Assembly: GCF_007859755.1 (NCBI RefSeq)
Contig: NZ_SJPF01000005.1
Coordinates: forward strand, 62,001 to 126,000
Source: Blastopirellula retiformator
GTDB lineage: Bacteria; Planctomycetota; Planctomycetia; Pirellulales; Pirellulaceae
Reading direction: 5' to 3'
DNA length: 64,000 nucleotides
The position numbers were made by a program, and so were the translations under genes. The stretch's first letter is position 1, and each line of letters starts with the position of its first letter. The notes beneath the pieces were generated by a model that had not been told where the DNA came from, searched no databases, and saw only the letters and a program-made list of their open reading frames with translations. Shown one piece after another: positions 1-64,000 of the stretch.

Positions 1-1653
1 GTCGCCGATCTGGTGATCACCAGCACCCGGCATGAGCGCGACCAGCAGTACGCCGGCTACTTCAAAGAAGAGGACCTCAACTTCAAGGTGATCCCGCCGG
101 GCACCGACCTGGAACGCTTCTTCCCCTATTACGACTACGAACTGAGCAGCAACTCGATTGATGAGCAGTTCAAGCAGGCCCGGATGCGGATGACGCGTGA
201 GTTGGGGCGGTTCCACTTCGCCTCGGACCGGCCGTTGATTCTCGCTCTGTGCCGGCCGGATCGCCGCAAGAACATCAACGCGCTGATTCGCGCCTATGGC
301 GAGAGCAAAGAGCTGCAAGCGATCGCCAACCTGGCGGTCTTCGCCGGCATTCGCGAAGACATCGAGTCGATGCCGGAGAACGAGCAAAAGGTTTTGAATG
401 ACATGTTGCTGGCGATGGATCGTTACGATCTGTACGGCAAGATGGCGATTCCGAAGAACCACAGCTCCGAGTTCGACGTGCCGGAACTGTATCGGCTTGC
501 TGCGTCAAGCCGCGGCATCTTCGTCAACAGCGCCTTCATCGAACTGTTTGGTCTCACGTCGATCGAATCGTCTGCGACCGGTTTGCCGTTTGTCGCCACG
601 AAGGAAGGCGGCCCGCAAGATATCGCCGAAAACTGCAAGAGCGGTTATGCCGTCGACGTGACCGACTCGAAGGCGCTGACCGGCGCGATGCTGAAGCTGC
701 TGACCGATCACGATCAGTGGGACGAGTTCTCGGCCAACGGCGTTAACCTGGTCCGCGAACTTTACTCGTGGGAAACGCACTGCGAGCACTATGTCGAAGC
801 GATTCAAGAGATCATTTCGGCGCCATCGCGAACCCCTTCGGCAGTCGGCAAGCCTGCGGTCGGCCCGCGCATGGTCAATGTTGAGCGGCTCTTGATCACC
901 GATATCGACAACACGCTGTTGGGAGATGACGAAGCGCTGGCTCAGCTGAAGCAGGTGCTAAAGGACAATAAGTCGCGGATCGGTTTCGGCGTCGCCTCGG
1001 GACGGGCTTTGGAACTGGTCGATGAGGTCTTAGAGAAGCATGGCATCCACGATATCGATGTGATCATCAGCTCGGTTGGCGCCGAGATCTACTACGGCCC
1101 TGATCGGGTGCCGGTCAAAGGTTGGGGCGCCCACCTTCGCTCGCGCTGGAAGCCGGAACGCGTTCACGCTGCCCTCGACGGTCTGCCGTTCCTGCATTTG
1201 CAGCCTGAGTCGCATGCTCAGCGAGAGTTCAAGATCAGCTACTCGCTCGATGATTCGCTACCGCCGAAAGAGGCGCTGCCGCTGATTCGCGACGCCTTGT
1301 CGCAAACCGGCGTCGCCCACTCTTTGATCTTCTCGCACGGACGTTTTCTCGACATCCTGCCGCATCGCGCCTCGAAGGGAAAAGCGATTCGCTATCTCTC
1401 CTCGAAGTGGAATATTCCGCTGACGAATATCGCGACCGCGGGCGACTCGGGGAACGACCTCGACATGCTGACGGGCGAAACCGCCGGCATCGTGGTCGGC
1501 AACTACGATCCGGAACTGGAGAAGCTGAAAGAGAGCAAGTCGTCGCGCGTCTACTTCGCCGAAGCTCATTGTGCCGGCGGAATCCTAGAAGGCTTGGAGC
1601 ATTACGGTTTCATTGGGTCGCCGCGGGCTCACTTGCGGGCGGTTGGCGCTTAG
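1..1653 (+). CDS. sps: Sucrose-phosphate synthase, C-terminal part (5' truncated by window edge)
   Basis: Catalyses sucrose 6-phosphate formation from UDP-glucose and fructose 6-phosphate, and the fused HAD domain probably also dephosphorylates it. The frame is open from base 1, so the N-terminal half of the GT-B glycosyltransferase lies outside the window. Visible are the GT4 nucleotide-sugar signature (ELFGLTSIESSATGLPF, the E-x7-E pair), then a linker near residue 280. A HAD phosphatase domain of the sucrose-phosphatase type follows, with motif I ITDIDNTLLGDD and a distal GDSGNDLDML motif holding the metal-binding aspartates. This two-domain order is that of bacterial SPS. The stop codon TAG at 1651-1653 lies on the junction with the 150-bp repeat that follows. 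Family assignment is secure; whether the phosphatase domain is active is inferred from its intact aspartates. Confidence 0.9.
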   Translation, partial: VADLVITSTRHERDQQYAGYFKEEDLNFKVIPPGTDLERFFPYYDYELSSNSIDEQFKQARMRMTRELGRFHFASDRPLILALCRPDRRKNINALIRAYGESKELQAIANLAVFAGIREDIESMPENEQKVLNDMLLAMDRYDLYGKMAIPKNHSSEFDVPELYRLAASSRGIFVNSAFIELFGLTSIESSATGLPFVATKEGGPQDIAENCKSGYAVDVTDSKALTGAMLKLLTDHDQWDEFSANGVNLVRELYSWETHCEHYVEAIQEIISAPSRTPSAVGKPAVGPRMVNVERLLITDIDNTLLGDDEALAQLKQVLKDNKSRIGFGVASGRALELVDEVLEKHGIHDIDVIISSVGAEIYYGPDRVPVKGWGAHLRSRWKPERVHAALDGLPFLHLQPESHAQREFKISYSLDDSLPPKEALPLIRDALSQTGVAHSLIFSHGRFLDILPHRASKGKAIRYLSSKWNIPLTNIATAGDSGNDLDMLTGETAGIVVGNYDPELEKLKESKSSRVYFAEAHCAGGILEGLEHYGFIGSPRAHLRAVGA

Positions 1654-1802
1654 CAGTCCGTTGATTTTCTCGACGGACTGCGTGATCGCATGGATGCGAT
1701 CCCAAAATAGCGACGTAAGTCGTTATTTTGCGAGCCGCGAAGAGCTACGCTCTGAGCCTGGCGAGGTTGGAAAATGCCACGATGGCATTTTTCAACAGGC
1801 AG
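1653..1802 (+). mobile_element. 150-bp multi-hairpin element, copy 1 (full length)
   Basis: Left end GCAGTCCGTTGA, right end TCAACAGGCAG, flanked by TTA at 1650-1652 and TTA at 1803-1805. Internal hairpins in order: CAGTCCGT/ACGGACTG, GATCGCAT/ATGCGATC, AAAATAGCGAC/GTCGTTATTTT (one G-T wobble), AGAGC/GCTCT, AAAATGCCA/TGGCATTTT. It lies between the convergent sps and subtilase genes, and its left duplication overlaps the sps stop codon. No coding capacity. It may work as a bidirectional terminator (inference). Confidence 0.85.
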
Positions 1803-1812
1803 TTAGTTCAAC

Positions 1813-4800
1813 TTATAGATCCGGCAACTCAAAGTCATCCTCCTGATCCAAGGACGAGAGGAGATCATCCGCTTCGGCGGAGTAGCTCTCCTCGGTTAGG
1901 CTCAGATCCTGGGCGATTTGATCCCCCCAGGCGTCCATCGCTTCGACGATCGACGGCATCGAGAGTTGCTCGTTTTCCCCCAGCTGCGAAGCCGCGATAT
2001 CGGCCAGGGCGTTATTTTTTTGCGTGAGGGCGCCCCCCAGCGAGCGTTTAGGACTCGCTGGTTTTGCGTCGCTGGCGCGTGAACTGGCCAGCTCGTCGAT
2101 TTCGCCCCCAAACCGCAGGGCGACTTCGGCGGCGATGGCGGCGACTTGAGCCTGAATCGACATCGCTGGCGACGAAGGTTGCAACGTGGGTGAAAGGGGA
2201 TTCGCATCCAGCGTCGTCGTGACCGAACCGGCCTGCAGCGACTGGGCGATTGCGGCGACGGAGCTAACGATTGAGTCGTTGCTGGGCGCCGCTTGACTGG
2301 CGATCGCGCGACTAGGGGTCGAAACGCGGAACGCCTGCGAGACGGTGGTTTGACCATTAGTCGCGGCGACGGTGACGATCACATTGCCTGTAAAGTCGGC
2401 GGGGCGATCGACGATGAGCTGGCCATTTTCGATCTTGGCCGAGACGCCTGCGGTCGACTCGACGGCGTTGACCAGCTTGCCGGGGTCGTTGTAGTAGGCC
2501 ACGTCGAGCGTCGCGAATTTCTCACCGCCGCCAAGATCTCCGGTCCATTTGTAGACGACCGCCTGACTCCCTTCTTTCGTGATGTAGTACCACTGGTAGT
2601 TGGCGTCATGGATGAACTTTTCCTGCATGCCAAACGCGTTGTAGGCGTAGTTGGTCCGCGTCAGAAAGAGGTCGTGGACGAAGTTCGCCCGCTGGTCGAC
2701 CGAGTAGGCGGCCGGGTCAGAGACGGCGGTCGCCGCAACCGACAACGTCGCCCCATCGCCGCCCGAGAGATACGGTTCTAAGTCGAGTACGTAACGCGTC
2801 TGGTCGCCGGAAAACTGGCCGTTTGGAATCGGCGCCAGCTCTAGCTTTTGCGACTCGAAGACGACGTCAATCGTGCGAACTTCCGTTCCCTTGGCTCCAA
2901 TCGCGGTGACCGTCAGCGAAACCCGGCCGGCGAATCCCTCGCGCGGCGTAACCATCAACTTACCGGTATTGGGATCAATCGAAACGTCGACGTCGGCCGC
3001 AGGCGCCGTATCGGCGACCTGGTAGAACAGTCGGGGATCTTTGTAGTAGGCCACGTCGAACGTCGCGACGACCTCGCTTCTTACGAAGCTACCTTTCCAG
3101 GCGTGCAGCAATGCATGTTCCCCGTCGGTCGTCACAAAGAACCAGGCGCCGCTGGATGACTTCAGGTATTTTTCTCCTTGCCGCTGGGCGTTGTAGGAGA
3201 AGTTGGTCCGTTCGAGCCAATCGTCCTGGATAATGCCGAATTGGTTGTCGCCGGTCGAGGTCTTGCCGCTGGGAGTCGCGACCTCAAAGCGAGTCGCCCC
3301 CTTGGCGAAATCGTATTGCGAAAGATCAATCTCCAGCGACTCGCCCGCTTCGCCGCTGAACTCCGCCGGCAGCGGATCAAGCACAATCGGAGCGGCGACG
3401 TCGATCGAAAACGATTGCGTCGCCGTGGAAGCGCCGTCGGAGACCGAGACCGTGACCAGCACGTTGCCTACGGCAGCGGAGGTCGAATCAAAGCGGAGTA
3501 CGCCGTCGACAAATTTCACGTCGGCCAGATTGCCGGCCGCGTCGATCGCCGTCACGACGTAGGTCAGTTCGTCTCCGTCGCTGTTACCGATCGCCAGCGG
3601 AATCTCTAGCGATTCTCCCTGCTCCAGCGATTGATCATTGATCGAACCTAACTCGACCGCCTCGTTGGTGACCGTGACGACAAAGTCTTCCCAGACCGTT
3701 TCATCGCCGCGCATCGCACTGACGCGAACCGTAAATTGTCCCGTAAAACCTTCCGGCGTGGTGACCGTCAGTCGCTCGGTTTCGGCGTTCCATGAGACTT
3801 CGGCCGCCGCGCTGCCCAGCACTTCGGCCGAGACGCTCGCTTCGCCGTTGGTCTCGACATCGACGTCAAACGAGGATTGCGTATGGTGAACGGTCACGTC
3901 GGCGAGCGGATCAATCTCCAGCGGGTCGATTTCGACCGTCTTCGCCACCGTGAAGTGGAGGCCAAACGAGTTGAGCGTACCGACGTCCGAGGCGAACGAA
4001 TCGCTGACCCGCAGCTTCCACGTGCCGGCGGTCGACATCCCTTCCAACTGCGTAAGATCGCCGGTCGGACGGAAACGACCGGTGAATGGCGCCTTGGCGG
4101 TTCCGATCAAGTCGGTGGCGTCGTCATCCAGGATCGTTCCTTTGAACCCATCCCCTGATCCGCCAACCGCCGAGAAGAGCTTGATTTGCGTCCCGTTGGG
4201 GGCGATCAGCACCACGGTCAGGTCAGAGTCCCAGGTATGGTCGATGTCGAGCCAGATATCGGCATCGGCGATCTGCAGGTCATCGGAGATCGTCAGCGGA
4301 ATGTCCATCGAGCCGTAGGTCGGCAATGTGATGGGACCGGTTCTTTCGTAGACGGCGACGTCGGAAAGGTCGATTGAGAAGTGGCCAGAGAGAGCCCCGC
4401 CGGCGTTACCATATAGATCCGCAATCGCACCGTCGGCAATCTGGTACGAGACCGTACCATTGTCATACGGCAACTGCAGCCAGAATCGGGCGGTCCGGTC
4501 GTTGATCAGGTCGACCTTGGTTACGCTGCCGCTGGAGAGCTGCAAATCGGCGGCGGACAATGTCGCCGGATCGATCGCTTCGCTGAACGTTACTTCGAGA
4601 TACTTGGGAATGTCATGCAGCGTAGCGCCATCGTCGATGTTCGTACCAACGACCGACAGGTCCGCCGCATCGTAGAAGAACTGGCGGACGAACGCCGAGA
4701 GCGCCAGCCCGTCGCCGCTGCGCTGGACCGATCCGGTCAGCAGCTCCATGCGTTGCGCTCCTTGCGCGGTAATCGGAGACTGCGAGAAATGGAACGTGAC

Positions 4801-6450
4801 GGTGTCGCCGTCCACAATCGTCATGCTGTCGGCGGCCTGGCCGTTGACCAGGAAGTCGGAAGGGGACAGGGTCGCCGGATCGAACGAACCGCTGAAGTCG
4901 AGCGTGAAGTCGGAAAGGGGAGAATCAACCGATGCGTTTTCTGCGATCGAGGCGTCGTTTACCGTGAAATTCAGTTCCTGCAGCGTCCCCAGCGCGTTCA
5001 GGCGTCCGCCGGTCGAAACCTTCCCCTGCAGCCCGGCGACGTTATCGGCGCCATCCAAAATCGCCGCTTTGATCTGATCCATCGTCGCCGAAGGATTGGC
5101 GGAGTAGGCCAGCGCGATAACGCCCGAGACGTGCGGCGCGGCCATGCTGGTGCCGCTGAGCGAAAGGTAGCGGCCGCGGGTAATCGTGCTGACGATGCTC
5201 ACGCCGGGAGCGGCGATGTCGACGGTTTGGCCTCCGTAGTTGCTGAAGTTGGCGAGCTGGTCGTTGTGGTCGGTCGCAGCGACCGAAATGACGTTGTCCA
5301 GTCCGTAATTGGCGGGATACTGCGGCGTGACGTCGTTGTTGGCGCCGTTGTTGCCGGCAGCCGCGACGAACAAGATATCCTCGTCGCCGCTCGCTTTGAT
5401 GGCGCTATACAGGGCCGAACTATACTCGCCCCCTCCCCAGCTGTTGTTGGTGGCGACCACATTGACGCCATACAGCTTTTTCATCATCGTCGCGTAGTTG
5501 AGCGCCCGAACGGCGTCGGCGGTGCTGCCCGAGCCTGATGCGCTCAGAAACTTCAGCGCCATGATCGAAGCGGACGACGCGACGCCGACCACTCCTTGTC
5601 CATTGTCCCCTTCAGCGGCGATCGTGCCGGCGACATGCGTACCATGCATGTTGTCGTCCATCGGATCGCCGTCATTGTTCAAAAAGTCATAGCCATAGAC
5701 GTCGTCAACGAAGCCGTTGCCGTCATTGTCGATTCCGTCGCCGGCGATTTCGCCGGGGTTGACCCACATGCTGTGGATCAGGTCGGGGTGCGAATAATCG
5801 ACGCCGGTATCGACTACCGCGACGACGACGTTCGGATTGCCGGTAGTTACTTCCCAGGCTTCCGGGGCGTCGATGTCCGCATCGACCGTACCGCCGGTTT
5901 GGCCCTGGTTATCGAGTCCCCACAGCGAATCGGCTTGCGTATCGCTGGTCGCCAGGTGCGTCGGCAGCAGCGCGTTCGGTTCAAACGTCTCGACGATCGA
6001 TTGTCCAGCCAACCAATCGGTGACGGCGCTGAGCTCGGCGTCAAAGGTGCGAATCAACAGTTGTCCGCTCAGCCCAAGTCCGCCAATGACTTCAAATTGC
6101 AGCGAGTTGCCGTTCAGTAGCGAGGCGACTTCCGACAGCGAATTGATCGAAGCCGACAGCGACGCGTCTAACTGGATGATCCACTCGTCGTTGTAGACGT
6201 CGAGCGTCGTATTTTCCCACACCACCTGCGACGTCGACTCGGCGAAGGTGGCGTTGCCGGCGTCGATCTGCGAATGAGTGGAGGTCGAAAGTTGTTCAAA
6301 CCAGACCGGTGACAGAAAGTTGGCCGTGTCGCTGGCGAACACTTCGCGCACTTCTAGCCGCTCGATCTGCCCGTAGGTCTTGGCGGACGGACTGCTTTTG
6401 CCGGGGCGAGGCCGAATTGGCGTCAGCGCGTATCTTCGAAAGAGAGACAT
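1813..6450 (-). CDS. Giant secreted subtilisin-like serine protease (S8) with P domain and Ig-like repeats
   Basis: Probable extracellular or surface endopeptidase of 1545 residues. The N-terminus lacks a classical signal but has the planctomycete LExR-type motif (RLEVREVFASD, about residue 31). The S8 catalytic domain covers about 195-490, with Asp214 in VVDTGVDYSHPD, His269 in MHGTHVAG, oxyanion Asn367 in AAAGNNG and Ser435 in SGTSMAAPH. An acidic DNDGNGFVDD stretch near 241 is a likely calcium site. SwmB/Ig-like repeats follow at about 500-700, then a proprotein-convertase P domain at about 700-838, then cadherin-like segments. A module of about 70 residues is duplicated near the C-terminus (RTNFSYNA...FDVAYYKDP and RTNYAYNA...LDVAYYNDP). 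The C-terminal 150 residues are low-complexity and acidic. It is transcribed towards sps, with an element copy between them. Substrate unknown. Confidence 0.9.
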   Translation of the reverse strand: MSLFRRYALTPIRPRPGKSSPSAKTYGQIERLEVREVFASDTANFLSPVWFEQLSTSTHSQIDAGNATFAESTSQVVWENTTLDVYNDEWIIQLDASLSASINSLSEVASLLNGNSLQFEVIGGLGLSGQLLIRTFDAELSAVTDWLAGQSIVETFEPNALLPTHLATSDTQADSLWGLDNQGQTGGTVDADIDAPEAWEVTTGNPNVVVAVVDTGVDYSHPDLIHSMWVNPGEIAGDGIDNDGNGFVDDVYGYDFLNNDGDPMDDNMHGTHVAGTIAAEGDNGQGVVGVASSASIMALKFLSASGSGSTADAVRALNYATMMKKLYGVNVVATNNSWGGGEYSSALYSAIKASGDEDILFVAAAGNNGANNDVTPQYPANYGLDNVISVAATDHNDQLANFSNYGGQTVDIAAPGVSIVSTITRGRYLSLSGTSMAAPHVSGVIALAYSANPSATMDQIKAAILDGADNVAGLQGKVSTGGRLNALGTLQELNFTVNDASIAENASVDSPLSDFTLDFSGSFDPATLSPSDFLVNGQAADSMTIVDGDTVTFHFSQSPITAQGAQRMELLTGSVQRSGDGLALSAFVRQFFYDAADLSVVGTNIDDGATLHDIPKYLEVTFSEAIDPATLSAADLQLSSGSVTKVDLINDRTARFWLQLPYDNGTVSYQIADGAIADLYGNAGGALSGHFSIDLSDVAVYERTGPITLPTYGSMDIPLTISDDLQIADADIWLDIDHTWDSDLTVVLIAPNGTQIKLFSAVGGSGDGFKGTILDDDATDLIGTAKAPFTGRFRPTGDLTQLEGMSTAGTWKLRVSDSFASDVGTLNSFGLHFTVAKTVEIDPLEIDPLADVTVHHTQSSFDVDVETNGEASVSAEVLGSAAAEVSWNAETERLTVTTPEGFTGQFTVRVSAMRGDETVWEDFVVTVTNEAVELGSINDQSLEQGESLEIPLAIGNSDGDELTYVVTAIDAAGNLADVKFVDGVLRFDSTSAAVGNVLVTVSVSDGASTATQSFSIDVAAPIVLDPLPAEFSGEAGESLEIDLSQYDFAKGATRFEVATPSGKTSTGDNQFGIIQDDWLERTNFSYNAQRQGEKYLKSSSGAWFFVTTDGEHALLHAWKGSFVRSEVVATFDVAYYKDPRLFYQVADTAPAADVDVSIDPNTGKLMVTPREGFAGRVSLTVTAIGAKGTEVRTIDVVFESQKLELAPIPNGQFSGDQTRYVLDLEPYLSGGDGATLSVAATAVSDPAAYSVDQRANFVHDLFLTRTNYAYNAFGMQEKFIHDANYQWYYITKEGSQAVVYKWTGDLGGGEKFATLDVAYYNDPGKLVNAVESTAGVSAKIENGQLIVDRPADFTGNVIVTVAATNGQTTVSQAFRVSTPSRAIASQAAPSNDSIVSSVAAIAQSLQAGSVTTTLDANPLSPTLQPSSPAMSIQAQVAAIAAEVALRFGGEIDELASSRASDAKPASPKRSLGGALTQKNNALADIAASQLGENEQLSMPSIVEAMDAWGDQIAQDLSLTEESYSAEADDLLSSLDQEDDFELPDL

Positions 6451-6734
6451 ACCAGTTTGGGGCGGGAAAAATTCGCGGGAAGTCGGAGGGATGCGCCTTT
6501 ATCAAGGCGCAGTTGGCCATCGTCTGGCGACGAAGGTGACCGCGAAAAGATAGGTCGACCGTTACGATTGGTCGAACCGCGAAACGAATATCCGCGGCTA
6601 GTTCGGGTCCGATTTTGCGTTCGATAACGGTTGTGACGACCGACCTAACCAATGCGAGCGGTCGTTGCGTTTTTTCGTCTTTACGCAAGTTTTTCGCGAC
6701 AGACGGCGCGAGCCGCTTGGAACGGGTCGCCTTG

Positions 6735-7457
6735 TCAAGGAGCCAGGAGAAAGTGGTCGAGCTTCCCGTTCTGCCGAGTCGACCATTGATGCCCGAGGCC
6801 GCTCTCGAGCACAAACTCTACCTGATGACCGGCCGACTTCAATTCGGCGACGTCAACGCGAACGGCGTCCGCCGCCGAATCGGCGTCTCCCACGATCATC
6901 AGGATTGGCGCTCGGGCGGTGAGCTTTAGACCCGCGGGGCTTGCGCCAGAGTGGGCGACGACGCCATCGATATCTTCGCACGCTTCGCAAGCGAGCAGCG
7001 CGAACGTCGCGCCGTTGGACATCCCGACCAGGCAGACGCGTTCCACCTTGAGTTGGCTCTTGAGCCTGTCGACCAGACGCTGGACAAACGGCAAGTCGCG
7101 GTTATTCGCGCGGCTCTCGGCAAGGACATCGATCGTGTTCCACATGCCTAACCGGGTTTCGGGATAGACGACGTACGCCTGTCCGGTGGCGGCCAAGCGA
7201 TCCAGACCCGAGTAGTCGGCCATCGCCTCTGGCGTATCGCCAATGCCATGGAGCGCAACAACCAACAGCGCTGGAGCGCTTGCGGCCCTGGCCGGTGCAA
7301 CCAGACGATACCGCCGCACCTCTTCGCCGACCGTGATGGTCTCATCGGTTACTTTTTTGCTGGGATATCGACTCCAGAGCCAGAACCCACCGCCCGTTAC
7401 CAATGTTGCCACAAGGAGATAAATCAGGCGACGACGGTGGCGATTCAAAGGAGGCAT
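6735..7457 (-). CDS. Membrane-anchored alpha/beta hydrolase, PHB-depolymerase/LpqC-like esterase
   Basis: A 240-residue serine hydrolase. An N-terminal hydrophobic segment (LIYLLVATLVTGGGFWLW, residues 12-29) acts as a signal or membrane anchor and places the enzyme in the periplasm or paryphoplasm. The oxyanion region VALHGIGDTPEAM, the nucleophile elbow GMSNG, a late acid in IVGDADSA and a C-terminal histidine in GLGHQWS make a complete catalytic triad. Order and spacing fit the esterase/PHB depolymerase (DUF3089/LpqC-like) group of alpha/beta hydrolases. The gene stands alone, 284 bp from the subtilase start and in the same direction. Substrate cannot be read from sequence. Confidence 0.75.
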   Translation of the reverse strand: MPPLNRHRRRLIYLLVATLVTGGGFWLWSRYPSKKVTDETITVGEEVRRYRLVAPARAASAPALLVVALHGIGDTPEAMADYSGLDRLAATGQAYVVYPETRLGMWNTIDVLAESRANNRDLPFVQRLVDRLKSQLKVERVCLVGMSNGATFALLACEACEDIDGVVAHSGASPAGLKLTARAPILMIVGDADSAADAVRVDVAELKSAGHQVEFVLESGLGHQWSTRQNGKLDHFLLAP

Positions 7458-7674
7458 GGCGATGGAGATTGCAAAGTGGATGAGATGAAGGCGGCTGCGT
7501 GGTTTTGGTGTTTTCCAGCGATTAGTTAAGGTGCGTATTGTCGTGATGTAAAGGAAGAAGTTTGGGGTAAAGGTTTGACTTCTAGGGAGTAGGCAAGTAG
7601 CATCGCCTGGGTAGTTCTTTTGGCGGCGGCTGACGGATTGGCTGACCTTCTGCTCGCTTCTGTGGAATCATCTT

Positions 7675-8406
7675 ATGTCGAACGAAACGGCAGTCACGAG
7701 CCCTGCCCCGGAGGATGTGACGGGAGAGATCAGTCGCATCCCTCACATTGAACCTCTCTTTGAAGATGTCGAGTTCGTCTCGGAATATAGTCGGCTGACC
7801 AAACGGTATGCCGGCGCCGACTACGAACCGATTTTGAAGTTCGCCCTCGCTGAACTGAAGCAGGTCGAACAACCACGCGTCTTGGAGCTGGGGCCTGGTC
7901 CCGGTTGGATTGGAATCTCGCTCGCCAAACGTCGCAAGGACATTCGCGTGACTGGCATCGATATTTCCAACACCTATGTCGATATCGCCAACGAAAATGC
8001 GGCCCACGAGGGAGTCGATGATCGCGTCGATTTCCGAAAGGGAGACGCTTGTAGTCTAGACGACTTTGCCGATGGCACGCTCGACGCGGTGATTTCGAAT
8101 CAGAGTTTTCACTATTGGGAGCCGCCGACGGCGGTGTTACGTGAGGTCGCCCGCGTCCTGAAACCGAACGGAGTTTTCTGCATTGGCGATGATCGTCGTG
8201 ATCTGACGTTCCTGGCCAGCTTCATCGTTTTGCTGACCAAGTGGTTTCTGACCGCCAGCGTCCGTGAGAGTTGGATGCGTTCGCTGCAGGGAAGTTTCAC
8301 CGCGGCCGAAGTGAAGGAGATCATCGAGCGATCGGAATTGAAGCATGACGCCCAGATCAAGCTCTACCCACGCATGTTCTTCGTGCAGGGACGATTGAAG
8401 AAATAG
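7675..8406 (+). CDS. Class I SAM-dependent methyltransferase (UbiE/Methyltransf_11-like)
   Basis: A 243-residue cytosolic Rossmann methyltransferase. Motif I is VLELGPGPGWIG (about residues 65-76), followed by the acidic ribose-binding GIDIS at the end of strand 2. The post-motif DAVISNQSFHYWEPP resembles the Methyltransf_11 family, where a small molecule or lipid is the usual acceptor. The C-terminal third has a hydrophobic stretch (FLASFIVLLTKWFL) that could pack against a membrane or lipid substrate. It is monocistronic: 24 bp after the stop comes a strong intrinsic terminator, then element copy 2. Substrate unknown. Confidence 0.8.
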   Translation: MSNETAVTSPAPEDVTGEISRIPHIEPLFEDVEFVSEYSRLTKRYAGADYEPILKFALAELKQVEQPRVLELGPGPGWIGISLAKRRKDIRVTGIDISNTYVDIANENAAHEGVDDRVDFRKGDACSLDDFADGTLDAVISNQSFHYWEPPTAVLREVARVLKPNGVFCIGDDRRDLTFLASFIVLLTKWFLTASVRESWMRSLQGSFTAAEVKEIIERSELKHDAQIKLYPRMFFVQGRLKK

Positions 8407-8429
8407 TCCGTCCCTGTAGTCGCACTCGA

Positions 8430-8458
8430 CGCCTCCTGCCGACGAGGAGGCGTTTTTT
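8430..8458 (+). terminator. Rho-independent terminator after the methyltransferase gene
   Basis: CGCCTCCT pairs with AGGAGGCG around a short loop and is followed directly by a run of six T. It is a textbook intrinsic terminator for the plus-strand methyltransferase transcript, and is separate from the repeat element that begins at 8468. Confidence 0.8.
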
Positions 8459-8467
8459 GTGCGCTTA

Positions 8468-8617
8468 GCAGTCCGTTGATTTTCTCGACGGACTGCGTGA
8501 TCGCATGGATGCGATCCCAAAATAGCGACGTAAGTCGTTATTTTGCGAGCCGCGAAGAGCTACGCTCTGAGCCTGGCGAGGTTGGAAAATGCCACGAGGG
8601 CATTTTTCAACAGGCAA
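8468..8617 (+). mobile_element. 150-bp multi-hairpin element, copy 2 (full length)
   Basis: Same ends and hairpin order as copy 1; the last base is A instead of G (CAGGCAA). It is flanked by TTA at 8465-8467 and TTA at 8618-8620. The right-hand TTA is the complement of the TAA stop codon of the minus-strand DUF1501 gene, so this copy sits exactly on a stop codon between convergent genes. Confidence 0.85.
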
Positions 8618-10063
8618 TTAGACGAGCAAATCGGACAGCACGCGACCATGCACGTCGGTCAGCCGGCGATCGATCCCGTCGTTGCGAACCGTTAGGCGGC
8701 GATGGTCGATCCCCAACAGATGCAAGATCGTCGCATGGATGTCATAAACCTGCGTCGGGTTGTTGCGATCGATCGGCTTGTAGCCCCACTGGTCCGACGG
8801 ACCGTAGCTGACGCCTCCGCGGATTCCGCCGCCGCATAGCCAATTGGTGAAGACGTAGGGGTTGTGATCGCGTCCTTTGCTTCCTTGCGTGCTTGGCATC
8901 CGTCCGAACTCGGTCGTCCAGAGCACGATGGTATCGTCCAGCAGTCCGCGTTGCTTGAGGTCTTGGATCAAAGCGGCGGCGCCGACCGCCATTCCCTGGG
9001 CGAGCGGCCCATGGTCGCGTTTGATATCTTCGTGGCTGTCCCAGTTGCGGCGCGGAAAGCCGTTGTCGTTGCCCGACCAAATTTGCACGAAGCGAACTCC
9101 ACGTTCCAGCAGGCGCCGCGCGACCAGGCATTTGCGGCCAAAGTATTCGGCCTCTTCCGCCGGATTGATTTCGGTGGGGTACTCGGCGCCAGGGCGATCG
9201 AGCCCGTACATCTTGAGGATATGCGCCGGTTCGTCGGAGATATCGAGCGCCGCAGGAGCGCTGCTCTGCATCTTGGCGGCCAGTTCGTAAGAACGAATCC
9301 GCGCTTCCAGCCGAGAGTCGCCGCTGCGCTTTGACCGATGCTGCTGGTTCAACTTCGCCAGCAACTTCAGCCCGGCTGCATCGCCGGCGGCGGTCACATA
9401 GTCGGCGTGGGCATGCAAGTCCTCGATCGGATTGTCGCGCTGGGGGAAGATCGCGGCGCCTTGCGAACTGGCCGGCAAGAAGGCGGAGCCCCAGTTCTTC
9501 GGCCCGTTGCTGGCGAAGCCGCGATGATCAGGCAACACGACGAAGGTGGGAAGGTTGTCGTTGATCGAACCAAGGCCGTAGCTGATCCAGGCGCCCATCC
9601 CCGGAAACCCAGGACGATCAAACCCGGTCGCTTGCAGGTAGGTCGCTTGCGAGTGGACGCCGGTCTTGCCGATCATGTTGTGGACGAAGGCGATGTCGTC
9701 CACACATGCCCCCAGCGGAGCGACAACCTCGCTGATGTGTTTGCCCGACTGGCCATAGGGAGCGAACGAGAATGGCGATTTCATCCAGGGGCCAAGCCCA
9801 TTTTGAAACGCCTCGACATGTTCCCCAAAGTCCGACTTCTCGCCATGATGTTTGGCGAGCATCGGCTTGTGATCCCATAGGTCGATGTGACTGGCGGCGC
9901 CCGCCATGAAAAGCTGCACAACCCGTTTGGCCTTGGGCGGATGGTGCAAGACCGAAACGGCGCCCGGCGTTTGGGCCAGCGACTCTTCTTGCAGCATCAT
10001 CGCCAGGGCGAGACTGCCAAGACTGGCGGAGCCTTGTGCGAGAAAGTTGCGGCGACTGATCAT
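8618..10063 (-). CDS. DUF1501 family secreted protein (set 1)
   Basis: About 481 residues. The N-terminus MISRRNFLAQGSASLG is a twin-arginine (Tat) signal, so the protein is exported folded. The ATG at 10063 is preferred over the in-frame TTG at 10087, since it puts the Tat motif at the start. DUF1501 proteins have a sulfatase/alkaline-phosphatase-like fold; visible family blocks are HHPPKAKRVVQLFMAGAASH, a metal-site-like segment with HIDLWDHKP, and TTEFGRMPSTQGSKGRDHN near the C-terminus. The gene lies 13 bp after the PSD1 gene (10077-13034), forming the pair almost universal in planctomycetes. A role in degrading or binding complex extracellular carbon is commonly proposed but not established. 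Confidence 0.9.
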   Translation of the reverse strand: MISRRNFLAQGSASLGSLALAMMLQEESLAQTPGAVSVLHHPPKAKRVVQLFMAGAASHIDLWDHKPMLAKHHGEKSDFGEHVEAFQNGLGPWMKSPFSFAPYGQSGKHISEVVAPLGACVDDIAFVHNMIGKTGVHSQATYLQATGFDRPGFPGMGAWISYGLGSINDNLPTFVVLPDHRGFASNGPKNWGSAFLPASSQGAAIFPQRDNPIEDLHAHADYVTAAGDAAGLKLLAKLNQQHRSKRSGDSRLEARIRSYELAAKMQSSAPAALDISDEPAHILKMYGLDRPGAEYPTEINPAEEAEYFGRKCLVARRLLERGVRFVQIWSGNDNGFPRRNWDSHEDIKRDHGPLAQGMAVGAAALIQDLKQRGLLDDTIVLWTTEFGRMPSTQGSKGRDHNPYVFTNWLCGGGIRGGVSYGPSDQWGYKPIDRNNPTQVYDIHATILHLLGIDHRRLTVRNDGIDRRLTDVHGRVLSDLLV

Positions 10064-10076
10064 GGGGCGGTTCCGG

Positions 10077-13034
10077 TTAGTCGACAAAGACGAATTGACT
10101 TAGGTTAAATAGCAGCCGACAGAGATTGACCAGGCCATGTCGCTCGGCGTAAGCGACCATCTCGGCCCGCTGCGCTTCGTCCGGCGATTGACCGGTGGCG
10201 AGCAGCACGCCGCGATCGACTTGCTCGGGCAGGGTGGGGCGCTCTTGTTGCAGTCGCTCGGCAAATCGCTCGGCCATCAGCAGGTTGAACGGATTGTTCA
10301 GCAAGGAGAGAGCCTGGAGCGACGTGAGCGTTTCGTTGCGGCGCGGCGTGCTTTGCGACGAGTCGGCGCAATCAAGCGTCGTCATCCAAGGGTCGGGCTG
10401 CGAGCGCACGATAAACCGATAAATGCTGCGGCGATGCGTGGCGGGATCGGACGGATCGAACTTGTGGTACTCGTAGTGGGGCGAGTGGGTCGTTTTCTCG
10501 AGCGCGAACAGGTAGAAACCAGGGCCGCCCATTTTGGCGTCGAGAACGCCGCTAACCGCAAGAATCGAGTCGCGGATCTCCTCCGCTTCGAGCCGGCGAC
10601 GATTCATCCGCCAGAGATATTGATTGCCCGCGTCGAGCTTGGCCTGGGCAGGGTCATGTTCCGATGATTGCCGATAGACGCTGCTGGTCACGATCAGACG
10701 ATGTAGCTTTTTCCAGGATTGCCCGTTGTCGCGAAACTCACACGCCAGCCAATCGAGCAGTTGCGGGTGGGTTGGTAAAGCGCCCATTCGACCAAAGTCG
10801 TTGGGGGTGGCGACGATGCCGTCGCCAAAGTGATACTGCCAGATCCGATTGACGATCGACCGCCAAACCAGCGGATGCTCGTCGGCGGTTAACCAGAGGG
10901 CGACTGCCGCCCGTCGCTCTCCTTCGCTCAGATCGCTAGGTAGCCGCCAGGGGGAGTTGGCGTCCAGCGGCAACACGCCGGGGGACATTTCCTTGCGAGG
11001 ATTTTGCACGTCTCCCCGATGCAGCAAGCGAATCGTGCGCGGCTTCCCGCCGGTCGCCTTGAAGTTTCCCTGCGCGGGAAAGTTGGTCGCGGCGGCGTAG
11101 ACCATGCGACTTGGCGGAAGCTTGGCGATGTCGCGATCGATCGCCGCCAGCGATTGTTGCAGCTGGGTGCGCTGTCGCTCTCGCTCGGGAGGGATCAGCT
11201 TGGAACGTTCGGCGGTTAGCGCTGCGATCTTGGTCGCTCGACGCGGATCGGTATCGCGAGCCCACAGGCCATCGGTCAAATTGGTGCGAGCCCAACGGAC
11301 CGGCGCTTCGATCGAGTCAAGCGCGCGAACCTTGGCGCCAAGTGCGACGTTCTCGCCGGCGGGGTTGAGCGCTTCCAGCTCGGCCAGGGCGAAGATATAG
11401 TCCTTGCTGCGTTCGCCGAGTTGCGTGGCGGTCACGCGGAGGAAGCGAAACGGCTGGTTCAGGTTCTCAAGTGATACCGGCGCCAAGCCGGGGTTCGGAT
11501 AGTCGGCATCGGTAAAGTCGGCGATGATGAGCCACTCGCCTGCGTTCTGTGCAGCCTGGACCTGAAAGCGAACCGGAAATCCAAACCCCGCGCCGATGCC
11601 GGCAAAGTCGTCATGGCAGGGATGTAGGATCAACTCCTTTATCGTTGTTGGCTGGCCAAGATCGACTTCCACCCACTTCGCATTGGTCCGGCTCGCGACA
11701 ATCGCGCTGTGATAGCCGAACGCAGGCGCCTTATCGACCGCCCCGTTTGACTTCAATTCGGCCAGCGCCTTGTCGATCTCCGGCAAGCGAGGACCGGCCG
11801 CCTTGTTAATTTGTTGATCGAGTTCGGCGAGTTCCGATCGAAGCTCCGTCTTCCGTTTCTCCAGCTCTCGCTTGCGGTCTGTGACTTCCGGAGCTTGATC
11901 GTAGGGGCGTTCCGCACGATCAATTGCGGCGAAGGCGGCCTGCAGGCTGTAGTAGTTTTCCTGCGTGACCGGATCGAACTTGTGATTGTGGCAGCGTGCA
12001 CACTGGACCGTCACGCTGCAGAAACTGTTGATGACGTTGGCGACGACATCGTCACGGTCGAGGTTGCGGGCAACCTTGCCATCGATCTTCGACTCAGGCA
12101 CCTCAACATGGCCGATAAAGTCCCAGGGGCCGGCCGCTAAGAAACCGAGCCCGAGAACACCGTCCGGCTCGCCAGGGAAGAGGACGTCGCCGGCGACTTG
12201 CTCTTGAACGAAACGGGCGTAAGGTTTGTCCTGATTCAGCGAACGGATCACGTAGTCGCGATAAGGCCACGCGTTAGGACGCAACTTGTCTTTGTCATAG
12301 CCGCACGTGTCGGCATATTTGACGACGTCCAGCCAGTGCCGCGCCCAGCGCTGCCCGTAGTGATCGGATGCCAGCAGGCGATCGACTAGTTTCTCGTAGG
12401 CGTCGGGATCGTCGTCTTGCTCGAAGGCGGTGATCTCTTCGGGCGTTGGCGGTAGGCCGATCAAGTCGTAGGTAACGCGGCGGATCAAGGCGCCGCGATC
12501 CGCTTCGGGAGATGCATGCAGGCCACGCGATTTCCAGGCCTGGGCGATGAAATGATCAATCGGCGTGCGGGCCCAGTCGCCGCCAGTATTGGGAATGTCA
12601 GGGCGAACCACCGGCTGATACGACCACCAATCGAAGTCGGCCACTTCCGGTTCCTGCAAAACGAACCGATCCGGCCAGCGGGCGCCATCCTCGATCCACT
12701 TGGCGATTGTCTTTCGCTCGGCCGCATTCAGCGGATCGGCGTCTTTGGGCATGTCGGCGGCGCCGTTTTGGGGCGTGATCAATTCGATCAGGTGACTGTC
12801 GGCGGCGTCCCCCGGCTCGATGTATCCGTCGGCAAAGGCAGACTCGGCGGTGCTGAGCGAAAAATCTCCCTTCGGGTCGTCACCGCTGTGACAGCCAAGG
12901 CACTTTTTTTCCAAGATCGGGGCGACTTGCTGGGAAAAGAAATCGGCGGCATGCGTGGCGTCTGCGGCTAGCAAGAGAAACCAACCCGCAATCGCGACGC
13001 TGCGGACGATCGTAGCAGGCAATCGGAAATACAT
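10077..13034 (-). CDS. PSD1 and planctomycete cytochrome C domain protein (PSCyt1-DUF1549-DUF1553), set 1
   Basis: About 985 residues from the ATG at 13034, which begins a signal peptide (IVRSVAIAGWFLLLAADATHA); an in-frame GTG at 13079 is the alternative. Domain order: a PSCyt1 haem-binding region with the CLGCHSGD motif, DUF1549 (PSCyt2) at about 150-360 with CARCHNHKFDPVTQENYY as a second CxxCH haem site, and a coiled coil (DRKRELEKRKTELRSELAEL). Next comes an insert of about 120 residues resembling a discoidin/F5-8 type C sugar-binding fold (WVEVDLGQPTTIKELIL), and finally DUF1553 at about 640-960. The product is likely an extracytoplasmic multihaem protein working with the downstream DUF1501 protein. 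It is divergent from the ECF sigma gene. The coiled coil plus carbohydrate-binding-like insert distinguishes it from the second PSD1 gene in this window. Confidence 0.9.
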   Translation of the reverse strand: MYFRLPATIVRSVAIAGWFLLLAADATHAADFFSQQVAPILEKKCLGCHSGDDPKGDFSLSTAESAFADGYIEPGDAADSHLIELITPQNGAADMPKDADPLNAAERKTIAKWIEDGARWPDRFVLQEPEVADFDWWSYQPVVRPDIPNTGGDWARTPIDHFIAQAWKSRGLHASPEADRGALIRRVTYDLIGLPPTPEEITAFEQDDDPDAYEKLVDRLLASDHYGQRWARHWLDVVKYADTCGYDKDKLRPNAWPYRDYVIRSLNQDKPYARFVQEQVAGDVLFPGEPDGVLGLGFLAAGPWDFIGHVEVPESKIDGKVARNLDRDDVVANVINSFCSVTVQCARCHNHKFDPVTQENYYSLQAAFAAIDRAERPYDQAPEVTDRKRELEKRKTELRSELAELDQQINKAAGPRLPEIDKALAELKSNGAVDKAPAFGYHSAIVASRTNAKWVEVDLGQPTTIKELILHPCHDDFAGIGAGFGFPVRFQVQAAQNAGEWLIIADFTDADYPNPGLAPVSLENLNQPFRFLRVTATQLGERSKDYIFALAELEALNPAGENVALGAKVRALDSIEAPVRWARTNLTDGLWARDTDPRRATKIAALTAERSKLIPPERERQRTQLQQSLAAIDRDIAKLPPSRMVYAAATNFPAQGNFKATGGKPRTIRLLHRGDVQNPRKEMSPGVLPLDANSPWRLPSDLSEGERRAAVALWLTADEHPLVWRSIVNRIWQYHFGDGIVATPNDFGRMGALPTHPQLLDWLACEFRDNGQSWKKLHRLIVTSSVYRQSSEHDPAQAKLDAGNQYLWRMNRRRLEAEEIRDSILAVSGVLDAKMGGPGFYLFALEKTTHSPHYEYHKFDPSDPATHRRSIYRFIVRSQPDPWMTTLDCADSSQSTPRRNETLTSLQALSLLNNPFNLLMAERFAERLQQERPTLPEQVDRGVLLATGQSPDEAQRAEMVAYAERHGLVNLCRLLFNLSQFVFVD

Positions 13035-13107
13035 GGTGGGCAGTACCAGGCGGGAAAGGAGGTGATGAGGGGCGTTCACTAAGAATTGACCCGATCGACG
13101 CCCAATT

Positions 13108-13147
13108 GGTACCTAAAAAATGTCGTCAGACGTTTTTTGGGGGGTAC
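13108..13147. promoter_or_regulatory. Extended inverted repeat in the PSD1/sigma divergent region
   Basis: AAAAAATGTC and GACGTTTTTT (13115-13138) form an imperfect dyad around GTCA, bordered by GTACC on one side and GGTAC on the other. It lies about 75 bp upstream of PSD1 and about 120 bp upstream of the sigma gene. It could be an operator or a hairpin in a leader; the sequence alone does not decide. Confidence 0.35.
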
Positions 13148-13266
13148 TAAATCGCGGCTGGCCGCGCCATACCCTTAATAGCCAGTCCTCGACTTGCCGT
13201 CGTGCCGAGAGGAGAGCGAGTAGAATGAAGGATCCGCGATTCTGCGAGACGAAATAGCAAACCGCT

Positions 13267-13806
13267 GTGCCAGACAAGTCCCCCGCCAATTCGGCCGAAT
13301 ACGAAGCGTTTCTTCGTCTATTCACCCGCGATCAATTGCGGGTGTTAGCCTACATTCGCGCGCTAATCCATGATCATGCGGTCGCCAATGACGTCTTCCA
13401 GGAGACGAGTCTGGAACTGTGGCGAAGCTTCGCGACGTTTCGGCGAGATGAGGAGTTCGCTCGCTGGGCGCTCGGAATTGCCAGACACCAGGTGCTGAAA
13501 TATTGGCGGACGCGCGATCGAGATCGGCATGTTTTTAGTGAGACGCTGCTGGCCGAACTTTCGACCGTCGCGATTGACAGGGTGGGCGAAATGGAGCCGC
13601 GGCAACAGGCGCTCGACCAATGTGTTGGCCAGCTTAGCGATCGTCAGCGAGAGCTCATTCGATTGTTTTACGGAGAGAATCAGTCGGCCGCCGCAATCGC
13701 CCAGGCTTGGGATCGTTCGGTCCATGCCGTTTACAAGTCGCTGAAGGTGATGCGCCGCGCGCTGTTGCAATGCGTCGAGTCAAAGCTGAGCGGCGAGACG
13801 GGCTGA
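13267..13806 (+). CDS. ECF RNA polymerase sigma factor (planctomycete/Verrucomicrobium type), set 1
   Basis: A 179-residue sigma-70 family factor that directs RNA polymerase to a small regulon. Region 2 covers about 15-85: DQLRVLAYIRALIHDH, then the core-binding DVFQETSLELWRSF and the FARWALGIARHQVLKYW helix. Region 4 covers about 115-170: QLSDRQRELIRLFY followed by an HTH (AAIAQAWDRSVHAVYKSL). Translation starts at a GTG (13267) with no strong Shine-Dalgarno. It is followed 25 bp later by a membrane protein of FecR/LamG type, which is the usual partner of this sigma group. The neighbourhood suggests it controls the divergent PSD1-DUF1501 pair (inference). Confidence 0.88.
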   Translation: MPDKSPANSAEYEAFLRLFTRDQLRVLAYIRALIHDHAVANDVFQETSLELWRSFATFRRDEEFARWALGIARHQVLKYWRTRDRDRHVFSETLLAELSTVAIDRVGEMEPRQQALDQCVGQLSDRQRELIRLFYGENQSAAAIAQAWDRSVHAVYKSLKVMRRALLQCVESKLSGETG

Positions 13807-13831
13807 TGAGTCGCCAGACAGAAAGAACCAC

Positions 13832-15412
13832 GTGACCAACGACCAGCAAATCTTGGAACTGACCGATCGACAGTTAAACGGCTCGGCAACCGCTGAAGAC
13901 GTTGCTCAGCTAGAGCAATTGCTGTCCAACGATCCGGCCGCACAGGTCGCCTATCTGCGGTATGCGCTGCTGCATGGTCAATTGTCCCTCTCTTCGCCTG
14001 CTCTGGCGGCGACCGCCGAGAAAACCAAGGAGCCAATCTCGAGTGCGCCGAAAACGACGCGACGCGATTGGCGGTTGGTCTACCTCTCGATCGCGACGGC
14101 CGCTTCGGTGTTGTTAGCGGTGGGAATCGTCACGACGAAACTGGTTCGCTCAAACGTCGATCTTCCTCCGCCGACGCTCACGGACGCCCGAAGCGGCTAC
14201 GACAATCGTCAGCCGCCGCTCGGAATGGTCGGCAAGTTGGGCGCCGACGAACTCGGCCCGATGACCTTGTCGGTAGACCAGGGCGAGACCGAGTTCGCGT
14301 CCAACGGCGGCGCTAGCGTCCGGGTGACCGGACCAGCGATGTTGGGAGTTCCTTCGCGCAGCGGCGGCGTCTTGTACAACGGCGTTGTGCACGCCAAGCC
14401 CGATGGTCCGGAGTCGCGGTTTTCGGTCACTGCCGCCAACCTGCGGGTGGTCGATTCCGGCGCCGAGTACCAGGTGGCGATGCTCGACGATCGGCATATT
14501 CGCGTCGAGGCGCTAAGCGGGCAGGTCGACGTGCAGGCGCGGATTCGGCGACCGCTTTACTATTGGAACTTTGATCAAAGCGGGCAGAACGCCGAGCAAG
14601 CGGTTCCTACGCCGATGACCTGGGGCAAGCGGACGACCCGGGCGACAGGCATCGTTGGCGATGGCGCCGCGGCGTTCGAGAACTCACCAGAATCTTACTT
14701 GCAGAGCGACGAAGGAACCGGCGGCGAAGTCGGTGAAGGAGGCATGGCTTGCAGCAGCGGCATCACGCTGGAAGCGCTGTTTATCTCCAACTGGTCCGGG
14801 AAGCAGTTTGACTACGACGAGATCTTTCGGAAAGAAGATGGCGTCTATCGCATCCTGCTTTCGTTTCAGAACGATGGAGACGTTGGCGATTACGACACGC
14901 CGGAAGTGACGCCGGGGCCGTGTCTATCGTTTGGTCTGTATATCGAGAACCAGGGGTATAGCGAGCTTGATATGCCGCTTGATGGTCGGGAAGGTCGACC
15001 GACGGTCGAGGAGCTAACCGATGGAAATCCTCATCATGTGGTCGCCACCTACGACAGCTTCAGCGGCAAGAAGTCGCTTTACATCGACGGGCGACTGCGG
15101 TTTGGGCATCAATTTCCGGTTGGCGGCTTGGTGCTGTGCGGCGGATCGGCGCCGGCGGTCATCGGCAACATGTGGCGGATGCAAGAGCCATTCGCCGGTG
15201 TGATTGATGAAGTGGCGCTGTATGACTTTCCGCTGACGCCACAGGAGATTGAAACGCATTTCGCCAACGCTTCGGCGGGCGTCTCTTATTTTGGCGTCGC
15301 GGCTGGACCAATCGATCCGGCCCGCTGGCGCTCCGTCACGTTGGTGACGGCCGGAATGCCGCAGGTGTTTGACAAGCAGACCGGCGAACCGGTCGACGTG
15401 TTGATTCCGTAG
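13832..15412 (+). CDS. FecR-like, LamG-domain membrane protein, probable anti-sigma partner (set 1)
   Basis: 526 residues from a GTG start. The cytosolic N-terminus (DRQLNGSATAEDVAQLEQLL) is the zinc-finger-less anti-sigma-like segment seen in planctomycete FecR proteins. One membrane helix follows (LVYLSIATAASVLLAVGIV, about residues 78-96), then a FecR-type beta domain (about 140-235, including VDSGAEYQVAMLDDRHIRV). A LamG/concanavalin jelly roll occupies about 240-470 (GITLEALFIS; LYIDGRLRFG; AVIGNMWRMQEPFAGVIDE). The topology places a sugar- or ligand-binding domain outside and the sigma-binding part inside. It follows the sigma gene with a 25-bp gap. The gene ends 4 bp before the 27-bp mini element. 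Confidence 0.82.
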   Translation: MTNDQQILELTDRQLNGSATAEDVAQLEQLLSNDPAAQVAYLRYALLHGQLSLSSPALAATAEKTKEPISSAPKTTRRDWRLVYLSIATAASVLLAVGIVTTKLVRSNVDLPPPTLTDARSGYDNRQPPLGMVGKLGADELGPMTLSVDQGETEFASNGGASVRVTGPAMLGVPSRSGGVLYNGVVHAKPDGPESRFSVTAANLRVVDSGAEYQVAMLDDRHIRVEALSGQVDVQARIRRPLYYWNFDQSGQNAEQAVPTPMTWGKRTTRATGIVGDGAAAFENSPESYLQSDEGTGGEVGEGGMACSSGITLEALFISNWSGKQFDYDEIFRKEDGVYRILLSFQNDGDVGDYDTPEVTPGPCLSFGLYIENQGYSELDMPLDGREGRPTVEELTDGNPHHVVATYDSFSGKKSLYIDGRLRFGHQFPVGGLVLCGGSAPAVIGNMWRMQEPFAGVIDEVALYDFPLTPQEIETHFANASAGVSYFGVAAGPIDPARWRSVTLVTAGMPQVFDKQTGEPVDVLIP

Positions 15413-15416
15413 ACTA

Positions 15417-15443
15417 GCAGTCTGTTGTTTTTTCAACAGGCAG
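15417..15443 (+). mobile_element. 27-bp minimal form of the multi-hairpin element, copy 3
   Basis: GCAGTCTGTTG, a T run, then TCAACAGGCAG: only the two terminal inverted repeats remain. It is flanked by CTA at 15414-15416 and CTA at 15444-15446. It lies between two convergent genes and folds as a CTGTTG/CAACAG hairpin with a T-rich loop. It is either an internally deleted copy or a minimal transposable unit. Confidence 0.7.
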
Positions 15444-15448
15444 CTAGA

Positions 15449-15850
15449 TTAACTTTTGACCTTATAGCCGATCGCCGTCAGCGTTTGCCGAACCCTTGCC
15501 GCGTGATCCCCTTGGATCTCCAGCAGGTTTTCCTTCGGTTTCACGGTACCGCCGCTGCCGCAGTCGGCTTGCAGACGTTTCAGCAGCGCGGGCAGATCGT
15601 TGGCGCCGTCGGTCAGCCCGGTGATGACGGTCGCTTTGCGGCCCCCTTTGCGTTTTTCGATCTTGATGACGGCCGTTTGCTTGTCAGGCGGCAAGCGGGC
15701 CGCTTCGCGGGCCTCTTCTACGGCTGCCGCTTCACGGCGAGCGGCGCTGGCCGCTTTTTCGGCCGGCGTGCAAACACACTCCGATTCCAATTGACCACAG
15801 TCGTCGCACTTCGGCGGAATATCGAATTGGGTTCCTGCGAACAGACGCAT
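15449..15850 (-). CDS. SUI1/eIF1-family translation initiation factor-like protein (YciH type)
   Basis: 133 residues; the ATG at 15850 is preferred to the TTG at 15859. An N-terminal Cys cluster (PPKCDDCGQLESECVC, about residues 11-26) looks like a small zinc ribbon, followed by a charged alanine-rich linker. The C-terminal SUI1 domain covers about 55-133: IKIEKRKGGRKATVITGL, LLKRLQADCGSGGTVKP, and IQGDHAARVRQTLTAIGYKV. SUI1 proteins bind the small ribosomal subunit and monitor start-codon choice in eukaryotes; in bacteria their role is poorly known. It is convergent with the LamG gene. Confidence 0.85.
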   Translation of the reverse strand: MRLFAGTQFDIPPKCDDCGQLESECVCTPAEKAASAARREAAAVEEAREAARLPPDKQTAVIKIEKRKGGRKATVITGLTDGANDLPALLKRLQADCGSGGTVKPKENLLEIQGDHAARVRQTLTAIGYKVKS

Positions 15851-15941
15851 CTGCACCAACCTAAGCTACAACAAGGCATCGAGAAAACGGCCTTCTATTG
15901 TAGCAGATTCGATTCGATCGACCGGACGCCGGTCGCCCCGT

Positions 15942-16763
15942 CTATTTGGACGCCGACTTTGGCTGGGGCATCTCGAGATACGCCTTGGCGTAACGCTTCC
16001 CCAGTTCGCGGTACGATGCGGCGTCGAAGTGAACGTTGTCCCCTTTGTGGTTCAAGCCGTCTGACGAAACGAACAAGGCGTTGTCGTGGGTTTCGGCGTA
16101 GTGACGCTGGGCCTTGTCGACCGCATGCGTGCTCTCGGTCCAAGGGCGACCTTCAAATTGGCCGAGCTGCCCAAGGATGAACGGCGCGTCGGGGACATCC
16201 AGCTCTTTCCGCAGGCGGTCGACCAGCTCGGTCAGGTTCTTTTCGTACGCCTTCGAGCGCGTGGGATTGGCGTCCCCTTCCCCTTGGTGCCAGAGGATGC
16301 CGCACAGCGTGCCTGACTCGAGCGCCTTTTTCGCCCGGGGCAACATGTCGTCGTACGGATGGGTTTTGGTCGGGGGATCGTAGGCGCCGGGGACCCAATG
16401 CTCGATCGGAGTGCCGCCGACGGCGCACGGGATCAAACCGATCGTGACGTCGGGGTTCGCCTTGGCGATTTCCAGGCCAAAGGTCCGTCCCAAACCGACG
16501 CCGGCGATCGACTTGTCAAAGTGAATCGGATCGACCGCGGGGACCCACTCTCCCTGCTTATTGAGCGTCAGGACGCGTGGGTTCGCTTCTTTGTCTTGCG
16601 GCGCAACCTTACCGCGGCCCGCCATGTTCGATTGCCCGACTAGCAGAAAGAGCTGGAAATTCTCTTTGGCCGGCAACTCGACCGCATCCGGTTCGGCGGC
16701 GATGACCGCAAGCGACGCACACGGTAGCAACAACAGCGACAGCAGGGCAGAGCGAAACGACAT
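15942..16763 (-). CDS. Secreted SGNH-type sialate O-acetylesterase-like carbohydrate esterase
   Basis: 273 residues with a signal peptide (ALLSLLLLPCASLAVIA). Block I, FLLVGQSNMAGRGKV, carries the nucleophile serine in GQSNM. Block III is GILWHQGEGDAN. The C-terminal VHFDAASYRELGKRYAKAY carries the Asp/His pair of the DUF303 / carbohydrate esterase 6 family. It therefore probably removes acetyl groups from sialic acids or plant-type polysaccharides outside the cytoplasm. The region directly upstream is the truncated lipoprotein remnant, so its promoter may lie in former coding DNA. Confidence 0.82.
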   Translation of the reverse strand: MSFRSALLSLLLLPCASLAVIAAEPDAVELPAKENFQLFLLVGQSNMAGRGKVAPQDKEANPRVLTLNKQGEWVPAVDPIHFDKSIAGVGLGRTFGLEIAKANPDVTIGLIPCAVGGTPIEHWVPGAYDPPTKTHPYDDMLPRAKKALESGTLCGILWHQGEGDANPTRSKAYEKNLTELVDRLRKELDVPDAPFILGQLGQFEGRPWTESTHAVDKAQRHYAETHDNALFVSSDGLNHKGDNVHFDAASYRELGKRYAKAYLEMPQPKSASK

Positions 16764-16864
16764 GGCGGGTAGGTTCCTGGCGGATCGAAGGATGGCGGGG
16801 TGCGGCGGGATTGGGATGCCCGCGGGTGATGAACCCCATTGTAGCTCGATCGGCCAGCCGTTTC

Positions 16865-17371
16865 ACCCGACGTCTCGGGATTAGCGAACCGGGCGTGAAT
16901 CAGCGGTCGGGGAGTGAAGTCGCGATCGCCCCAATTGTCTGGCGGCAGCGTCATCGCATTCTCGATGTAAACGCGATAGACGCCTGGCTGCTTGTTGAAA
17001 AATGCCATCGTGGCATTTTTCAACCTCGCCAGGCTCAGAGCATAGCTCTTCGCGGCTCGCAAAATAACGACTTACGTCGCTATTTTGGGATCGTATCCCT
17101 GCGATCCAGCAGCCCGTTGAGAAAATCAACGGACTGCTGGGGGCACGCCGTCGTCTACGTCGAAGGCGCCAAGCTGAAAGGAGCCGTCTGGATGGATCAA
17201 GCCCCACGAACCGGAGTCGACGTCGCCGCCTTCCAGTACGACCCGACCGGTGGTCAAGGGAGCCCCATCAGGAAAATGGATCTTCCCTTGAACGGGATGC
17301 ATCGATTGGCTACCACACCCGAGAAGCGGCGCCAAAAGGGCGACCGCTGATAGGCAGAAAAACGTTCGCAA
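16865..17371 (-). pseudogene. Carboxypeptidase-regulatory-like lipoprotein gene split by the 150-bp element
   Basis: The upstream part runs from a TTG at 17371: a lipoprotein signal (FFCLSAVALLAPLLGCGSQ, lipobox LLGC), then a beta-sandwich start (VQGKIHFPDGAPLTTGRVV) ending in DVDDGVPP at 17138. The element occupies 16988-17137. On its far side the same frame resumes with PGVYRVYIENAMTLPPDNWG and continues to FANPETSG at about 16865, which matches the usual C-terminal part of these lipoproteins. Removing the element plus one CCA restores VPPGVYRV exactly. The natural C-terminus is missing, so the gene is dead. In planctomycetes such lipoproteins follow DUF1559 genes, as here. Confidence 0.8.
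16988..17137 (-). mobile_element. 150-bp multi-hairpin element, copy 4 (full length, inside a gene)
   Basis: Minus-strand orientation. The left end GCAGTCCGTTGA begins at 17137 and the right end TCAACAAGCAG finishes at 16988. It is flanked by TGG at 16985-16987 and 17138-17140 (CCA in element orientation). It interrupts the lipoprotein reading frame and puts a TGA four codons after the junction. Confidence 0.9.
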
Positions 17372-17382
17372 TAGGGGAGACT

Positions 17383-17602
17383 CACTACATCGCCTTCCAG
17401 GGCCCCTCCCAGCGACACGAGTACGCTGGGATTGACGCTGACCGTGATTCCTTGAACCGAGCCGTCGGCAAACAAAAAGTTGCAGGTGCCGGGCTGCCAA
17501 CTTCCCAGCGCCGGAGAACTGTTGACGCTCAGATCGACTCCTTCTTTGGCCGACCGAGCGAGTCCATAGTTGACCGAGCCGGCGACCCAGTACTCGCCAT
17601 CG
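17383..17602 (-). pseudogene. DUF1559 (planctomycete major-pilin-like) C-terminal fragment
   Basis: An open frame without start codon encodes the C-terminal 75 residues of a DUF1559 protein: SWQPGTCNFLFADGSVQGI, then VNPSVLVSLGGALEGDVV. The N-terminal pilin-like helix and most of the protein are missing. The upstream border is the residual element copy 5, so the 5' part was probably lost by a deletion ending at that element. The frame runs on past the expected end without a stop. It is the left partner of the broken lipoprotein gene. Confidence 0.75.
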
Positions 17603-17630
17603 CAGCCCGTTGAGAAAATCAACGGACTGC
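17603..17630 (-). repeat. Residual left hairpin of the multi-hairpin element, copy 5
   Basis: In minus orientation GCAGTCCGTTGA pairs with TCAACGGGCTG (11-bp stem, one wobble). Only the first hairpin of the element remains. It starts directly after CTA (minus strand), 5 bp from the stop codon of the alpha/beta hydrolase gene, and abuts the DUF1559 fragment. Confidence 0.7.
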
Positions 17631-17634
17631 TAGG

Positions 17635-18519
17635 CTACTTCGTTAAATAGTCGATCAAGAATTCGGTCGAGTTCCGGTACTTCTTGTCTTTGACCCCCGG
17701 GTGGACCAGAACAACTTCGATGTCGTTTTCCTTCAGCTTTTCAGCCAGTTTCACGCCCATGATGCCCGAGTGCGTCGGGTCTTTCGGGGACGAGCCGACG
17801 ACCGGTTCCTGACCGCCGTAGAACAAGCCGATTGCCGGATCGTCCTTCGAGACGTGGGCCATCGGCGAGTACTCTTCGATCCAAGGCAACAGCGACTCGC
17901 GGTCGGCGATCACCGCCTCCAGGTTTTTCAGGCCAAAGGCGTGGGCGCCGTACCTGTAGTTCGGCATCCACTCGCGGAGCGGCTTCGGATCGAGCGTCAC
18001 CTGGGCGCCATTGACCGCCGCACAGGCGAGACGAGTCGACTCGCGAGCGATCGGATCATCGCTGCTGGGATCGGCCATGTCGTCATGAAACGCCAGCCAC
18101 AGCGAACTGCACGCGCCGGCCGAACCGCCGGTGGCGCCGATCTTCTCTTTGTCGAGGTTCCACTCGCTGGCCTTCGAGCGGACGAACTGCAAAGCCCGAG
18201 CGGCGTCGCTCAGCGGAGCTTTGACCGGCGGCTTTACCCCTTGTTCTTCTCCGTTTTGGACGTAGCGGTAGTTGATCGCGACGACCGAGATTCCCTTGTC
18301 GGTAACCGGCTTGGCATTGAACTTTTTGTCACCGCGGCGCCAACCGCCGCCATGGATGTAAAACACGACCGGCGTCGGCTTGTCCGACTTGGCGGGATAG
18401 AAATCGAGAACGTTGCGGGGATGATCGCCATACGGGAGATCGTGCAAATCTTTTAGCTCTTCCGCCTGCAGTTGCGATGCGAGCAGCAGAAGAGAAAGGG
18501 CAAACAAGAAACGTTTCAC
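17635..18519 (-). CDS. Secreted alpha/beta hydrolase, carboxylesterase (BD-FAE / HSL-like)
   Basis: 294 residues from a GTG start at 18519, chosen because GAGGAG lies 9 bases upstream. A signal peptide (FLFALSLLLLASQLQA) targets export. The HSL/BD-FAE hallmarks are the oxyanion motif YIHGGGWRRGD and the nucleophile elbow GATGGSAGACSS. A late acid lies in the DPAIGLFYGG region and a C-terminal histidine in VLVHPGVKDKKYRN. These enzymes cleave short-chain esters, often from acetylated or feruloylated polysaccharides, which fits the neighbouring sialate-esterase-like gene. Substrate not determinable. Confidence 0.82.
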   Translation of the reverse strand: MKRFLFALSLLLLASQLQAEELKDLHDLPYGDHPRNVLDFYPAKSDKPTPVVFYIHGGGWRRGDKKFNAKPVTDKGISVVAINYRYVQNGEEQGVKPPVKAPLSDAARALQFVRSKASEWNLDKEKIGATGGSAGACSSLWLAFHDDMADPSSDDPIARESTRLACAAVNGAQVTLDPKPLREWMPNYRYGAHAFGLKNLEAVIADRESLLPWIEEYSPMAHVSKDDPAIGLFYGGQEPVVGSSPKDPTHSGIMGVKLAEKLKENDIEVVLVHPGVKDKKYRNSTEFLIDYLTK

Positions 18520-18585
18520 GAGATGGGCTCCTCAGGTGGGAAGTGGAAATGTGGATCTCCATCTTCCTGCAATCGAAACCACTTT

Positions 18586-20103
18586 TCAAGAAGTAGCGTC
18601 GTCGTGATGACAATCCGACGCCGCTGGCAACATGACTCGGAACGTCGTACCGGCGCCGACGTGGCTCTCGGCCGTGATCGCGCCTCCATGCGCTTCGACG
18701 ATCGTCCGGCAGATGCTTAACCCTAGTCCCGCACTGCCAGATTGACGCGAACGGGGCTGATCGACCCGGTAGAAGCGATCGAAAATCTGGGGCAGATCGG
18801 TCGCGGCGATTCCCGGCCCGTCGTCCGCGATGGTCAGCACCGCGGTTTCCTCTTCGCAGGTGATCGTGATCGTCGCCATCGTTTGAGGCGGGCAATGGAC
18901 GGTCAGGTTCGTCAGCAGATTGGTGATGACCTGCCCTAGCTGATCGCGGTCACCGGAGAGAGGGACGGCGCCAAGGTTCGCAGCGACGCATATTTCGTGA
19001 GAAGTTAGCAGCAAGGACGTTTGCGCCAGGCAATCTTCGACCAGCGCTTTGAGATCGAACTTTTGGGGGCCGGCCGGGCTGGTTTTGTCGTCGGCCCGAG
19101 CGAGCGTTAGCATCGAATCGACCAACTGCCGCATCTGCCGGGTCGCCTTTTGGCAGGTTTCCAGCGCCTCGCGATACTCTTCGGGAGAACGCTCGCGCGC
19201 GAGCGCCAACTGCTGATGCATTTGCAGTACCGCCAAGGGGGTTCGTAACTCGTGCGACGCATCGGCCGTAAACTGACGTTGGCGGGCGAAGGCGGCTTCG
19301 AGCCGAGCGAATGTGTCGTTCAAAATGTTCGCCAAGTCGGCCAGTTCCAGGTCCATTCGCTCGGTTTTGATTCGATCGGCGAGATTTCGCTCTCCGATGT
19401 CCGCGGCGACGCGGCGAATGTCGAGCAGCGGCCGGATGCTATGGGACGAAACCAACCAGCCGCCGATCAAGCCGATCGCAAAAACGACGACGCCGGTGGT
19501 ACAGATCAAAAGTAGGATGTTGCGAATGTCGCGAACGTCGGGGCCGATGTAACGGCCAACCAGCACGATTGCATCGTCGGCGCCTTGCCCGTACGCTTCG
19601 CGGAATAGCCCGCGATTGCGGTACGTGATGCGTCGGGCAATCGCTTGGGCGTCGATGGTCGGCGGCGCGAGCTCGCCAATCTCCGCCGTGGTCGACAAGG
19701 CGGCGGGGCTGCCGTTGAAACGCCAGATTGCGAAGTAGGGAGCTTCATACGGATGGGCGATTTTGCGCGGAGCGAAGGTCGACGGCACCCGCAGGTCGGC
19801 GTTCAGCTTGGCGATCGCGTCTCGCAGTCGCTGCGTGTTGGCCTCGCTGGTCGGGGCGCCATGCAGGAGACCGTCGCGCGTTTGCCGATCGGCGGCGCGC
19901 AACTGGCCCATCAATACCTCGACGGCGCTCGACAGTTCGTTGTCGATCTCGTGGAACCGACTGGAGCGATGGACAAAATACAGGACCGAACCAAAGGCGA
20001 TGATCACCGCCGCCAAGACGGCCGCATACCACAGCTGAATTCGCCCCCGCAGCGATCGCACGCGAAAAGGGCCCAGCATCGGTTTAGGAGGCCGCTTCGA
20101 CAT
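18586..20103 (-). CDS. Membrane sensor histidine kinase (OmpR-partner type)
   Basis: 505 residues. The start ATG at 20103 overlaps the end of the response regulator gene by 20 bp, suggesting translational coupling; an upstream in-frame extension to 20205 is rejected. There are two membrane helices (LWYAAVLAAVIIAFGSVLYF and ILLLICTTGVVVFAIGLIGG) around a periplasmic sensor of about 150 residues, and HAMP follows. HisKA carries the phospho-acceptor His in FTADASHELRTPLAVLQ. The HATPase_c domain has N box NLLTN, G1 DDGPGI and G2 GLGLSIC. It autophosphorylates and passes phosphate to the adjacent regulator. The signal is unknown; the secreted protein gene 20836-21579 just upstream is a candidate output or co-sensor. 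Confidence 0.9.
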   Translation of the reverse strand: MSKRPPKPMLGPFRVRSLRGRIQLWYAAVLAAVIIAFGSVLYFVHRSSRFHEIDNELSSAVEVLMGQLRAADRQTRDGLLHGAPTSEANTQRLRDAIAKLNADLRVPSTFAPRKIAHPYEAPYFAIWRFNGSPAALSTTAEIGELAPPTIDAQAIARRITYRNRGLFREAYGQGADDAIVLVGRYIGPDVRDIRNILLLICTTGVVVFAIGLIGGWLVSSHSIRPLLDIRRVAADIGERNLADRIKTERMDLELADLANILNDTFARLEAAFARQRQFTADASHELRTPLAVLQMHQQLALARERSPEEYREALETCQKATRQMRQLVDSMLTLARADDKTSPAGPQKFDLKALVEDCLAQTSLLLTSHEICVAANLGAVPLSGDRDQLGQVITNLLTNLTVHCPPQTMATITITCEEETAVLTIADDGPGIAATDLPQIFDRFYRVDQPRSRQSGSAGLGLSICRTIVEAHGGAITAESHVGAGTTFRVMLPAASDCHHDDATS

Positions 20104-20749
20104 CGACGATGTATCCTTGTCCGCGGCGGGTGGTGATGAAGTCGCCGCCGAGCTTGGCGCGAAGACGCGAGATGTAGACGTCAACGAGGTTCGAGAGAGA
20201 ATCATGGTTCTCGTCGAACAGGTGCTCGTAGATCATCGTGCGGGTCACTAAGGCGCCTTGATGACGCAGCAGCAGTTCCGTCAGGCGATACTCGCGGGCA
20301 GAGAGAGTCAGTGGGGTTCCCTGATAGATCACGGTTTGGGCGGCGGTATCGACCAAGACGTCGCCCGCTTTCAGGATCGAACTCGCCTGACCGGAACTGC
20401 GGCGGATGATGGCCCGCAATCGCGCAAACAGCTCCGCCAACTCAAACGGTTTCACCAGGTAGTCGTCGGCGCCTTCGTCCAGACCCATAATGCGATCTTG
20501 CAGCGCATCGCGGGCCGTCAGCAGCAGGACCGGCGTTTTCTTTGCGGTGCGCAACTGACGGAGCAGGTCGAACCCGCTCATCCCCGGCAGCATCACGTCG
20601 AGTACGATCGCGTCGTAGTCACACGATTGCGCTTTGAACAATCCGTCAGCACCGTCGGCGGCCGCGTCGACGGCATACTGCTCTTCACGCAATGCCTGGG
20701 TGAGACCGCGGAGCAAATCGGGATCGTCTTCGACTACCAACACACGCAA
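20084..20749 (-). CDS. OmpR/PhoB-family response regulator
   Basis: 221 residues from a TTG start (MRVLVVEDDPDLLRGL). The receiver domain (1-115) has the acidic pocket EDD, phospho-acceptor Asp in IVLDVMLPGMSG, a Thr in LLLTARDA and Lys in YLVKPFELAEL. The C-terminal winged helix (about 125-220) is the Trans_reg_C type: LSAREYRLTELLLRHQGALV, then LVDVYISRLRAKLGGD. It is transcribed with the kinase. A hairpin terminator lies between it and the upstream secreted-protein gene, so the two-component pair probably has its own promoter or is partly attenuated. Confidence 0.93.
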   Translation of the reverse strand: MRVLVVEDDPDLLRGLTQALREEQYAVDAAADGADGLFKAQSCDYDAIVLDVMLPGMSGFDLLRQLRTAKKTPVLLLTARDALQDRIMGLDEGADDYLVKPFELAELFARLRAIIRRSSGQASSILKAGDVLVDTAAQTVIYQGTPLTLSAREYRLTELLLRHQGALVTRTMIYEHLFDENHDSLSNLVDVYISRLRAKLGGDFITTRRGQGYIVDVEAAS

Positions 20750-20774
20750 TGGATGATTCGCTGTTCAGGCGTGA

Positions 20775-20811
20775 AGAAAAGGCGTCCGTTCGCCGCTAGC
20801 GGAACGGACGC
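20775..20811 (-). terminator. Hairpin terminator between the secreted-protein gene and the response regulator
   Basis: GCGTCCGTTC pairs with GAACGGACGC (10 bp). On the minus strand it is followed by CTTTTCTTC, a T-rich tail. It would end or attenuate the transcript of the 20836-21579 gene before the response regulator. Confidence 0.6.
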
Positions 20812-20835
20812 GGAGTCTTACAGATACCGTCAATT

Positions 20836-21579
20836 CTACTTGACCAACGTCAGTGACGTCACCTTTCCGTTCGTCTTCAGTTCTTTACCAAACTCGATGT
20901 CGACTTTGACTTTGACGTTGGGATAGCCGGCGATTACCACGCCCGGCGGCGACGAATAACCGGCGCCAGGGTTAGTGATCTTCAATCCTGTGACCTGGCC
21001 ATTATTGACGATTGCGGTCGCGGCGGCCGGCACGTGCGTCCACAGTTGGCCACTTTCGGGGCGATAGCGATAGTAGTTGGAGACCTCGTCGAGTCGATCG
21101 TTGGTAACGCCATGCGGCGCCAGCGCCGTCATCAAGACTTGCTTGTTGCGGCGAGCCTCTTCGCCGGTGGGACCTCGCCCGCGAGCGGGACGGACGCCGC
21201 TGAAGGCGTCGCGGAAGACATCGGAAGTGACGCCCAGTCCGGCCGCCACCAGTACGACGGGGCGACCGCCATCGCGGGGATCGGTTTCGTACCCGCCTTG
21301 GAAGACGACGGTCCCCTTTGCTAGTTTCGTCAGATCGACCTGCGGTTGTTTTGGCGCATCACCGGCGCGGGGCGGTCGCCGACCTTGGCGGCCGCGTTCA
21401 TCGCCAGGACGGGGAGGACCAGGGGGGCGGCCATCTTCTCGCATCAGCGGATCTCCGTTCTGGGGGCAGTTTTGTCCTGGGCCGCCAGCCCCTTTTTTAC
21501 AGTCGCCCGGCGGAGGCGCCAGGGCGAGCGTCGCGGCGGCGGTCGACAGGACGGCGAAAATGGCGAAGAACTTCATCAT
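20836..21579 (-). CDS. Secreted Pro/Gly/Arg-rich protein of unknown function next to a two-component system
   Basis: About 247 residues. The ATG at 21579 or 21576 is preferred (GGAG upstream, signal peptide MKFFAIFAVLSTAAATLALA directly after); the longer frame adds 12 unlikely residues. The mature N-terminus holds a Cys pair (DCKKGAGGPGQNC) and then a low-complexity region rich in Pro, Gly, Arg and acidic residues. From about residue 85 a globular part follows (GTVVFQGGYETDPRDGGRPV). The C-terminal block ITNPGAGYSSPPGVVIAGYP resembles the GxGY-SPP repeat found in secreted bacterial proteins. Adjacency to the regulator/kinase genes suggests it is a target or partner of that system (inference). 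I do not recognise a named family. Confidence 0.6.
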   Translation of the reverse strand: MMKFFAIFAVLSTAAATLALAPPPGDCKKGAGGPGQNCPQNGDPLMREDGRPPGPPRPGDERGRQGRRPPRAGDAPKQPQVDLTKLAKGTVVFQGGYETDPRDGGRPVVLVAAGLGVTSDVFRDAFSGVRPARGRGPTGEEARRNKQVLMTALAPHGVTNDRLDEVSNYYRYRPESGQLWTHVPAAATAIVNNGQVTGLKITNPGAGYSSPPGVVIAGYPNVKVKVDIEFGKELKTNGKVTSLTLVK

Positions 21580-21717
21580 TACGTGCTCCTCTCGGTTGGG
21601 ATTGTGTATCAACAACGCATGTTGCGATAGGTCGAATTATCCAAACCGAACCTGAACAGAACGTGAATAGCCGCCAGTTTTTCGCCGGAGTCGCCAAAAT
21701 AGAAGAACGGCGAGAAC

Positions 21718-22842
21718 CTACGGCTGCTCAACCAACTTGCCGTTGACGATGGTATTGCCCTGATATTTGACGTCGGCGCCGATCGTGTTCAGGTTAACGT
21801 CGTCCAGCTTGCAGTCTTTCAAGAGCAGCACGCCGCCATTGACGCGAATTGGGGCAGGCCGCTTCGGAAGTTCGCCAATGATCGAAACGCGGTCGAGCAC
21901 CAAGTCGAAGGATTGCTCTTTGGTGCGAGGCCCGGCCTGGAGCGCCGCGGCGGTCGTCGTGTTTTGAATCTGGCAATCGATCAGCTGATGCGCCTTGCCG
22001 ATCAGCAGCACGTCGACGTTGACGTTGCCGTAGAATTCGCAATTGCGATAGATGGTCTCGGTCGAATTGACGTCGGCGATGCCGTTCTCATTGCCATAGA
22101 ATTTGCCGCCGTCGATCTCGCACTGGGCCGATTCATGGGCGGAGAAGCCTTCGTCGAAACAGTCGTAGCCGTGGATGTTATCAAACTTCAGTTCACGGCA
22201 GTCGCCATGCACATTGAACCCGTCATTCAGAAAGTTGCGGGTGTTCAAGTTGCGGACGACCAGTCGCTCGCAAACGCCGCCAGCGGCGATGCCATTGACG
22301 CGGGTCGACCACTGCAGGTTCTTGGTCGACCCGCAAACGTAGAGCCAGCCCTGCTTGTCGTCGATGTTTTCAAAGCAAAACTCGCCTGGCTTTAGGTCCG
22401 TCGCTGCAGGAAAGTCGGGCGAATTGTCGCTCTGCGTCCGCCCCATCCGCTGCATCACGCCGTCAATAATCAGCAGATGACGGTCCAAGGGAGTTCGCTT
22501 CATTTTCCGGCGGTAGAGCTTTTCCCCAACCTTCTTCCAACCATCTTCCGGCAGCGGATCGGAGCCATCGAGCGTGACCCCGTGTCCTTCAATCGTGATC
22601 CCCTTGCGTCGGCCAAACGAGCCTGATTGGCGATAAAGGGCGCCTCGGGGATGGAGGTGAATGACGTCTCCTTCCTGGGCCGCCTTGATCGCCATTTGCA
22701 ACGTCTGGAAGGGTTCGTCCAGATTGCCGGAGTTGGCGTCGCTGCCGGTTTGGGCGTTGACGTGCAGCTCTTTGGAGAGGAGCGTGCTGGGGAGCAGGAG
22801 AAGAGTAATCGCGACCGCGAATGCTTGAATTGCGTTGTTCAT
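21718..22842 (-). CDS. Secreted right-handed parallel beta-helix protein
   Basis: About 374 residues from the ATG at 22842, which gives a signal peptide (AFAVAITLLLLPSTLLS). The mature start ELHVNAQTGSDANSGNLDEP with FQTLQMAIKAAQEGDVIHL is the DUF1565 / pectate-lyase-like entry of parallel beta-helix proteins. Later coils show the regular pattern (GGKFYGNENGIADVNSTETI, YRNCEFYGNVNVDVLLI). No catalytic residues of a named lyase or hydrolase are evident, so it may bind or cleave polysaccharide outside the cell. The gene is followed by no obvious terminator; 85 bp separate it from the secreted-protein gene downstream. Confidence 0.75.
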   Translation of the reverse strand: MNNAIQAFAVAITLLLLPSTLLSKELHVNAQTGSDANSGNLDEPFQTLQMAIKAAQEGDVIHLHPRGALYRQSGSFGRRKGITIEGHGVTLDGSDPLPEDGWKKVGEKLYRRKMKRTPLDRHLLIIDGVMQRMGRTQSDNSPDFPAATDLKPGEFCFENIDDKQGWLYVCGSTKNLQWSTRVNGIAAGGVCERLVVRNLNTRNFLNDGFNVHGDCRELKFDNIHGYDCFDEGFSAHESAQCEIDGGKFYGNENGIADVNSTETIYRNCEFYGNVNVDVLLIGKAHQLIDCQIQNTTTAAALQAGPRTKEQSFDLVLDRVSIIGELPKRPAPIRVNGGVLLLKDCKLDDVNLNTIGADVKYQGNTIVNGKLVEQP

Positions 22843-22952
22843 ACGACGGGAAAGGGGGAGGAAGGAAATAGAGGCGGGAATTACTGAATCATACTTTGCA
22901 ATGGTTTCCAAATCCATCTCATGGACGGTCACTGTGATTCGGGATAATGGAG

Positions 22953-22993
22953 AAAAAACGCCTGCGAGGCGACCAGCGCAACTCGCAGGCGTT
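22953..22993 (-). terminator. Rho-independent terminator of the EF-Tu paralogue
   Basis: AACGCCTGCGA and TCGCAGGCGTT form a perfect 11-bp stem. On the minus strand it is followed by a run of T. It starts 12 bp after the stop codon of the EF-Tu gene. Confidence 0.85.
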
Positions 22994-23004
22994 GAGGTTT
23001 TTCG

Positions 23005-24186
23005 CTAGGTCGCTACCTTCGTAACGACGCCGGAACCGACGGTCTTGCCTCCTTCGCGGATGGCGAAGCGGTCCCCCAGGCTGACGGCGATCGGATGCTG
23101 CAAGTCGACTTGCAGCTGCACGCCGTCTCCGGGCATCGCCATCGTCGCGTCGCCGACGACTTGCGTCTTGCCGGTGACGTTGGCGGTGCGGAAGAAGAAT
23201 TGCGGCGTGTAGCCGTTGAAGAACGGCGTGTGCCGGCCACCTTCCTTCTTCGTCAGTACGTAGACCTCGGCCTCGAATTGACGACGCAGCGTCACCGAGC
23301 TGCGGGCGGCGATCACCTGGCCTTTGTGCACGTCCGCCATTCGCGCCTTGCGGAGCAAACAGCCGACATTGTCGCCTGCCTGACCGCTTTCGAGCACTTC
23401 GGCGAACGACTCGACCTGGGTGACGATGTCGCTGACGGTCTGATCGCGCAGACCGACAATCTCGATCGCATCGCCCGAGCGCACTGTTCCTTGCTCGATC
23501 TTGCCGGTGACGACCGTTCCGCGACCCGCGATCGAAAACACGTTCTCGATCGGCATCAGGAACGGCTTGTCGATTTCGCGGACCGGGTCCGGAATCGACG
23601 TGTCGAGGGCCGTGAGCAAGTCATGGATGCACTGGCTGGCCTGCGGATCTGACGGGGACTCTTCCGCCAGTTTCGCCGAACCCCGAATCACCTGGATCTC
23701 GGCGCCGGGGAAGCCGTACTGCGTCAGTAGCTCACGAACTTCCAGCTCGACCAACGTCAACAGCTCGGCGTCTTCGACCAGGTCGCACTTATTCATAAAG
23801 ACGACCAGGTGCGGAACGCCGATCTGCCGCGCCAGCAGCAAGTGCTCGCGGGTTTGCGACATCGGCCCGTCCACCGCCGAGACCAAGAGCACCGCGCCGT
23901 CCATTTGGGCCGCGCCGGTGATCATGTTCTTGATGTAGTCGACGTGGCCGGGACAGTCGATGTGGGCGTAGACGCGCGTCTCGGTTTCGTACCGAACGTG
24001 CGAAGCGAGAATCGTGACCGTCTTCCCCTTGTCGCGGACGATGCCGCCGCGGGCGATGTCCTGGTACGACTTCACTTTCGCCAGCCCTTTCGCCGCTTGC
24101 ACGCGCAACAGCGCTGCGGTTAGGGTCGTCTTGCCGTGGTCGATGTGACCGATGGTTCCGACGTTAACGTTACGTTTGGCGACCAT
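23005..24186 (-). CDS. tuf: Divergent elongation factor Tu paralogue
   Basis: 393 residues, a full-length EF-Tu. G1 is [10 protein letters not shown]3 is DCPGHVDY with the GTPase-activating His kept, G4 is NKCD and G5 is GSA. Domains II and III are complete ([17 protein letters not shown], then [17 protein letters not shown]). It is unusual: the near-invariant switch I RGITI reads KTVTI, preceded by GGIVRDKG in place of the usual acidic EEKA stretch. The N-terminus is about six residues shorter than in E. coli EF-Tu. It is not beside fusA, rps or tRNA genes. A strong Shine-Dalgarno (TAGGAGG) precedes the ATG and a strong terminator follows it, so it is a monocistronic, well-expressed unit. 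It may be a second tuf with a specialised role; a standard tuf would be expected elsewhere in the genome. Confidence 0.85.
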
Positions 24187-24319
24187 AGCTCAAAACCTCC
24201 TATGGTTAGGAACAACATGCCGGCTGACCAACGACGAAGGTGAGCAGCCTCCGCCGTCTTTTTGTGCCCGTGCATCGCCAGAGCAGCCGACATGGAAAAA
24301 AGTTCAACGCGTATTCACG

Positions 24320-24356
24320 AAAAAAGCCCGCCGAGTCAAAAGAACCAGGCGGGCTT
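24320..24356 (-). terminator. Rho-independent terminator downstream of the 18-residue peptide gene
   Basis: AAGCCCGCC pairs with GGCGGGCTT (9 bp). On the minus strand a run of T follows. It lies 42 bp after the stop of the small ORF and upstream of the EF-Tu gene, so it ends the transcript that carries the small ORF. Confidence 0.8.
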
Positions 24357-24397
24357 GGGAGTCTTGTTGATGGTTACAACGACATACCGTCACCGCC

Positions 24398-24454
24398 TCA
24401 TCCGTCGTCGGATGACTGCTGAGAGTCGGACTGGTCGTCGTAATAGCGATTCAT
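24398..24454 (-). CDS. Candidate 18-residue acidic peptide gene
   Basis: ATG at 24454, TGA at 24398-24400, product MNRYYDDQSDSQQSSDDG. A good Shine-Dalgarno (AAGGAG) lies about 8 bases upstream, and a strong intrinsic terminator follows 42 bp after the stop. The peptide is acidic and rich in Ser, Asp and Gln, with no membrane segment. It lies 65 bp downstream of the DUF2071 gene on the same strand and could be the last cistron of that transcript. It is too short for family assignment; the RBS-terminator setting is the main support. Confidence 0.4.
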   Translation of the reverse strand: MNRYYDDQSDSQQSSDDG

Positions 24455-24519
24455 GAGAATTCTCCTTCTGAGGGAGAAGGAGAGAAAAAGACGAATTGGG
24501 TTCGCGCCGATCGAGCGAT

Positions 24520-25272
24520 TTAGTCGCAACGCGTCGCCATCCAAGCTCTTACGGAGATCGGCTGTGCACATAGCAAATGCGGGTCGCCGATTAGGTCGAG
24601 CCCCAGCGGCTGGCACATCGTATTGATCCGACGCGTCCAGGCGGCCGGCGACAATAGCCATGGTTCGTGGTCAATTTCGCCCCGATAGATGCCGCCTCGG
24701 CGGTCGCTGCAATAAAGACAATAGCGGGCGGTCAACCAATGCTCGAGCGTGCCTGGCTTCGCGCGTAGCGGCTCGCCGATTGCTTGGTAGCTGGCGTCAA
24801 AGTCGGCCGACGGTTCGCCCAGGTGCGTCCGGCGGCTGCGGTAATGGACCTGGCCGTCGTCGCGTGGGGAAAGCGACATGGTGGCGTCCATGTAGGGAAG
24901 ATGAAACGTCGCCCGGGCGGCGCGGACGGCCAAGCGACTGGCGGCGTCGAGCGAAAAGAACCAGACGCCTGGTTTGTCGTCGAGCGTTACATAGGTTCGC
25001 ACGTTCAGCTCCGGAAAGCGACTCAACCGTCCCCACGCAGGCGAGCATCGAGGCGCGACGTCCGACATATAGAACGGAACGACGCCGATCCATGCCTTCC
25101 CTTGGTAGGTGTCGAGCGTCAGTCCGTGGGGAATCAAAGAGGCCAATTGCTGTGCATCAACTGGCCAATGCGCGAACAATAGCTCCGACCAGGTCATTCG
25201 CATGATCCAAGGGCGTTTGGGTAAGTCCCAAGTACGGTCGGTTGGCCTCGTTGGCGAGTTCAAGTCGCTCAT
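24520..25272 (-). CDS. DUF2071 (YqjF-like) family protein
   Basis: 250 residues. Family blocks are MRMTWSELLFAHWPVDAQQL and LIPHGLTLDTYQGKAWIGVV near the N-terminus, then FPELNVRTYVTLDDKPGVWF and SLDAASRLAVRAARATFHLP in the centre. The fold is related to acetoacetate decarboxylase, but DUF2071 proteins have no proven reaction. The C-terminal segment (LEHWLTARYCLYCSDRRGGI) is also typical. The gene lies 25 bp downstream of the P-type ATPase gene in the same direction, so the two are probably co-transcribed. Function unknown. Confidence 0.85.
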   Translation of the reverse strand: MSDLNSPTRPTDRTWDLPKRPWIMRMTWSELLFAHWPVDAQQLASLIPHGLTLDTYQGKAWIGVVPFYMSDVAPRCSPAWGRLSRFPELNVRTYVTLDDKPGVWFFSLDAASRLAVRAARATFHLPYMDATMSLSPRDDGQVHYRSRRTHLGEPSADFDASYQAIGEPLRAKPGTLEHWLTARYCLYCSDRRGGIYRGEIDHEPWLLSPAAWTRRINTMCQPLGLDLIGDPHLLCAQPISVRAWMATRCD

Positions 25273-25297
25273 GTCCGGTACTGGAATGGTCGATGGT

Positions 25298-28003
25298 TCA
25301 CGAGGGCTTACGATTCGTCCGCAGCTTGTCGAGTTCGGCCAGCGTAAACAACAGCAAGCCGGCCGCGACCGCCAACGCCCAGGGACGCCAACTGGTCGGG
25401 GCGGTCCCGAATATCTGATTCAAAAGGGGGAGATATGTTAACAGCAACTGCAGTCCGATCATCGCCGCGATGCCGATCAGGACCAGCGGGTTGGTAAAGA
25501 AGCCGATTTTGAATAACGAGACTCGCACCGATCGGCAGGTCAACAAATAGGCGGCCTGCCCGATCACGATGACGTTGACCGACGCCGTGCGAGCCGAGTC
25601 CAGGTCGACGCCAAGCGATTTTTTGAACGCAAATACCGCATAAGTGGCGAAGACCAACAGGCCGCCGGCCCAGAGTGTGCGGATGATCAACTCTAGCGAA
25701 AGGATCGCTTCGTTCGGATCGCGCGGAGTCCGAGACATGATGCCGGGCTCTTTCGGCTCGAATGCGAGCGTAGCGCCCAGCAGAATTGCCGTCGACATGT
25801 TGATCCACAAAATCTGTAACGGGGTAATAGGAAGCTGCAATCCAAGAAAGGCGGCGACCAAGATGATGCCTGCTTCACCCAAGTTGGTCGGCAGCGTCCA
25901 AGCGATGAACTTGGTGAGGTTGTCGTAAATTCCCCGTCCTTCTTCGACGGCGGCCTCGATCGACGCGAAATTGTCGTCGGTCAAAATCATGTCGGCCGCT
26001 TCCTTGGTCACTTCAGTCCCGGTGATTCCCATGGCGACGCCGATGTTCGCCTGGCGAAGCGCCGGCGCGTCGTTGACCCCGTCGCCAGTCATCGCCACGA
26101 TATTGCCGCAAGCTTGTAATGCCTCGACAAGTCGCAGTTTTTGGGCCGGAGAGACCCGGGCGAACACGGCGATCTCTTCAACCGACTCGATCAGCTCGCG
26201 GTCGGTCAAGTTTTCCAGTTGGACGCCGGTGATGCCGAATAACTCTTCGCCCCCTTCATCAAATCGCCCCTGCAGACCAAGCTGGGCGGCGATTGCAGTC
26301 GCGGTGCCGACATGGTCGCCGGTGATCATTTTTACGCGGATACCGGCGCCTTGGCACGCTGCGACCGCTTGGATCGCCTCGGGACGGGGCGGGTCGATCA
26401 TGCCCTGCAATCCCAACAATTCGAGCCCGTCGCTAAGATCGGCATGTTCTAGCGAGGTCTGTTCCGGAGAGACGATCTTTTTGGCGAACGCGAGCACTCG
26501 CAACCCTTGCGACGCCATCGCTTCGACCTGGGCATGGACGTTGGCTGCGACAAGAGAACCGCCGCCTGACCATTGCCGACACATCGGCAGAAGTCGCTCG
26601 ACCGAACCTTTGACGTACACCACCGATTCGGCGCGGGGCGACTGGTGCAGAGTCGCCATGTACTGGTATTGCGACTCGAAAGGAATCGTATCGACGCGGG
26701 GGAACTCCGCTTCGACGGCATCACGTATTAGACCGAGCTTGGCGGCCGATACCAGCAGCGCCGCCTCGGTCGGATCCCCCTCCACCTTCCAGCCGCCATC
26801 GTCGCCGGCCGATAGTCGGGTGTCGTTGCAAAGGGCGCCGGCTCGCAGCAGTTCCGATAGACGGGAATCTTGGGATGGGGCCTCATCTGGGCGATCCGCG
26901 CACGAGATCGTACCGGCCGGCTCGTATCCCGCGCCATCGACATGGAACTGAGTGTCCCCCGTGGTGACCTGTCGAACGGTCATCTGGTTTTGCGTCAGCG
27001 TGCCGGTCTTGTCGGAGCAGATGACCGATGTGCTGCCGAGCGTTTCGACCGCCGGCAACTTGCGTACAATCGCTCGGCGGCTGGCGAGTCGCGAAACTCC
27101 CAACGCCAGCGTCGCCGTGACGACCGCCGGCAACCCTTCCGGAATCGCGCCGACCGCCAATGCGACCGCAGCTAATAAGACTTCGACCGCTGGTGCGCCG
27201 CGCAGCAAGATCGCCGCCGCGACCATACCGGCAAGCAGCAGAATGACCTTCAGCAGCATATGGCTCAGTTCATTGATCCGGCGCACCAACGGCGTTTCCA
27301 GGACATCGGCCGACGCGATCAGTTTGTTGATGTGCCCGATCTCGGTGTGATCGCCGGTCGCGACGACGATACCGATACCGGTTCCGTACGTCACCAAGGT
27401 CGACGAATAGGCGATGTTGAGACGCTCGGCCAGCGGGGTCGGCTCAGGCAATTCGGCGACCGACTTCTCCACCGGTACCGATTCGCCGGTAAGAGCTGAC
27501 TCGTCGATTTGCAGGTCGCGGATTTTGAGTAAACGAATGTCGCTCGGAACGCGATCGCCCGACTGCAGTTTGACGCAGTCGCCGGGGACGAGTTCGACGG
27601 CTGGAATGGTGGCGGTTTGGCCGCCGCGGATCACCGTCGCTTCGCTGCTGAGCGCCTTGCTCAACGCATTAATCGCTTGCAGCGCCTTCGCCTCTTGCAC
27701 GAAACCGATGATCGAGTTGACCAGCACCACCGCAAAAATTACCGCCGCATCGGCCCATTCGTGCAACACGATCGTCAGCGCCGTCGCCGCCAAAAGGATA
27801 TAGACGAGCGGCTGTTGAAACTGGCGGATGAAGATTTGCAGTTTTGTTTCGGCCTTCGCCTGGGTCAGCGAGTTCGAACCAAATCGGTTTCGCCGCCGCG
27901 GAATCTCCAGTAGAGGGAGACCCTCTTCAACGCTGGTTTCCAGTCGAGAGGTAATTTCTTTGGAATCGAAATGATGCCAAAATTCGGTCTCTGGACGGCT
28001 CAT
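25298..28003 (-). CDS. P-type cation-transporting ATPase (type II, PacL/MgtA-like)
   Basis: About 901 residues from the ATG at 28003 (a TTG at 28033 is the alternative). The cytosolic N-terminus (cation ATPase N domain) is followed by helices M1-M2 and the actuator domain (DESALTGESVPVEK). M4 carries IPEGLP, the phosphorylation site is CSDKTGTLTQNQ, and the hinge is TGDGVNDAPALRQAN. Six C-terminal helices follow. It pumps a cation at the cost of ATP. The M5 Asn/Glu of SERCA are kept (TNLGEAG), but the M6 segment reads ILWINMSTAILLG, with Ala where Ca-ATPases have Asp. Calcium specificity is therefore doubtful; Na+ or another cation is possible. It is divergent from the RND efflux genes. Confidence 0.88.
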   Translation of the reverse strand: MSRPETEFWHHFDSKEITSRLETSVEEGLPLLEIPRRRNRFGSNSLTQAKAETKLQIFIRQFQQPLVYILLAATALTIVLHEWADAAVIFAVVLVNSIIGFVQEAKALQAINALSKALSSEATVIRGGQTATIPAVELVPGDCVKLQSGDRVPSDIRLLKIRDLQIDESALTGESVPVEKSVAELPEPTPLAERLNIAYSSTLVTYGTGIGIVVATGDHTEIGHINKLIASADVLETPLVRRINELSHMLLKVILLLAGMVAAAILLRGAPAVEVLLAAVALAVGAIPEGLPAVVTATLALGVSRLASRRAIVRKLPAVETLGSTSVICSDKTGTLTQNQMTVRQVTTGDTQFHVDGAGYEPAGTISCADRPDEAPSQDSRLSELLRAGALCNDTRLSAGDDGGWKVEGDPTEAALLVSAAKLGLIRDAVEAEFPRVDTIPFESQYQYMATLHQSPRAESVVYVKGSVERLLPMCRQWSGGGSLVAANVHAQVEAMASQGLRVLAFAKKIVSPEQTSLEHADLSDGLELLGLQGMIDPPRPEAIQAVAACQGAGIRVKMITGDHVGTATAIAAQLGLQGRFDEGGEELFGITGVQLENLTDRELIESVEEIAVFARVSPAQKLRLVEALQACGNIVAMTGDGVNDAPALRQANIGVAMGITGTEVTKEAADMILTDDNFASIEAAVEEGRGIYDNLTKFIAWTLPTNLGEAGIILVAAFLGLQLPITPLQILWINMSTAILLGATLAFEPKEPGIMSRTPRDPNEAILSLELIIRTLWAGGLLVFATYAVFAFKKSLGVDLDSARTASVNVIVIGQAAYLLTCRSVRVSLFKIGFFTNPLVLIGIAAMIGLQLLLTYLPLLNQIFGTAPTSWRPWALAVAAGLLLFTLAELDKLRTNRKPS

Positions 28004-28299
28004 GACGGTCTGCGATCTAGGTGACGCTTGCAAACGGCGGCGGAGACTCCTGGGCGCCGAACGTACGATCTAACGTTCTTTGTAACCAAATCAATGCTGC
28101 GTTGCGAACGCAACTGGGGTGCTGCATGATTTGACACTCCCAGCGAGGCCAGCTATGATTCGGGCCGACAATGGATGGGGAAAATCTTCGGTGCAGCGTC
28201 TCTCGAGCCAGCTTTTGATCCCCATTCAAACTGCCTCGCTCGCTTCGACTTAAAACCATGCTTCTAGAGGGGCCCGTTCTTAATAACGGGAGCGGAATC

Positions 28300-29535
28300 T
28301 TGTCTCGTTTTTGCCACTCACGCTTGCAAGTCTCGATGGCGATGCTGGTAGGTTTCGGCCTGGTCGCTGGTTGTCGTCCCGCCAATCAATATCACGCGCC
28401 GCCTCCGCCAGAGGTTAGCGTCGCGCTTCCGCTGGTGCGCGACGTCACGGTTTATCAGGAGGAAACCGGAACGACCGAAGCGGTCGAGCGGGCCGAGGTG
28501 CATGCTCGGGTCAGCGGCACGCTGGAGGAAATCGCCTTTCAGCCGAACGACGACGTAAAGCAGGGGGATGTCTTATTCAAGATCGAGCCGGAGGAGTTCC
28601 TCGCCAAGCGAGATCTCGCCCAGGCGGAACTGCGATTGGCGGAAGTAGCCAAAGAGCGGGCGGTGAACGACCTGGAGCGGCAGAAGGAAGTCTATAAGAA
28701 AGGCGCCGTCTCCGAGATGGAGATGGTTCGCCTGAAGGCGGAGGTCGACGGATCGGGCGCGCAGATTGATGCGGCGAAGGCGCAGCTTGATCAAGCGCAA
28801 CTCGATGTTGACTATACGACGGTCAAGGCGCCGATCGATGGGCGCATCGGTAAGTCGCTGGTGAAAGTCGGCAATCTGGTTTCGGCCCAGCCGGCCACGC
28901 AGTTGACGACGATCGTTTCCAATGACGCGGTCTACGCCAACTTCACGATCAGCGAGCGGGCCTATCTTTCTTTCGTCGATGATCATGATCCGAAGGAGGG
29001 GAACGGCCGCGACATTCCGTTCTTCCTCGCCCGAGCGACGGACGCAGGTTTTCCGTATCAAGGCAAGCTGAACTTTACCGACCTGACGGTGGAGGAGGGG
29101 ACCGGCACCTTTGCGGTTCGCGCGATCTTTCCGAATACCGACGGGCGGCTGGCGCCGGGATTGTTCGTACGGATTCGCTTTCCAGTCAAGTCAAGGCCCG
29201 ACTCGCTGCTTGTGCCGCAGCGGGCGACCGCCGTCGACCAGGCCGGCAGCTACGTTTTGGTCGTCAATGCCGAGGACAAGGTCGAGCGCCGCGATATCGT
29301 TGTAGGATCCAAGTTTGGACCGATGGTCGTGATCACGCCGGCGCCAAACGCCGAGACGCCGATTTCGGCTGAGGATCGGGTCGTTGTCGATGGCGTACAA
29401 CGCAGTCGCCCCGGCGCGACTGTCAAGCCAGTGATGACCGAGCTGAGCGTCGACGAGTCGCTGCTGAACCCGGAAAAAGGGGAGGACAAGCAGCCGCCCG
29501 CCGACGATGCGGCCAACGCCGAGAACATGCAATAG
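28300..29535 (+). CDS. RND efflux periplasmic adaptor (membrane fusion protein)
   Basis: About 411 residues. The TTG at 28300 is preferred because GGGAG precedes it and the product then begins as a normal lipoprotein signal (SMAMLVGFGLVAGC, lipobox VAGC); the ATG at 28258 would add 14 residues. HlyD/AcrA architecture: VEVHARVSGTLEE-type lipoyl half (RAEVHARVSGTLEEIAFQPN), an alpha hairpin with coiled coil (about residues 110-175), the second lipoyl half (LDVDYTTVKAPIDGRIGKSL) and beta-barrel and membrane-proximal domains. It links the inner-membrane pump encoded 24 bp downstream to an outer-membrane channel; no TolC gene is in the window. Substrate unknown. Confidence 0.9.
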   Translation: MSRFCHSRLQVSMAMLVGFGLVAGCRPANQYHAPPPPEVSVALPLVRDVTVYQEETGTTEAVERAEVHARVSGTLEEIAFQPNDDVKQGDVLFKIEPEEFLAKRDLAQAELRLAEVAKERAVNDLERQKEVYKKGAVSEMEMVRLKAEVDGSGAQIDAAKAQLDQAQLDVDYTTVKAPIDGRIGKSLVKVGNLVSAQPATQLTTIVSNDAVYANFTISERAYLSFVDDHDPKEGNGRDIPFFLARATDAGFPYQGKLNFTDLTVEEGTGTFAVRAIFPNTDGRLAPGLFVRIRFPVKSRPDSLLVPQRATAVDQAGSYVLVVNAEDKVERRDIVVGSKFGPMVVITPAPNAETPISAEDRVVVDGVQRSRPGATVKPVMTELSVDESLLNPEKGEDKQPPADDAANAENMQ

Positions 29536-29559
29536 CTTCCTCTCCGACAGGCGCAACTG

Positions 29560-32500
29560 ATGTCACGCTTTTTTATCTATCGGCCCATCTTCGCGACGGT
29601 TATCTCGATCGTGATCATCATCGCCGGCGTTGTCGCCCAGTCGACGCTGCCAGTCGCCAAGTTTCCGCAGATCACGCCGCCGACGGTGCAGGTAACGGCG
29701 AACTTCCCCGGCGCCAATCCCGGCGTCGTCTCAGAGACGGTCGCGTCGCCGATCGAGCAAGAGGTCAACGGCGTCGAAAACATGATCTACATGTCGTCGA
29801 CCTGCACCGACAATGGCGCCTACACGCTGAATGTGACGTTCGAGACCGGCACCGATATGGATATGGCGACCGTTCTGGTGCAAAACCGGGTCGCGATCGC
29901 CCAGCCGCGGCTGCCAGAAGAAGTGGGTCGCCAGGGAGTGACGACCAAGAAGCAATCGACGCAGATCGTGCAGTTCATCACGTTGACGTCGACTGATCCG
30001 CGGCATGATAGTCTGTTTCTCAGCAACTACGCGACGATCAACTTGCGTGATCAACTCGGTCGCGTCCCCGGCGTCGGCGCGCTGTCGATCTTCGGCGCCG
30101 ATGACTACAGCATGCGGATTTGGCTTGAGCCAGCGAAGCTGAAGGCCCGCAATTTGACGCCGCAAGATGTGATCGCCGCGGTTCAAGAGCAAAACGTTCA
30201 GGTGGCGGCTGGTCGTATCGGAGAACCGCCGACGCCGGACGACACAGCGTTTCAGTACGTGGTAAATACCAAAGGGCGTCTGACGCATCCGGAAGAGTTT
30301 GAAGAATTGATCCTGAAGACGAGCGGCGACGGCGCGTTGACCCGGTTGCGAGACGTGGCGACCGTCGAGTTGGGAGCCCGAACCTATGACTATACCGCCA
30401 CCACCAATGGCGAGCCTTGCGCCGCGATTGCGATCTATCAACTGCCAACCGCCAACGCGCTCAATCTGGCGAGTTCGATTCGCCGCGAGATGGATCGTAT
30501 GAGCGAGCGGTTTCCGGCCGGCGTCAGCTATGAGATTCCGTTCGATACGACGCGGTTTGTCGAGGCCTCGATCGCCGAAGTGTATGAAACCTTGTTCGTC
30601 GCGATCGCTTTGGTTGTGCTCGTGATCTTCATCTTCCTGCAAGATTGGCGGGCGACGATCGTCCCCTCGGCCGCGATTCCGGTTGCGTTGATCGGAACAT
30701 TTGCGGTGATGGCGGCGCTCGGTTTTTCGGTCAACATGCTAACGCTATTCGGCATTGTGCTGGCGATTGGGATTGTGGTCGACGACGCGATCGTCGTGGT
30801 CGAGAACGCCTATCGCCATCTCGACGCGGGGCTGGGACCAAAGGAAGCGGCTGTCAAAGCGATGGAGGAAATTACCGGCCCGGTGATCGCCACGACGCTG
30901 GTATTGCTCGCGGTGTTCGTCCCAACGGCGTTCATGGGTGGCATCGTCGGTCAGCTTTACCAGCAGTTTGCACTCACCATCTCGGCGGCGGTGATCATTA
31001 GTACGATCAACGCGCTGACGCTCAGTCCCGCGTTGTGCGGCTTGTTCTTGCGTCCGGCGAAAGAGTCGTTTGACAATAACGCGTTTCTCCCTGGTCCCCT
31101 AGTTGGCGTGGTGGCGGGGGGAATCGCCTGGTGGCTGACGCGGTCGACGCTTGGTTGGCAGGCGGCCGCGGTGATTTCGGTCGTCGCGATCGTCGTCGGC
31201 TGGGCGCTGGCGTCAATCGTCAATCGCGCCCTGAAGGTCGGCTTCATCGGTTTCAATCGCGGTTTTGACGCCGCGACCAGCGGCTATTCGACGGTCATCC
31301 GATGGGGCGTGCACAACGTCACGCTGACCATGATCCTCTTCGTCGTGTTGTTGGTCGTCACGGGCTGGGGATTTGGACAAGTCCCCACAGGCTTTCTACC
31401 GACCGAAGACCAAGGGTATGCGTTCGCCAACATTCAATTGCCCGACGCAGCTTCGCTGGGCCGGACGCGCCAAGTGATGGAGCAGGTCGACGAGATCTTG
31501 GCGGAGACCGACGGCGTCGCCGACTGGGTTTCGATCAGCGGCTATTCAATCCTCAGTGGAACGGTTGGCGCCAACAATGGGTTCGTTTCGATTGTGTTCG
31601 AACCATGGGAAGATCGGACGAGCAGCAACCTCAGCCAAGACGCGATCATGAGCCACATTCGGCAAGAGCTGGCCAAAGTTCAGCAAGCCGAGTGCATCGC
31701 CTTCGTACCACCGCCGATCGATGGTCTGGGCAACGCCAGCGGGTTTCAGATGCAATTGCAGGATGTCGGCGGACTAGGGCTGTTGAACATGCAGTCGCTG
31801 GTGGAAGAAATTGTCGCCGACGGAAACTCCCAATCGGGGCTGACCGGGATGAACTCGACGTTTCGCGCTTCGGTGCCGCAGCTGTACGCCGACATCGATC
31901 GCACCAAGGCGAAGAAGCTGGGCGTATCGCTCGATTCGTTGTTCGGTACGCTGCAGGCTTACATGGGTTCCGCCTATATCAATGACTTCAACCAGTTTGG
32001 GCGAACCTGGCAAGTGCGGGCCCAGGCCGAGCCGGACGCTCGGGTAACGCCAGAGGACTTGCTGCGAATCGACGTCCGCAATGCCGATGGCGAGATGGTC
32101 CCGGCCGATACCTTGGTCGAGCTGTCGACCATTGTCGGCCCCCAGGTGATCCAGCGGTATAACCTTTATCCCAGCGCCCAAATCAACGGCACGCCCGCGC
32201 CAGGGTTCAGTTCTGGCGAAGCGCTGGAACTGCTCGAGCAAATGGCGGCCGAAAAGCTTCCGTCCTCGGTTTCCTTTGAGTGGACTGGGATGTCGTACCA
32301 GGAGAAGTTGCTCAGCGAGGCGGAGTCTCCCCTGCAGTCGCCGGCCTTTATCTTGGGCCTTTCGGTGGTGCTCGTCTTCTTGGTGTTGGCGGCCCAGTAC
32401 GAAAGTTGGACCAGTCCGATGGCGGTGATCGCGGTTGTGCCCCTGGCGGCCTTAGGCGTCGTCATATTGCTTTCGCTCCGCGGCGCCGACATCAACGTTT

Positions 32501-32859
32501 ACACGCAGATCGGGCTGGTGCTGCTGGTCGCCTTGGCCAGTAAGAACGCGATTCTGATCGTTGAGTTCGCCGCCGAACAGCGTCGCGACGGCATGTCGAT
32601 CGCCGACGCCGCAGCAAAAGCGGCCTCGCTCCGTTTTCGTGCGATTCTGATGACGGCTTTCTCGTCGGTGCTCGGATTTCTCCCCCTCTTGATCGCCCAA
32701 GGCGCCGGCGCCGCTAGTCGCCAAGCGGTCGGCAACGCAGTGGTCGGCGGTATGATCGCCGCCACCCTCTTCGCCCTACTGTTCGTACCATCGTTCTTTG
32801 TGGTGTTCCGGTCGCTGGGGGAACTTGGTCAGAAACCGGCTAAGGAAGCTGGCGAGTAG
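29560..32859 (+). CDS. RND multidrug efflux permease (AcrB/HAE1 family)
   Basis: 1099 residues, slightly longer than AcrB (about 1050). TM1 begins [18 protein letters not shown], and the porter domain has the [19 protein letters not shown] start. TM4 carries the proton-relay pair in [22 protein letters not shown]10-12 include [20 protein letters not shown]. The extra length is an insertion of about 60 residues after TM6 ([20 protein letters not shown] and two further hydrophobic stretches), which may add a helical pair. It exports drugs or other amphiphiles by proton antiport with the adaptor encoded upstream. It ends 10 bp from the convergent gene at 32870. Confidence 0.93.
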
Positions 32860-32869
32860 GCCCGCGAAA

Positions 32870-34027
32870 CTACCGCCGTCGTTCCGACGCATGCACGCCA
32901 TCGAGGACATGTTGGTGCAGCAGGTAGCCAAAGCCCGCGTTTTCGAGTCGCAGGATCAATTGGTTGGTCGAGCAATCAAGCGACTCGGCGCAGCGGTCCA
33001 AGCTCCACTCGGCCGCGGCAAGTTGTTTCAATAGATAGGCGCGGCGAGTCTGGGCGGCCGATAGACGGTACGTTTTCAGGTATTGCAGCGTCCCGTCGTC
33101 GGTGCAGATTGTCTCGCCGATAAAGTTCTCCTCCTTGGGATCAAGATTCGATACGAATCGATTGAGCGTAAACGGCTTGAAGCGGTAGACGGTTTGGTGC
33201 TCCAGCGGCCGCTCCAAGAGTTCCGGCGCCATAATCTCGTTCAGGCTCTCCCACCGCTTTCGCAGCTGATCCACTTCGAATCGCAGATCGCTGAGCGTCG
33301 AAATCTGGTCGACCGCAATCGGATCGGGAAGAATCGTCGTCTCGGTTGCGAAAAAGCCGTTGCGCCAGATCAACTCGCCATAAAAGTCGGTCAGCAAAGT
33401 GGAGTGCAGCTGGATGTAGTCACCGGGATGAGGGACGACAAACGCTGAGGCGAGAGTATCGGCGACAAACAGCAGCACGCCGACTTGCTGATCGTGAATT
33501 TCAAATAGACGCAGCGCGTCTTCCAGCCCTGCGATCTGATTGCCGGGGATCGCAACTTCACTGCGCGGGCTAAGGCCGCTGCGCATCACTCGCCGTGAAT
33601 ACTCACTCCAGGCGATGTCCGGCCCGCCAAAATGTTTGGCCAGCAGACCTTCCATCGCAACATGCAGCGGCAAGAAACGGAGTTGGCGTTTTCCTTCTCG
33701 CCGCGCCATCTTACGAAGCCCGCGAGCCGTGATGAAATTCCCAAACGACGTTCCGTCCTTCGTTTCCTTAGCGGCGCTCAACTGAGAACCAAAAACCGCG
33801 CCGCCATCCTCGGTCCAGTTGGCGACCAGGCCGTGGGGAACAAAACTGACATAGGACGTCCGCCGATCGACTTCAACAATCGCGACATCTTCGGTATAGA
33901 CGCGGCGGGTTAGCCGGAGATCTTCGCGAATCGTCTTACGCAACAGGGGAACGATACGGACGCCGCCAAGCACCTGCGGAGGCGCCATTTCGAGGCCGTT
34001 CCAGGGAAGGGTGCTGGTTGTCGTCAT
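32870..34027 (-). CDS. Partner protein of the vWA/TROVE-like gene, ARPP-like with C-terminal Fis-type HTH
   Basis: 385 residues. The ATG at 34027 overlaps the stop of the upstream gene (ATGA), which indicates translational coupling; the long in-frame extension to 34366 is arginine-rich out-of-frame translation of the neighbour. The N-terminal part (PPQVLGGVRIVPLLRKTIRE, then YTEDVAIVEVD) and the central part (LPLHVAMEGLLAKHFGG) resemble the ARPP-type domains associated with ADP-ribose/RNA-repair neighbourhoods, but I cannot confirm that. The C-terminal 40 residues (AAEWSLDRCAESLDCSTNQL, then LRLENAGFGYLL) look like a Fis-type helix-turn-helix. It probably acts with the vWA protein, with the HTH giving nucleic-acid binding or autoregulation (inference). 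Confidence 0.6.
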   Translation of the reverse strand: MTTTSTLPWNGLEMAPPQVLGGVRIVPLLRKTIREDLRLTRRVYTEDVAIVEVDRRTSYVSFVPHGLVANWTEDGGAVFGSQLSAAKETKDGTSFGNFITARGLRKMARREGKRQLRFLPLHVAMEGLLAKHFGGPDIAWSEYSRRVMRSGLSPRSEVAIPGNQIAGLEDALRLFEIHDQQVGVLLFVADTLASAFVVPHPGDYIQLHSTLLTDFYGELIWRNGFFATETTILPDPIAVDQISTLSDLRFEVDQLRKRWESLNEIMAPELLERPLEHQTVYRFKPFTLNRFVSNLDPKEENFIGETICTDDGTLQYLKTYRLSAAQTRRAYLLKQLAAAEWSLDRCAESLDCSTNQLILRLENAGFGYLLHQHVLDGVHASERRR

Positions 34028-35514
34028 GGTTGGGTCTCTTGATCCGTCGCGTCTTGGAGAAATTCTCGGGCGATGTCGCCCAAATACGATTCGAGTTCCA
34101 CGCGCGTCGCTTCTCCGGCGGCGAACTTGGCGAACCGTAGCGAGGCGTTCAGATCTTCCGCATCTCGTAGACCGATCGTCAGGATGGCGGCGCCCAGCCG
34201 TCGAGGCGAAAAATGATCGGCGTCGAAGACCGGGTTCGCGTGCAGGAACGAAATCGGATGCGCTGGCGCCAGCCGTTGACGGTAGGCGTGAACGATCTGG
34301 TTTACTGCGTCGACAGGGGCGTTCTCGTATCCGTCTGATACGAGAGTGAGTTGCTCCGGGCGCCACTCGATCGCATCCAGCAGCGGAGTCGCCAAATCGG
34401 ACTGCCCGCTGGCGTTGACCAGAAAGACTTTGTCGTCCGCCTGATAGCAGGTCTTACCGATTTCCCGCGCCGGCGTCCAAAACGAACAGTACCGATCGGA
34501 GGCCGCCGCTAACAGGTAATGCGTGGCGACTGCAACCGCCAGCGGTCGACGGCGGCGCTCGCGCGAACCCCAGGCAGAGCGACTGCGATCCAGTACTGCG
34601 GCGACTTTGCCTAACTCTAGCGGCGACTTGCGCTGCGTGCGAGCGGCGGCCGATTTCAAGGCCGCGTGCAACTCGTCCGCTCGGCTGGTTCGTTCTTCCA
34701 TGGGCAACGACAAGACGTAGATCGCCAACCGGGTGAGCGGAGAACGCGCCAAGTCGAACTGAACCGCCTGTTTCGTTTCGCGGCGAGTCAGGTTTTGTAC
34801 CCGCAGTTTCTCCGCTTGCGTCATCTGCGGTTCGATGTTGCGGAGGAACACGTCACGGGGGATGCCATGTCGCGCCGCCAAGCCTTCGGCGACGGAATAG
34901 GGAAGTTCGTAGACCGCTTGCTTGGAGTAGTGCGCGCGACGATACGCGTCAAATAGAGGCTCCTGGAACCGTTTTTGGGCTTTCAGCGAAAAGAGAAAAC
35001 TGGCGGTCTCGCCATCGACCTCGGCATGCGCGTGGCGAACCGCGCGGCGGAACTTGTTGCGATACTTGACCGCCTCGAACGTCTGATTCTTACGCGCAGC
35101 GCAGTAATTGCGAATCACGGCTCGCGTGCGGCGATTGTTCACCCCTTCGGTCGCCAGGCGTTGGAACAGCTTGTAAACGCGGTGAGTCGGCAGTTGACGA
35201 AGCGTCGCTGCGATCAAACCGCCCTCCTCGGCGCGTTGCACAGAGTCGGACGGTGCGCCGGCCCGCAGCAGATTTCGCACAATCAACATTTGGTTGAAAT
35301 GGTTGACTCCAGCCGCGAGCGCCCGGGCGTAGACCAGGCGATAGTTCACCAGCACGTATTGGTGCAGAAAGTCGATCGAAACCGATTGGGAGTATTGGTC
35401 CGAGTAGTACTCGGTCTGCCCGGTCGCGGCAAAACAAGCGTTGACGAACATCACCAGGTCTTCGCGTTCGCACTGCTCGCGCAATAGCGCAGCTTGGGTT
35501 TCCGAAGTTGGCAT
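34024..35514 (-). CDS. Ro60/TROVE-like helical-repeat plus vWA domain protein
   Basis: About 496 residues from the ATG at 35514 (TTG at 35592 possible). The N-terminal two thirds are all-helical and basic (LLRAGAPSDSVQRAEEGGLI, YKLFQRLATEGVNNRRTRAV, VKYRNKFRRAVRHAHAE), as in the HEAT-like ring of Ro60. The C-terminal third is a von Willebrand A fold: MIDAS VLDRSRSAWG (DxSxS), then VNASGQSDLATPLL, and LTLVSDGYENAP with the third MIDAS acid. Ro60 proteins bind misfolded or Y RNAs; by analogy this could bind RNA. No Y-RNA, RtcB or PNPase gene is visible nearby. It forms an overlapping two-gene operon with 32870-34027. TROVE membership is judged by eye from architecture, so it is moderately sure. 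Confidence 0.6.
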   Translation of the reverse strand: MPTSETQAALLREQCEREDLVMFVNACFAATGQTEYYSDQYSQSVSIDFLHQYVLVNYRLVYARALAAGVNHFNQMLIVRNLLRAGAPSDSVQRAEEGGLIAATLRQLPTHRVYKLFQRLATEGVNNRRTRAVIRNYCAARKNQTFEAVKYRNKFRRAVRHAHAEVDGETASFLFSLKAQKRFQEPLFDAYRRAHYSKQAVYELPYSVAEGLAARHGIPRDVFLRNIEPQMTQAEKLRVQNLTRRETKQAVQFDLARSPLTRLAIYVLSLPMEERTSRADELHAALKSAAARTQRKSPLELGKVAAVLDRSRSAWGSRERRRRPLAVAVATHYLLAAASDRYCSFWTPAREIGKTCYQADDKVFLVNASGQSDLATPLLDAIEWRPEQLTLVSDGYENAPVDAVNQIVHAYRQRLAPAHPISFLHANPVFDADHFSPRRLGAAILTIGLRDAEDLNASLRFAKFAAGEATRVELESYLGDIAREFLQDATDQETQP

Positions 35515-35736
35515 AGATCGCTGGATCAACAAGAGGGAAAAGAAGAGCTCGACCGGGGAAGAGTACTTGGCAACGCTGCTTTTCAGCTGCAAATGCTAAC
35601 GCGGAAGTTGCCCTGAAGTCCCACGGACGAGCTTTCGGCTATTGTAGTCTCTTGTGAAGAGAGGGGCGAGCAGCGCGGAAGGTTCGCTTGCTGCTTGCTA
35701 GCGACGTTCGCTATCCCGTTTCGGCGATCGTTCTCG

Positions 35737-37122
<1,386 letters not shown>

Positions 37123-37153
37123 CGCAACATCTCACGTAGAAACAAAGAAGGGT

Positions 37154-39886
37154 TTAGTCGAGGAGTCGGAACTCGGCTGACGCCAGCAGGGCCTGACAAA
37201 AGGAGGTCATCGCCAACGAACTATCCTCGCCTGTGCCGCGACGATAGGAGTTGGAACTCGGGAATTGGCGCAGGAATCGTCCGCTCGCATTCCGCTCATC
37301 GACCGTGGGCGACCTTCCATAGCAAAGGCGAAATGCGAAGTCGATTTGATCGCCGAGCGAATCGTGCCGCTTGGCGACTCGCTTGGCGAGCGTCTCGGCC
37401 TGCTGCAGAACGAAGGGATTGTTCATCATGTATAGCGCTTGGTTGGGCGTGTTGGACGACTCCCGGATGCCGGTGATCGCATTGGGGTCGGCAAAGTCGA
37501 ACGCTTCCAGCGACCGCGGCAGTTCGTCGCGCACGATCGGCAAATAGACGCTGCGGAACCGGGCATCCTCCATTTCGAGCTGGCGCGAGACGCTGCGCAG
37601 CGCGGTGGACATCGACTCTCGCTGCCGGAACTTCCCTCCCATCATCCCGCCGCGGAACCGATTAAGGCCGCGACCGCCGCCGGGCGCCGCGCCCTGCGAT
37701 CGTTGAGCCCGCATCGCCGAAGCGACCATTTCGCGAATATCTTCCCGCGAACCTGCCAGCACGCCATCGCGAATCCGCGTGTAGCCCGCCGTGTGAACCA
37801 AGCTGGCGTGCGGTCGCTCTTCATCAAGATCGCCGCTAACCGCCAACATCGCATCGCGGAGAGCCTCGGCGTCGAGACGTCGCGGATTGGCTCGCCAGAG
37901 GAGTCGATTGTTGGGATCGGCCTCATGCGCCGCTGGCGAGAAGGTCGAATTCATCCGATAAACGCGTGAAGTGACGATCGCCTTGACCAGCGTCTTGACC
38001 GACCAATTCGACTCGACAAACTGGTCTGCCAGGTGATCCAGCAGCGCCGGATGCGTCGGGGCGTCGCCGGTGACGCCAAAGTTCTCCGGCGAGCGGACGA
38101 TTCCTTCTCCCAGCAGGTGGAGCCAGATGCGGTTCGCCATCACCCGCGCGGTGAGCGGATTGTCGGCGCTGCCGATCCACTCCGCCAATTCGCGCCGTCC
38201 ACTGGCGCCGGCCGGGATCGAGAACTTGGTCGTCGCGAAAACTCCCGGCAATCCACGGGGAACGATCTCTCCTGGCTGATCGATTTCGCCGCGGATCAAG
38301 ATCGGCAGATCCTTCGCCCGCCAGCGCTGCTCGACTCCCATGCAGAAACTGATCGGCACGCCGGCATCGCCAACGCTTCCCAGTTTGGCCGAGAGCTCCG
38401 CCATGCGGTTGGAGTTCCGGATGAACGTCCGTTGGATATTGGCCTGGTCGCCGCCCGAGCGTCGCTGGCGGCGAAGCTCGGTGAGTTCTTGTCGTAGCTC
38501 GGTGATCTCCTCTTCCATGCTTTCGATTTCGGCGGACGTGTATTTCGCTTTGTTGTCTCGCGAATCATGAACTGGCAGCGGCAGCAAACTGCTGGTTCGC
38601 TGGACCTGAATCTGGCGGACCGGACCATAGTCGGAAGGAGGCGCCCCGAAATAGGTCGTCATGTTGCTGAACATGCCCGCCATAGCGTAGTAGTCGGCTT
38701 GGCGGATTGCGTCGAATTTGTGATCGTGGCAACGCGCGCAGGTAACTGACGTGCCGAGAAACGCCCGGGTGGTGGCGTCGAGCTGTTCGTCAATCAGGTC
38801 GGCGGCAAATTGGACGCGGTTTTGCTCGTTGACGTTTTTGGGGCCGATCGCCAGAAAGGTGGTCGCGATCAGGTTATCGGTTTTCGCCTGGTCCGACTTT
38901 GCCGGCAGCAGGTCGCCAGCGATTTGCTCGATCGCGAATTGATTGAACGGCTTGTCGGCGTTGAAAGCGTCAATCACATAGTCGCGATACCGCCAGGCGT
39001 GCGGGTAGCTCATGTTGACTTCGCGACCGGTCGATTCGGCGTAACGGACGACGTCGAGCCAATGGCGGCCCCACCGCTCGCCGAATTGCGGCGATGCGAG
39101 TAGCCGATCCACGACCATCGCAATGGCGCTCTCGGGATCTTGTTTCCAGGCCGATTCGAAGTACTCGATCTGTTCGGGCGTCGGCGGTAGGCCGATCAGG
39201 TCGAACGTGAGCCGGCGGAGCACCTGATGCGAATCGGCGTCGGCGGCCGGCGGCAACTCGTGCGACTCCAGTTCGCACAGCACGAAACGGTCGATGTCGG
39301 AGATCGCCCAGTCGTTGTTCTGGGGCGTCGGAATCGGCGGTTGACGCAGCGGTTGATAGGCCCAGAAGTTTTGCTGGGCGGCGGCGATATCCTCGTCGGT
39401 GACGGTCGATTGAATCGGTTCGACGCGCCGCTCGCGTGGGTCGGGGGCGCCCATCTCGATCCAGGCCTGGAAGTCGGCGATCACATGGGGCGGCAGTTTG
39501 CGGTTTGGCGGCATGCGGAAGTCTTCGTGCCGCATCGCACTTAAGATCAGGCTTTCGTCCGGCTCGCCATCGACAATCGCTGGTCCGCTATCGCCGCCGA
39601 CATGGATCAGTGCTCGGGTATCGAGTCGCAATCCTCCCCGCACGTTGCCGGCCTTGTCGCTATGGCAGCCGTAGCATTCCTTCACCAAGACGGGGCGGAT
39701 CTTCGTTTCAAAGAAGTTGAGCTGTTCCGGCGTGAACAGGCTGCCGTCGTCCGCGGCCGTTTCCTCGGCCGACGCGACCGCGACCAATAGCAACAGCAGC
39801 AGGCCGCCGCCAAGCGTGGCGACAATTGGCATGAGACGCGATCGCACGCCTCCTTCCCGATGGTATCTAGTTGCCAGGCGTCTCAT
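37154..39886 (-). CDS. PSCyt1-DUF1549-DUF1553 planctomycete cytochrome protein (set 2)
   Basis: About 910 residues. The ATG at 39886 is chosen because GGAG lies 9 bases upstream (a TTG start at 39901 is the alternative). The signal peptide is MPIVATLGGGLLLLLLVAVA. PSCyt1 carries CYGCHSDKAG (CxxCH haem site) at about residue 75. DUF1549 includes the second haem motif CARCHDHKFDAIRQADYYAM. A coiled coil (MEEEITELRQELTELRRQRR) follows, then DUF1553 (ARVMANRIWLHLLGEGIVRS). It lacks the discoidin-like insert seen in the set-1 protein. A Gly/Arg/Met-rich loop (GGGRGLNRFRGGMMGGKF) interrupts DUF1553. Likely an extracytoplasmic haem protein paired with the downstream DUF1501 product. Confidence 0.9.
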   Translation of the reverse strand: MRRLATRYHREGGVRSRLMPIVATLGGGLLLLLLVAVASAEETAADDGSLFTPEQLNFFETKIRPVLVKECYGCHSDKAGNVRGGLRLDTRALIHVGGDSGPAIVDGEPDESLILSAMRHEDFRMPPNRKLPPHVIADFQAWIEMGAPDPRERRVEPIQSTVTDEDIAAAQQNFWAYQPLRQPPIPTPQNNDWAISDIDRFVLCELESHELPPAADADSHQVLRRLTFDLIGLPPTPEQIEYFESAWKQDPESAIAMVVDRLLASPQFGERWGRHWLDVVRYAESTGREVNMSYPHAWRYRDYVIDAFNADKPFNQFAIEQIAGDLLPAKSDQAKTDNLIATTFLAIGPKNVNEQNRVQFAADLIDEQLDATTRAFLGTSVTCARCHDHKFDAIRQADYYAMAGMFSNMTTYFGAPPSDYGPVRQIQVQRTSSLLPLPVHDSRDNKAKYTSAEIESMEEEITELRQELTELRRQRRSGGDQANIQRTFIRNSNRMAELSAKLGSVGDAGVPISFCMGVEQRWRAKDLPILIRGEIDQPGEIVPRGLPGVFATTKFSIPAGASGRRELAEWIGSADNPLTARVMANRIWLHLLGEGIVRSPENFGVTGDAPTHPALLDHLADQFVESNWSVKTLVKAIVTSRVYRMNSTFSPAAHEADPNNRLLWRANPRRLDAEALRDAMLAVSGDLDEERPHASLVHTAGYTRIRDGVLAGSREDIREMVASAMRAQRSQGAAPGGGRGLNRFRGGMMGGKFRQRESMSTALRSVSRQLEMEDARFRSVYLPIVRDELPRSLEAFDFADPNAITGIRESSNTPNQALYMMNNPFVLQQAETLAKRVAKRHDSLGDQIDFAFRLCYGRSPTVDERNASGRFLRQFPSSNSYRRGTGEDSSLAMTSFCQALLASAEFRLLD

Positions 39887-40006
39887 CTTTATTCGCTCCA
39901 AGGCCGTGACAAGTTCAGTCGCTTTACAAGATACTTATCCGCGACGAGAAAATCATGACGCAATTTTCCGACAGCCCGGCCAAGAAAATTGGCGGATCGA
40001 TCCCTA

Positions 40007-40156
40007 CCAGTCCGTTGATTTTCTCAACGGGCTGCGTGATCGCACGGATGCGATCCCAAAATAGCGACGTAAGTCGTTATTTTGCGAGCCGCGAAGAGCT
40101 ATGCTCTGAGTCTGGCGAGGTTGAAAAATGCCACGATGGCATTTTTCAACAGGCAG
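40007..40156 (+). mobile_element. 150-bp multi-hairpin element, copy 6 (full length)
   Basis: The first base is C in place of G; otherwise both ends and all five hairpins are present. It is flanked by CTA at 40004-40006 and CTA at 40157-40159. The right CTA is the complement of the TAG stop of the minus-strand FecR gene. It separates FecR from the PSD1 gene downstream, so it may uncouple their transcription. The left stem reads CAGTCCGTTGA/TCAACGGGCTG, an 11-bp pairing with one wobble. Confidence 0.85.
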
Positions 40157-41557
40157 CTACGGAGCGTCGGTATTAGCTGAGCCAGGGAGAGAAGCGTCGA
40201 CGATGACCCGCACCTGATCGCTAAGCGGCCCCCAGACCGATAGGTCGAGCAGCACGGTGCGGCGATCGGGGCTAAGCCTGATGCCATCGCCTTGCGGCGC
40301 TTTGTGCAGCTCTAGGCCGCGCTTGAACTGCGGCACGCGTCCGCCACGGATCGAAAAGCGGAAGTCGCTTTCTTTGAGCTCTTCTTCGCGGACGATTACG
40401 CCCAGCACCGGCTTGGTAAACGTGATGCTGCCGCGAACCCGCTTATCCGAATCTGGTGCGTCGACCGGCGTATTCTTGTCGGCCGGATTGAACTGCAGGA
40501 CATAGCTGCGAACCCGCTTTCCGGCAGGGACTTCGCCGCCGGTCAGCGACTTGTCCGAGCGGTATCGTCCAGGGGCGTCGATGTTCACTGGGCAAGGATA
40601 GTCGAGCGTCAGCGGATACCCTTCCGGCAAGACGAAGATCTTGGCGTCGCTCTCGACGTGACCCAGCCGCCGCGGCCACGGCGGCGCGAAGCGAAAGGCG
40701 CCGGTCGACTTGGCGATGCCGGAAGCGGCGGGCCAGAGACGCTCGAACCGCTTGGGGCTGAAGGCGACGTTGCGTGCCGAACCTTGCGCATCAAGCTCTA
40801 GCGACTCCCCTTCGACCAGCCGCCGCTTTTCGTCACGCTTGTCGATCACTTCGACTTCGCCGTTAAAGACGGTCACCAGCGACGAGCCGTCCTCGTTCAG
40901 CGCCACGCCGAAGGCGGTACCGAGATCGATGATCTTCGACTGCGGCGTGTTGACGACGAAACCTTCGGCGCCTTTCGGCACGGTCGCCGTCATCAGGCCC
41001 GTTAATAATTGCGTCGTATCGATCGCGTCGATCTGATAGCGAACCGGGCCCTCAAGCGTCACCTCGACGCCGCTGTCAAACTCCAACTGCATCATCCCGG
41101 CGACAAATTGAATCTGCTCGGCCGCCAGGCGATCGCCGATCTGAAACTCTTCGGCGGCTTTCCCATCAAGGTCGGTGACGCCGGTAATGGTCAGAAAGGC
41201 CGGAGCGGCCGCCACTTCGACTGGGGAAGGCGCCGGGGAATTGGCTTGTTCGGATGTTGAGTACCAATACGGTGCGGCAACGAGCGTCAACAAACAGGCC
41301 GCTAGCGCGATGCAGATCGCCACGACCGACGCCGGGCGGGCCAGCGACCGAGAAACTCGCTCTTCCGATGCGATCGTCGCCGAGATTTCGTTCAGTTTGA
41401 TTTCGGCCTCGAGTCGCTGGTCGAGGTAAACCAACTCGGCAAACCGCTGCGCATTCTCGGCGTCGGCGTTGATCCAAGCTTCCAATTCGGTCAACTGCTC
41501 GGCAGTTAGCGTCTCGTCGAGATAGCCAGTGAGCAAGTTGTCGACGTCGCGACTCAT
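40157..41557 (-). CDS. FecR-domain membrane protein, probable anti-sigma partner (set 2)
   Basis: 466 residues. The ATG at 41557 overlaps the sigma gene stop (ATGA), implying translational coupling; the upstream extension is rejected. The cytosolic N-terminus (MSRDVDNLLTGYLDETLTAE) precedes a membrane helix (ASVVAICIALAACLLTLVAA, about residues 80-100). A FecR-type beta domain follows (QFVAGMMQLEFDSGVEVTLE, then SKIIDLGTAFGVALNEDGSS, and VFNGEVEVID). The C-terminal region from about 280 is a beta-rich extracytoplasmic domain without a recognised LamG. The role is probably to sequester the ECF sigma factor until a signal arrives outside. Its stop codon coincides with the target duplication of element copy 6. 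Confidence 0.82.
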   Translation of the reverse strand: MSRDVDNLLTGYLDETLTAEQLTELEAWINADAENAQRFAELVYLDQRLEAEIKLNEISATIASEERVSRSLARPASVVAICIALAACLLTLVAAPYWYSTSEQANSPAPSPVEVAAAPAFLTITGVTDLDGKAAEEFQIGDRLAAEQIQFVAGMMQLEFDSGVEVTLEGPVRYQIDAIDTTQLLTGLMTATVPKGAEGFVVNTPQSKIIDLGTAFGVALNEDGSSLVTVFNGEVEVIDKRDEKRRLVEGESLELDAQGSARNVAFSPKRFERLWPAASGIAKSTGAFRFAPPWPRRLGHVESDAKIFVLPEGYPLTLDYPCPVNIDAPGRYRSDKSLTGGEVPAGKRVRSYVLQFNPADKNTPVDAPDSDKRVRGSITFTKPVLGVIVREEELKESDFRFSIRGGRVPQFKRGLELHKAPQGDGIRLSPDRRTVLLDLSVWGPLSDQVRVIVDASLPGSANTDAP

Positions 41558-42072
41558 CGACCTGCTCCTTCGGCGGCCGCTTTCGCCTCGACGCAATCGC
41601 GCAATTGTTCCCGGATGCGCTGCAGCGCCTTCGCCACCGAGTTGGCTGTCATTTGGATCCGGGCCGCGATCGCCGCCGGCTTCAGGTCTTGCTGATAGCG
41701 CAGGTCGCACAGTTGCCTTGCCCGGCCTTGCAACTGAGCGATGCAGTCGGGCAAGAAGTCAAGCTTTGCCGGCGGGGCCTCGGTTTGAAAGGTGGCCTGC
41801 AGGTTGGCGATCGTCTCGTCGCTGAAGACCAGCCGATCGCGCTTGCGGCGCCGCAAATAGAGCCCAATCTGGTTGCGAGCGATCCCCAAGGCCCACGCAT
41901 TAAACGGCTTGCTGGTATCGTACGTCTCAAACGACCGCAGCACCGCCAGCGCCGTCTCTTGCATCACGTCGTCACGATCGACCTGATCGCGAACGACCGA
42001 CGTCACAAACGCGGCGACCATCGGCTGCGCGGAAGTCCAAAGCCGGGTGGCCTGTAAGGTGTTTTCGTCCAA
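41554..42072 (-). CDS. ECF RNA polymerase sigma factor (set 2)
   Basis: About 172 residues from a TTG at 42072 with GGAG upstream. A much longer open frame reaches back through element copy 7 but is not coding. Region 2 includes RDQVDRDDVMQETALAVLRS and FNAWALGIARNQIGLYLRRR; region 4 includes LPDCIAQLQGRARQLCDLRY and an HTH (PAAIAARIQMTANSVAKALQ). It is the same planctomycete-type subgroup as the factor at 13267. It overlaps the FecR gene by 4 bp. It probably controls the downstream FecR-PSD1-DUF1501 genes and itself (inference). Confidence 0.85.
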   Translation of the reverse strand: MDENTLQATRLWTSAQPMVAAFVTSVVRDQVDRDDVMQETALAVLRSFETYDTSKPFNAWALGIARNQIGLYLRRRKRDRLVFSDETIANLQATFQTEAPPAKLDFLPDCIAQLQGRARQLCDLRYQQDLKPAAIAARIQMTANSVAKALQRIREQLRDCVEAKAAAEGAGR

Positions 42073-42167
42073 GGTGCTCTCCGGAATAGTCTCTAGAGGT
42101 AACTTATCCGGAGCCGCTCGATCGTGACGCGAAAACCAAAAAAAATTCTTACGATCGAAACGGCTTA

Positions 42168-42277
42168 GCAGTCCGTTGATTTTCTCGAGGGACTGCGTGA
42201 TCGCAGGGATCCGCGCAGAGCTATGCTCTGAGCCTGGCGAGGTTGAAAATGCCACGAGGGCATTTTTCAACAGGCAG
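42168..42277 (+). mobile_element. Multi-hairpin element, copy 7 (110 bp, internally deleted)
   Basis: Both ends are present, but about 40 bp covering the central AAAATAGCGAC hairpin are gone; hairpins 1, 4 and 5 remain. It is flanked by TTA at 42165-42167 and CTA at 42278-42280 (one mismatch). It lies in the 325-bp gap between the sigma gene and the NAD-kinase-like gene. Confidence 0.8.
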
Positions 42278-42302
42278 CTAAGTAGCGTGATATCGATTGT
42301 AT

Positions 42303-42355
42303 AAAAGAAAACCGGCGCCACGTCCACCGAATTGAAGCGTCGACCGGCCAGTTTT
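42303..42355 (-). terminator. Probable terminator of the SPFH/NAD-kinase-like operon
   Basis: On the minus strand AAAACTGGC pairs with GCCGGTTTT (one wobble), followed by CTTTT. It starts about 42 bp after the stop of the NAD-kinase-like gene. The loop is long, so confidence is moderate. Confidence 0.45.
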
Positions 42356-42396
42356 GTCCTGCACCAATCCATGGTTCGGAGGGGAACGATGGCTAC

Positions 42397-43425
42397 TTAG
42401 CCAACGACCAATCGCGCCTGCTGCTCCGAAACCGAAAAGGTGGCGATATTGCCGCTGTTGAATTCGAGGAAGTCGTCCTCGACGCCATCGGAAAAAATCA
42501 CTCCCTGGGTTGGCATCAGAGAGCCAAGTACGAGTTCATCTCCGTCGTTAAGGATTCCCATAATGTTGTCGGCGGAAGAGTGACGGCTGACGAACGGCTC
42601 GCGCACCGCCCACATCAGCTTCCGCTCGTCGCGGGCCAGCGATAATCTCGGAAGCTCGCTGTCGGTCGTAAAGCGGCTGATTCCGGCCGCCATGTTGAAG
42701 ACCGACGACATCCAACCGGTGGCGCCGGCGCCGGTCGAAATCAGCACGCCGCTGGACGACTGCGACTCGCGCCTGCCGTCCGCTTCCAGGGTGTACCGCG
42801 CCGAGGCGTGCGTGCGGCAGCCGACAAAGAAGTCGTTAAAGGCCACCATCCGCTGCCCGGTGATCGTGTTGACCTCGGCCAGGGTGATCGGTTCAAAGCG
42901 GGCCTGCTGTTTCATCACCCGCTGCATCGCTGCCCGCGCTTCACGCACTTGAAACGGCAGCAGTACGCCGTCGTAGCGCAGCGGATCAGGGTTCACGCCG
43001 ATCACCGGCAGGTCGCCGGCATACTTCGCCACGTTCGCCACCAACCCATCCTGGCCGATCACGACCACCGCCAGGCAGCGGCCGAAGTCAAAGTTGGCCA
43101 GAAAACTGCGATCGACTTCCCGCACGGGGATGCCGAGATCGAGTTCGCGATACAACTGTTGGAGCGACTCGTTGTATTGGGCGTCTTCTTCCTCGTACAC
43201 CTCGCGATCAGTCAGTTCGATCGCCGAGTCCGCGAACTCGCACAGGTCTGTTTCGCTAACGGCGATCCCTCGTCTCGCGCGCACCTGACGGCGACGTTCC
43301 ACTTCGTGTTTGACGGCCGCGCCCAGCAAAAAGTCGGCCTGGTTGGAAGTTCCCCATCGTTGTTTCAAGCCCTCCAGCCGCGTTTCGCGGGTGACGACCG
43401 CGATCATGTTCGAGACCGTACGCAT
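42397..43425 (-). CDS. NAD-kinase-fold protein paired with an SPFH protein
   Basis: 342 residues from the ATG at 43425, which has AAGGAG 8 bases upstream. The N-terminal 110 residues are helical and charged, with no family match I recognise. From about 115 the ATP-NAD kinase fold follows: LAVVVIGQDGLVANVAKYAG replaces the usual GGDGT loop with GQDGL, and LPVIGVNPDP is the NPG-like segment. VAFNDFFVGCRTHASARY and SSGVLISTGAGATGWMSS carry the NE/D and STG-GATGW motifs. The second half of the active site is well kept, the first is altered, so it may bind NAD(P) or phosphorylate another substrate. It lies 12 bp after the SPFH gene, in the same operon. Confidence 0.72.
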   Translation of the reverse strand: MRTVSNMIAVVTRETRLEGLKQRWGTSNQADFLLGAAVKHEVERRRQVRARRGIAVSETDLCEFADSAIELTDREVYEEEDAQYNESLQQLYRELDLGIPVREVDRSFLANFDFGRCLAVVVIGQDGLVANVAKYAGDLPVIGVNPDPLRYDGVLLPFQVREARAAMQRVMKQQARFEPITLAEVNTITGQRMVAFNDFFVGCRTHASARYTLEADGRRESQSSSGVLISTGAGATGWMSSVFNMAAGISRFTTDSELPRLSLARDERKLMWAVREPFVSRHSSADNIMGILNDGDELVLGSLMPTQGVIFSDGVEDDFLEFNSGNIATFSVSEQQARLVVG

Positions 43426-43437
43426 CGGCAAACTCCT

Positions 43438-44436
43438 TTAACGCGACTTTCGTTTTTTCCCCGGGCCTTGTCCACCGTCCGATTGATTGTCGAGCAACGT
43501 CGACAGCAGGTCAGGCGAAATGTTCAAGTTGCCGATGTTCTCCGCATTGTCGGCCAGGTCGCGGAAGGCCATTGCGATCAGCTGATTGGCGTTCAAACCG
43601 CCGGGCGCCGCGGCCAACAGCGTTCGCCAGTCGATATCTTTCAGCGGCTCAAGCATCGCTTTTAAGGCGTCGGCCTTCGCTTCCGACTCTTTCCGCTCGT
43701 TCTCGATCTTCCGATCGACCAGCGTCGCCCGCTCTTGCTCGATGGCGATGTCGGCCTGCAGTTTGGTTTCGCGCACCTGACGCTGTTTTTGCTGAACGGC
43801 GATCTCGGTGTTCAGTTCGTTCTCTTTGATCTGGCGTTCCAGCTCGACCGCCGTATTGCGGCGAGCATAGATCGCTTCATCCGCTTCCAGCAGCAACTGT
43901 TCGCGAGCTTCGGCCTGCAGCGCCTTCGCCATTTCGGGCATCGCCTTGATCGAGAGAACCGAAAGGTTCATCACTTCAACCCCCAGCAGCGCCACCGCCG
44001 GCGACTCGGCCAGCTGGGCGAAGACCTGGGCGACCAACTCGTCGCTGCTGGTTAGCAGTTCGCGCAGCGTCTTCTTCAGCGTGAAGGCCCGGGCCAACGT
44101 TTGCGTGGTGTGAATCAAGCGATCGTTCAGCTTGGTCGGATCGTCGGAACGATACCTGCCGTTGCTGTCGACGCTGAAGTCGAGCAGCGACGCGAGCTTG
44201 GCCGGGCTCGTCACCCGAAAGGTCAGCTCTCCCTGAATCGTGGCGTCTTGAAAGTCGGCCGTCACTTCGTTGAAGACGAACGGCACGTCGGTACTGGCCA
44301 GCGGCAACTGCACCAGCGTCGCGGTTGGCGAGAAATAGAAGAACGACTGCCCGGCGCCCTCGCAAACCACTTTGCCGCGCCGAAACAACATGACATGCGT
44401 CGAGGGAGGCGCCTTTACATAGCTGATTCCTAACAT
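43438..44436 (-). CDS. SPFH/band-7 domain protein
   Basis: 332 residues from the ATG at 44436 (TTTGGAGGA upstream). The SPFH core is at about 5-190: MLFRRGKVVCEGAGQSFFYF, VTADFQDATIQGELTFRVTS, then ALLGVEVMNLSVLSIKAMPE. A long alpha/coiled-coil segment (about 195-265, QIKENELNTEIAVQQKQRQV) and a C-terminal tail with basic residues (GPGKKRKSR) follow. There is no N-terminal membrane helix, so membrane contact would be peripheral or by oligomer. SPFH proteins build large ring or cage scaffolds. It is the first gene of a two-gene operon with the NAD-kinase-like gene and has a dyad-overlapped promoter upstream. Confidence 0.85.
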   Translation of the reverse strand: MLGISYVKAPPSTHVMLFRRGKVVCEGAGQSFFYFSPTATLVQLPLASTDVPFVFNEVTADFQDATIQGELTFRVTSPAKLASLLDFSVDSNGRYRSDDPTKLNDRLIHTTQTLARAFTLKKTLRELLTSSDELVAQVFAQLAESPAVALLGVEVMNLSVLSIKAMPEMAKALQAEAREQLLLEADEAIYARRNTAVELERQIKENELNTEIAVQQKQRQVRETKLQADIAIEQERATLVDRKIENERKESEAKADALKAMLEPLKDIDWRTLLAAAPGGLNANQLIAMAFRDLADNAENIGNLNISPDLLSTLLDNQSDGGQGPGKKRKSR

Positions 44437-44492
44437 CGCCCAGTTCCTCCAAAGATGAGATTTCACCGCTCGAAAAGAGCTGTTGTTACCTA

Positions 44493-44521
44493 AGTGTATT
44501 ATTTACACTGATGCGGGTCAA
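44493..44521 (-). promoter_or_regulatory. Putative sigma-70-like promoter with overlapping operator dyad, SPFH operon
   Basis: On the minus strand TTGACC (44516-44521) and TACACT (44493-44498) are 17 bp apart. The -10 overlaps a dyad AGTGTA-N5-TACACT (44493-44509). The start codon is 57 bp further on. This arrangement would let a dimeric repressor block the promoter. No regulator gene is adjacent. Confidence 0.4.
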
Positions 44522-44637
44522 CGATTTTGATCAGTCTCGTTCACTATCGTGCTCTTCGCAGATTTCGCCCGGCAATGGGCCGAAAATAGAGATCCGTAAG
44601 ACACGTCGAAGTGGTCGGAAGTTCGCTGGCGTTTACC

Positions 44638-44655
44638 GCTGGGACGCGTCCCAGC
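44638..44655. repeat. Perfect 18-bp palindrome at the end of the Gfo/Idh gene
   Basis: GCTGGGACGCGTCCCAGC, self-complementary over its full length, abuts the TAG stop (44656-44658) of the minus-strand oxidoreductase gene. It may act as a transcript-end hairpin. The tail CCTACG directly after it also follows the palindrome at 47672-47693. Confidence 0.6.
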
Positions 44656-45828
44656 CTACGTTAGCAACTCGCTCGGGCTCACCCAGCGGCGTTCTTGGGC
44701 CGAGAGCAGCCCGGCCTGCGCCAGCGCGACGCCAGCAGCGCCGGCGCGAATCGACCAGGGGAAGTCCCCTTCGCCGGCGACGTGCTTCAGAAATAGCTCC
44801 CACTGCGTTTTGAACGCATTCTCTTCGACCGGCGGCGCCGGCAGCTTCCGCCAAGCTTCGCAAAAGTTGATCGGCTGCGGCACGTCGGGATTCCAAACCG
44901 GCGTTGGCGTCGACGCCAGGTCTTGCACCCAGCAATCGCGCAGCCCGGCGACGGCCGATCCCTGCGTTCCATCCATCTGAATGGTCAGCAGATCATCGCG
45001 GCGAACTCGGGTCGACCACGAGCTATTGAACTGACACGTGACGCCGCTTTCCATCTCGAAGATCGCATAGGCGGCGTCATCGGCGGTGCACTGGTAGGCG
45101 TTGCCCGCTTCGTCGATCCGCTGTGGCACGTCGACCTTGGCATGCGTCAACACCGCCGCGATCGGCCCCAGCAAATCATTCAGCAAATATTGCCAGTGGC
45201 AGAACATGTCGATGATCATGCCGCCGCCGTCTTCCGCCCGATAGTTCCAACTGGGCCGCTGCGCCGGTCGCTGGGGATCGTGCCCGCTGAAGACCCAATA
45301 GCCAAAGTCTCCCCGCACGCCCAAGATCTCGCCAAAGAAGCCTTCGTCACGCAGCTTCCGCAGTTGGCAGATGCCTGGCAGCCACAGCTTGTCTTGCACC
45401 ACGCCGTTCTTGACGCCTGCCGTCTCGCACAGCTCGGCCAGCTGAATCGCCTCGGCCAGTTCGACGGCGACCGGTTTTTCGCAGTAGATCGCTTTGCCAT
45501 GTTCGACCGCCGCGCGGATGACGCGGGGGCGAACCTGCGTGCTGGCCGCGTCAAACACAATGTCAACGCGATTGTCGGCGATTACTGCCTCCAAATCGGT
45601 CGAGAACTCCACTGCCCGGCCAATCTGCTGCGGCGCGACTTCCAGCGCCAACTGCCGCAGCTTCTCCTCTTCGCGAGCGACCAAAATCGGCTCGACTTGC
45701 AGCGTATCGCCACTGGCCAGCGGTACGCCGCCTTGCTGGATGATCGCCAGCAGCGAACGGATCAGGTGTTGGTTTCCGCCCATTCGCCCGGTGGCGCCAT
45801 GCAGGGCGACGGTCAACGTTCTGTCCAT
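44656..45828 (-). CDS. Gfo/Idh/MocA-family NAD(P)-dependent oxidoreductase
   Basis: 390 residues, cytosolic. The N-terminal Rossmann start VALHGATGRMGGNQHLIRSL is followed by DIVFDAASTQVRPRVIRAAV and the signature AIYCEKPVAVELAEA with the catalytic Lys. The C-terminal alpha/beta substrate domain includes GGGMIIDMFCHWQYLLNDLL with the conserved Asp/His pair. Such enzymes oxidise or reduce sugars, inositols or related polyols. It follows the DHDPS-family gene by 20 bp in the same direction, so the pair likely degrades or converts one sugar-derived compound. Substrate unknown. Confidence 0.87.
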   Translation of the reverse strand: MDRTLTVALHGATGRMGGNQHLIRSLLAIIQQGGVPLASGDTLQVEPILVAREEEKLRQLALEVAPQQIGRAVEFSTDLEAVIADNRVDIVFDAASTQVRPRVIRAAVEHGKAIYCEKPVAVELAEAIQLAELCETAGVKNGVVQDKLWLPGICQLRKLRDEGFFGEILGVRGDFGYWVFSGHDPQRPAQRPSWNYRAEDGGGMIIDMFCHWQYLLNDLLGPIAAVLTHAKVDVPQRIDEAGNAYQCTADDAAYAIFEMESGVTCQFNSSWSTRVRRDDLLTIQMDGTQGSAVAGLRDCWVQDLASTPTPVWNPDVPQPINFCEAWRKLPAPPVEENAFKTQWELFLKHVAGEGDFPWSIRAGAAGVALAQAGLLSAQERRWVSPSELLT

Positions 45829-45848
45829 GACGCTCCTTCTGCGCGAAC

Positions 45849-46802
45849 CTAGCCGGTCAGCTTTTCTAACCGGACCAAGATGTCATGCAAGATCGGCTCG
45901 TCCGAGTCGGGACGCTTCGGGCTGTTGGGATGGGTCAGCGACGACTTGATCCAGCCCCGATCAAACAGGAACTGCGCCGCGCTATGCTTGTAGGCCGGCA
46001 CCGGATCGCGGAACGCGAAAAAGCCGAGGTACTGCAGCAAGTCGTTCAGCTCATAAAACCGGGGATCACCCGCTTCCCAATAGGCGTCGCGCATTGCGAA
46101 TTCTTCCGGCGCGAAGGTGCTGAGCCCCAGCAGATAATCGCTGCCATACATCACCATGTCGATCGCCAGGTCGTTGCCGGTAAAGACGCGGAAGTCAGGC
46201 CGGGTACGATTCCGCAGGATCAGGCGTTCCCACTCCAGCTCACGACTGAGTGACGAATGCTTGGCGCCGGTACACTCGGCGATGCCCATCAGCTCGGCAT
46301 ACAGCTCCAGCGAATAGATCTTGCCGAATGGGGCGAACATCGTGCCTAGCTCAAAGCCGATAAACTCGCCGGCGCACTCGCCGATCTGACGATAGGCGTC
46401 GGCGATCGCAGCGTCGCTTTGCCTGGTCAGGCCATACGACTGAAAAATGACCGGCGTCCCGGCGTATTCGTTGATCAGATCGATCTGCTGGCGGTAAGCG
46501 TCCAGGTTGAACGCACTGCCCGGCGCATCGCCCACAAAAGCGCCGGCGACAAATTTGCCGTCGCCAATCAACTCGCGCGTCAGCTGCAGCGCCTGGCGAC
46601 GGATCGCGTCATCAATCAGGTTGCCATAGCCGGTGTCCATGTTGACGGCCGGAGCCAAGCCAGCCGCATGCGTCCGCTGCACATGCGCCGCAAAGCCATC
46701 CCAATCAATCGCGCCGTCGCTGGAGAATGGCAGTAAAATCGCCGACATGCCGGTGATCTTCCGGCGAGGCTGAAACAACTCGGCCAGCGTGTCGGCCGAC
46801 AT
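45849..46802 (-). CDS. Dihydrodipicolinate synthase (DapA) family aldolase
   Basis: 317 residues from the ATG at 46802; the longer open frame extends through element copy 8 and is not coding. The TIM-barrel features are [20 protein letters not shown] at the N-terminus, a DTGYGNLID segment in place of the usual GTTGE, and a Lys in TGAKHSSL as the likely Schiff-base residue. The GTTGE replacement and the neighbour suggest a sugar-acid aldolase or lyase and not lysine synthesis. It is first in a two-gene operon with the Gfo/Idh gene (20-bp gap). A 15-bp tandem duplication lies 29 bp upstream. Confidence 0.82.
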
Positions 46803-46830
46803 CTTTTCTGTTTGAATCACGTTCACGCTT

Positions 46831-46860
46831 GCACTGTGGGGTTGAGCACTGTGGGGTCGA
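46831..46860. repeat. 15-bp tandem duplication upstream of the DHDPS-family gene
   Basis: GCACTGTGGGGTTGA followed directly by GCACTGTGGGGTCGA (one difference). It lies in the leader of the minus-strand gene and may be only replication slippage or a tandem regulator site. Confidence 0.6.
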
Positions 46861-47023
46861 GAGTATCTCAATCGCCGCCGGAAGTCGGAGCCTAGCGACG
46901 CTACCAAATCCTGTTGTACTCGCCAGGGGCCTGTTTGCCTTGGCGGATTGGGCTGTTTTTGAGCTGGCGAATCGGGCGTGTTGATCGACTTGAAACTCGA
47001 ACATCGGCCCCCCGGAGTCCTAG

Positions 47024-47173
47024 CTGCCTGTTGAAAAATGCCATCGTGGCATTTTCCAACCTCGCCAGGCTCAGAGCGTAGCTCTTCGCGGCTCGCAAAA
47101 TAACGACTTACGTCGCTATTTTGGGATCGCATCCCTGCGATCACGCAGTCCGTCGAGAAAATCAACGGACTGT
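47024..47173 (-). mobile_element. 150-bp multi-hairpin element, copy 8 (full length)
   Basis: Minus-strand orientation; the first base is A in place of G. It is flanked by TAG at 47021-47023 and 47174-47176 (CTA in element orientation). All five hairpins are present. It lies upstream of the DHDPS-family gene, away from any stop codon. Confidence 0.85.
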
Positions 47174-47176
47174 TAG

Positions 47177-48374
47177 GTTGGTTTGGCCATGGAGGCGAGT
47201 ACCGATGAAGTGATTGATGTTCGGACCGCGTGAACGGGCCGATGTCCATTCTCTTCAGATTACCAAGAGTCATCCCAGGGATGACGCCCTTTGGCGCGGA
47301 CAGCCAGGACCGGACCGCGACGTTTTTTCTTCAGCCACAAAAGGGGCGCCGCCAAAGTAGCCCAGTGCGAAGTCGCCCCCAGGAGATGCAGCGCTGGGTT
47401 CACCTTTTTCCATGGGCCGCTGGCGTATGGGGGCCGCATTCCCTCGGCTTGCGCACTCGGGCTACGATGGGATCGGACTGGACTGGTCGATTCACTTTTC
47501 TTGCTCGACGTACTGGACTGGACCACGAAAAAAAATTTTTCCAAGGTAGGGTGCGTCTGGACGCACCACGAGCCTGCCAACTCGGTCGATTCCAAAACCG
47601 CGTGGTAACGCAATCGTCCAGGCCGTTGCGTTGCCACGTGATGTTGACGCCGACCGCAACGGCAGGTTCTCGGTGCGTCCAGACGCACCCTACGAGTAAG
47701 TTTTTTCCGCGAGGACTGGACCGGACCGTTTCGTTTTTTCATCGTAGTGGACTCAAGCCGCCACTTTTTTTCTGCTCGTCCGCTGGCTCACACGGCAAAG
47801 ATTGACGCAACCTGTTGCTCGCCCAACGCTTGCGTTCCGCCCGGTGATCGCCCGCGAAAAACCTTGCTGACAACGCGTGACCCGCAGCGCGCGTACGTTC
47901 CAACAAACAGCGCCGCAAAAGGGACGCGTTTTGATCAGGCAACGGAGACCCAGCCAGTGAACACCCTGCAAATCGCAGGCGACCGGTTCCGTTGCTGGGC
48001 TCACGTTCGCTCCGCTCCTGGTTGAAGGAGGAACGTTGCCCGGCGGCAAGATCACTCCCCGTCTCCACGGGGTCGGCGAAATGCAAATTCATACAGATCA
48101 CTCGTGGGTTGGACCCACGGCATGCCTGGACATATTTATACCAAAAATCGGGGTGGTTTGGCAAGCAAAATGAGGGGGCGCGGCGAAGGTTCAAGGTCTG
48201 GACGGAGGGAGGTTTCGCGACAAGGTGCTCGGTTGAAGAGAACTCTGCACGTGCTGGTTAACTGTCGGTTGGAATGACGGTCTCTTCCCTTGGATTCTTG
48301 TCCGCCGCCATCCCAGCGTCCTGCCGCCAAAATGCAAACAGGGCGCCTTCCACATGCCATCAACCAAGGGGGGA
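47177..48374. other. Gene-free, palindrome-rich interval
   Basis: No convincing coding frame is seen; the open frames here have no family-like composition and overlap inverted repeats. It holds the long inverted repeat at 47546-47693, a CGTGGGT-TGG-ACCCACG hairpin at 48103-48119, and three related GGAC(T/C)GGAC motifs each followed by A- or T-rich runs (near 47306, 47515 and 47716). It may be a landing zone for small repeats or hold an unrecognised RNA. Confidence 0.5.
47546..47693. repeat. 148-bp nested inverted repeat (second palindromic element type)
   Basis: The outer arms, 47546-47567 and 47672-47693, are perfect 22-bp reverse complements, and each is itself near-palindromic (GGTGCGTC/GACGCACC). 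An inner pair, CGTGGTAACGCAA at about 47600-47612 and TTGCGTTGCCACG at 47626-47638, matches at 12 of 13 positions. T-rich runs lie on both sides. It has no coding capacity. Confidence 0.7.
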
Positions 48375-49109
48375 ATGATGCCTTTTACCGCGATTTTGGG
48401 AGCGACCGGTACGATCGGCAGTTGCCTGGCCCAACGGTTGGCGTCCGCAGGGGATCAGGTTCTGCTGGTCGGCCGCTCTGCAGAGAAGTTAGAGCAACTT
48501 GGCGCCACGCTCCAGCAACCTTGGCTGGTCACCGATCAGCAGCAGGCTATAACGCTTGAGGACGACTTACGAAAGGCTGCCGAGCAGCATGGTCCGCTGG
48601 ACGCGCTTGTTTGTTGCGTCGGTTCGGTTTTGCTGAAGGCCGCGCATTTGACGAGCGATGAAGAGTTCCAGGAAGTGATTGCAACCAACCTAGTGACTGC
48701 CTTCGCCACGGTTCGCGCCGGCGCCAGACTGTTGCGACAGCGTGGCGGTTCGATGGTGCTGTTCGCGTCGGCGGCCGCTGAGATCGGGATTCCGAATCAC
48801 GAAGCGATTGCCGCCGCGAAGGGAGGAGTCATTGGTCTGGCGCGATCCGCCGCGGCGACGTACGCCCCGCAGAATATCCGCGTGAACGTCATCAGTCCCG
48901 GGCTGATCCGGACCGAATTGACGCGAAGAATTTGGGACAGTCCCGCAGCGGCCAGCGCTTCGCAGAAGATGCATGCGCTGGGGCGATTCGGGGAGCCGGA
49001 ACAAGTGGCGTCGCTGGCCGCTTGGCTGCTGCAGTCAGAGAACGACTGGATGACGGGACAAGTCCTGGGCCTGGATGGCGGCCTCGGCCATTTGCTGCCG
49101 CGCGGCTAA
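48375..49109 (+). CDS. SDR-family protein lacking the catalytic tyrosine
   Basis: About 244 residues. ATG at 48375 or 48378, with AAGGGGGG directly upstream. The Rossmann nucleotide loop reads GATGTIGSCLAQRLASAGDQ, followed by CCVG and the NLVTAFATVRAG helix. The active-site block reads VLFASAAAEIGIPNHEAIAA followed by AKGG: the Ser and Lys of the SDR triad are present, but the position four before Lys is Ile in place of Tyr. The C-terminus (GQVLGLDGGLGHLLPRG) is typical. It may be a non-classical dehydrogenase or a binding protein. It is the first gene of a three-gene cluster with DUF2867 and an FAD oxidoreductase. Confidence 0.85.
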   Translation: MMPFTAILGATGTIGSCLAQRLASAGDQVLLVGRSAEKLEQLGATLQQPWLVTDQQQAITLEDDLRKAAEQHGPLDALVCCVGSVLLKAAHLTSDEEFQEVIATNLVTAFATVRAGARLLRQRGGSMVLFASAAAEIGIPNHEAIAAAKGGVIGLARSAAATYAPQNIRVNVISPGLIRTELTRRIWDSPAAASASQKMHALGRFGEPEQVASLAAWLLQSENDWMTGQVLGLDGGLGHLLPRG

Positions 49110-49158
49110 AGGGTGTCCCCGCGTACCGGATTGAAATCGAATCAAATGGGAACCGCCA

Positions 49159-50610
49159 ATGGCTGGAGCGATCTTGTTGACCGGGGCGACCGGCTACGTT
49201 GGCGGACGATTGCTGCCGCTGCTGCAGCAATCGGGGCGGCATGTGCGTTGCCTGACCCGGCGGCCGGAAGCCTTGAGCGATTGGGCCGGGCCGACGACCT
49301 CGATCGTGAAGGGAGATGTGCTCGATCAGGCGTCTCTGGGCGAAGCGTTTGCCGGCGTCGACACGGCTTACTACCTCGTCCATTCGCTGGGCGAGCAAAC
49401 CGATTTTGAAAAACAGGATCGGATCGCCGCCGAGAACTTCGCGAAGTCCGCTGCCGCCGCCGGCGTGCAGCGGATTGTTTATCTCGGCGGGCTAGGAAAT
49501 CCGGATCACAAACTTTCGAAGCACCTGCGGAGTCGGCAGGAAACGGGAGATGTGTTGCGGATGCACCATCCGCATGTCATCGAGTTCCGCGCGTCGATCG
49601 TGATCGGCTCCGGCAGCTTGTCGTTTGAAATGATTCGGGCCCTGGTCGAACGTCTGCCGACTATGGTTTGTCCGAAGTGGGTGAGCGTCAAAGCTCAGCC
49701 GATCGCGATCGAAGACTTGCTCGCTTACCTGGTCGCGGCGCTCGATCTGCCGATCCAGCATTCTCAGGTCTATGAGATTGGGGGCCCTGATCAGTTGTCG
49801 TATGGAGAGTTGATGCGGGAGTACGCCAAGCAGCGCGGGCTACGGCGCTGGTTGGTTCCGATTCCCTTTCTGACTCCTTACCTGTCGAGCCTTTGGCTGG
49901 GGCTGGTCACGCCGCTCTACGCCAGAGTGGGCCGCAAGCTGGTCGAAAGTCTGCGCAACCCGACGCTGCTATCGAACAATCTGGCCAGTCGGACGTTTGA
50001 CGTGGTCCCTCGAACCGTTCCCGAAGCGATCCAGCGGGCGCTCGTCCACGAAGACCACGAGTTTGCCGAAACTCGGTGGTCCGATGCGCTTTCGGCGGGG
50101 GGAGAATTGCCGCAATGGGGAGGCGCCAGGTTTGGTTCGCGATTGGTTGACTCGCGCACGCTAGAAGTGCCGATCCCTGCCGAGCAAGCCTTCGCTCCGA
50201 TCCGTCGCATCGGCGGCAAGCAGGGCTGGTACTATGCGAATTGGCTCTGGTCATTGCGTGGATTTCTGGATCTGCTGGTGGGAGGCATCGGAGTCCGCCG
50301 CGGTCGTCGCAATCCCGAGCAACTGCGGACCGGCGACGTGTTGGACTTCTGGCGAGTCGAGGCCTACGAGCCAGCGCATCTGGTGCGACTGTCGGCGGAG
50401 ATGAAGTTGCCGGGCCGAGCCTGGTTGGAGTTTGAGGTTACTCCTTCTCCCGCAGGCAGCCAAATTCGCCAGACGGCGATCTTTGATCCGGTCGGCCTGA
50501 CGGGACTGGCCTATTGGTATAGCGTCTACCCGCTGCACCAGTTCGTGTTTGCGGGCATGCTTCGCAACATCGCGCGGGCAGCGACGCAACGTGACGAAAC
50601 GAACGATTGA
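49159..50610 (+). CDS. NAD(P)-binding DUF2867 family protein (atypical SDR fused to SRPBCC-like domain)
   Basis: 483 residues. The N-terminal NmrA/atypical SDR Rossmann fold starts MAGAILLTGATGYVGGRLLP, then DTAYYLVHSLGEQTDFEKQD and VQRIVYLGGLG. The C-terminal DUF2867 (about 320-475) includes GWYYANWLWSLRGFLDLLVG, GDVLDFWRVEAYEPAHLVRL and a final WYSVYPLHQFVFAGMLRNIA. Proteins of this group are annotated as oxidoreductases without a known substrate. It lies 49 bp after the SDR gene and 60 bp before the FAD oxidoreductase. Confidence 0.87.
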   Translation: MAGAILLTGATGYVGGRLLPLLQQSGRHVRCLTRRPEALSDWAGPTTSIVKGDVLDQASLGEAFAGVDTAYYLVHSLGEQTDFEKQDRIAAENFAKSAAAAGVQRIVYLGGLGNPDHKLSKHLRSRQETGDVLRMHHPHVIEFRASIVIGSGSLSFEMIRALVERLPTMVCPKWVSVKAQPIAIEDLLAYLVAALDLPIQHSQVYEIGGPDQLSYGELMREYAKQRGLRRWLVPIPFLTPYLSSLWLGLVTPLYARVGRKLVESLRNPTLLSNNLASRTFDVVPRTVPEAIQRALVHEDHEFAETRWSDALSAGGELPQWGGARFGSRLVDSRTLEVPIPAEQAFAPIRRIGGKQGWYYANWLWSLRGFLDLLVGGIGVRRGRRNPEQLRTGDVLDFWRVEAYEPAHLVRLSAEMKLPGRAWLEFEVTPSPAGSQIRQTAIFDPVGLTGLAYWYSVYPLHQFVFAGMLRNIARAATQRDETND

Positions 50611-50670
50611 ACCTAGCGCGATACCACCTCCCACCGGATTTATTGCGCCGCTTTCCAAGGATGCACTACC

Positions 50671-51912
50671 ATGTCTGCCAATGTGACGATCGTCGGTGCT
50701 GGGATCTCTGGCCTCTGCTGTGCGCTGCGGCTGCAACAGGCGGGCGTCAACTGCACGATCTACGAAGCGTCGGATGGCGTGGGCGGTCGGATGCGGACCG
50801 ATGAGGTCGATGGCTTTTTGCTCGACCGGGGATTTCAGGTCTTGCTGACCAGTTATCCGGAAGCGCAGCAGGTGCTCGACTTTGCGGCGCTACAACTGCA
50901 AGGTTTTCAGCCGGGCGCCTTGGTGCGGTCGGGTGGTCGCTTTCACGAATTGACCGATCCGTGGCGACGTCCCTGGGGAGCGATACGATCGTTGTTCTCG
51001 CCGATTGGAACCACGGCCGATAAACTTCGCGTCGGGCGATTTCGCAGTCAAGTCATGCAGGGAACGGTGGTCGACCAGTTTGCCCGCCCCGAGACGTCGA
51101 CACTTGATGCTCTGAAAACGGCCGGCTTTTCGGAGCCGATGATCGACCGATTTTTTCGGCCGTTCTTGGGCGGGATCTTTCTCGATGCCGACCTGGCGAC
51201 TTCGAGTCGGATGTTGTATTTCGTCTTCCGGATGTTTTCGTCAGGAACTGCCTCTTTGCCGGCCGCCGGAATGCAGGCGATCCCGCAGCAAATCGCCGAC
51301 CAACTGCACCCGGGCGCCGTGCAATTGAACTCCCCAGTCGCGACGGTTGAGCCAACCAAAATTCGACTTGTCTCTGGTCAGGAGATCGAAACGCAAGCGG
51401 TGGTGGTCGCGAGCGAGGGACCCAGCGCCGCCAAACTGCTAGACCTGCCCGCGCCGGAGTTGAGTCAGGGAGTGACCTGTCTTTATTTCACCGCTGCAAA
51501 GCCCCCCATTGATCGCCCGATTTTGATGCTCAATGGAGAGGGGCGCGGCCCGATCAACAATCTCTGCGTCCCGACCGCCGTCGCGCCAAGCTACGGAGAT
51601 GCCGGCCAGAGCTTGGTCTCGGTCACGGTGTTGGGGAACCCAACCGACGCGCAGCAACTGGAGGCCGAAGTGCTGGGCCAACTGCGCGACTGGTTTGGGA
51701 CGCAGGTCGACAGTTGGCGGCATTTGAAGACGTATTCCATTCCCTATGCACTTCCATCGCAACCCTCGGGCGCCCTCGAGAAACCGCAGCGAGCCGTGCG
51801 TTGCCGGCCGGGACTGTATGTCTGCGGAGATCATCGCGACAACGCATCGATCCAGGGCGCCATGACATCCGGCCGGCGAGCCGCCGAAGCCGTGCTGCAG
51901 GATCTGGCGTGA
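50671..51912 (+). CDS. FAD-dependent amine oxidase / phytoene desaturase-like oxidoreductase
   Basis: 413 residues. The dinucleotide-binding motif is VTIVGAGISGLCCALRLQQA, followed by the acidic YEASDGVGGRMRT (GG motif) and DGFLLDRGFQVLLTSYPEAQ. The C-terminal FAD contact is RPGLYVCGDHRDNASIQGAM. This is the protoporphyrinogen-oxidase / carotenoid desaturase superfamily. It closes the SDR-DUF2867-FAD cluster, which together looks like a small redox pathway, possibly on an isoprenoid or lipid (inference). No signal peptide or membrane helix is evident. Confidence 0.87.
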   Translation: MSANVTIVGAGISGLCCALRLQQAGVNCTIYEASDGVGGRMRTDEVDGFLLDRGFQVLLTSYPEAQQVLDFAALQLQGFQPGALVRSGGRFHELTDPWRRPWGAIRSLFSPIGTTADKLRVGRFRSQVMQGTVVDQFARPETSTLDALKTAGFSEPMIDRFFRPFLGGIFLDADLATSSRMLYFVFRMFSSGTASLPAAGMQAIPQQIADQLHPGAVQLNSPVATVEPTKIRLVSGQEIETQAVVVASEGPSAAKLLDLPAPELSQGVTCLYFTAAKPPIDRPILMLNGEGRGPINNLCVPTAVAPSYGDAGQSLVSVTVLGNPTDAQQLEAEVLGQLRDWFGTQVDSWRHLKTYSIPYALPSQPSGALEKPQRAVRCRPGLYVCGDHRDNASIQGAMTSGRRAAEAVLQDLA

Positions 51913-51986
51913 GCGATATGGATGCGGCGACTTGGGGTGTAGTTCTGAGTCGTCCCTTGTTATCAGGCGCCGGCAGAATTTCGTGC

Positions 51987-52518
51987 TCAAACCGCCTCGT
52001 CGATGATTATTGCATGATATTGAATCGCCCCCAACGACCAGAAGAAGATTTGTAACAGCTGCTGACGGGCGATGCCGGAACTGCGGAAATAGCTGGCCAG
52101 GTCGAGGTCGAAGGTCAGGTGATCGGCAAACCGGCTGAGTTGTTGGTTGTATTTGCGCGGGACGATCTCCGCCATGCACTTGTGAAAGTCGAGCAGGGCG
52201 TTGCAGCAGACGAGCAACATGGCGTTGGGCGCCACCTCTTCGCCTTGGAGCGTGTGAATCGCCTGGCCAAAGTCGAATACATAAGTGACTTCGCTGGGAG
52301 CCGGGCCGATGGTCGCCGCTCCACCGTTGGAAGTGCGCAGCGCCTGATCGCCAAGGTCAGGATCGGCAAACAGCAGCGGAAGACCATCCAGGAGAATCGG
52401 CCGATCATCATCGACCGAGATGGTGTACAGCTGAGGAAGGTTGACCTGCTGGGCAAACGTAAAGCCGACGAGATAGAGTTGGGAACGCTGGTCATGGGAT
52501 GTCTGTGCGAAGCTTCAT
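51987..52518 (-). pseudogene. Unknown protein gene with an apparent N-terminal frameshift
   Basis: From an ATG at 52518 the frame reads MKLRTDIP and stops at TGA (52492-52494). In another frame, a coherent protein-like sequence of about 165 residues runs from about 52495 to the stop at 51987 without any ATG, GTG or TTG near its beginning: QLYLVGFTFAQQVNLPQLYT, FADPDLGDQALRTSNGGAAT, SEVTYVFDFGQAIHTLQGEE, LLVCCNALLDFHKCMAEIVP and FADHLTFDLDLASYFRSSGI. The two frames join with a single-base shift at about 52495-52500. Either the gene is newly broken, or the assembly has an error. The protein family is not recognised. Confidence 0.55.
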
Positions 52519-52647
52519 TTGTTGTTTCTTATGCGGTGAAACCTGGCTCTTTGCGGTCGTTTGTTAATGCTGGGAGTGGTCCGTAGGGCTCGCTGTTAGA
52601 TTTGTGAACGGTTGGAGTCTACCGACTCATTTTCTCGACGTTCTCGA

Positions 52648-53255
52648 CTACCGCCCAGCCCGAACCGCTTGATCATCCGGCAAGGCTTGCCCTCGTTTCA
52701 CGCCAGCGAAGAAAGCGGAACAAACCGCATAAACAACCAGCCCATAAATCGCCAGGACGCAGTTCAGCAGGCAACCTTGTACCAGCGTCGTTATGAGCGT
52801 CGCAGCGAACCGCATCGGTTCAATATCGTGATGGGTGATCGTCCGAAAGAGAAAGCTGGTGGCCGAGACCGCGACCAGGCCGCACCACAGATCGAAGAAG
52901 AAGCCGACCGGATAGAGGATCGAAATCGCCATTCGCGTACCGTAGGTGATCCGCATCGTCCACTTGATGGCTCGCTGCTGGCGGAGCCAATGATTGCGCG
53001 TCGCCACATCCAAAAACGTATAGCCGATGGCGAACAACAAGATGCCGGTCACCATCCCGCCAACCACGGCCGAAGTCTGATCCCGGGCAATCACCCAGCT
53101 GGGAATGGCGCTGATGCCGCAGACGAGAAACCAGCGAATCGCCGCTTTCGCAATCGCGACGCCCAGCGCGTCTGAAGCTGGCGGCCGCTCAGCATCGGCC
53201 GCCGGCGAAATCGCCGCTGGCGACTGAAACGGATTGTCAGGCTCAGGCTGCGACA
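52648..53255 (-). CDS. Planctomycete integral membrane protein with NPFxSP N-terminus
   Basis: 202 residues from the ATG at 53255; the longer frame to 53484 overlaps the helicase gene and is rejected. The cytosolic start MSQPEPDNPFQSPAAISPAA carries the NPFxSP motif often seen in small planctomycete membrane proteins. Four hydrophobic segments follow, for example AIRWFLVCGISAIPSWVIA, VVGGMVTGILLFAIGYTFL, ISILYPVGFFFDLWCGLVAV and LVQGCLLNCVLAIYGLVVYA. No enzymatic motif. Function unknown. It is transcribed in the same direction as the SNF2 gene, 125 bp downstream of it. Confidence 0.75.
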
Positions 53256-53380
53256 TGGCGGCTCGTTCGTCAATTAAGTCTTCGCCGAGCGAAGCTCCAC
53301 GATCTCGAAACGCAGTTCGGCGAAGAACTCTGCGCCAACGCCTGGCAGGGAAAAGGGAGCGGTTACGATCTGAGAGAGGC

Positions 53381-56077
53381 CTACGCTTGGGCGACCAATA
53401 GTTTCGCCAGGGTTGCGGCGAGTTTTTCCAGGGCGCTGTCGTCAGGAAGCGTAAACCGGACTTGCAATCGCCCCGCCTCGTCACGATCGGCGCATTGAGC
53501 CAAACCAGATCGAATTTGCTGAGCGACTTGCGGATCAGCCGCCTGGCCGTTTTCGACCAGCTCGCCGACCAGGTTCATCGCAGCGCCCAGCAGTTCTCCG
53601 GCCGCGGCCGCGACTTTGTCGCGGCGACCGGCGACCTGTTTCGCCTCGGTTTCGACTGCGGTTTGCATCGAGACGTCGACCGGAGCGGCCGGTTTCTCGC
53701 CGAGCAGCTGTTCTAAGCGGCGTTTGAGTTCATCCATGCCGCTACGAAGTTCTACCTCACTCACTTCAGAGTCGACGTCCAGGGCGGCTAGTGCCAAGTC
53801 GTGCTTGGCCGAAAGGGTGGCCAGCATCCGCTCTTCAATCGTGTCTTCCGTCACCAGCAGATAGACTTGAACCGAACGCTTTTGCCCCATACGGTGTGCT
53901 CGGGCGACGCGTTGTTCCAGCACCGCCGGATTCCAGGGGAGATCGACGTTGATCACGGTGTTGGCGGCTTGAAGATTGAGGCCCGTGCTGCCGGCGTTGC
54001 TCATGATGATGGCCCGGCAATCGTCATCGTGCTGGAATCGATGCACCAATTGCTGCCGTTTCTTCTGCGGCACGCTGCCGTCGAGCCGTACGAAATCGAT
54101 TCCGCATTTGTTTAGCAAATCCTCAATCAGCCCGAGCATCGTCGTCCATTCGCTGAACAAGACGATTTTTCGATCTTCCTCGGCCGCCAACTGTTCGAGC
54201 AGTTCGGCCAGGGTCGCCAGTTTGCTGCTATAGGCCGGCTCTTCTCTATTCACCAGGAAGGTGCTGTCGCACGCCATGCGGGCCATCAGCAAGAACTTTT
54301 GCAGGCGAATCAGGTCCATCTCGGTGAGGTACTTCTTGGCGGCGATTTTTGCGGCTTGCTGGACGTACTCCTCGCTCATGAAGAGCTGTTCTTTGGTCGG
54401 CTGAATGCGAACCACTTCGGTGGTGCGCTCCGGCAGATCGCGCATCACGCTGCCGCGCGTGCGCCGCAAAAGAATCGGCTTCAGCGTTTCTCGTAGTTCA
54501 TCCAGATTTCGGTAGCCTTTGACTTTGCCCCGATCATCCACAATGCGATGTCGGTGCAGGAAGCGATAAGCGGGCCCCAGGCGCCGGTCATCGACAAAGC
54601 TGGCGACCGTAAAAAGCTCTTCCAGACGGTTTTCTAGCGGCGTGCCGGTCAGCACCAACGCGAAACGAGACTGGAGTGCGGTGATGATGCGCGAGGTTTT
54701 CGATTCCCAGTTTTTAATTCGCTGACCTTCGTCCAAGATGATCAGATCCCAGGCGACTCGTTCGACCGTTGGATGGTCGCGCAGGATTTGCTCGTAATTG
54801 CAGATGGTGAAAAAGGCGTCGCTAGCGTATTGCTCGGCCCGTTCGGCGCCTCGGCCGATTACCAGTTGGCTGCTGCGTCCACAGAATCGGTTGATTTCGT
54901 TTCGCCATTGGCTTTTTACGGACGCCGGGCAGATGACCAGCACCCGGCGAATGTCTGAGTGCTGGGCGAGCAACTCGGCGACGCCGATACCCTGGATCGT
55001 TTTACCCAGTCCCATGTCATCGGCCAGAATCGCTCGTCCTGCACCGACGGCGAAGGCGATGCCGTCCATTTGATAAGGGAGCAGTTCGGCGTTGAGAAGT
55101 TCCTTCCGCAGAGGATGACTGCCGGGATCTTTGCGGATTTCGGCTGCGATGTCGAACAACCGACGCTGCAACAGACCTTGTTCGATGAACTCTTCCGCAT
55201 CAGGATAGACGTGGACCGAGTGCCCGGCTCGCTCCAGCTTTCGTATGACGGCGACGGCCTTGTCGACCTCGTCGAACGTGCGATCGCGCAGCGGCCCCAG
55301 AATTCGTTTGGCCTGGGCGTCGAGATGGTGCGGCAAGTTAAATCGCAGTCCCAACTCGGCGCCATAGTCGAGTCGTAGCGATAGATTCCGTCGCTTATAA
55401 GGTTGACGGAGCCGTCTCTGCGAGAACCGCTTCCTGATTTTGGTCTGCGCATGCAAGATATGTTTGCAGACGCCAAGATGATTCACTCGAAAGTCTGGGC
55501 AGCTGCAATACGATTGGCCCGGCTCAAAGCCGCGCAGCGACACGCGATACGATTTGCCCGATTGTCGGCTGGTGATGGTATAGTCGGCCCAAGGTTGCTC
55601 GGGATCGAGCGACTTGAGAGTCATCTTCTCCGATACGGCCCGCTGCTCTCGATCGGCCAGCGCGCGGCGAAACAACTCTTCTTCGGTTAAGTTCTCGATC
55701 GGTTCCGCCGGGTCTGGCGGCGCCGACAAGCCGAGCGACAGTTTTTCTTCCAGTACCATGCCGAGCGCCGCGGCGAGATGATCGCACTTGGTCTCGCAGG
55801 CGTCGCAGTGGAGATGGAGGCCGCTTGGCTTGTTGGTCTTTTCGACGATCGTTACGATCGGAGTGCCAGCGGAATGCTCCGCATCGGGGACATTCACACG
55901 CAACATGTCGCCGCCAAGATAGACGTCGCGCGCCAGCTCGATTTCAAATCGCCCACCGCGACGCAGACGGACATCGCCATCTTCGTCTCCCAGCAAGCGA
56001 CAGGCGGCGCGATACGTAAGCTGGCCTAAGCGATCTCGAATACCAATCCGGCGGTTGCGGCGTCCACTTTTCGACAC
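53381..56077 (-). CDS. SNF2/RapA-type DEAD-like helicase with N-terminal SWIM-type zinc motifs
   Basis: About 898 residues from the GTG at 56077, which has GGAG about 8 bases upstream (TTG at 56113 is possible). An N-terminal Cys/His motif HCDACETKCDHLAAAL (about residue 95) is followed by a canonical SWIM finger YCSCPDFRVNHLGVCKHIL (about 195). The helicase core has motif I ILADDMGLGKTIQGIGVAEL, motif II ILDEGQRIKNWE (DEGQ in place of DEAH), motif III LTGTPLENRLEELF, motif V SNAGSTGLNLQAANTVINVD and motif VI QRVARAHRMGQKRSVQVY. It is an ATP-driven DNA or RNA-polymerase remodeller. Helicases of this SWIM-SNF2 group are often chromosomal and not tied to defence; no phage-defence neighbours are seen here. 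Confidence 0.88.
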   Translation of the reverse strand: MSKSGRRNRRIGIRDRLGQLTYRAACRLLGDEDGDVRLRRGGRFEIELARDVYLGGDMLRVNVPDAEHSAGTPIVTIVEKTNKPSGLHLHCDACETKCDHLAAALGMVLEEKLSLGLSAPPDPAEPIENLTEEELFRRALADREQRAVSEKMTLKSLDPEQPWADYTITSRQSGKSYRVSLRGFEPGQSYCSCPDFRVNHLGVCKHILHAQTKIRKRFSQRRLRQPYKRRNLSLRLDYGAELGLRFNLPHHLDAQAKRILGPLRDRTFDEVDKAVAVIRKLERAGHSVHVYPDAEEFIEQGLLQRRLFDIAAEIRKDPGSHPLRKELLNAELLPYQMDGIAFAVGAGRAILADDMGLGKTIQGIGVAELLAQHSDIRRVLVICPASVKSQWRNEINRFCGRSSQLVIGRGAERAEQYASDAFFTICNYEQILRDHPTVERVAWDLIILDEGQRIKNWESKTSRIITALQSRFALVLTGTPLENRLEELFTVASFVDDRRLGPAYRFLHRHRIVDDRGKVKGYRNLDELRETLKPILLRRTRGSVMRDLPERTTEVVRIQPTKEQLFMSEEYVQQAAKIAAKKYLTEMDLIRLQKFLLMARMACDSTFLVNREEPAYSSKLATLAELLEQLAAEEDRKIVLFSEWTTMLGLIEDLLNKCGIDFVRLDGSVPQKKRQQLVHRFQHDDDCRAIIMSNAGSTGLNLQAANTVINVDLPWNPAVLEQRVARAHRMGQKRSVQVYLLVTEDTIEERMLATLSAKHDLALAALDVDSEVSEVELRSGMDELKRRLEQLLGEKPAAPVDVSMQTAVETEAKQVAGRRDKVAAAAGELLGAAMNLVGELVENGQAADPQVAQQIRSGLAQCADRDEAGRLQVRFTLPDDSALEKLAATLAKLLVAQA

Positions 56078-56211
56078 GGTCAGGCTCCATCCCTTGGAAA
56101 ACGGAGAGTTCAACGTTGGGGGGCGTTGCGAAACCTACCATTCTCACCCTTTTCATCGTTCCAGCAAGCCAAGCACCCTGGGGGAGCGGCGAGAATACAT
56201 CCCTGCGAAGA

Positions 56212-56333
56212 ATTTTCAACCTCGCCACGCTCAGAGCGTAGCTCTTCGCGGCTCGCAAAATAGCTACTTACGTCGCTATTTAGGGATCGCATCCCTGCGA
56301 TCACGCAGTCCGTCGAGAAAATCAACGGACCGC
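56212..56333 (-). mobile_element. Multi-hairpin element, copy 9 (degenerate, right end lost)
   Basis: Minus orientation. The left end GCGGTCCGTTGA and hairpins 1-4 are present. About 30 bp at the right end, including hairpin 5 and TCAACAGGCAG, are replaced by unrelated sequence. It has more substitutions than other copies. It lies between the SNF2 start and the DUF6933 gene, so it is a promoter-proximal copy. Confidence 0.75.
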
Positions 56334-56410
56334 TATGCTTCCGCCAAGCGAAAAATGGTAGAATACCACCAAGCCTTACGAATGAATTTCTATCGCCGCA
56401 ACTGCGTCCC

Positions 56411-56914
56411 ATGATTGTTCGTCTGACCCAAAAGCTGGGCAAAAAAATCGACGCCTCACCAAAGAAGTCGTATCCGCTAGATGACAATCCGCTGGCGGAT
56501 TGGAGTGCGCATCTATTTACGGTTTCTCGAACGCAATTCATCCTGGTCACGAACACCGCCACGCTCTACTCGGCGGTACTGTATGGGCGAGGCATACCGG
56601 ATGGCGGGCGGTTTCTGGACGCAATGCTGAGTACGATTCGCGAGGTCTTGGATGATGACGGTCTGAGTATTGCGTACCAGAAGCTCATCGCCCCAGCGAC
56701 GGCGACGGTGTACTTTTCGAAGGCGTTCAGCCGCTCGGTGACTGGCTCGATGAATGACCATATCATGGGGGCCAAGATCTATCTGGGTGAAGCCGATCTT
56801 TCGCCGCATGAAACGTCGTTTAAGTTGAACTGTACGCCACTGTCGGCGATCGATTATGAGAATCCAAGGAAGGTGATGCAGGCGCTTTGTGCCGATCGGG
56901 TTAACGAGCGATAG
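56411..56914 (+). CDS. DUF6933 family protein
   Basis: 167 residues, cytosolic. The start MIVRLTQKLGKKIDASPKKS with DDNPLADWSAHLFTVSRTQF is the DUF6933 hallmark, followed by ILVTNTATLYSAVLYGRGIP and the C-terminal block ETSFKLNCTPLSAIDYENPR. Members are small widespread proteins of unknown role, often in mobile or accessory regions. The gene stands alone after element copy 9. No enzymatic motif is visible. Confidence 0.78.
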   Translation: MIVRLTQKLGKKIDASPKKSYPLDDNPLADWSAHLFTVSRTQFILVTNTATLYSAVLYGRGIPDGGRFLDAMLSTIREVLDDDGLSIAYQKLIAPATATVYFSKAFSRSVTGSMNDHIMGAKIYLGEADLSPHETSFKLNCTPLSAIDYENPRKVMQALCADRVNER

Positions 56915-57615
56915 GGGGAGCGGGGAAAAGGAGGGGCGACGTGTGCCGCTATCGTCCGCGATAGTCTCTTTCGGCAGAGCCTCAGTTCGGCGCGATATCG
57001 CTTCGCCCGTGGGAAGTCAAAAAAATCGCACGGTGGTAGATTTCTGAAATCGGTCACAGTCGACATTGGCGCAGTCGCGAATCTTCTAGTCCAAACAGCC
57101 ACGCTTCAATCTCTTCCTGGCCGGGTCAGAAAGAACGCCAGCCAAGGCCCGGGCTGACGCCGCGGACGATCAGCTCTTCGCGAGCAAGCGTGGTCAGATG
57201 CATCCTGTTTGCCTGCGACCAGATGGGCGGTGGATGACGAGCAGGCACAAAAAAAGCCTGGCGAAATCGCCAGGCTTTGGAAGGCTCCCCGTGCAAAATG
57301 CTATTCGTAACAGTTCTCTGTTTGTTCTGAGCGAGTAACTGGGTGGGCCAAAGGGATTTAGGAATTCAGAGTGCCTTGCGCCACAGCCGAGCTGGCCGAA
57401 CAATTCTCGGAATTTTGGGAGGTTGGGAATACCAATACCTTCGTCGAGCGGTTTATCCAGACTGGGCAGGCGACCGTTACAAAACTGCCGTGACGCAAGG
57501 TCTTACCTACGCGAAATGGCGAATTACAGGTGTCTTTACGCTGGACTAATGGGGCGCACTTGCAAACGGAACAAGACGCATTCCCTCCGCGCAATTCTTG
57601 CAACGAGGATCGGCG
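56915..57615. other. 700-bp gene-poor interval with a terminator hairpin and possible gene remnant
   Basis: No complete gene. A hairpin AGCCTGGCG/CGCCAGGCT at 57255-57277 has an A run on its left, so it acts as a terminator on the minus strand although no minus-strand gene ends there. At 57371-57493 a plus-strand frame of 40 codons (AELAEQFSEFWEVGNTNTFV, then TGQATVTKLP) looks protein-like but has no RBS, so it may be the tail of a lost gene. Confidence 0.4.
57255..57277 (-). terminator. Orphan intrinsic terminator
   Basis: AGCCTGGCG-AAAT-CGCCAGGCT, a 9-bp stem, followed on the minus strand by a run of seven T. No minus-strand gene directly precedes it, so it may end a small RNA or the remains of a deleted gene. 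Confidence 0.6.
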
Positions 57616-57996
57616 TTATTTCGACACCAGTTTTAGCAAATCGCCGATATTTCGATGCGATTCAATCGGATGGCGAAGGCTACGGTCGAGAATGATCCGA
57701 TAGGTGTTCTGTCGCCCGATTTTTTCCTTCACGAGGAAACCTTCTTCTTCCAGGTCGGCGATGATTCTTTGGACGGCGCGTTCGGTAATACCGACCTCCG
57801 TCGCCACATGCCGAAGCACCATGGTGGGATCGCGTGACAAGACGATTAGGACGTGGGAATGATTCGTCAGGAAAGTCCAGCGATTGACGGCAGGCGACGG
57901 CTCTGGGCTTTCCGCCTCTTTGACTGCTTTCGCTGGCGAAGGCTCACGGCTTGCTGCCGGAGCCTTTTTTCCACTTTTTTTTTCCGTCGCGTTCAT
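57616..57996 (-). CDS. Winged-helix (ArsR/MarR-like) transcriptional regulator divergent from dabBA
   Basis: 126 residues. The first 40 residues are a basic, Pro/Ala/Ser-rich tail ([20 protein letters not shown]). The winged helix spans about 42-110: [40 protein letters not shown] (recognition helix) and [20 protein letters not shown] (wing). The NHSHVLI-LSRDP form is common in small bacterial one-component HTH proteins. It lies divergent from dabB, with 275 bp between the starts, so control of the carbon-uptake genes is likely (inference). Confidence 0.82.
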
Positions 57997-58183
57997 TTGC
58001 GTATTGCGAAGACAGGGTCCTGCCCCAGGGCGTGAGGCTCAAGCCGTAAACCGAGTGCCCATAACGCTTTATTCTAGCTTTCGAGTCGGGAAGTCGCAAT
58101 CCGGAATATTCTTTCCGGACTCTCGAGACGCATTTCAACTCAAGCCGTCCGCAGAATTTACCGAATTTAAAGGCGACGCACGA

Positions 58184-58212
58184 TTGACGATAAAAATGTC
58201 GCGTATTAAATT
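58184..58212 (+). promoter_or_regulatory. Putative sigma-70-like promoter of dabBA
   Basis: TTGACG at 58184-58189 and TAAATT at 58207-58212, separated by 17 bp. Transcription would begin near 58219, giving a leader of about 50 nt before the ATG at 58272. The surrounding DNA is AT-rich against a GC-rich background. Confidence 0.5.
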
Positions 58213-58271
58213 TCACGAACTTGGTTTTGCGTGTTCGCGAATTCTCGAAACTCTTGGAATGGTGGCGTTCA

Positions 58272-59873
58272 ATGGGATGTTATTCTGCGATCCTGACCTC
58301 AGCGATCTTGCTGCTGATAACGCCGGGGCTAATTCCGAGCGGCTGGGCGAATCGGCATGCCGTCGCTATGCGGCGAATGGCGATCTTTCTCGCAGCTACC
58401 TCGTTCACCTTGATTGTCTGCGGAGTAGCTCTGCTGCTCAAGTTTGGGCCCATGGAGAGGAACGCAGCGATCGAGTCGTCGACCAGTTTGCTGGGGAGCG
58501 GGTTCTATTGGGACGCGCTTTCGGCAACGATGGCGCTGCTGATTGGAGCGGTTGGCTGGACCATCCTCGGGTTCGCCTGTCGCAACTTGGATGGCGAGGC
58601 GACTCAGGGGAGATTTCTTCGCTGGACCCTATTTACTCTCGGCTCCGTTCTCATGCTCGTGGTCTCGGGCAATCTTCTTGTGGTGCTGTTCGCCTGGACC
58701 CTCACGAGCTTTGGCCTCCATCAACTGCTGCGACACTACGGCGACCGAAATTGGGCGGTCTGGACTGCTCGAAAGAAGTTCGTGATCAGCCGTCTCGGAG
58801 ACCTGTTTCTGCTCGCAGCGATTTGGCTCACTTATCACGAGTTCGGTAGCTTTGGCTTCGCCGAAATCTTCGCATCCGCCGACCACGCCCGACGGATGGG
58901 AGACGCAACCTGGAGCATCACGATCATCAGTACGCTTTACGTATTGGGAGCGATGACGAAATCAGCGCAGTTTCCGTTCCATACCTGGCTGCCGGATACG
59001 CTTGAGACCCCGACGGCGGTTTCGGCCCTGATGCATGCGGGAATTATCAATGCTGGCGGGTTCCTGATCATTCGACTCAGTCCCGTCGTATCGCTGTCGC
59101 CGGTCGCGCTTGGGTTTCTGGCGTTCGTCGGCGGTTTCACCGCACTTCTAGGAGGCGTAATGATGCTGACGCAGTCCAGTATAAAACGTCAACTGGCTTA
59201 CAGCACGATCGCTCAAATGGGCTTCATGATGCTGCAGTGCGGTCTCGGCGCGTTTTCGACAGCAATGCTGCACCTCGTCGCCCACTCAATTTACAAGGCC
59301 TATGCGTTTCTACGCTCCGGCAGCGCTCTCGAAGAGGCTGGGCGAACGGACCCGAAACTGTTGACCGACAGAAAGCTCTCCTTCCGTCTCGCCGCTACCG
59401 CGGGCGCTATCTTGGTGAGCGCCGTCATTTGCACGGCGATCGCCTGGTTGTTCCAACTGGATCTGACTCAAAAGAGCGGCGGCCTAGTGCTGGGAATCGT
59501 CCTGGTGCTGGCCTTGGCGACCTTACTGGTGCGGAGCTTCGCTACCGGATCGATGCAAATTTCATTGCAGTCGGTAGGAATCGCGACGCTCGTCGCCGGA
59601 TGCTATTTCGCCGCGTTTATTGCGATGAACGCCTGGTTGGGGACTTCCGTCGCACATCCGTCGCCTGGAGATACGCTTACTCAGGCGTTCTCGATCGTTC
59701 CTCTTTCCATCGGCTTTGTCGGCTTGTTCGCACTGGAATCGATTCTTTCCTGGACGGAGCGAAATCGAATGCTGCAGATATTCTACGTGCACTCATTAAA
59801 CGGCTTTTACCTCGACATTCCAGCTCGACGGCTGACAGGAATTTTCTGGGCGCGGTTCAATCCGGTCCCGTAA
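58272..59873 (+). CDS. dabB: DabB: NuoL/MrpA-like proton-conducting membrane subunit of inorganic carbon uptake
   Basis: 533 residues from the ATG at 58272 (an in-frame TTG at 58221 lies at the predicted transcription start). About 14 hydrophobic helices. The proton_antipo_M core has STLYVLGAMTKSAQFPFHTW, then LPDTLETPTAVSALMHAGII and AGGFLIIRLSP, and MLTQSSIKRQLAYSTIAQMG, with the conserved Lys and Glu of NuoL-type channels. In DAB systems DabB powers DabA, which hydrates CO2 to bicarbonate vectorially. dabA follows after 50 bp. The neighbour identifies it as DabB and not a Complex I subunit. The first helix is atypical but hydrophobic. Confidence 0.9.
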   Translation: MGCYSAILTSAILLLITPGLIPSGWANRHAVAMRRMAIFLAATSFTLIVCGVALLLKFGPMERNAAIESSTSLLGSGFYWDALSATMALLIGAVGWTILGFACRNLDGEATQGRFLRWTLFTLGSVLMLVVSGNLLVVLFAWTLTSFGLHQLLRHYGDRNWAVWTARKKFVISRLGDLFLLAAIWLTYHEFGSFGFAEIFASADHARRMGDATWSITIISTLYVLGAMTKSAQFPFHTWLPDTLETPTAVSALMHAGIINAGGFLIIRLSPVVSLSPVALGFLAFVGGFTALLGGVMMLTQSSIKRQLAYSTIAQMGFMMLQCGLGAFSTAMLHLVAHSIYKAYAFLRSGSALEEAGRTDPKLLTDRKLSFRLAATAGAILVSAVICTAIAWLFQLDLTQKSGGLVLGIVLVLALATLLVRSFATGSMQISLQSVGIATLVAGCYFAAFIAMNAWLGTSVAHPSPGDTLTQAFSIVPLSIGFVGLFALESILSWTERNRMLQIFYVHSLNGFYLDIPARRLTGIFWARFNPVP

Positions 59874-59923
59874 TTCGACCAGCGATACGAAGCAAATCAC
59901 ATTCACGAAAAGGGATAGGTGCG

Positions 59924-62464
59924 ATGGAAATGACCTTGAATGCGTCGTTAGGCGGAACGCGATCGAGCGAATCGATTTCGCAGCAAGTTGCGAATTCTCG
60001 CGCTCCCCATCTCAGCAGCCTATTGGCGGACGTCGAGAAAATGACGCCGCCGCTCTGGTCGCTGGCGGATTACGTGGCGGTCAATCCGTTTCTCGGACTC
60101 AGCGAAGAAAAGTTTCTGACCGCGCGGCGAATGATGGCGGAAGTGCGAGATTGCGAACTCCTACCTTCCATGGATACTTTTCGGAAACAGTTTCGAGAGA
60201 ATGGATTCGAGCGGACTGATCTCGAACAGGCGCTAAAGCAAGCCGCACACGAATACCCAGAGTGGTATCAGCAGATCGATCTCGCCGAGATTGAAGTCAT
60301 TCTGAACGGCAATGCCTCGCCAACGGAGGCCCCTGAACGAACCGCTTGGACAATTGCGGAACTTATTGATCAAAGTGAGGGGTCTGACTGGAACAGCCAT
60401 ATCATTAACGACATTTCTCGTAACGTCGCCAGCTACTTCGACCAAGGACAGGCGTCATGGACGAATCCCTGGAAAAGTGAGTCGCTGTTCACTGCCTGGC
60501 GAAACTCCGCCACGATAAGTCGACGCATGGAAATGTTAGGCGTCGCAGATTTTCGTCAGTTCGTCAAAGGGTTGCCCGCGAAGCCGAGCGAGGCGATTCT
60601 GCAACTTCTGACTCGACTGGGGGCGGCCCCTGCCCGATGGCGATGCGTGTTGTTGAGTGAGATCTTCTCTGTCGCAGGCTGGGCCTCGTTCATCAAAAAC
60701 CAAGGGGGAAGTCGTCGACACGAGTCTCACGGCGAAGGCGATTTGATTGGGTTGTTGGCGATTCGCCTCGCTTATGACGCGGCCTTAGTTGAGCGTCAAT
60801 TGCCAGCTGCGGCTTCAGCTTCGTACCACAGCGAGCGATGGAAGCATTTGTTGGAGCGTTCGGATTTGAGCCCCAACGCGCCCAGCGCTCCGGTCCTCGC
60901 CAGATACGTTTGCCAAACTGCCGTCGAGATAGCTTTCCGACGAAGACTTTGCGGGCAGCTGTCCGACGGGGAAAAGTCTCAAAGCGTTGCGACTCGCAAA
61001 GCGGCGCAGTTTGTCTTCTGCATCGACGTCCGTTCGGAAGTAATGCGACGCAATCTTGAGAAGGCTGCGGAAAACGTGGAATCGTTCGGCTTCGCAGGCT
61101 TCTTCGGGATTCCGATGCAGTACGTTTCGCTGGGTGGAGGAAAGGGCTCTGCTCAGTGCCCCGTGCTCCTTCAGCCCACATTCTCCGTCCACGAGATCGA
61201 ATCGGGGGCGTCGGAAGCCGAACAGGCGGCGGACGGTCGACGACGGCTGGCGGCTAAGAATCAACGTGCGATTTGGAAGTCTTTTCAGTCTTCCGCCGCG
61301 TCCTGCTTCAGCTTTGTCGAAACGGTAGGAGCGTTCTTCGTAGCGAAGTTGCTGAAGGACTCGCTGAATTCGTTGCGGTTCTTCGCTTCCAGCAAATTCG
61401 CGACCGATGGACGGCTTACGCGTACTCAAAGTGGAGACGGCACATCGATCGAATTCGACTCGGAATTCTCGATCGAGAAGCGGTGCAGCATTGCGGAGAA
61501 CGTTCTGCGAAACCTGGGGCTCACCGACAACTTCGCGCGGATCGTGGCATTTTGCGGTCATGGGGCCGAAGTCACGAATAATCCTTATCACGCTGGACTC
61601 GATTGTGGAGCGTGCGGCGGGCATTCCGGAGCGCCCAATGCTCGCGTCGCCACGAGGCTGTTGAATGACGACGTGGTTCGTCAGTACCTGCGCCTCCGTG
61701 GAATCGTCATCCCCGAGGATACCTGGTTTGTTCCGGCGTTGCACAAGACCACCACGGACGAGATTCAAATCCTCGACGTCGATCTGCTGCCGGATACTCA
61801 TCGAGAGGAGTTGACGCAATTGCAGGAATCGATGCGAACCGCCAGCCAACTATGCCGCGAAGAACGGAGCGGTCGGATGGACGCATCTTCGCCGCAGGAC
61901 CTAATCCGCCGCAGCCAAGACTGGGCGGAAACGAGACCTGAGTGGGGCCTGGCGGGCAACGCTGCATTTGTCATCGCGCCCCGCTGGCGAACCGCAGGTA
62001 TTGATTTGGGCGGCCGAATCTTTATGCACAGCTATGACCCGGAGCGGGATGTCGAGGGAAAAGTCTTGGAGCTAATCCTGACCGCGCCAACGGTCGTCGC
62101 TAGCTGGATCAATCTTCAGTATTACGCCTCCACGGTCGACAACCAGGCGTTTGGAAGCGGCAATAAATTGCTTCACAACGTCGTCGGCAAGTTCGGCGTC
62201 TTCGAGGGGAACGGAGGCGATTTGAAGACCGGACTTCCCTGGCAGTCGGTACACGACGGATCCAAGCTTCAACATCAACCGCAAAGACTGCTCGTCCTCG
62301 TCGATGCGCCGCGAGAGCGGGTGGAAACGATTCTGCAGAACCATACGGGAGTACGGGATTTGGTCAGCAATGGCTGGGTGTCGCTCGTCGTGATGGAAAA
62401 CGATGGCTACTACCGCTGGACGGAATCGCACGCTTGGCAGATCTGTCCGCCGACCGAGTGTTAA
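59924..62464 (+). CDS. dabA: DabA: DUF2309 zinc-dependent, beta-carbonic-anhydrase-like subunit of inorganic carbon uptake
   Basis: 846 residues from the ATG at 59924 with AGGGATAGG upstream; an in-frame upstream extension to 59237 lies inside dabB and is not coding. DUF2309 blocks: TPPLWSLADYVAVNPFLGLS near the N-terminus and FVFCIDVRSEVMRRNLE (Cys366 and Asp368). FCGHGAEVTNNPYHAGLDCG (His546, Cys561) follows. These correspond by spacing to the zinc ligands and Asp of characterised DabA. It is a peripheral membrane protein that hydrates CO2 in a DabB-coupled one-way reaction. The TAA stop lies on the duplicated TTA of element copy 10. Confidence 0.93.
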   Translation: MEMTLNASLGGTRSSESISQQVANSRAPHLSSLLADVEKMTPPLWSLADYVAVNPFLGLSEEKFLTARRMMAEVRDCELLPSMDTFRKQFRENGFERTDLEQALKQAAHEYPEWYQQIDLAEIEVILNGNASPTEAPERTAWTIAELIDQSEGSDWNSHIINDISRNVASYFDQGQASWTNPWKSESLFTAWRNSATISRRMEMLGVADFRQFVKGLPAKPSEAILQLLTRLGAAPARWRCVLLSEIFSVAGWASFIKNQGGSRRHESHGEGDLIGLLAIRLAYDAALVERQLPAAASASYHSERWKHLLERSDLSPNAPSAPVLARYVCQTAVEIAFRRRLCGQLSDGEKSQSVATRKAAQFVFCIDVRSEVMRRNLEKAAENVESFGFAGFFGIPMQYVSLGGGKGSAQCPVLLQPTFSVHEIESGASEAEQAADGRRRLAAKNQRAIWKSFQSSAASCFSFVETVGAFFVAKLLKDSLNSLRFFASSKFATDGRLTRTQSGDGTSIEFDSEFSIEKRCSIAENVLRNLGLTDNFARIVAFCGHGAEVTNNPYHAGLDCGACGGHSGAPNARVATRLLNDDVVRQYLRLRGIVIPEDTWFVPALHKTTTDEIQILDVDLLPDTHREELTQLQESMRTASQLCREERSGRMDASSPQDLIRRSQDWAETRPEWGLAGNAAFVIAPRWRTAGIDLGGRIFMHSYDPERDVEGKVLELILTAPTVVASWINLQYYASTVDNQAFGSGNKLLHNVVGKFGVFEGNGGDLKTGLPWQSVHDGSKLQHQPQRLLVLVDAPRERVETILQNHTGVRDLVSNGWVSLVVMENDGYYRWTESHAWQICPPTEC

Positions 62465-62612
62465 CAGTCCGTTGATTTTCTCGACGGACTGGTGATCGCA
62501 TGGATGCGATCCCAAAATAGCGACGTAAGTCGTTATTTTGCGAGCCGCGAAGAGCTACGCTCTGAGCCTGGCGAGGTTGGAAAATGCCACGATGGCATTT
62601 TTCAACAGGCAG
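62464..62612 (+). mobile_element. Multi-hairpin element, copy 10 (149 bp)
   Basis: Full structure with one base deleted after hairpin 1; the first base is A. It is flanked by TTA at 62461-62463 and TTA at 62613-62615. The left TTA overlaps the dabA stop codon (62462-62464). It separates dabA from cysD and would decouple the two transcripts if its hairpins terminate. Confidence 0.85.
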
Positions 62613-62655
62613 TTAAGCCTGGCATTAAACGACTTTTTGGCGATCGGGAAACGCT

Positions 62656-63609
62656 ATGACCAATACCTTGCGAGAAGTGACGGAACACGACGCCACAGAG
62701 AGCGTCTTGCCGAAAACCCACCTCCGGCAACTGGAGGCGGAGAGCATTTACATCATGCGGGAAATGGCGGAAGAGTTTGAAAACCCTGTTCTGCTCTACT
62801 CCATCGGCAAAGACTCGAGCGTCCTGCTCCATCTGGCCAGGAAGGCTTTCTTTCCCGAGAAGCCGCCGTTTCCGCTCCTGCACATCGACTCCACCTGGGA
62901 ATTTCGGGAAATGATCGAGTTTCGCGAAAACTATGTGCGGAGTGAACTTGGTTTGGACGTATTGGTGGAGATCAATCAGGAAGGAGTTCGAGATCAGGTC
63001 AATCCCTTCGACCACGACGGTCGCATCTACACCGAAGTGATGCGAACGAAGCCTCTCAAGCAAGCCCTGACTCGGTATCGCTTTGATGCGGCGCTGGGAG
63101 GAGGGCGGCGCGAGGAGGAGCGTTCGCGGGCAAAGGAGCGGGTCTTCTCGTTTCGCGACCGCAATCATCGTTGGGACCCCAAGAATCAGCGTCCTGAGCT
63201 ATGGAACCTTTACAACACTTGGATTCATCGTGGCGAAAGCATGCGAGTCTTTCCATTGTCCGACTGGACGGAACTCGATATCTGGCAATATATCCAGCTG
63301 GAGCAGATCCGCCTGGCGCCCCTCTATTTTGCGAAATCACGTCCTGTCGTCGAACGTGATGGAAGTCTCATCATGGTCGATGATGAGCGAATGCGATTGG
63401 CTCCGGGGGAAGAGCCGACGTATCGAAACGTCCGTTTTCGCACGTTGGGGTGTTACCCCGTAACGGGAGCGACCCTCTCAAACGCCGCTTCGGTCGCTGA
63501 GATTGTCGACGAGCTGCGGTTAACGCGAGATTCCGAACGAAACGGTCGAGCGGTCGATCGCGAAGAAGAGGCGGCGATGGAACGAAAGAAACGCGACGGT
63601 TATTTCTAG
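62656..63609 (+). CDS. cysD: Sulfate adenylyltransferase subunit 2 (CysD)
   Basis: 317 residues, usual length. The PP-loop appears as [20 protein letters not shown]. Family blocks are [20 protein letters not shown], then [40 protein letters not shown] and [13 protein letters not shown]. With the GTPase CysN it forms APS from ATP and sulfate, the first step of sulfate assimilation. The Shine-Dalgarno is weak. cysN starts 53 bp downstream in the same direction. Placement after dabA is noted; whether they are co-regulated is unknown. Confidence 0.93.
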
Positions 63610-63662
63610 CGCCAAGTGCCCGCTCCGCTAAGTCGACGGTTTACGGAATTGTTCAACTGAGA

Positions 63663-64000
63663 ATGCGTATGTTCCCATCTAGCGAAACCCTGGATTTGCT
63701 GCAGACTTCCCAGAATAGCTCGGCATTGACGTCAACGCGTACGCTGCTTCGCTTTATCACTTGCGGCAGCGTCGATGACGGCAAGAGTACGCTTATCGGA
63801 CGGCTGCTGCTGGATTGCGGCGCCGTCTTCGATGATCAAATTGAATCGCTTAGGAGCGAATCCAAACGTTTCGGATCGACGAGCGAGGATATCGATCCAG
63901 CGTTGCTGGTTGACGGTCTCGAGGATGAGCGGGCTCAAGGAATTACGATCGACATCGCCTATCGCTACTTTCAAACGTCCCAGCGAAAATTCATCATCGC
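63663..64000 (+). CDS. cysN: Sulfate adenylyltransferase subunit 1 (CysN), N-terminal part (cut by window end)
   Basis: The ATG at 63663 begins a frame open to the window end (112 codons seen). It is a translation-factor-type GTPase: G1 [16 protein letters not shown], then [20 protein letters not shown] with the switch I ERAQGITI motif typical of CysN. It hydrolyses GTP to drive APS synthesis by CysD. It is in operon order with cysD. Whether an APS-kinase domain (CysC) is fused at the C-terminus cannot be seen here. Confidence 0.9.

Follow-up and report, generated by a model that had tools for sequence, protein, structure and literature searches.

What is the short sequence that recurs ten times, in whole or in part, in the 64-kb stretch analysed here (the window, C5:62001-126000), and what has moved it? 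The draft assembly of the host genome has 10 contigs and 6,196,617 bases in total. The initial annotation regarded the repeat as a MITE-like element of 150 bp with no ORF, served by a transposase acting in trans. Target duplications, an empty site and the ends of a group of insertion sequences (ISs) all support this description, and with 149 bp the element is too short for a transposase gene. Judged on sequence comparison, the repeat is very probably a MITE-like non-autonomous DNA transposon moved in trans by a DDE transposase of an IS1182-like group.

Copies of the element, their ends and target duplications

The described sequence was checked and is present at all ten places in the window. 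The copies are listed below; H1 is the hairpin at the left end of the element.

1654-1802, plus strand: full-length element, 149 bp, the reference copy; TTAG duplication at 1650-1653 and 1803-1806
8469-8617, plus strand: full-length element; TTAG duplication, the right one holding the stop codon of ORF 8618-10087 (minus strand)
15418-15443, plus strand: 26-bp unit consisting of the two ends only; CTAG duplication
16988-17136, minus strand: full-length element; CCAG duplication
17603-17629, minus strand: solitary H1 hairpin; CTAG at the left side only
40008-40156, plus strand: full-length element; CTAC duplication
42169-42277, plus strand: shortened element with an internal deletion; non-identical flanks TTAG/CTAA
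47024-47172, minus strand: full-length element; flanks CTAA/CTAG
56212-56332, minus strand: degenerate element without the normal right end
62465-62612, plus strand: 148-bp element; TTAA duplication, the left one holding the stop codon of ORF 59237-62464 (plus strand)

A covariance model recovered eight large copies in the window, six of full length (169-179 bits) and two shortened (83.5 and 115.9 bits). Its output has 19 rows, and the remaining 11 scored 24.8 bits or less; several of these read the same hairpins from the reverse strand or only in part. The reference copy (1653-1802) is one of at least six identical copies in the genome, itself included, among 40 scored of 384 candidates.

The element reads CAGTCCGTTGA...TCAACAGGCAG and occupies 149 bp (148 in one copy) between two copies of its target. 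Its terminal inverted repeats, CAGTCCGTTGA and CTGCCTGTTGA, are imperfect and match at 8 of 11 positions, as had been noted before. A 3-bp duplication had been claimed; however, 4 bp are duplicated. In a sample of 864 kb with 48 rows (15 of them 26-27 bp long, some being arms of hairpins in longer copies), the flanks agree over 3 bp in 27 rows, and in 25 of these the agreement extends to the fourth base. The ends therefore had to be moved by one base: the G, A or C that had been taken as base 1 of a 150-bp element still belongs to the duplication, as its fourth base. Exact pairs at the full-length window copies are TTAG (twice), CCAG, CTAC and TTAA, and the pair CTAA/CTAG matches at three of four bases.

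A survey of 2.464 Mb of the genome, window included, counted elements of 60-200 bp and gave the many duplicated flanks that a transposon would leave, at 4 bp rather than 3. Identical 4-bp flanks were found at 90 of 124 elements and were absent from 34; when the right flanks were shuffled in 2,000 trials the mean was 20.4 and the maximum 36. The identical flanks conform to YTAR in 68 cases and to NTAN in 87. An exact search with the 15-base left end returned 278 occurrences genome-wide (144 and 134 by strand) and none for the reversed control pattern. Scaling up the 124 elements of the 2.464-Mb sample would put the total in the genome at about 310. Shorter forms with identical flanks were also present in this sample, with lengths of 26-27 bp (five), 43 bp (one), 93-100 bp (four), 115 bp (six) and 132-133 bp (two). 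H1 stands without the rest of the cassette in 13 of 144 cases, two of which retain part of the second hairpin, H2, and four of which have exact duplications.

An empty site was found once, in the form of paralogues of an interrupted repeat. For this search the flanks of all 124 elements were joined without the insert and compared with the 2.464-Mb sample. The copy at C2:216112-216260 is nested inside another dispersed repeat, in the arrangement TTAG-element-TTAG. The interrupted repeat has an intact paralogue at C1:203481-203643, where only one TTAG stands at this point; over 163 bases its identity to the joined flanks is 99.4%. A second paralogue, C4:394595-394433, likewise has a single TTAG, at 97.5% identity. 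A short element unit abuts the C1 paralogue at its outer edge, away from the empty site. Many more hits, at 90-97%, are other copies of the interrupted repeat, some of them adjoining elements. Junction e31 (94%), at the edge of that repeat, is ambiguous, and diverged repeats probably account for the other spanning hits (71-85%). We count one clear case.

This second dispersed repeat, of which C1:203481-203643 is an example, is mostly 161 bp long and has the ends (YTA)GAGCGGTTTTC ... GAAAAACGCTC(TA). There are 64 such end pairs in the 2.464 Mb and none in the 64-kb window. Several times it directly adjoins the 149-bp element, with YTAG common to both.

Insertion sequences that share the ends

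A partner IS with matching ends had been proposed, and a group of IS1182-like elements of 1.4-1.5 kb, which make the same kind of duplication, was found to have them. Relatives of its transposase were collected from 30 loci, in 17 of 117 genomes of the order (E up to 1e-30), and from a further 45 loci in a wider contig set. Ends were accepted as outward CAGCCCGTTG or CAGCCCGTGG with at most one mismatch in the 10-base core and identical 4-bp flanks. Ends CAGCCCGTTGA or CAGCCCGTGGT with identical 4-bp flanks, nearly all YTAR, were present at 27 of the 75 loci, and four control patterns gave none. The outward ends at these 27 loci lie 1,393-1,540 bp apart, and the flanks are CTAG (16), CTAA (4), TTAG (4), ATAG (1), TTAA (1) and CTAC (1). 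The same IS was counted twice in two cases, L220 with L250 and L224 with L239; L220 (genome G081, of the window's order) and L250 (Botrimarina colliarenosi) have the same ORF, which points to Pirellulales as that order. Many rows among the other 48 loci are partial genes or lie near contig ends. None of the 27 two-ended loci comes from the host genome. The second end class, CAGCCCGTGGT, comprises seven relatives (L260, L261, L263, L267, L268, L270 and L274), and six of their records are titled as other than Planctomycetota.

The best model for two intact transposases of the group was NCBIfam NF033551 (IS1182), with 196.3 and 195.8 bits. These scores are below the cut-off of 270 bits, and we therefore call the group IS1182-like, not IS1182. 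The one intact protein given to Pfam contains DUF772 and DDE_Tnp_1, a domain arrangement typical of the IS1182 family.

The element and the ISs are alike at their very ends. The left core of the element, CAGTCCGTTGA, differs from the IS end CAGCCCGTTGA by one base, and the right core differs by two. Outside the 11-bp core, either end of the element agrees with some IS end at 9 of 13 positions; the P values from shuffling are modest (0.038 on the left and 0.034 on the right), and the best matches come from different ISs in different genomes. A blastn search with the element (E up to 1e-3) matched none of the 75 IS loci. Counting fragments, IS relatives occur in five of seven genomes with the element versus one of nine without it (Fisher P 0.035), among 16 genomes present in the results of both searches; G037, which has one weak element match, was left out. 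In G002 and G027 elements are present and no transposase relative was found at E up to 1e-30.

In the host genome one relative was located, C1:769747-770961, which encodes 405 aa, matches DDE_Tnp_1 and scores 163.3 bits with NF033551. Its ORF is followed after 26 bp by TCAACGGGCTG and CTAG, that is, by the complement of an element-like end and a YTAR target. A matching left end was not found at this locus and related transposases are longer at the N-terminus, so this IS looks truncated. A whole-genome search with the short protein (E up to 1e-30) returned only itself, and no intact autonomous copy was found. As the only relative found in the host has a shortened N-terminus and lacks a recognisable left end, the family may no longer be able to move, or it may depend on a gene missing from the assembly.

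From the matching ends and the shared target duplication we infer movement by an IS1182-like transposase. The DDE enzyme of this group would recognise the imperfect terminal repeats CAGTCCGTTGA and CTGCCTGTTGA, move the element in trans and join it to staggered cuts at YTAR, which would generate the 4-bp duplication. The interior of several hairpins, which was not found in the ISs examined, would be a module kept with compensatory changes. The MITE reading thus stands as regards short length, inverted repeats, duplications and ends shared with an IS, and does not as regards an interior produced by deletion from a parent IS. Such an origin is not required of all MITEs.

The element is of a kind already known, since MITEs paired with IS1182-family ISs have been tabulated. 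As far as the excerpts of PMC3852290 go, ISMac2 of Methanosarcina acetivorans, an IS1182-family IS, has paired MITEs of 160 bp (14 copies) and 169 bp (7 copies), and one row of the MITE table gives a size of 4 in the repeat columns, which we take as the direct repeat. Those MITEs resemble the present element as short non-autonomous repeats paired with an IS of that family; unlike them as they are described there, it has about 300 copies, a covarying array of hairpins and an interior that does not occur in the ISs. IS1272, also placed in the IS1182 family, replaces stem-loops without duplication according to the parts of PMC5678879 available to us, whereas the partner group makes 4-bp, mostly YTAR, duplications. 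IS5 duplicates YTAR (PMC10359306, in excerpt) and so shares the target duplication; the best IS5 model, NF033581, gave the two intact transposases of the partner group 100 and 117 bits, below its cut-off of 140. What stands out here is the copy number, the interior foreign to the ISs found and the compensatory changes in stems between families. An abundant dispersed repeat of a planctomycete group is in this way tied to insertion sequences of a defined kind. The 149-bp element is not named in any title or abstract opening of the literature searched.

The hairpin array and its distribution

The minimum-free-energy fold of the reference copy, computed with RNA parameters, consists of five stem-loops. 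They are as follows, all placed by the fold and by pair counts.

1653-1681, plus strand: hairpin H1, formed by the left end and an inverted copy of it; the outermost G of this hairpin is the final base of the duplication
1684-1701, plus strand: hairpin H2
1703-1730, plus strand: hairpin H3, CAAAATAGCGACGTAAGTCGTTATTTTG
1734-1762, plus strand: hairpin H4, with an interrupted stem
1766-1796, plus strand: hairpin H5, into which an IS4-family element inserts in other copies

Sixteen sequences from seven genomes, aligned with MAFFT, were analysed for covariation with a structure of 55 pairs in 6 helices. Cells were paired in 88.7% of cases versus 82.1% in shuffles and 35-39% when partners were slid. 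Changes on both sides were seen at 19 of the 55 pairs (10.7 in shuffles) and in 67 cells (21.5 in shuffles), and the covariation score was 0.250 (0.129 in shuffles). None of 500 shuffles reached any of these four values, which are to be read as counts and not as probabilities because the structure was taken from one of the aligned sequences, which are related to one another. Further pair types, a weak measure, numbered 47 versus 43.0, a value reached in 33 of 500 shuffles. In 104 near-full-length copies of the host genome, only 6 of 5,616 cells show changes on both sides. The hairpins are thus kept with compensatory changes between families, and structure, more than exact sequence, seems to be maintained there. 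Covariation could possibly arise without selection for structure, as one arm of a palindrome can be corrected from the other. The interiors of MITEs are usually thought free to decay; here several interior hairpins have persisted across a number of bacterial families, with compensatory changes. It can now be tested whether they serve transposition, as single-strand structures, or the host, in termination or RNA binding.

Matches to the 150 bases were found in eight of 40 genomes, own genome included: three others of the genus, with few matches (2, 5 and 6), and G025, G027, G033 and G037, which belong to other families of the order. None of 21 genomes from other genera of the same family matched at E up to 0.001. 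For duplications we picked 20 copies by hand, seven from G025, eight from G027 and five from G033, so that three other families are represented, and they mostly have the same fold as the reference. Identical 4-bp flanks were present in 10 of the 20 (L320 with misplaced ends), three of four bases match in eight and fewer in two, under a scoring that favours flank matches. The covariance model, run phylum-wide with strict filters and 10 candidates scored per genome, gave matches in at least 6 of 294 genomes. It also detected multi-hairpin relatives outside the order, in G315 and G360; the whole hairpin arrangement is absent from the model rows of G055 and G187 and from the two weakest rows of G002.

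Two copies of the same genus, L036 and L043 (G001 and G003), are 73-74% like the window copy, while the best copies of other families (G025 and G027) are 80-84% like it and L034 of G003 is 84%. The lower likeness of L036 and L043 than of copies from other families suggests that these two may be old copies, and horizontal movement is possible. Searches of plasmid and phage collections with the element gave no match. A copy following CTAG is present on the IMG/VR contig IMGVR_UViG_2891333991_000001 (26,360 bases; L313:11123-11262), the fetched locus ending inside the copy.

Alternative roles and alternative mobilisers

Stop codons TAA and TAG are contained in YTAR, so insertions can sit on them and leave the protein unchanged. 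A called ORF has its stop codon at the insertion site in 24 of the 68 elements with a YTAR duplication; a further 37 insertions are elsewhere between ORFs and seven are inside ORFs. The corresponding numbers of unoccupied YTAR sites are 634, 2,233 and 5,197. Gene interiors are avoided (7 of 68 versus 64%). At sites outside the interiors the share on stop codons is 24 of 61 versus 22% (P 0.003), a tentative excess because the ORF calls are simple. In all three window copies with exact YTAR (1654, 8469 and 62465), the stop codon of a long ORF falls within one of the two duplications; these duplications, at 1650-1653, 8618-8621 and 62461-62464, belong to ORFs of 546, 489 and 1,075 aa, respectively.

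Another possibility is that the repeat is a regulatory RNA with a structure, or a bidirectional terminator, which host selection maintains and which was mobile only in the past. The covarying stems would agree with such a role, as would the A and T tracts on either side of the H3 and H5 stems and the mild excess of elements between convergent genes (38 of 123 elements versus 259 of 1,242 gaps, P 0.016). Gene context is only suggestive, as it comes from a simple caller that lets ORFs run into the element and so places 42 of 124 elements mostly inside called ORFs. However, the copies lie scattered, duplications flank many of them and an empty site exists, genomes of the same genus have few matches, and no Rfam family was found at the gathering score in the 64-kb window, the best score in region 1600-1860 being 14.4 bits (E 0.8). 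As a replacement for transposition we consider this explanation unlikely; as a role it is compatible with a MITE.

One such role, for which we see rather little chance, is that of a functional RNA carried by the transposon, acting as a mobile CsrA sponge or 3'-end regulator. A GGA in the apical loop is a feature of CsrA/RsmA binding sites, and the apical loop of H2 has GGA in all 12 sequences compared by hand although the stem is rewritten. The host genome has 13 matches to the CsrA domain, on C1, C2, C3, C4 and C5, two of them in one open frame. If this were true, hundreds of copies, often on stop codons, would seed binding sites in transcript ends. The elements, however, lean to the strand opposite to their co-directional neighbours (40 opposite versus 24 same, P 0.06), which speaks against a role of the sense-strand RNA.

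The hairpins could instead be single-strand recognition sites in a REP/REPIN-type repeat moved by a tyrosine (HUH) transposase, either RAYT or the TnpA of IS200/IS605. Hairpins at both ends, the many copies and solitary hairpins such as the H1 units without cassette would fit, and there are 21 Y1_Tnp matches in the host genome. To our knowledge, IS200/IS605 chemistry makes no target duplications, and we know of none at REPs. The 4-bp duplications of the element, with left and right copies correlated, and the empty site with a single copy therefore make this origin very unlikely. Moreover, three of the 21 Y1 matches were scored and reached the IS200/IS605 cut-off, with 24-32 bits for the REP-associated transposase against a cut-off of 80, and the IS group that shares the element's ends carries a DDE transposase. 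REPs and REPINs, as described in excerpts of PMC3733652 (see also PMC3116915), resemble the element as palindromic repeats of high copy number that include solitary hairpins, and are linked to RAYT, whereas here there are 4-bp duplications and a partner of DDE type.

Other DDE transposases of the host were considered as partners besides the IS1182-like relative. DDE_Tnp_1 has 23 matches in the genome. Six of these proteins were scored with NCBIfam and assigned to IS1182 (L107), IS1380 (L108), IS5 (L091), ISAs1 (L102) and IS4 (L103), L109 being closest to IS1182 below the cut-off. L107 was rejected: its own inverted repeat contains GAGGCTGTGAG and not the element ends, although the element itself is present as a whole copy immediately upstream. 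IS701 (PF13546) is absent from the host genome at E up to 1e-3. A multi-copy group of about 406 aa was also rejected, since no element end occurs consistently around its genes; an isolated motif resembling an end is next to L093 and L096, L098 has a whole element nearby, and the others lack an outward end pair. In the 2.464 Mb no pair of matching ends at IS length with identical 4-bp flanks was found apart from three explained cases, one copy containing an IS4-family element and two chance joins of neighbouring units.

That the IS4-family element is the mobiliser, and the short element its deletion product, is most improbable: IS4-type ISs are indeed flanked by the element's own ends with matching duplications outside in L103 and L105, and likewise at C1:650425-652360, but they have inverted repeats of their own, ATACTGTTCGGCACGCC, and lie within H5 between 13-bp direct repeats TGCCACGAGGGCA. 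The IS4-family element (NF033592, 217 bits against a cut-off of 115) is a passenger with a target preference for the apex of H5. It was seen at L103, L105, L106, L113 and C1:650425-652360. ISRm22, an IS4-family IS, has all nine of its copies in REPs according to an excerpt of PMC1525189, and is thus a precedent for insertion of IS4 into a hairpin repeat. Seven IS4 copies have both ends visible: in five both ends are in H5, in one (L112) a single end is, and in one (L104) neither is. Two further lone IS4 ends lie outside H5.
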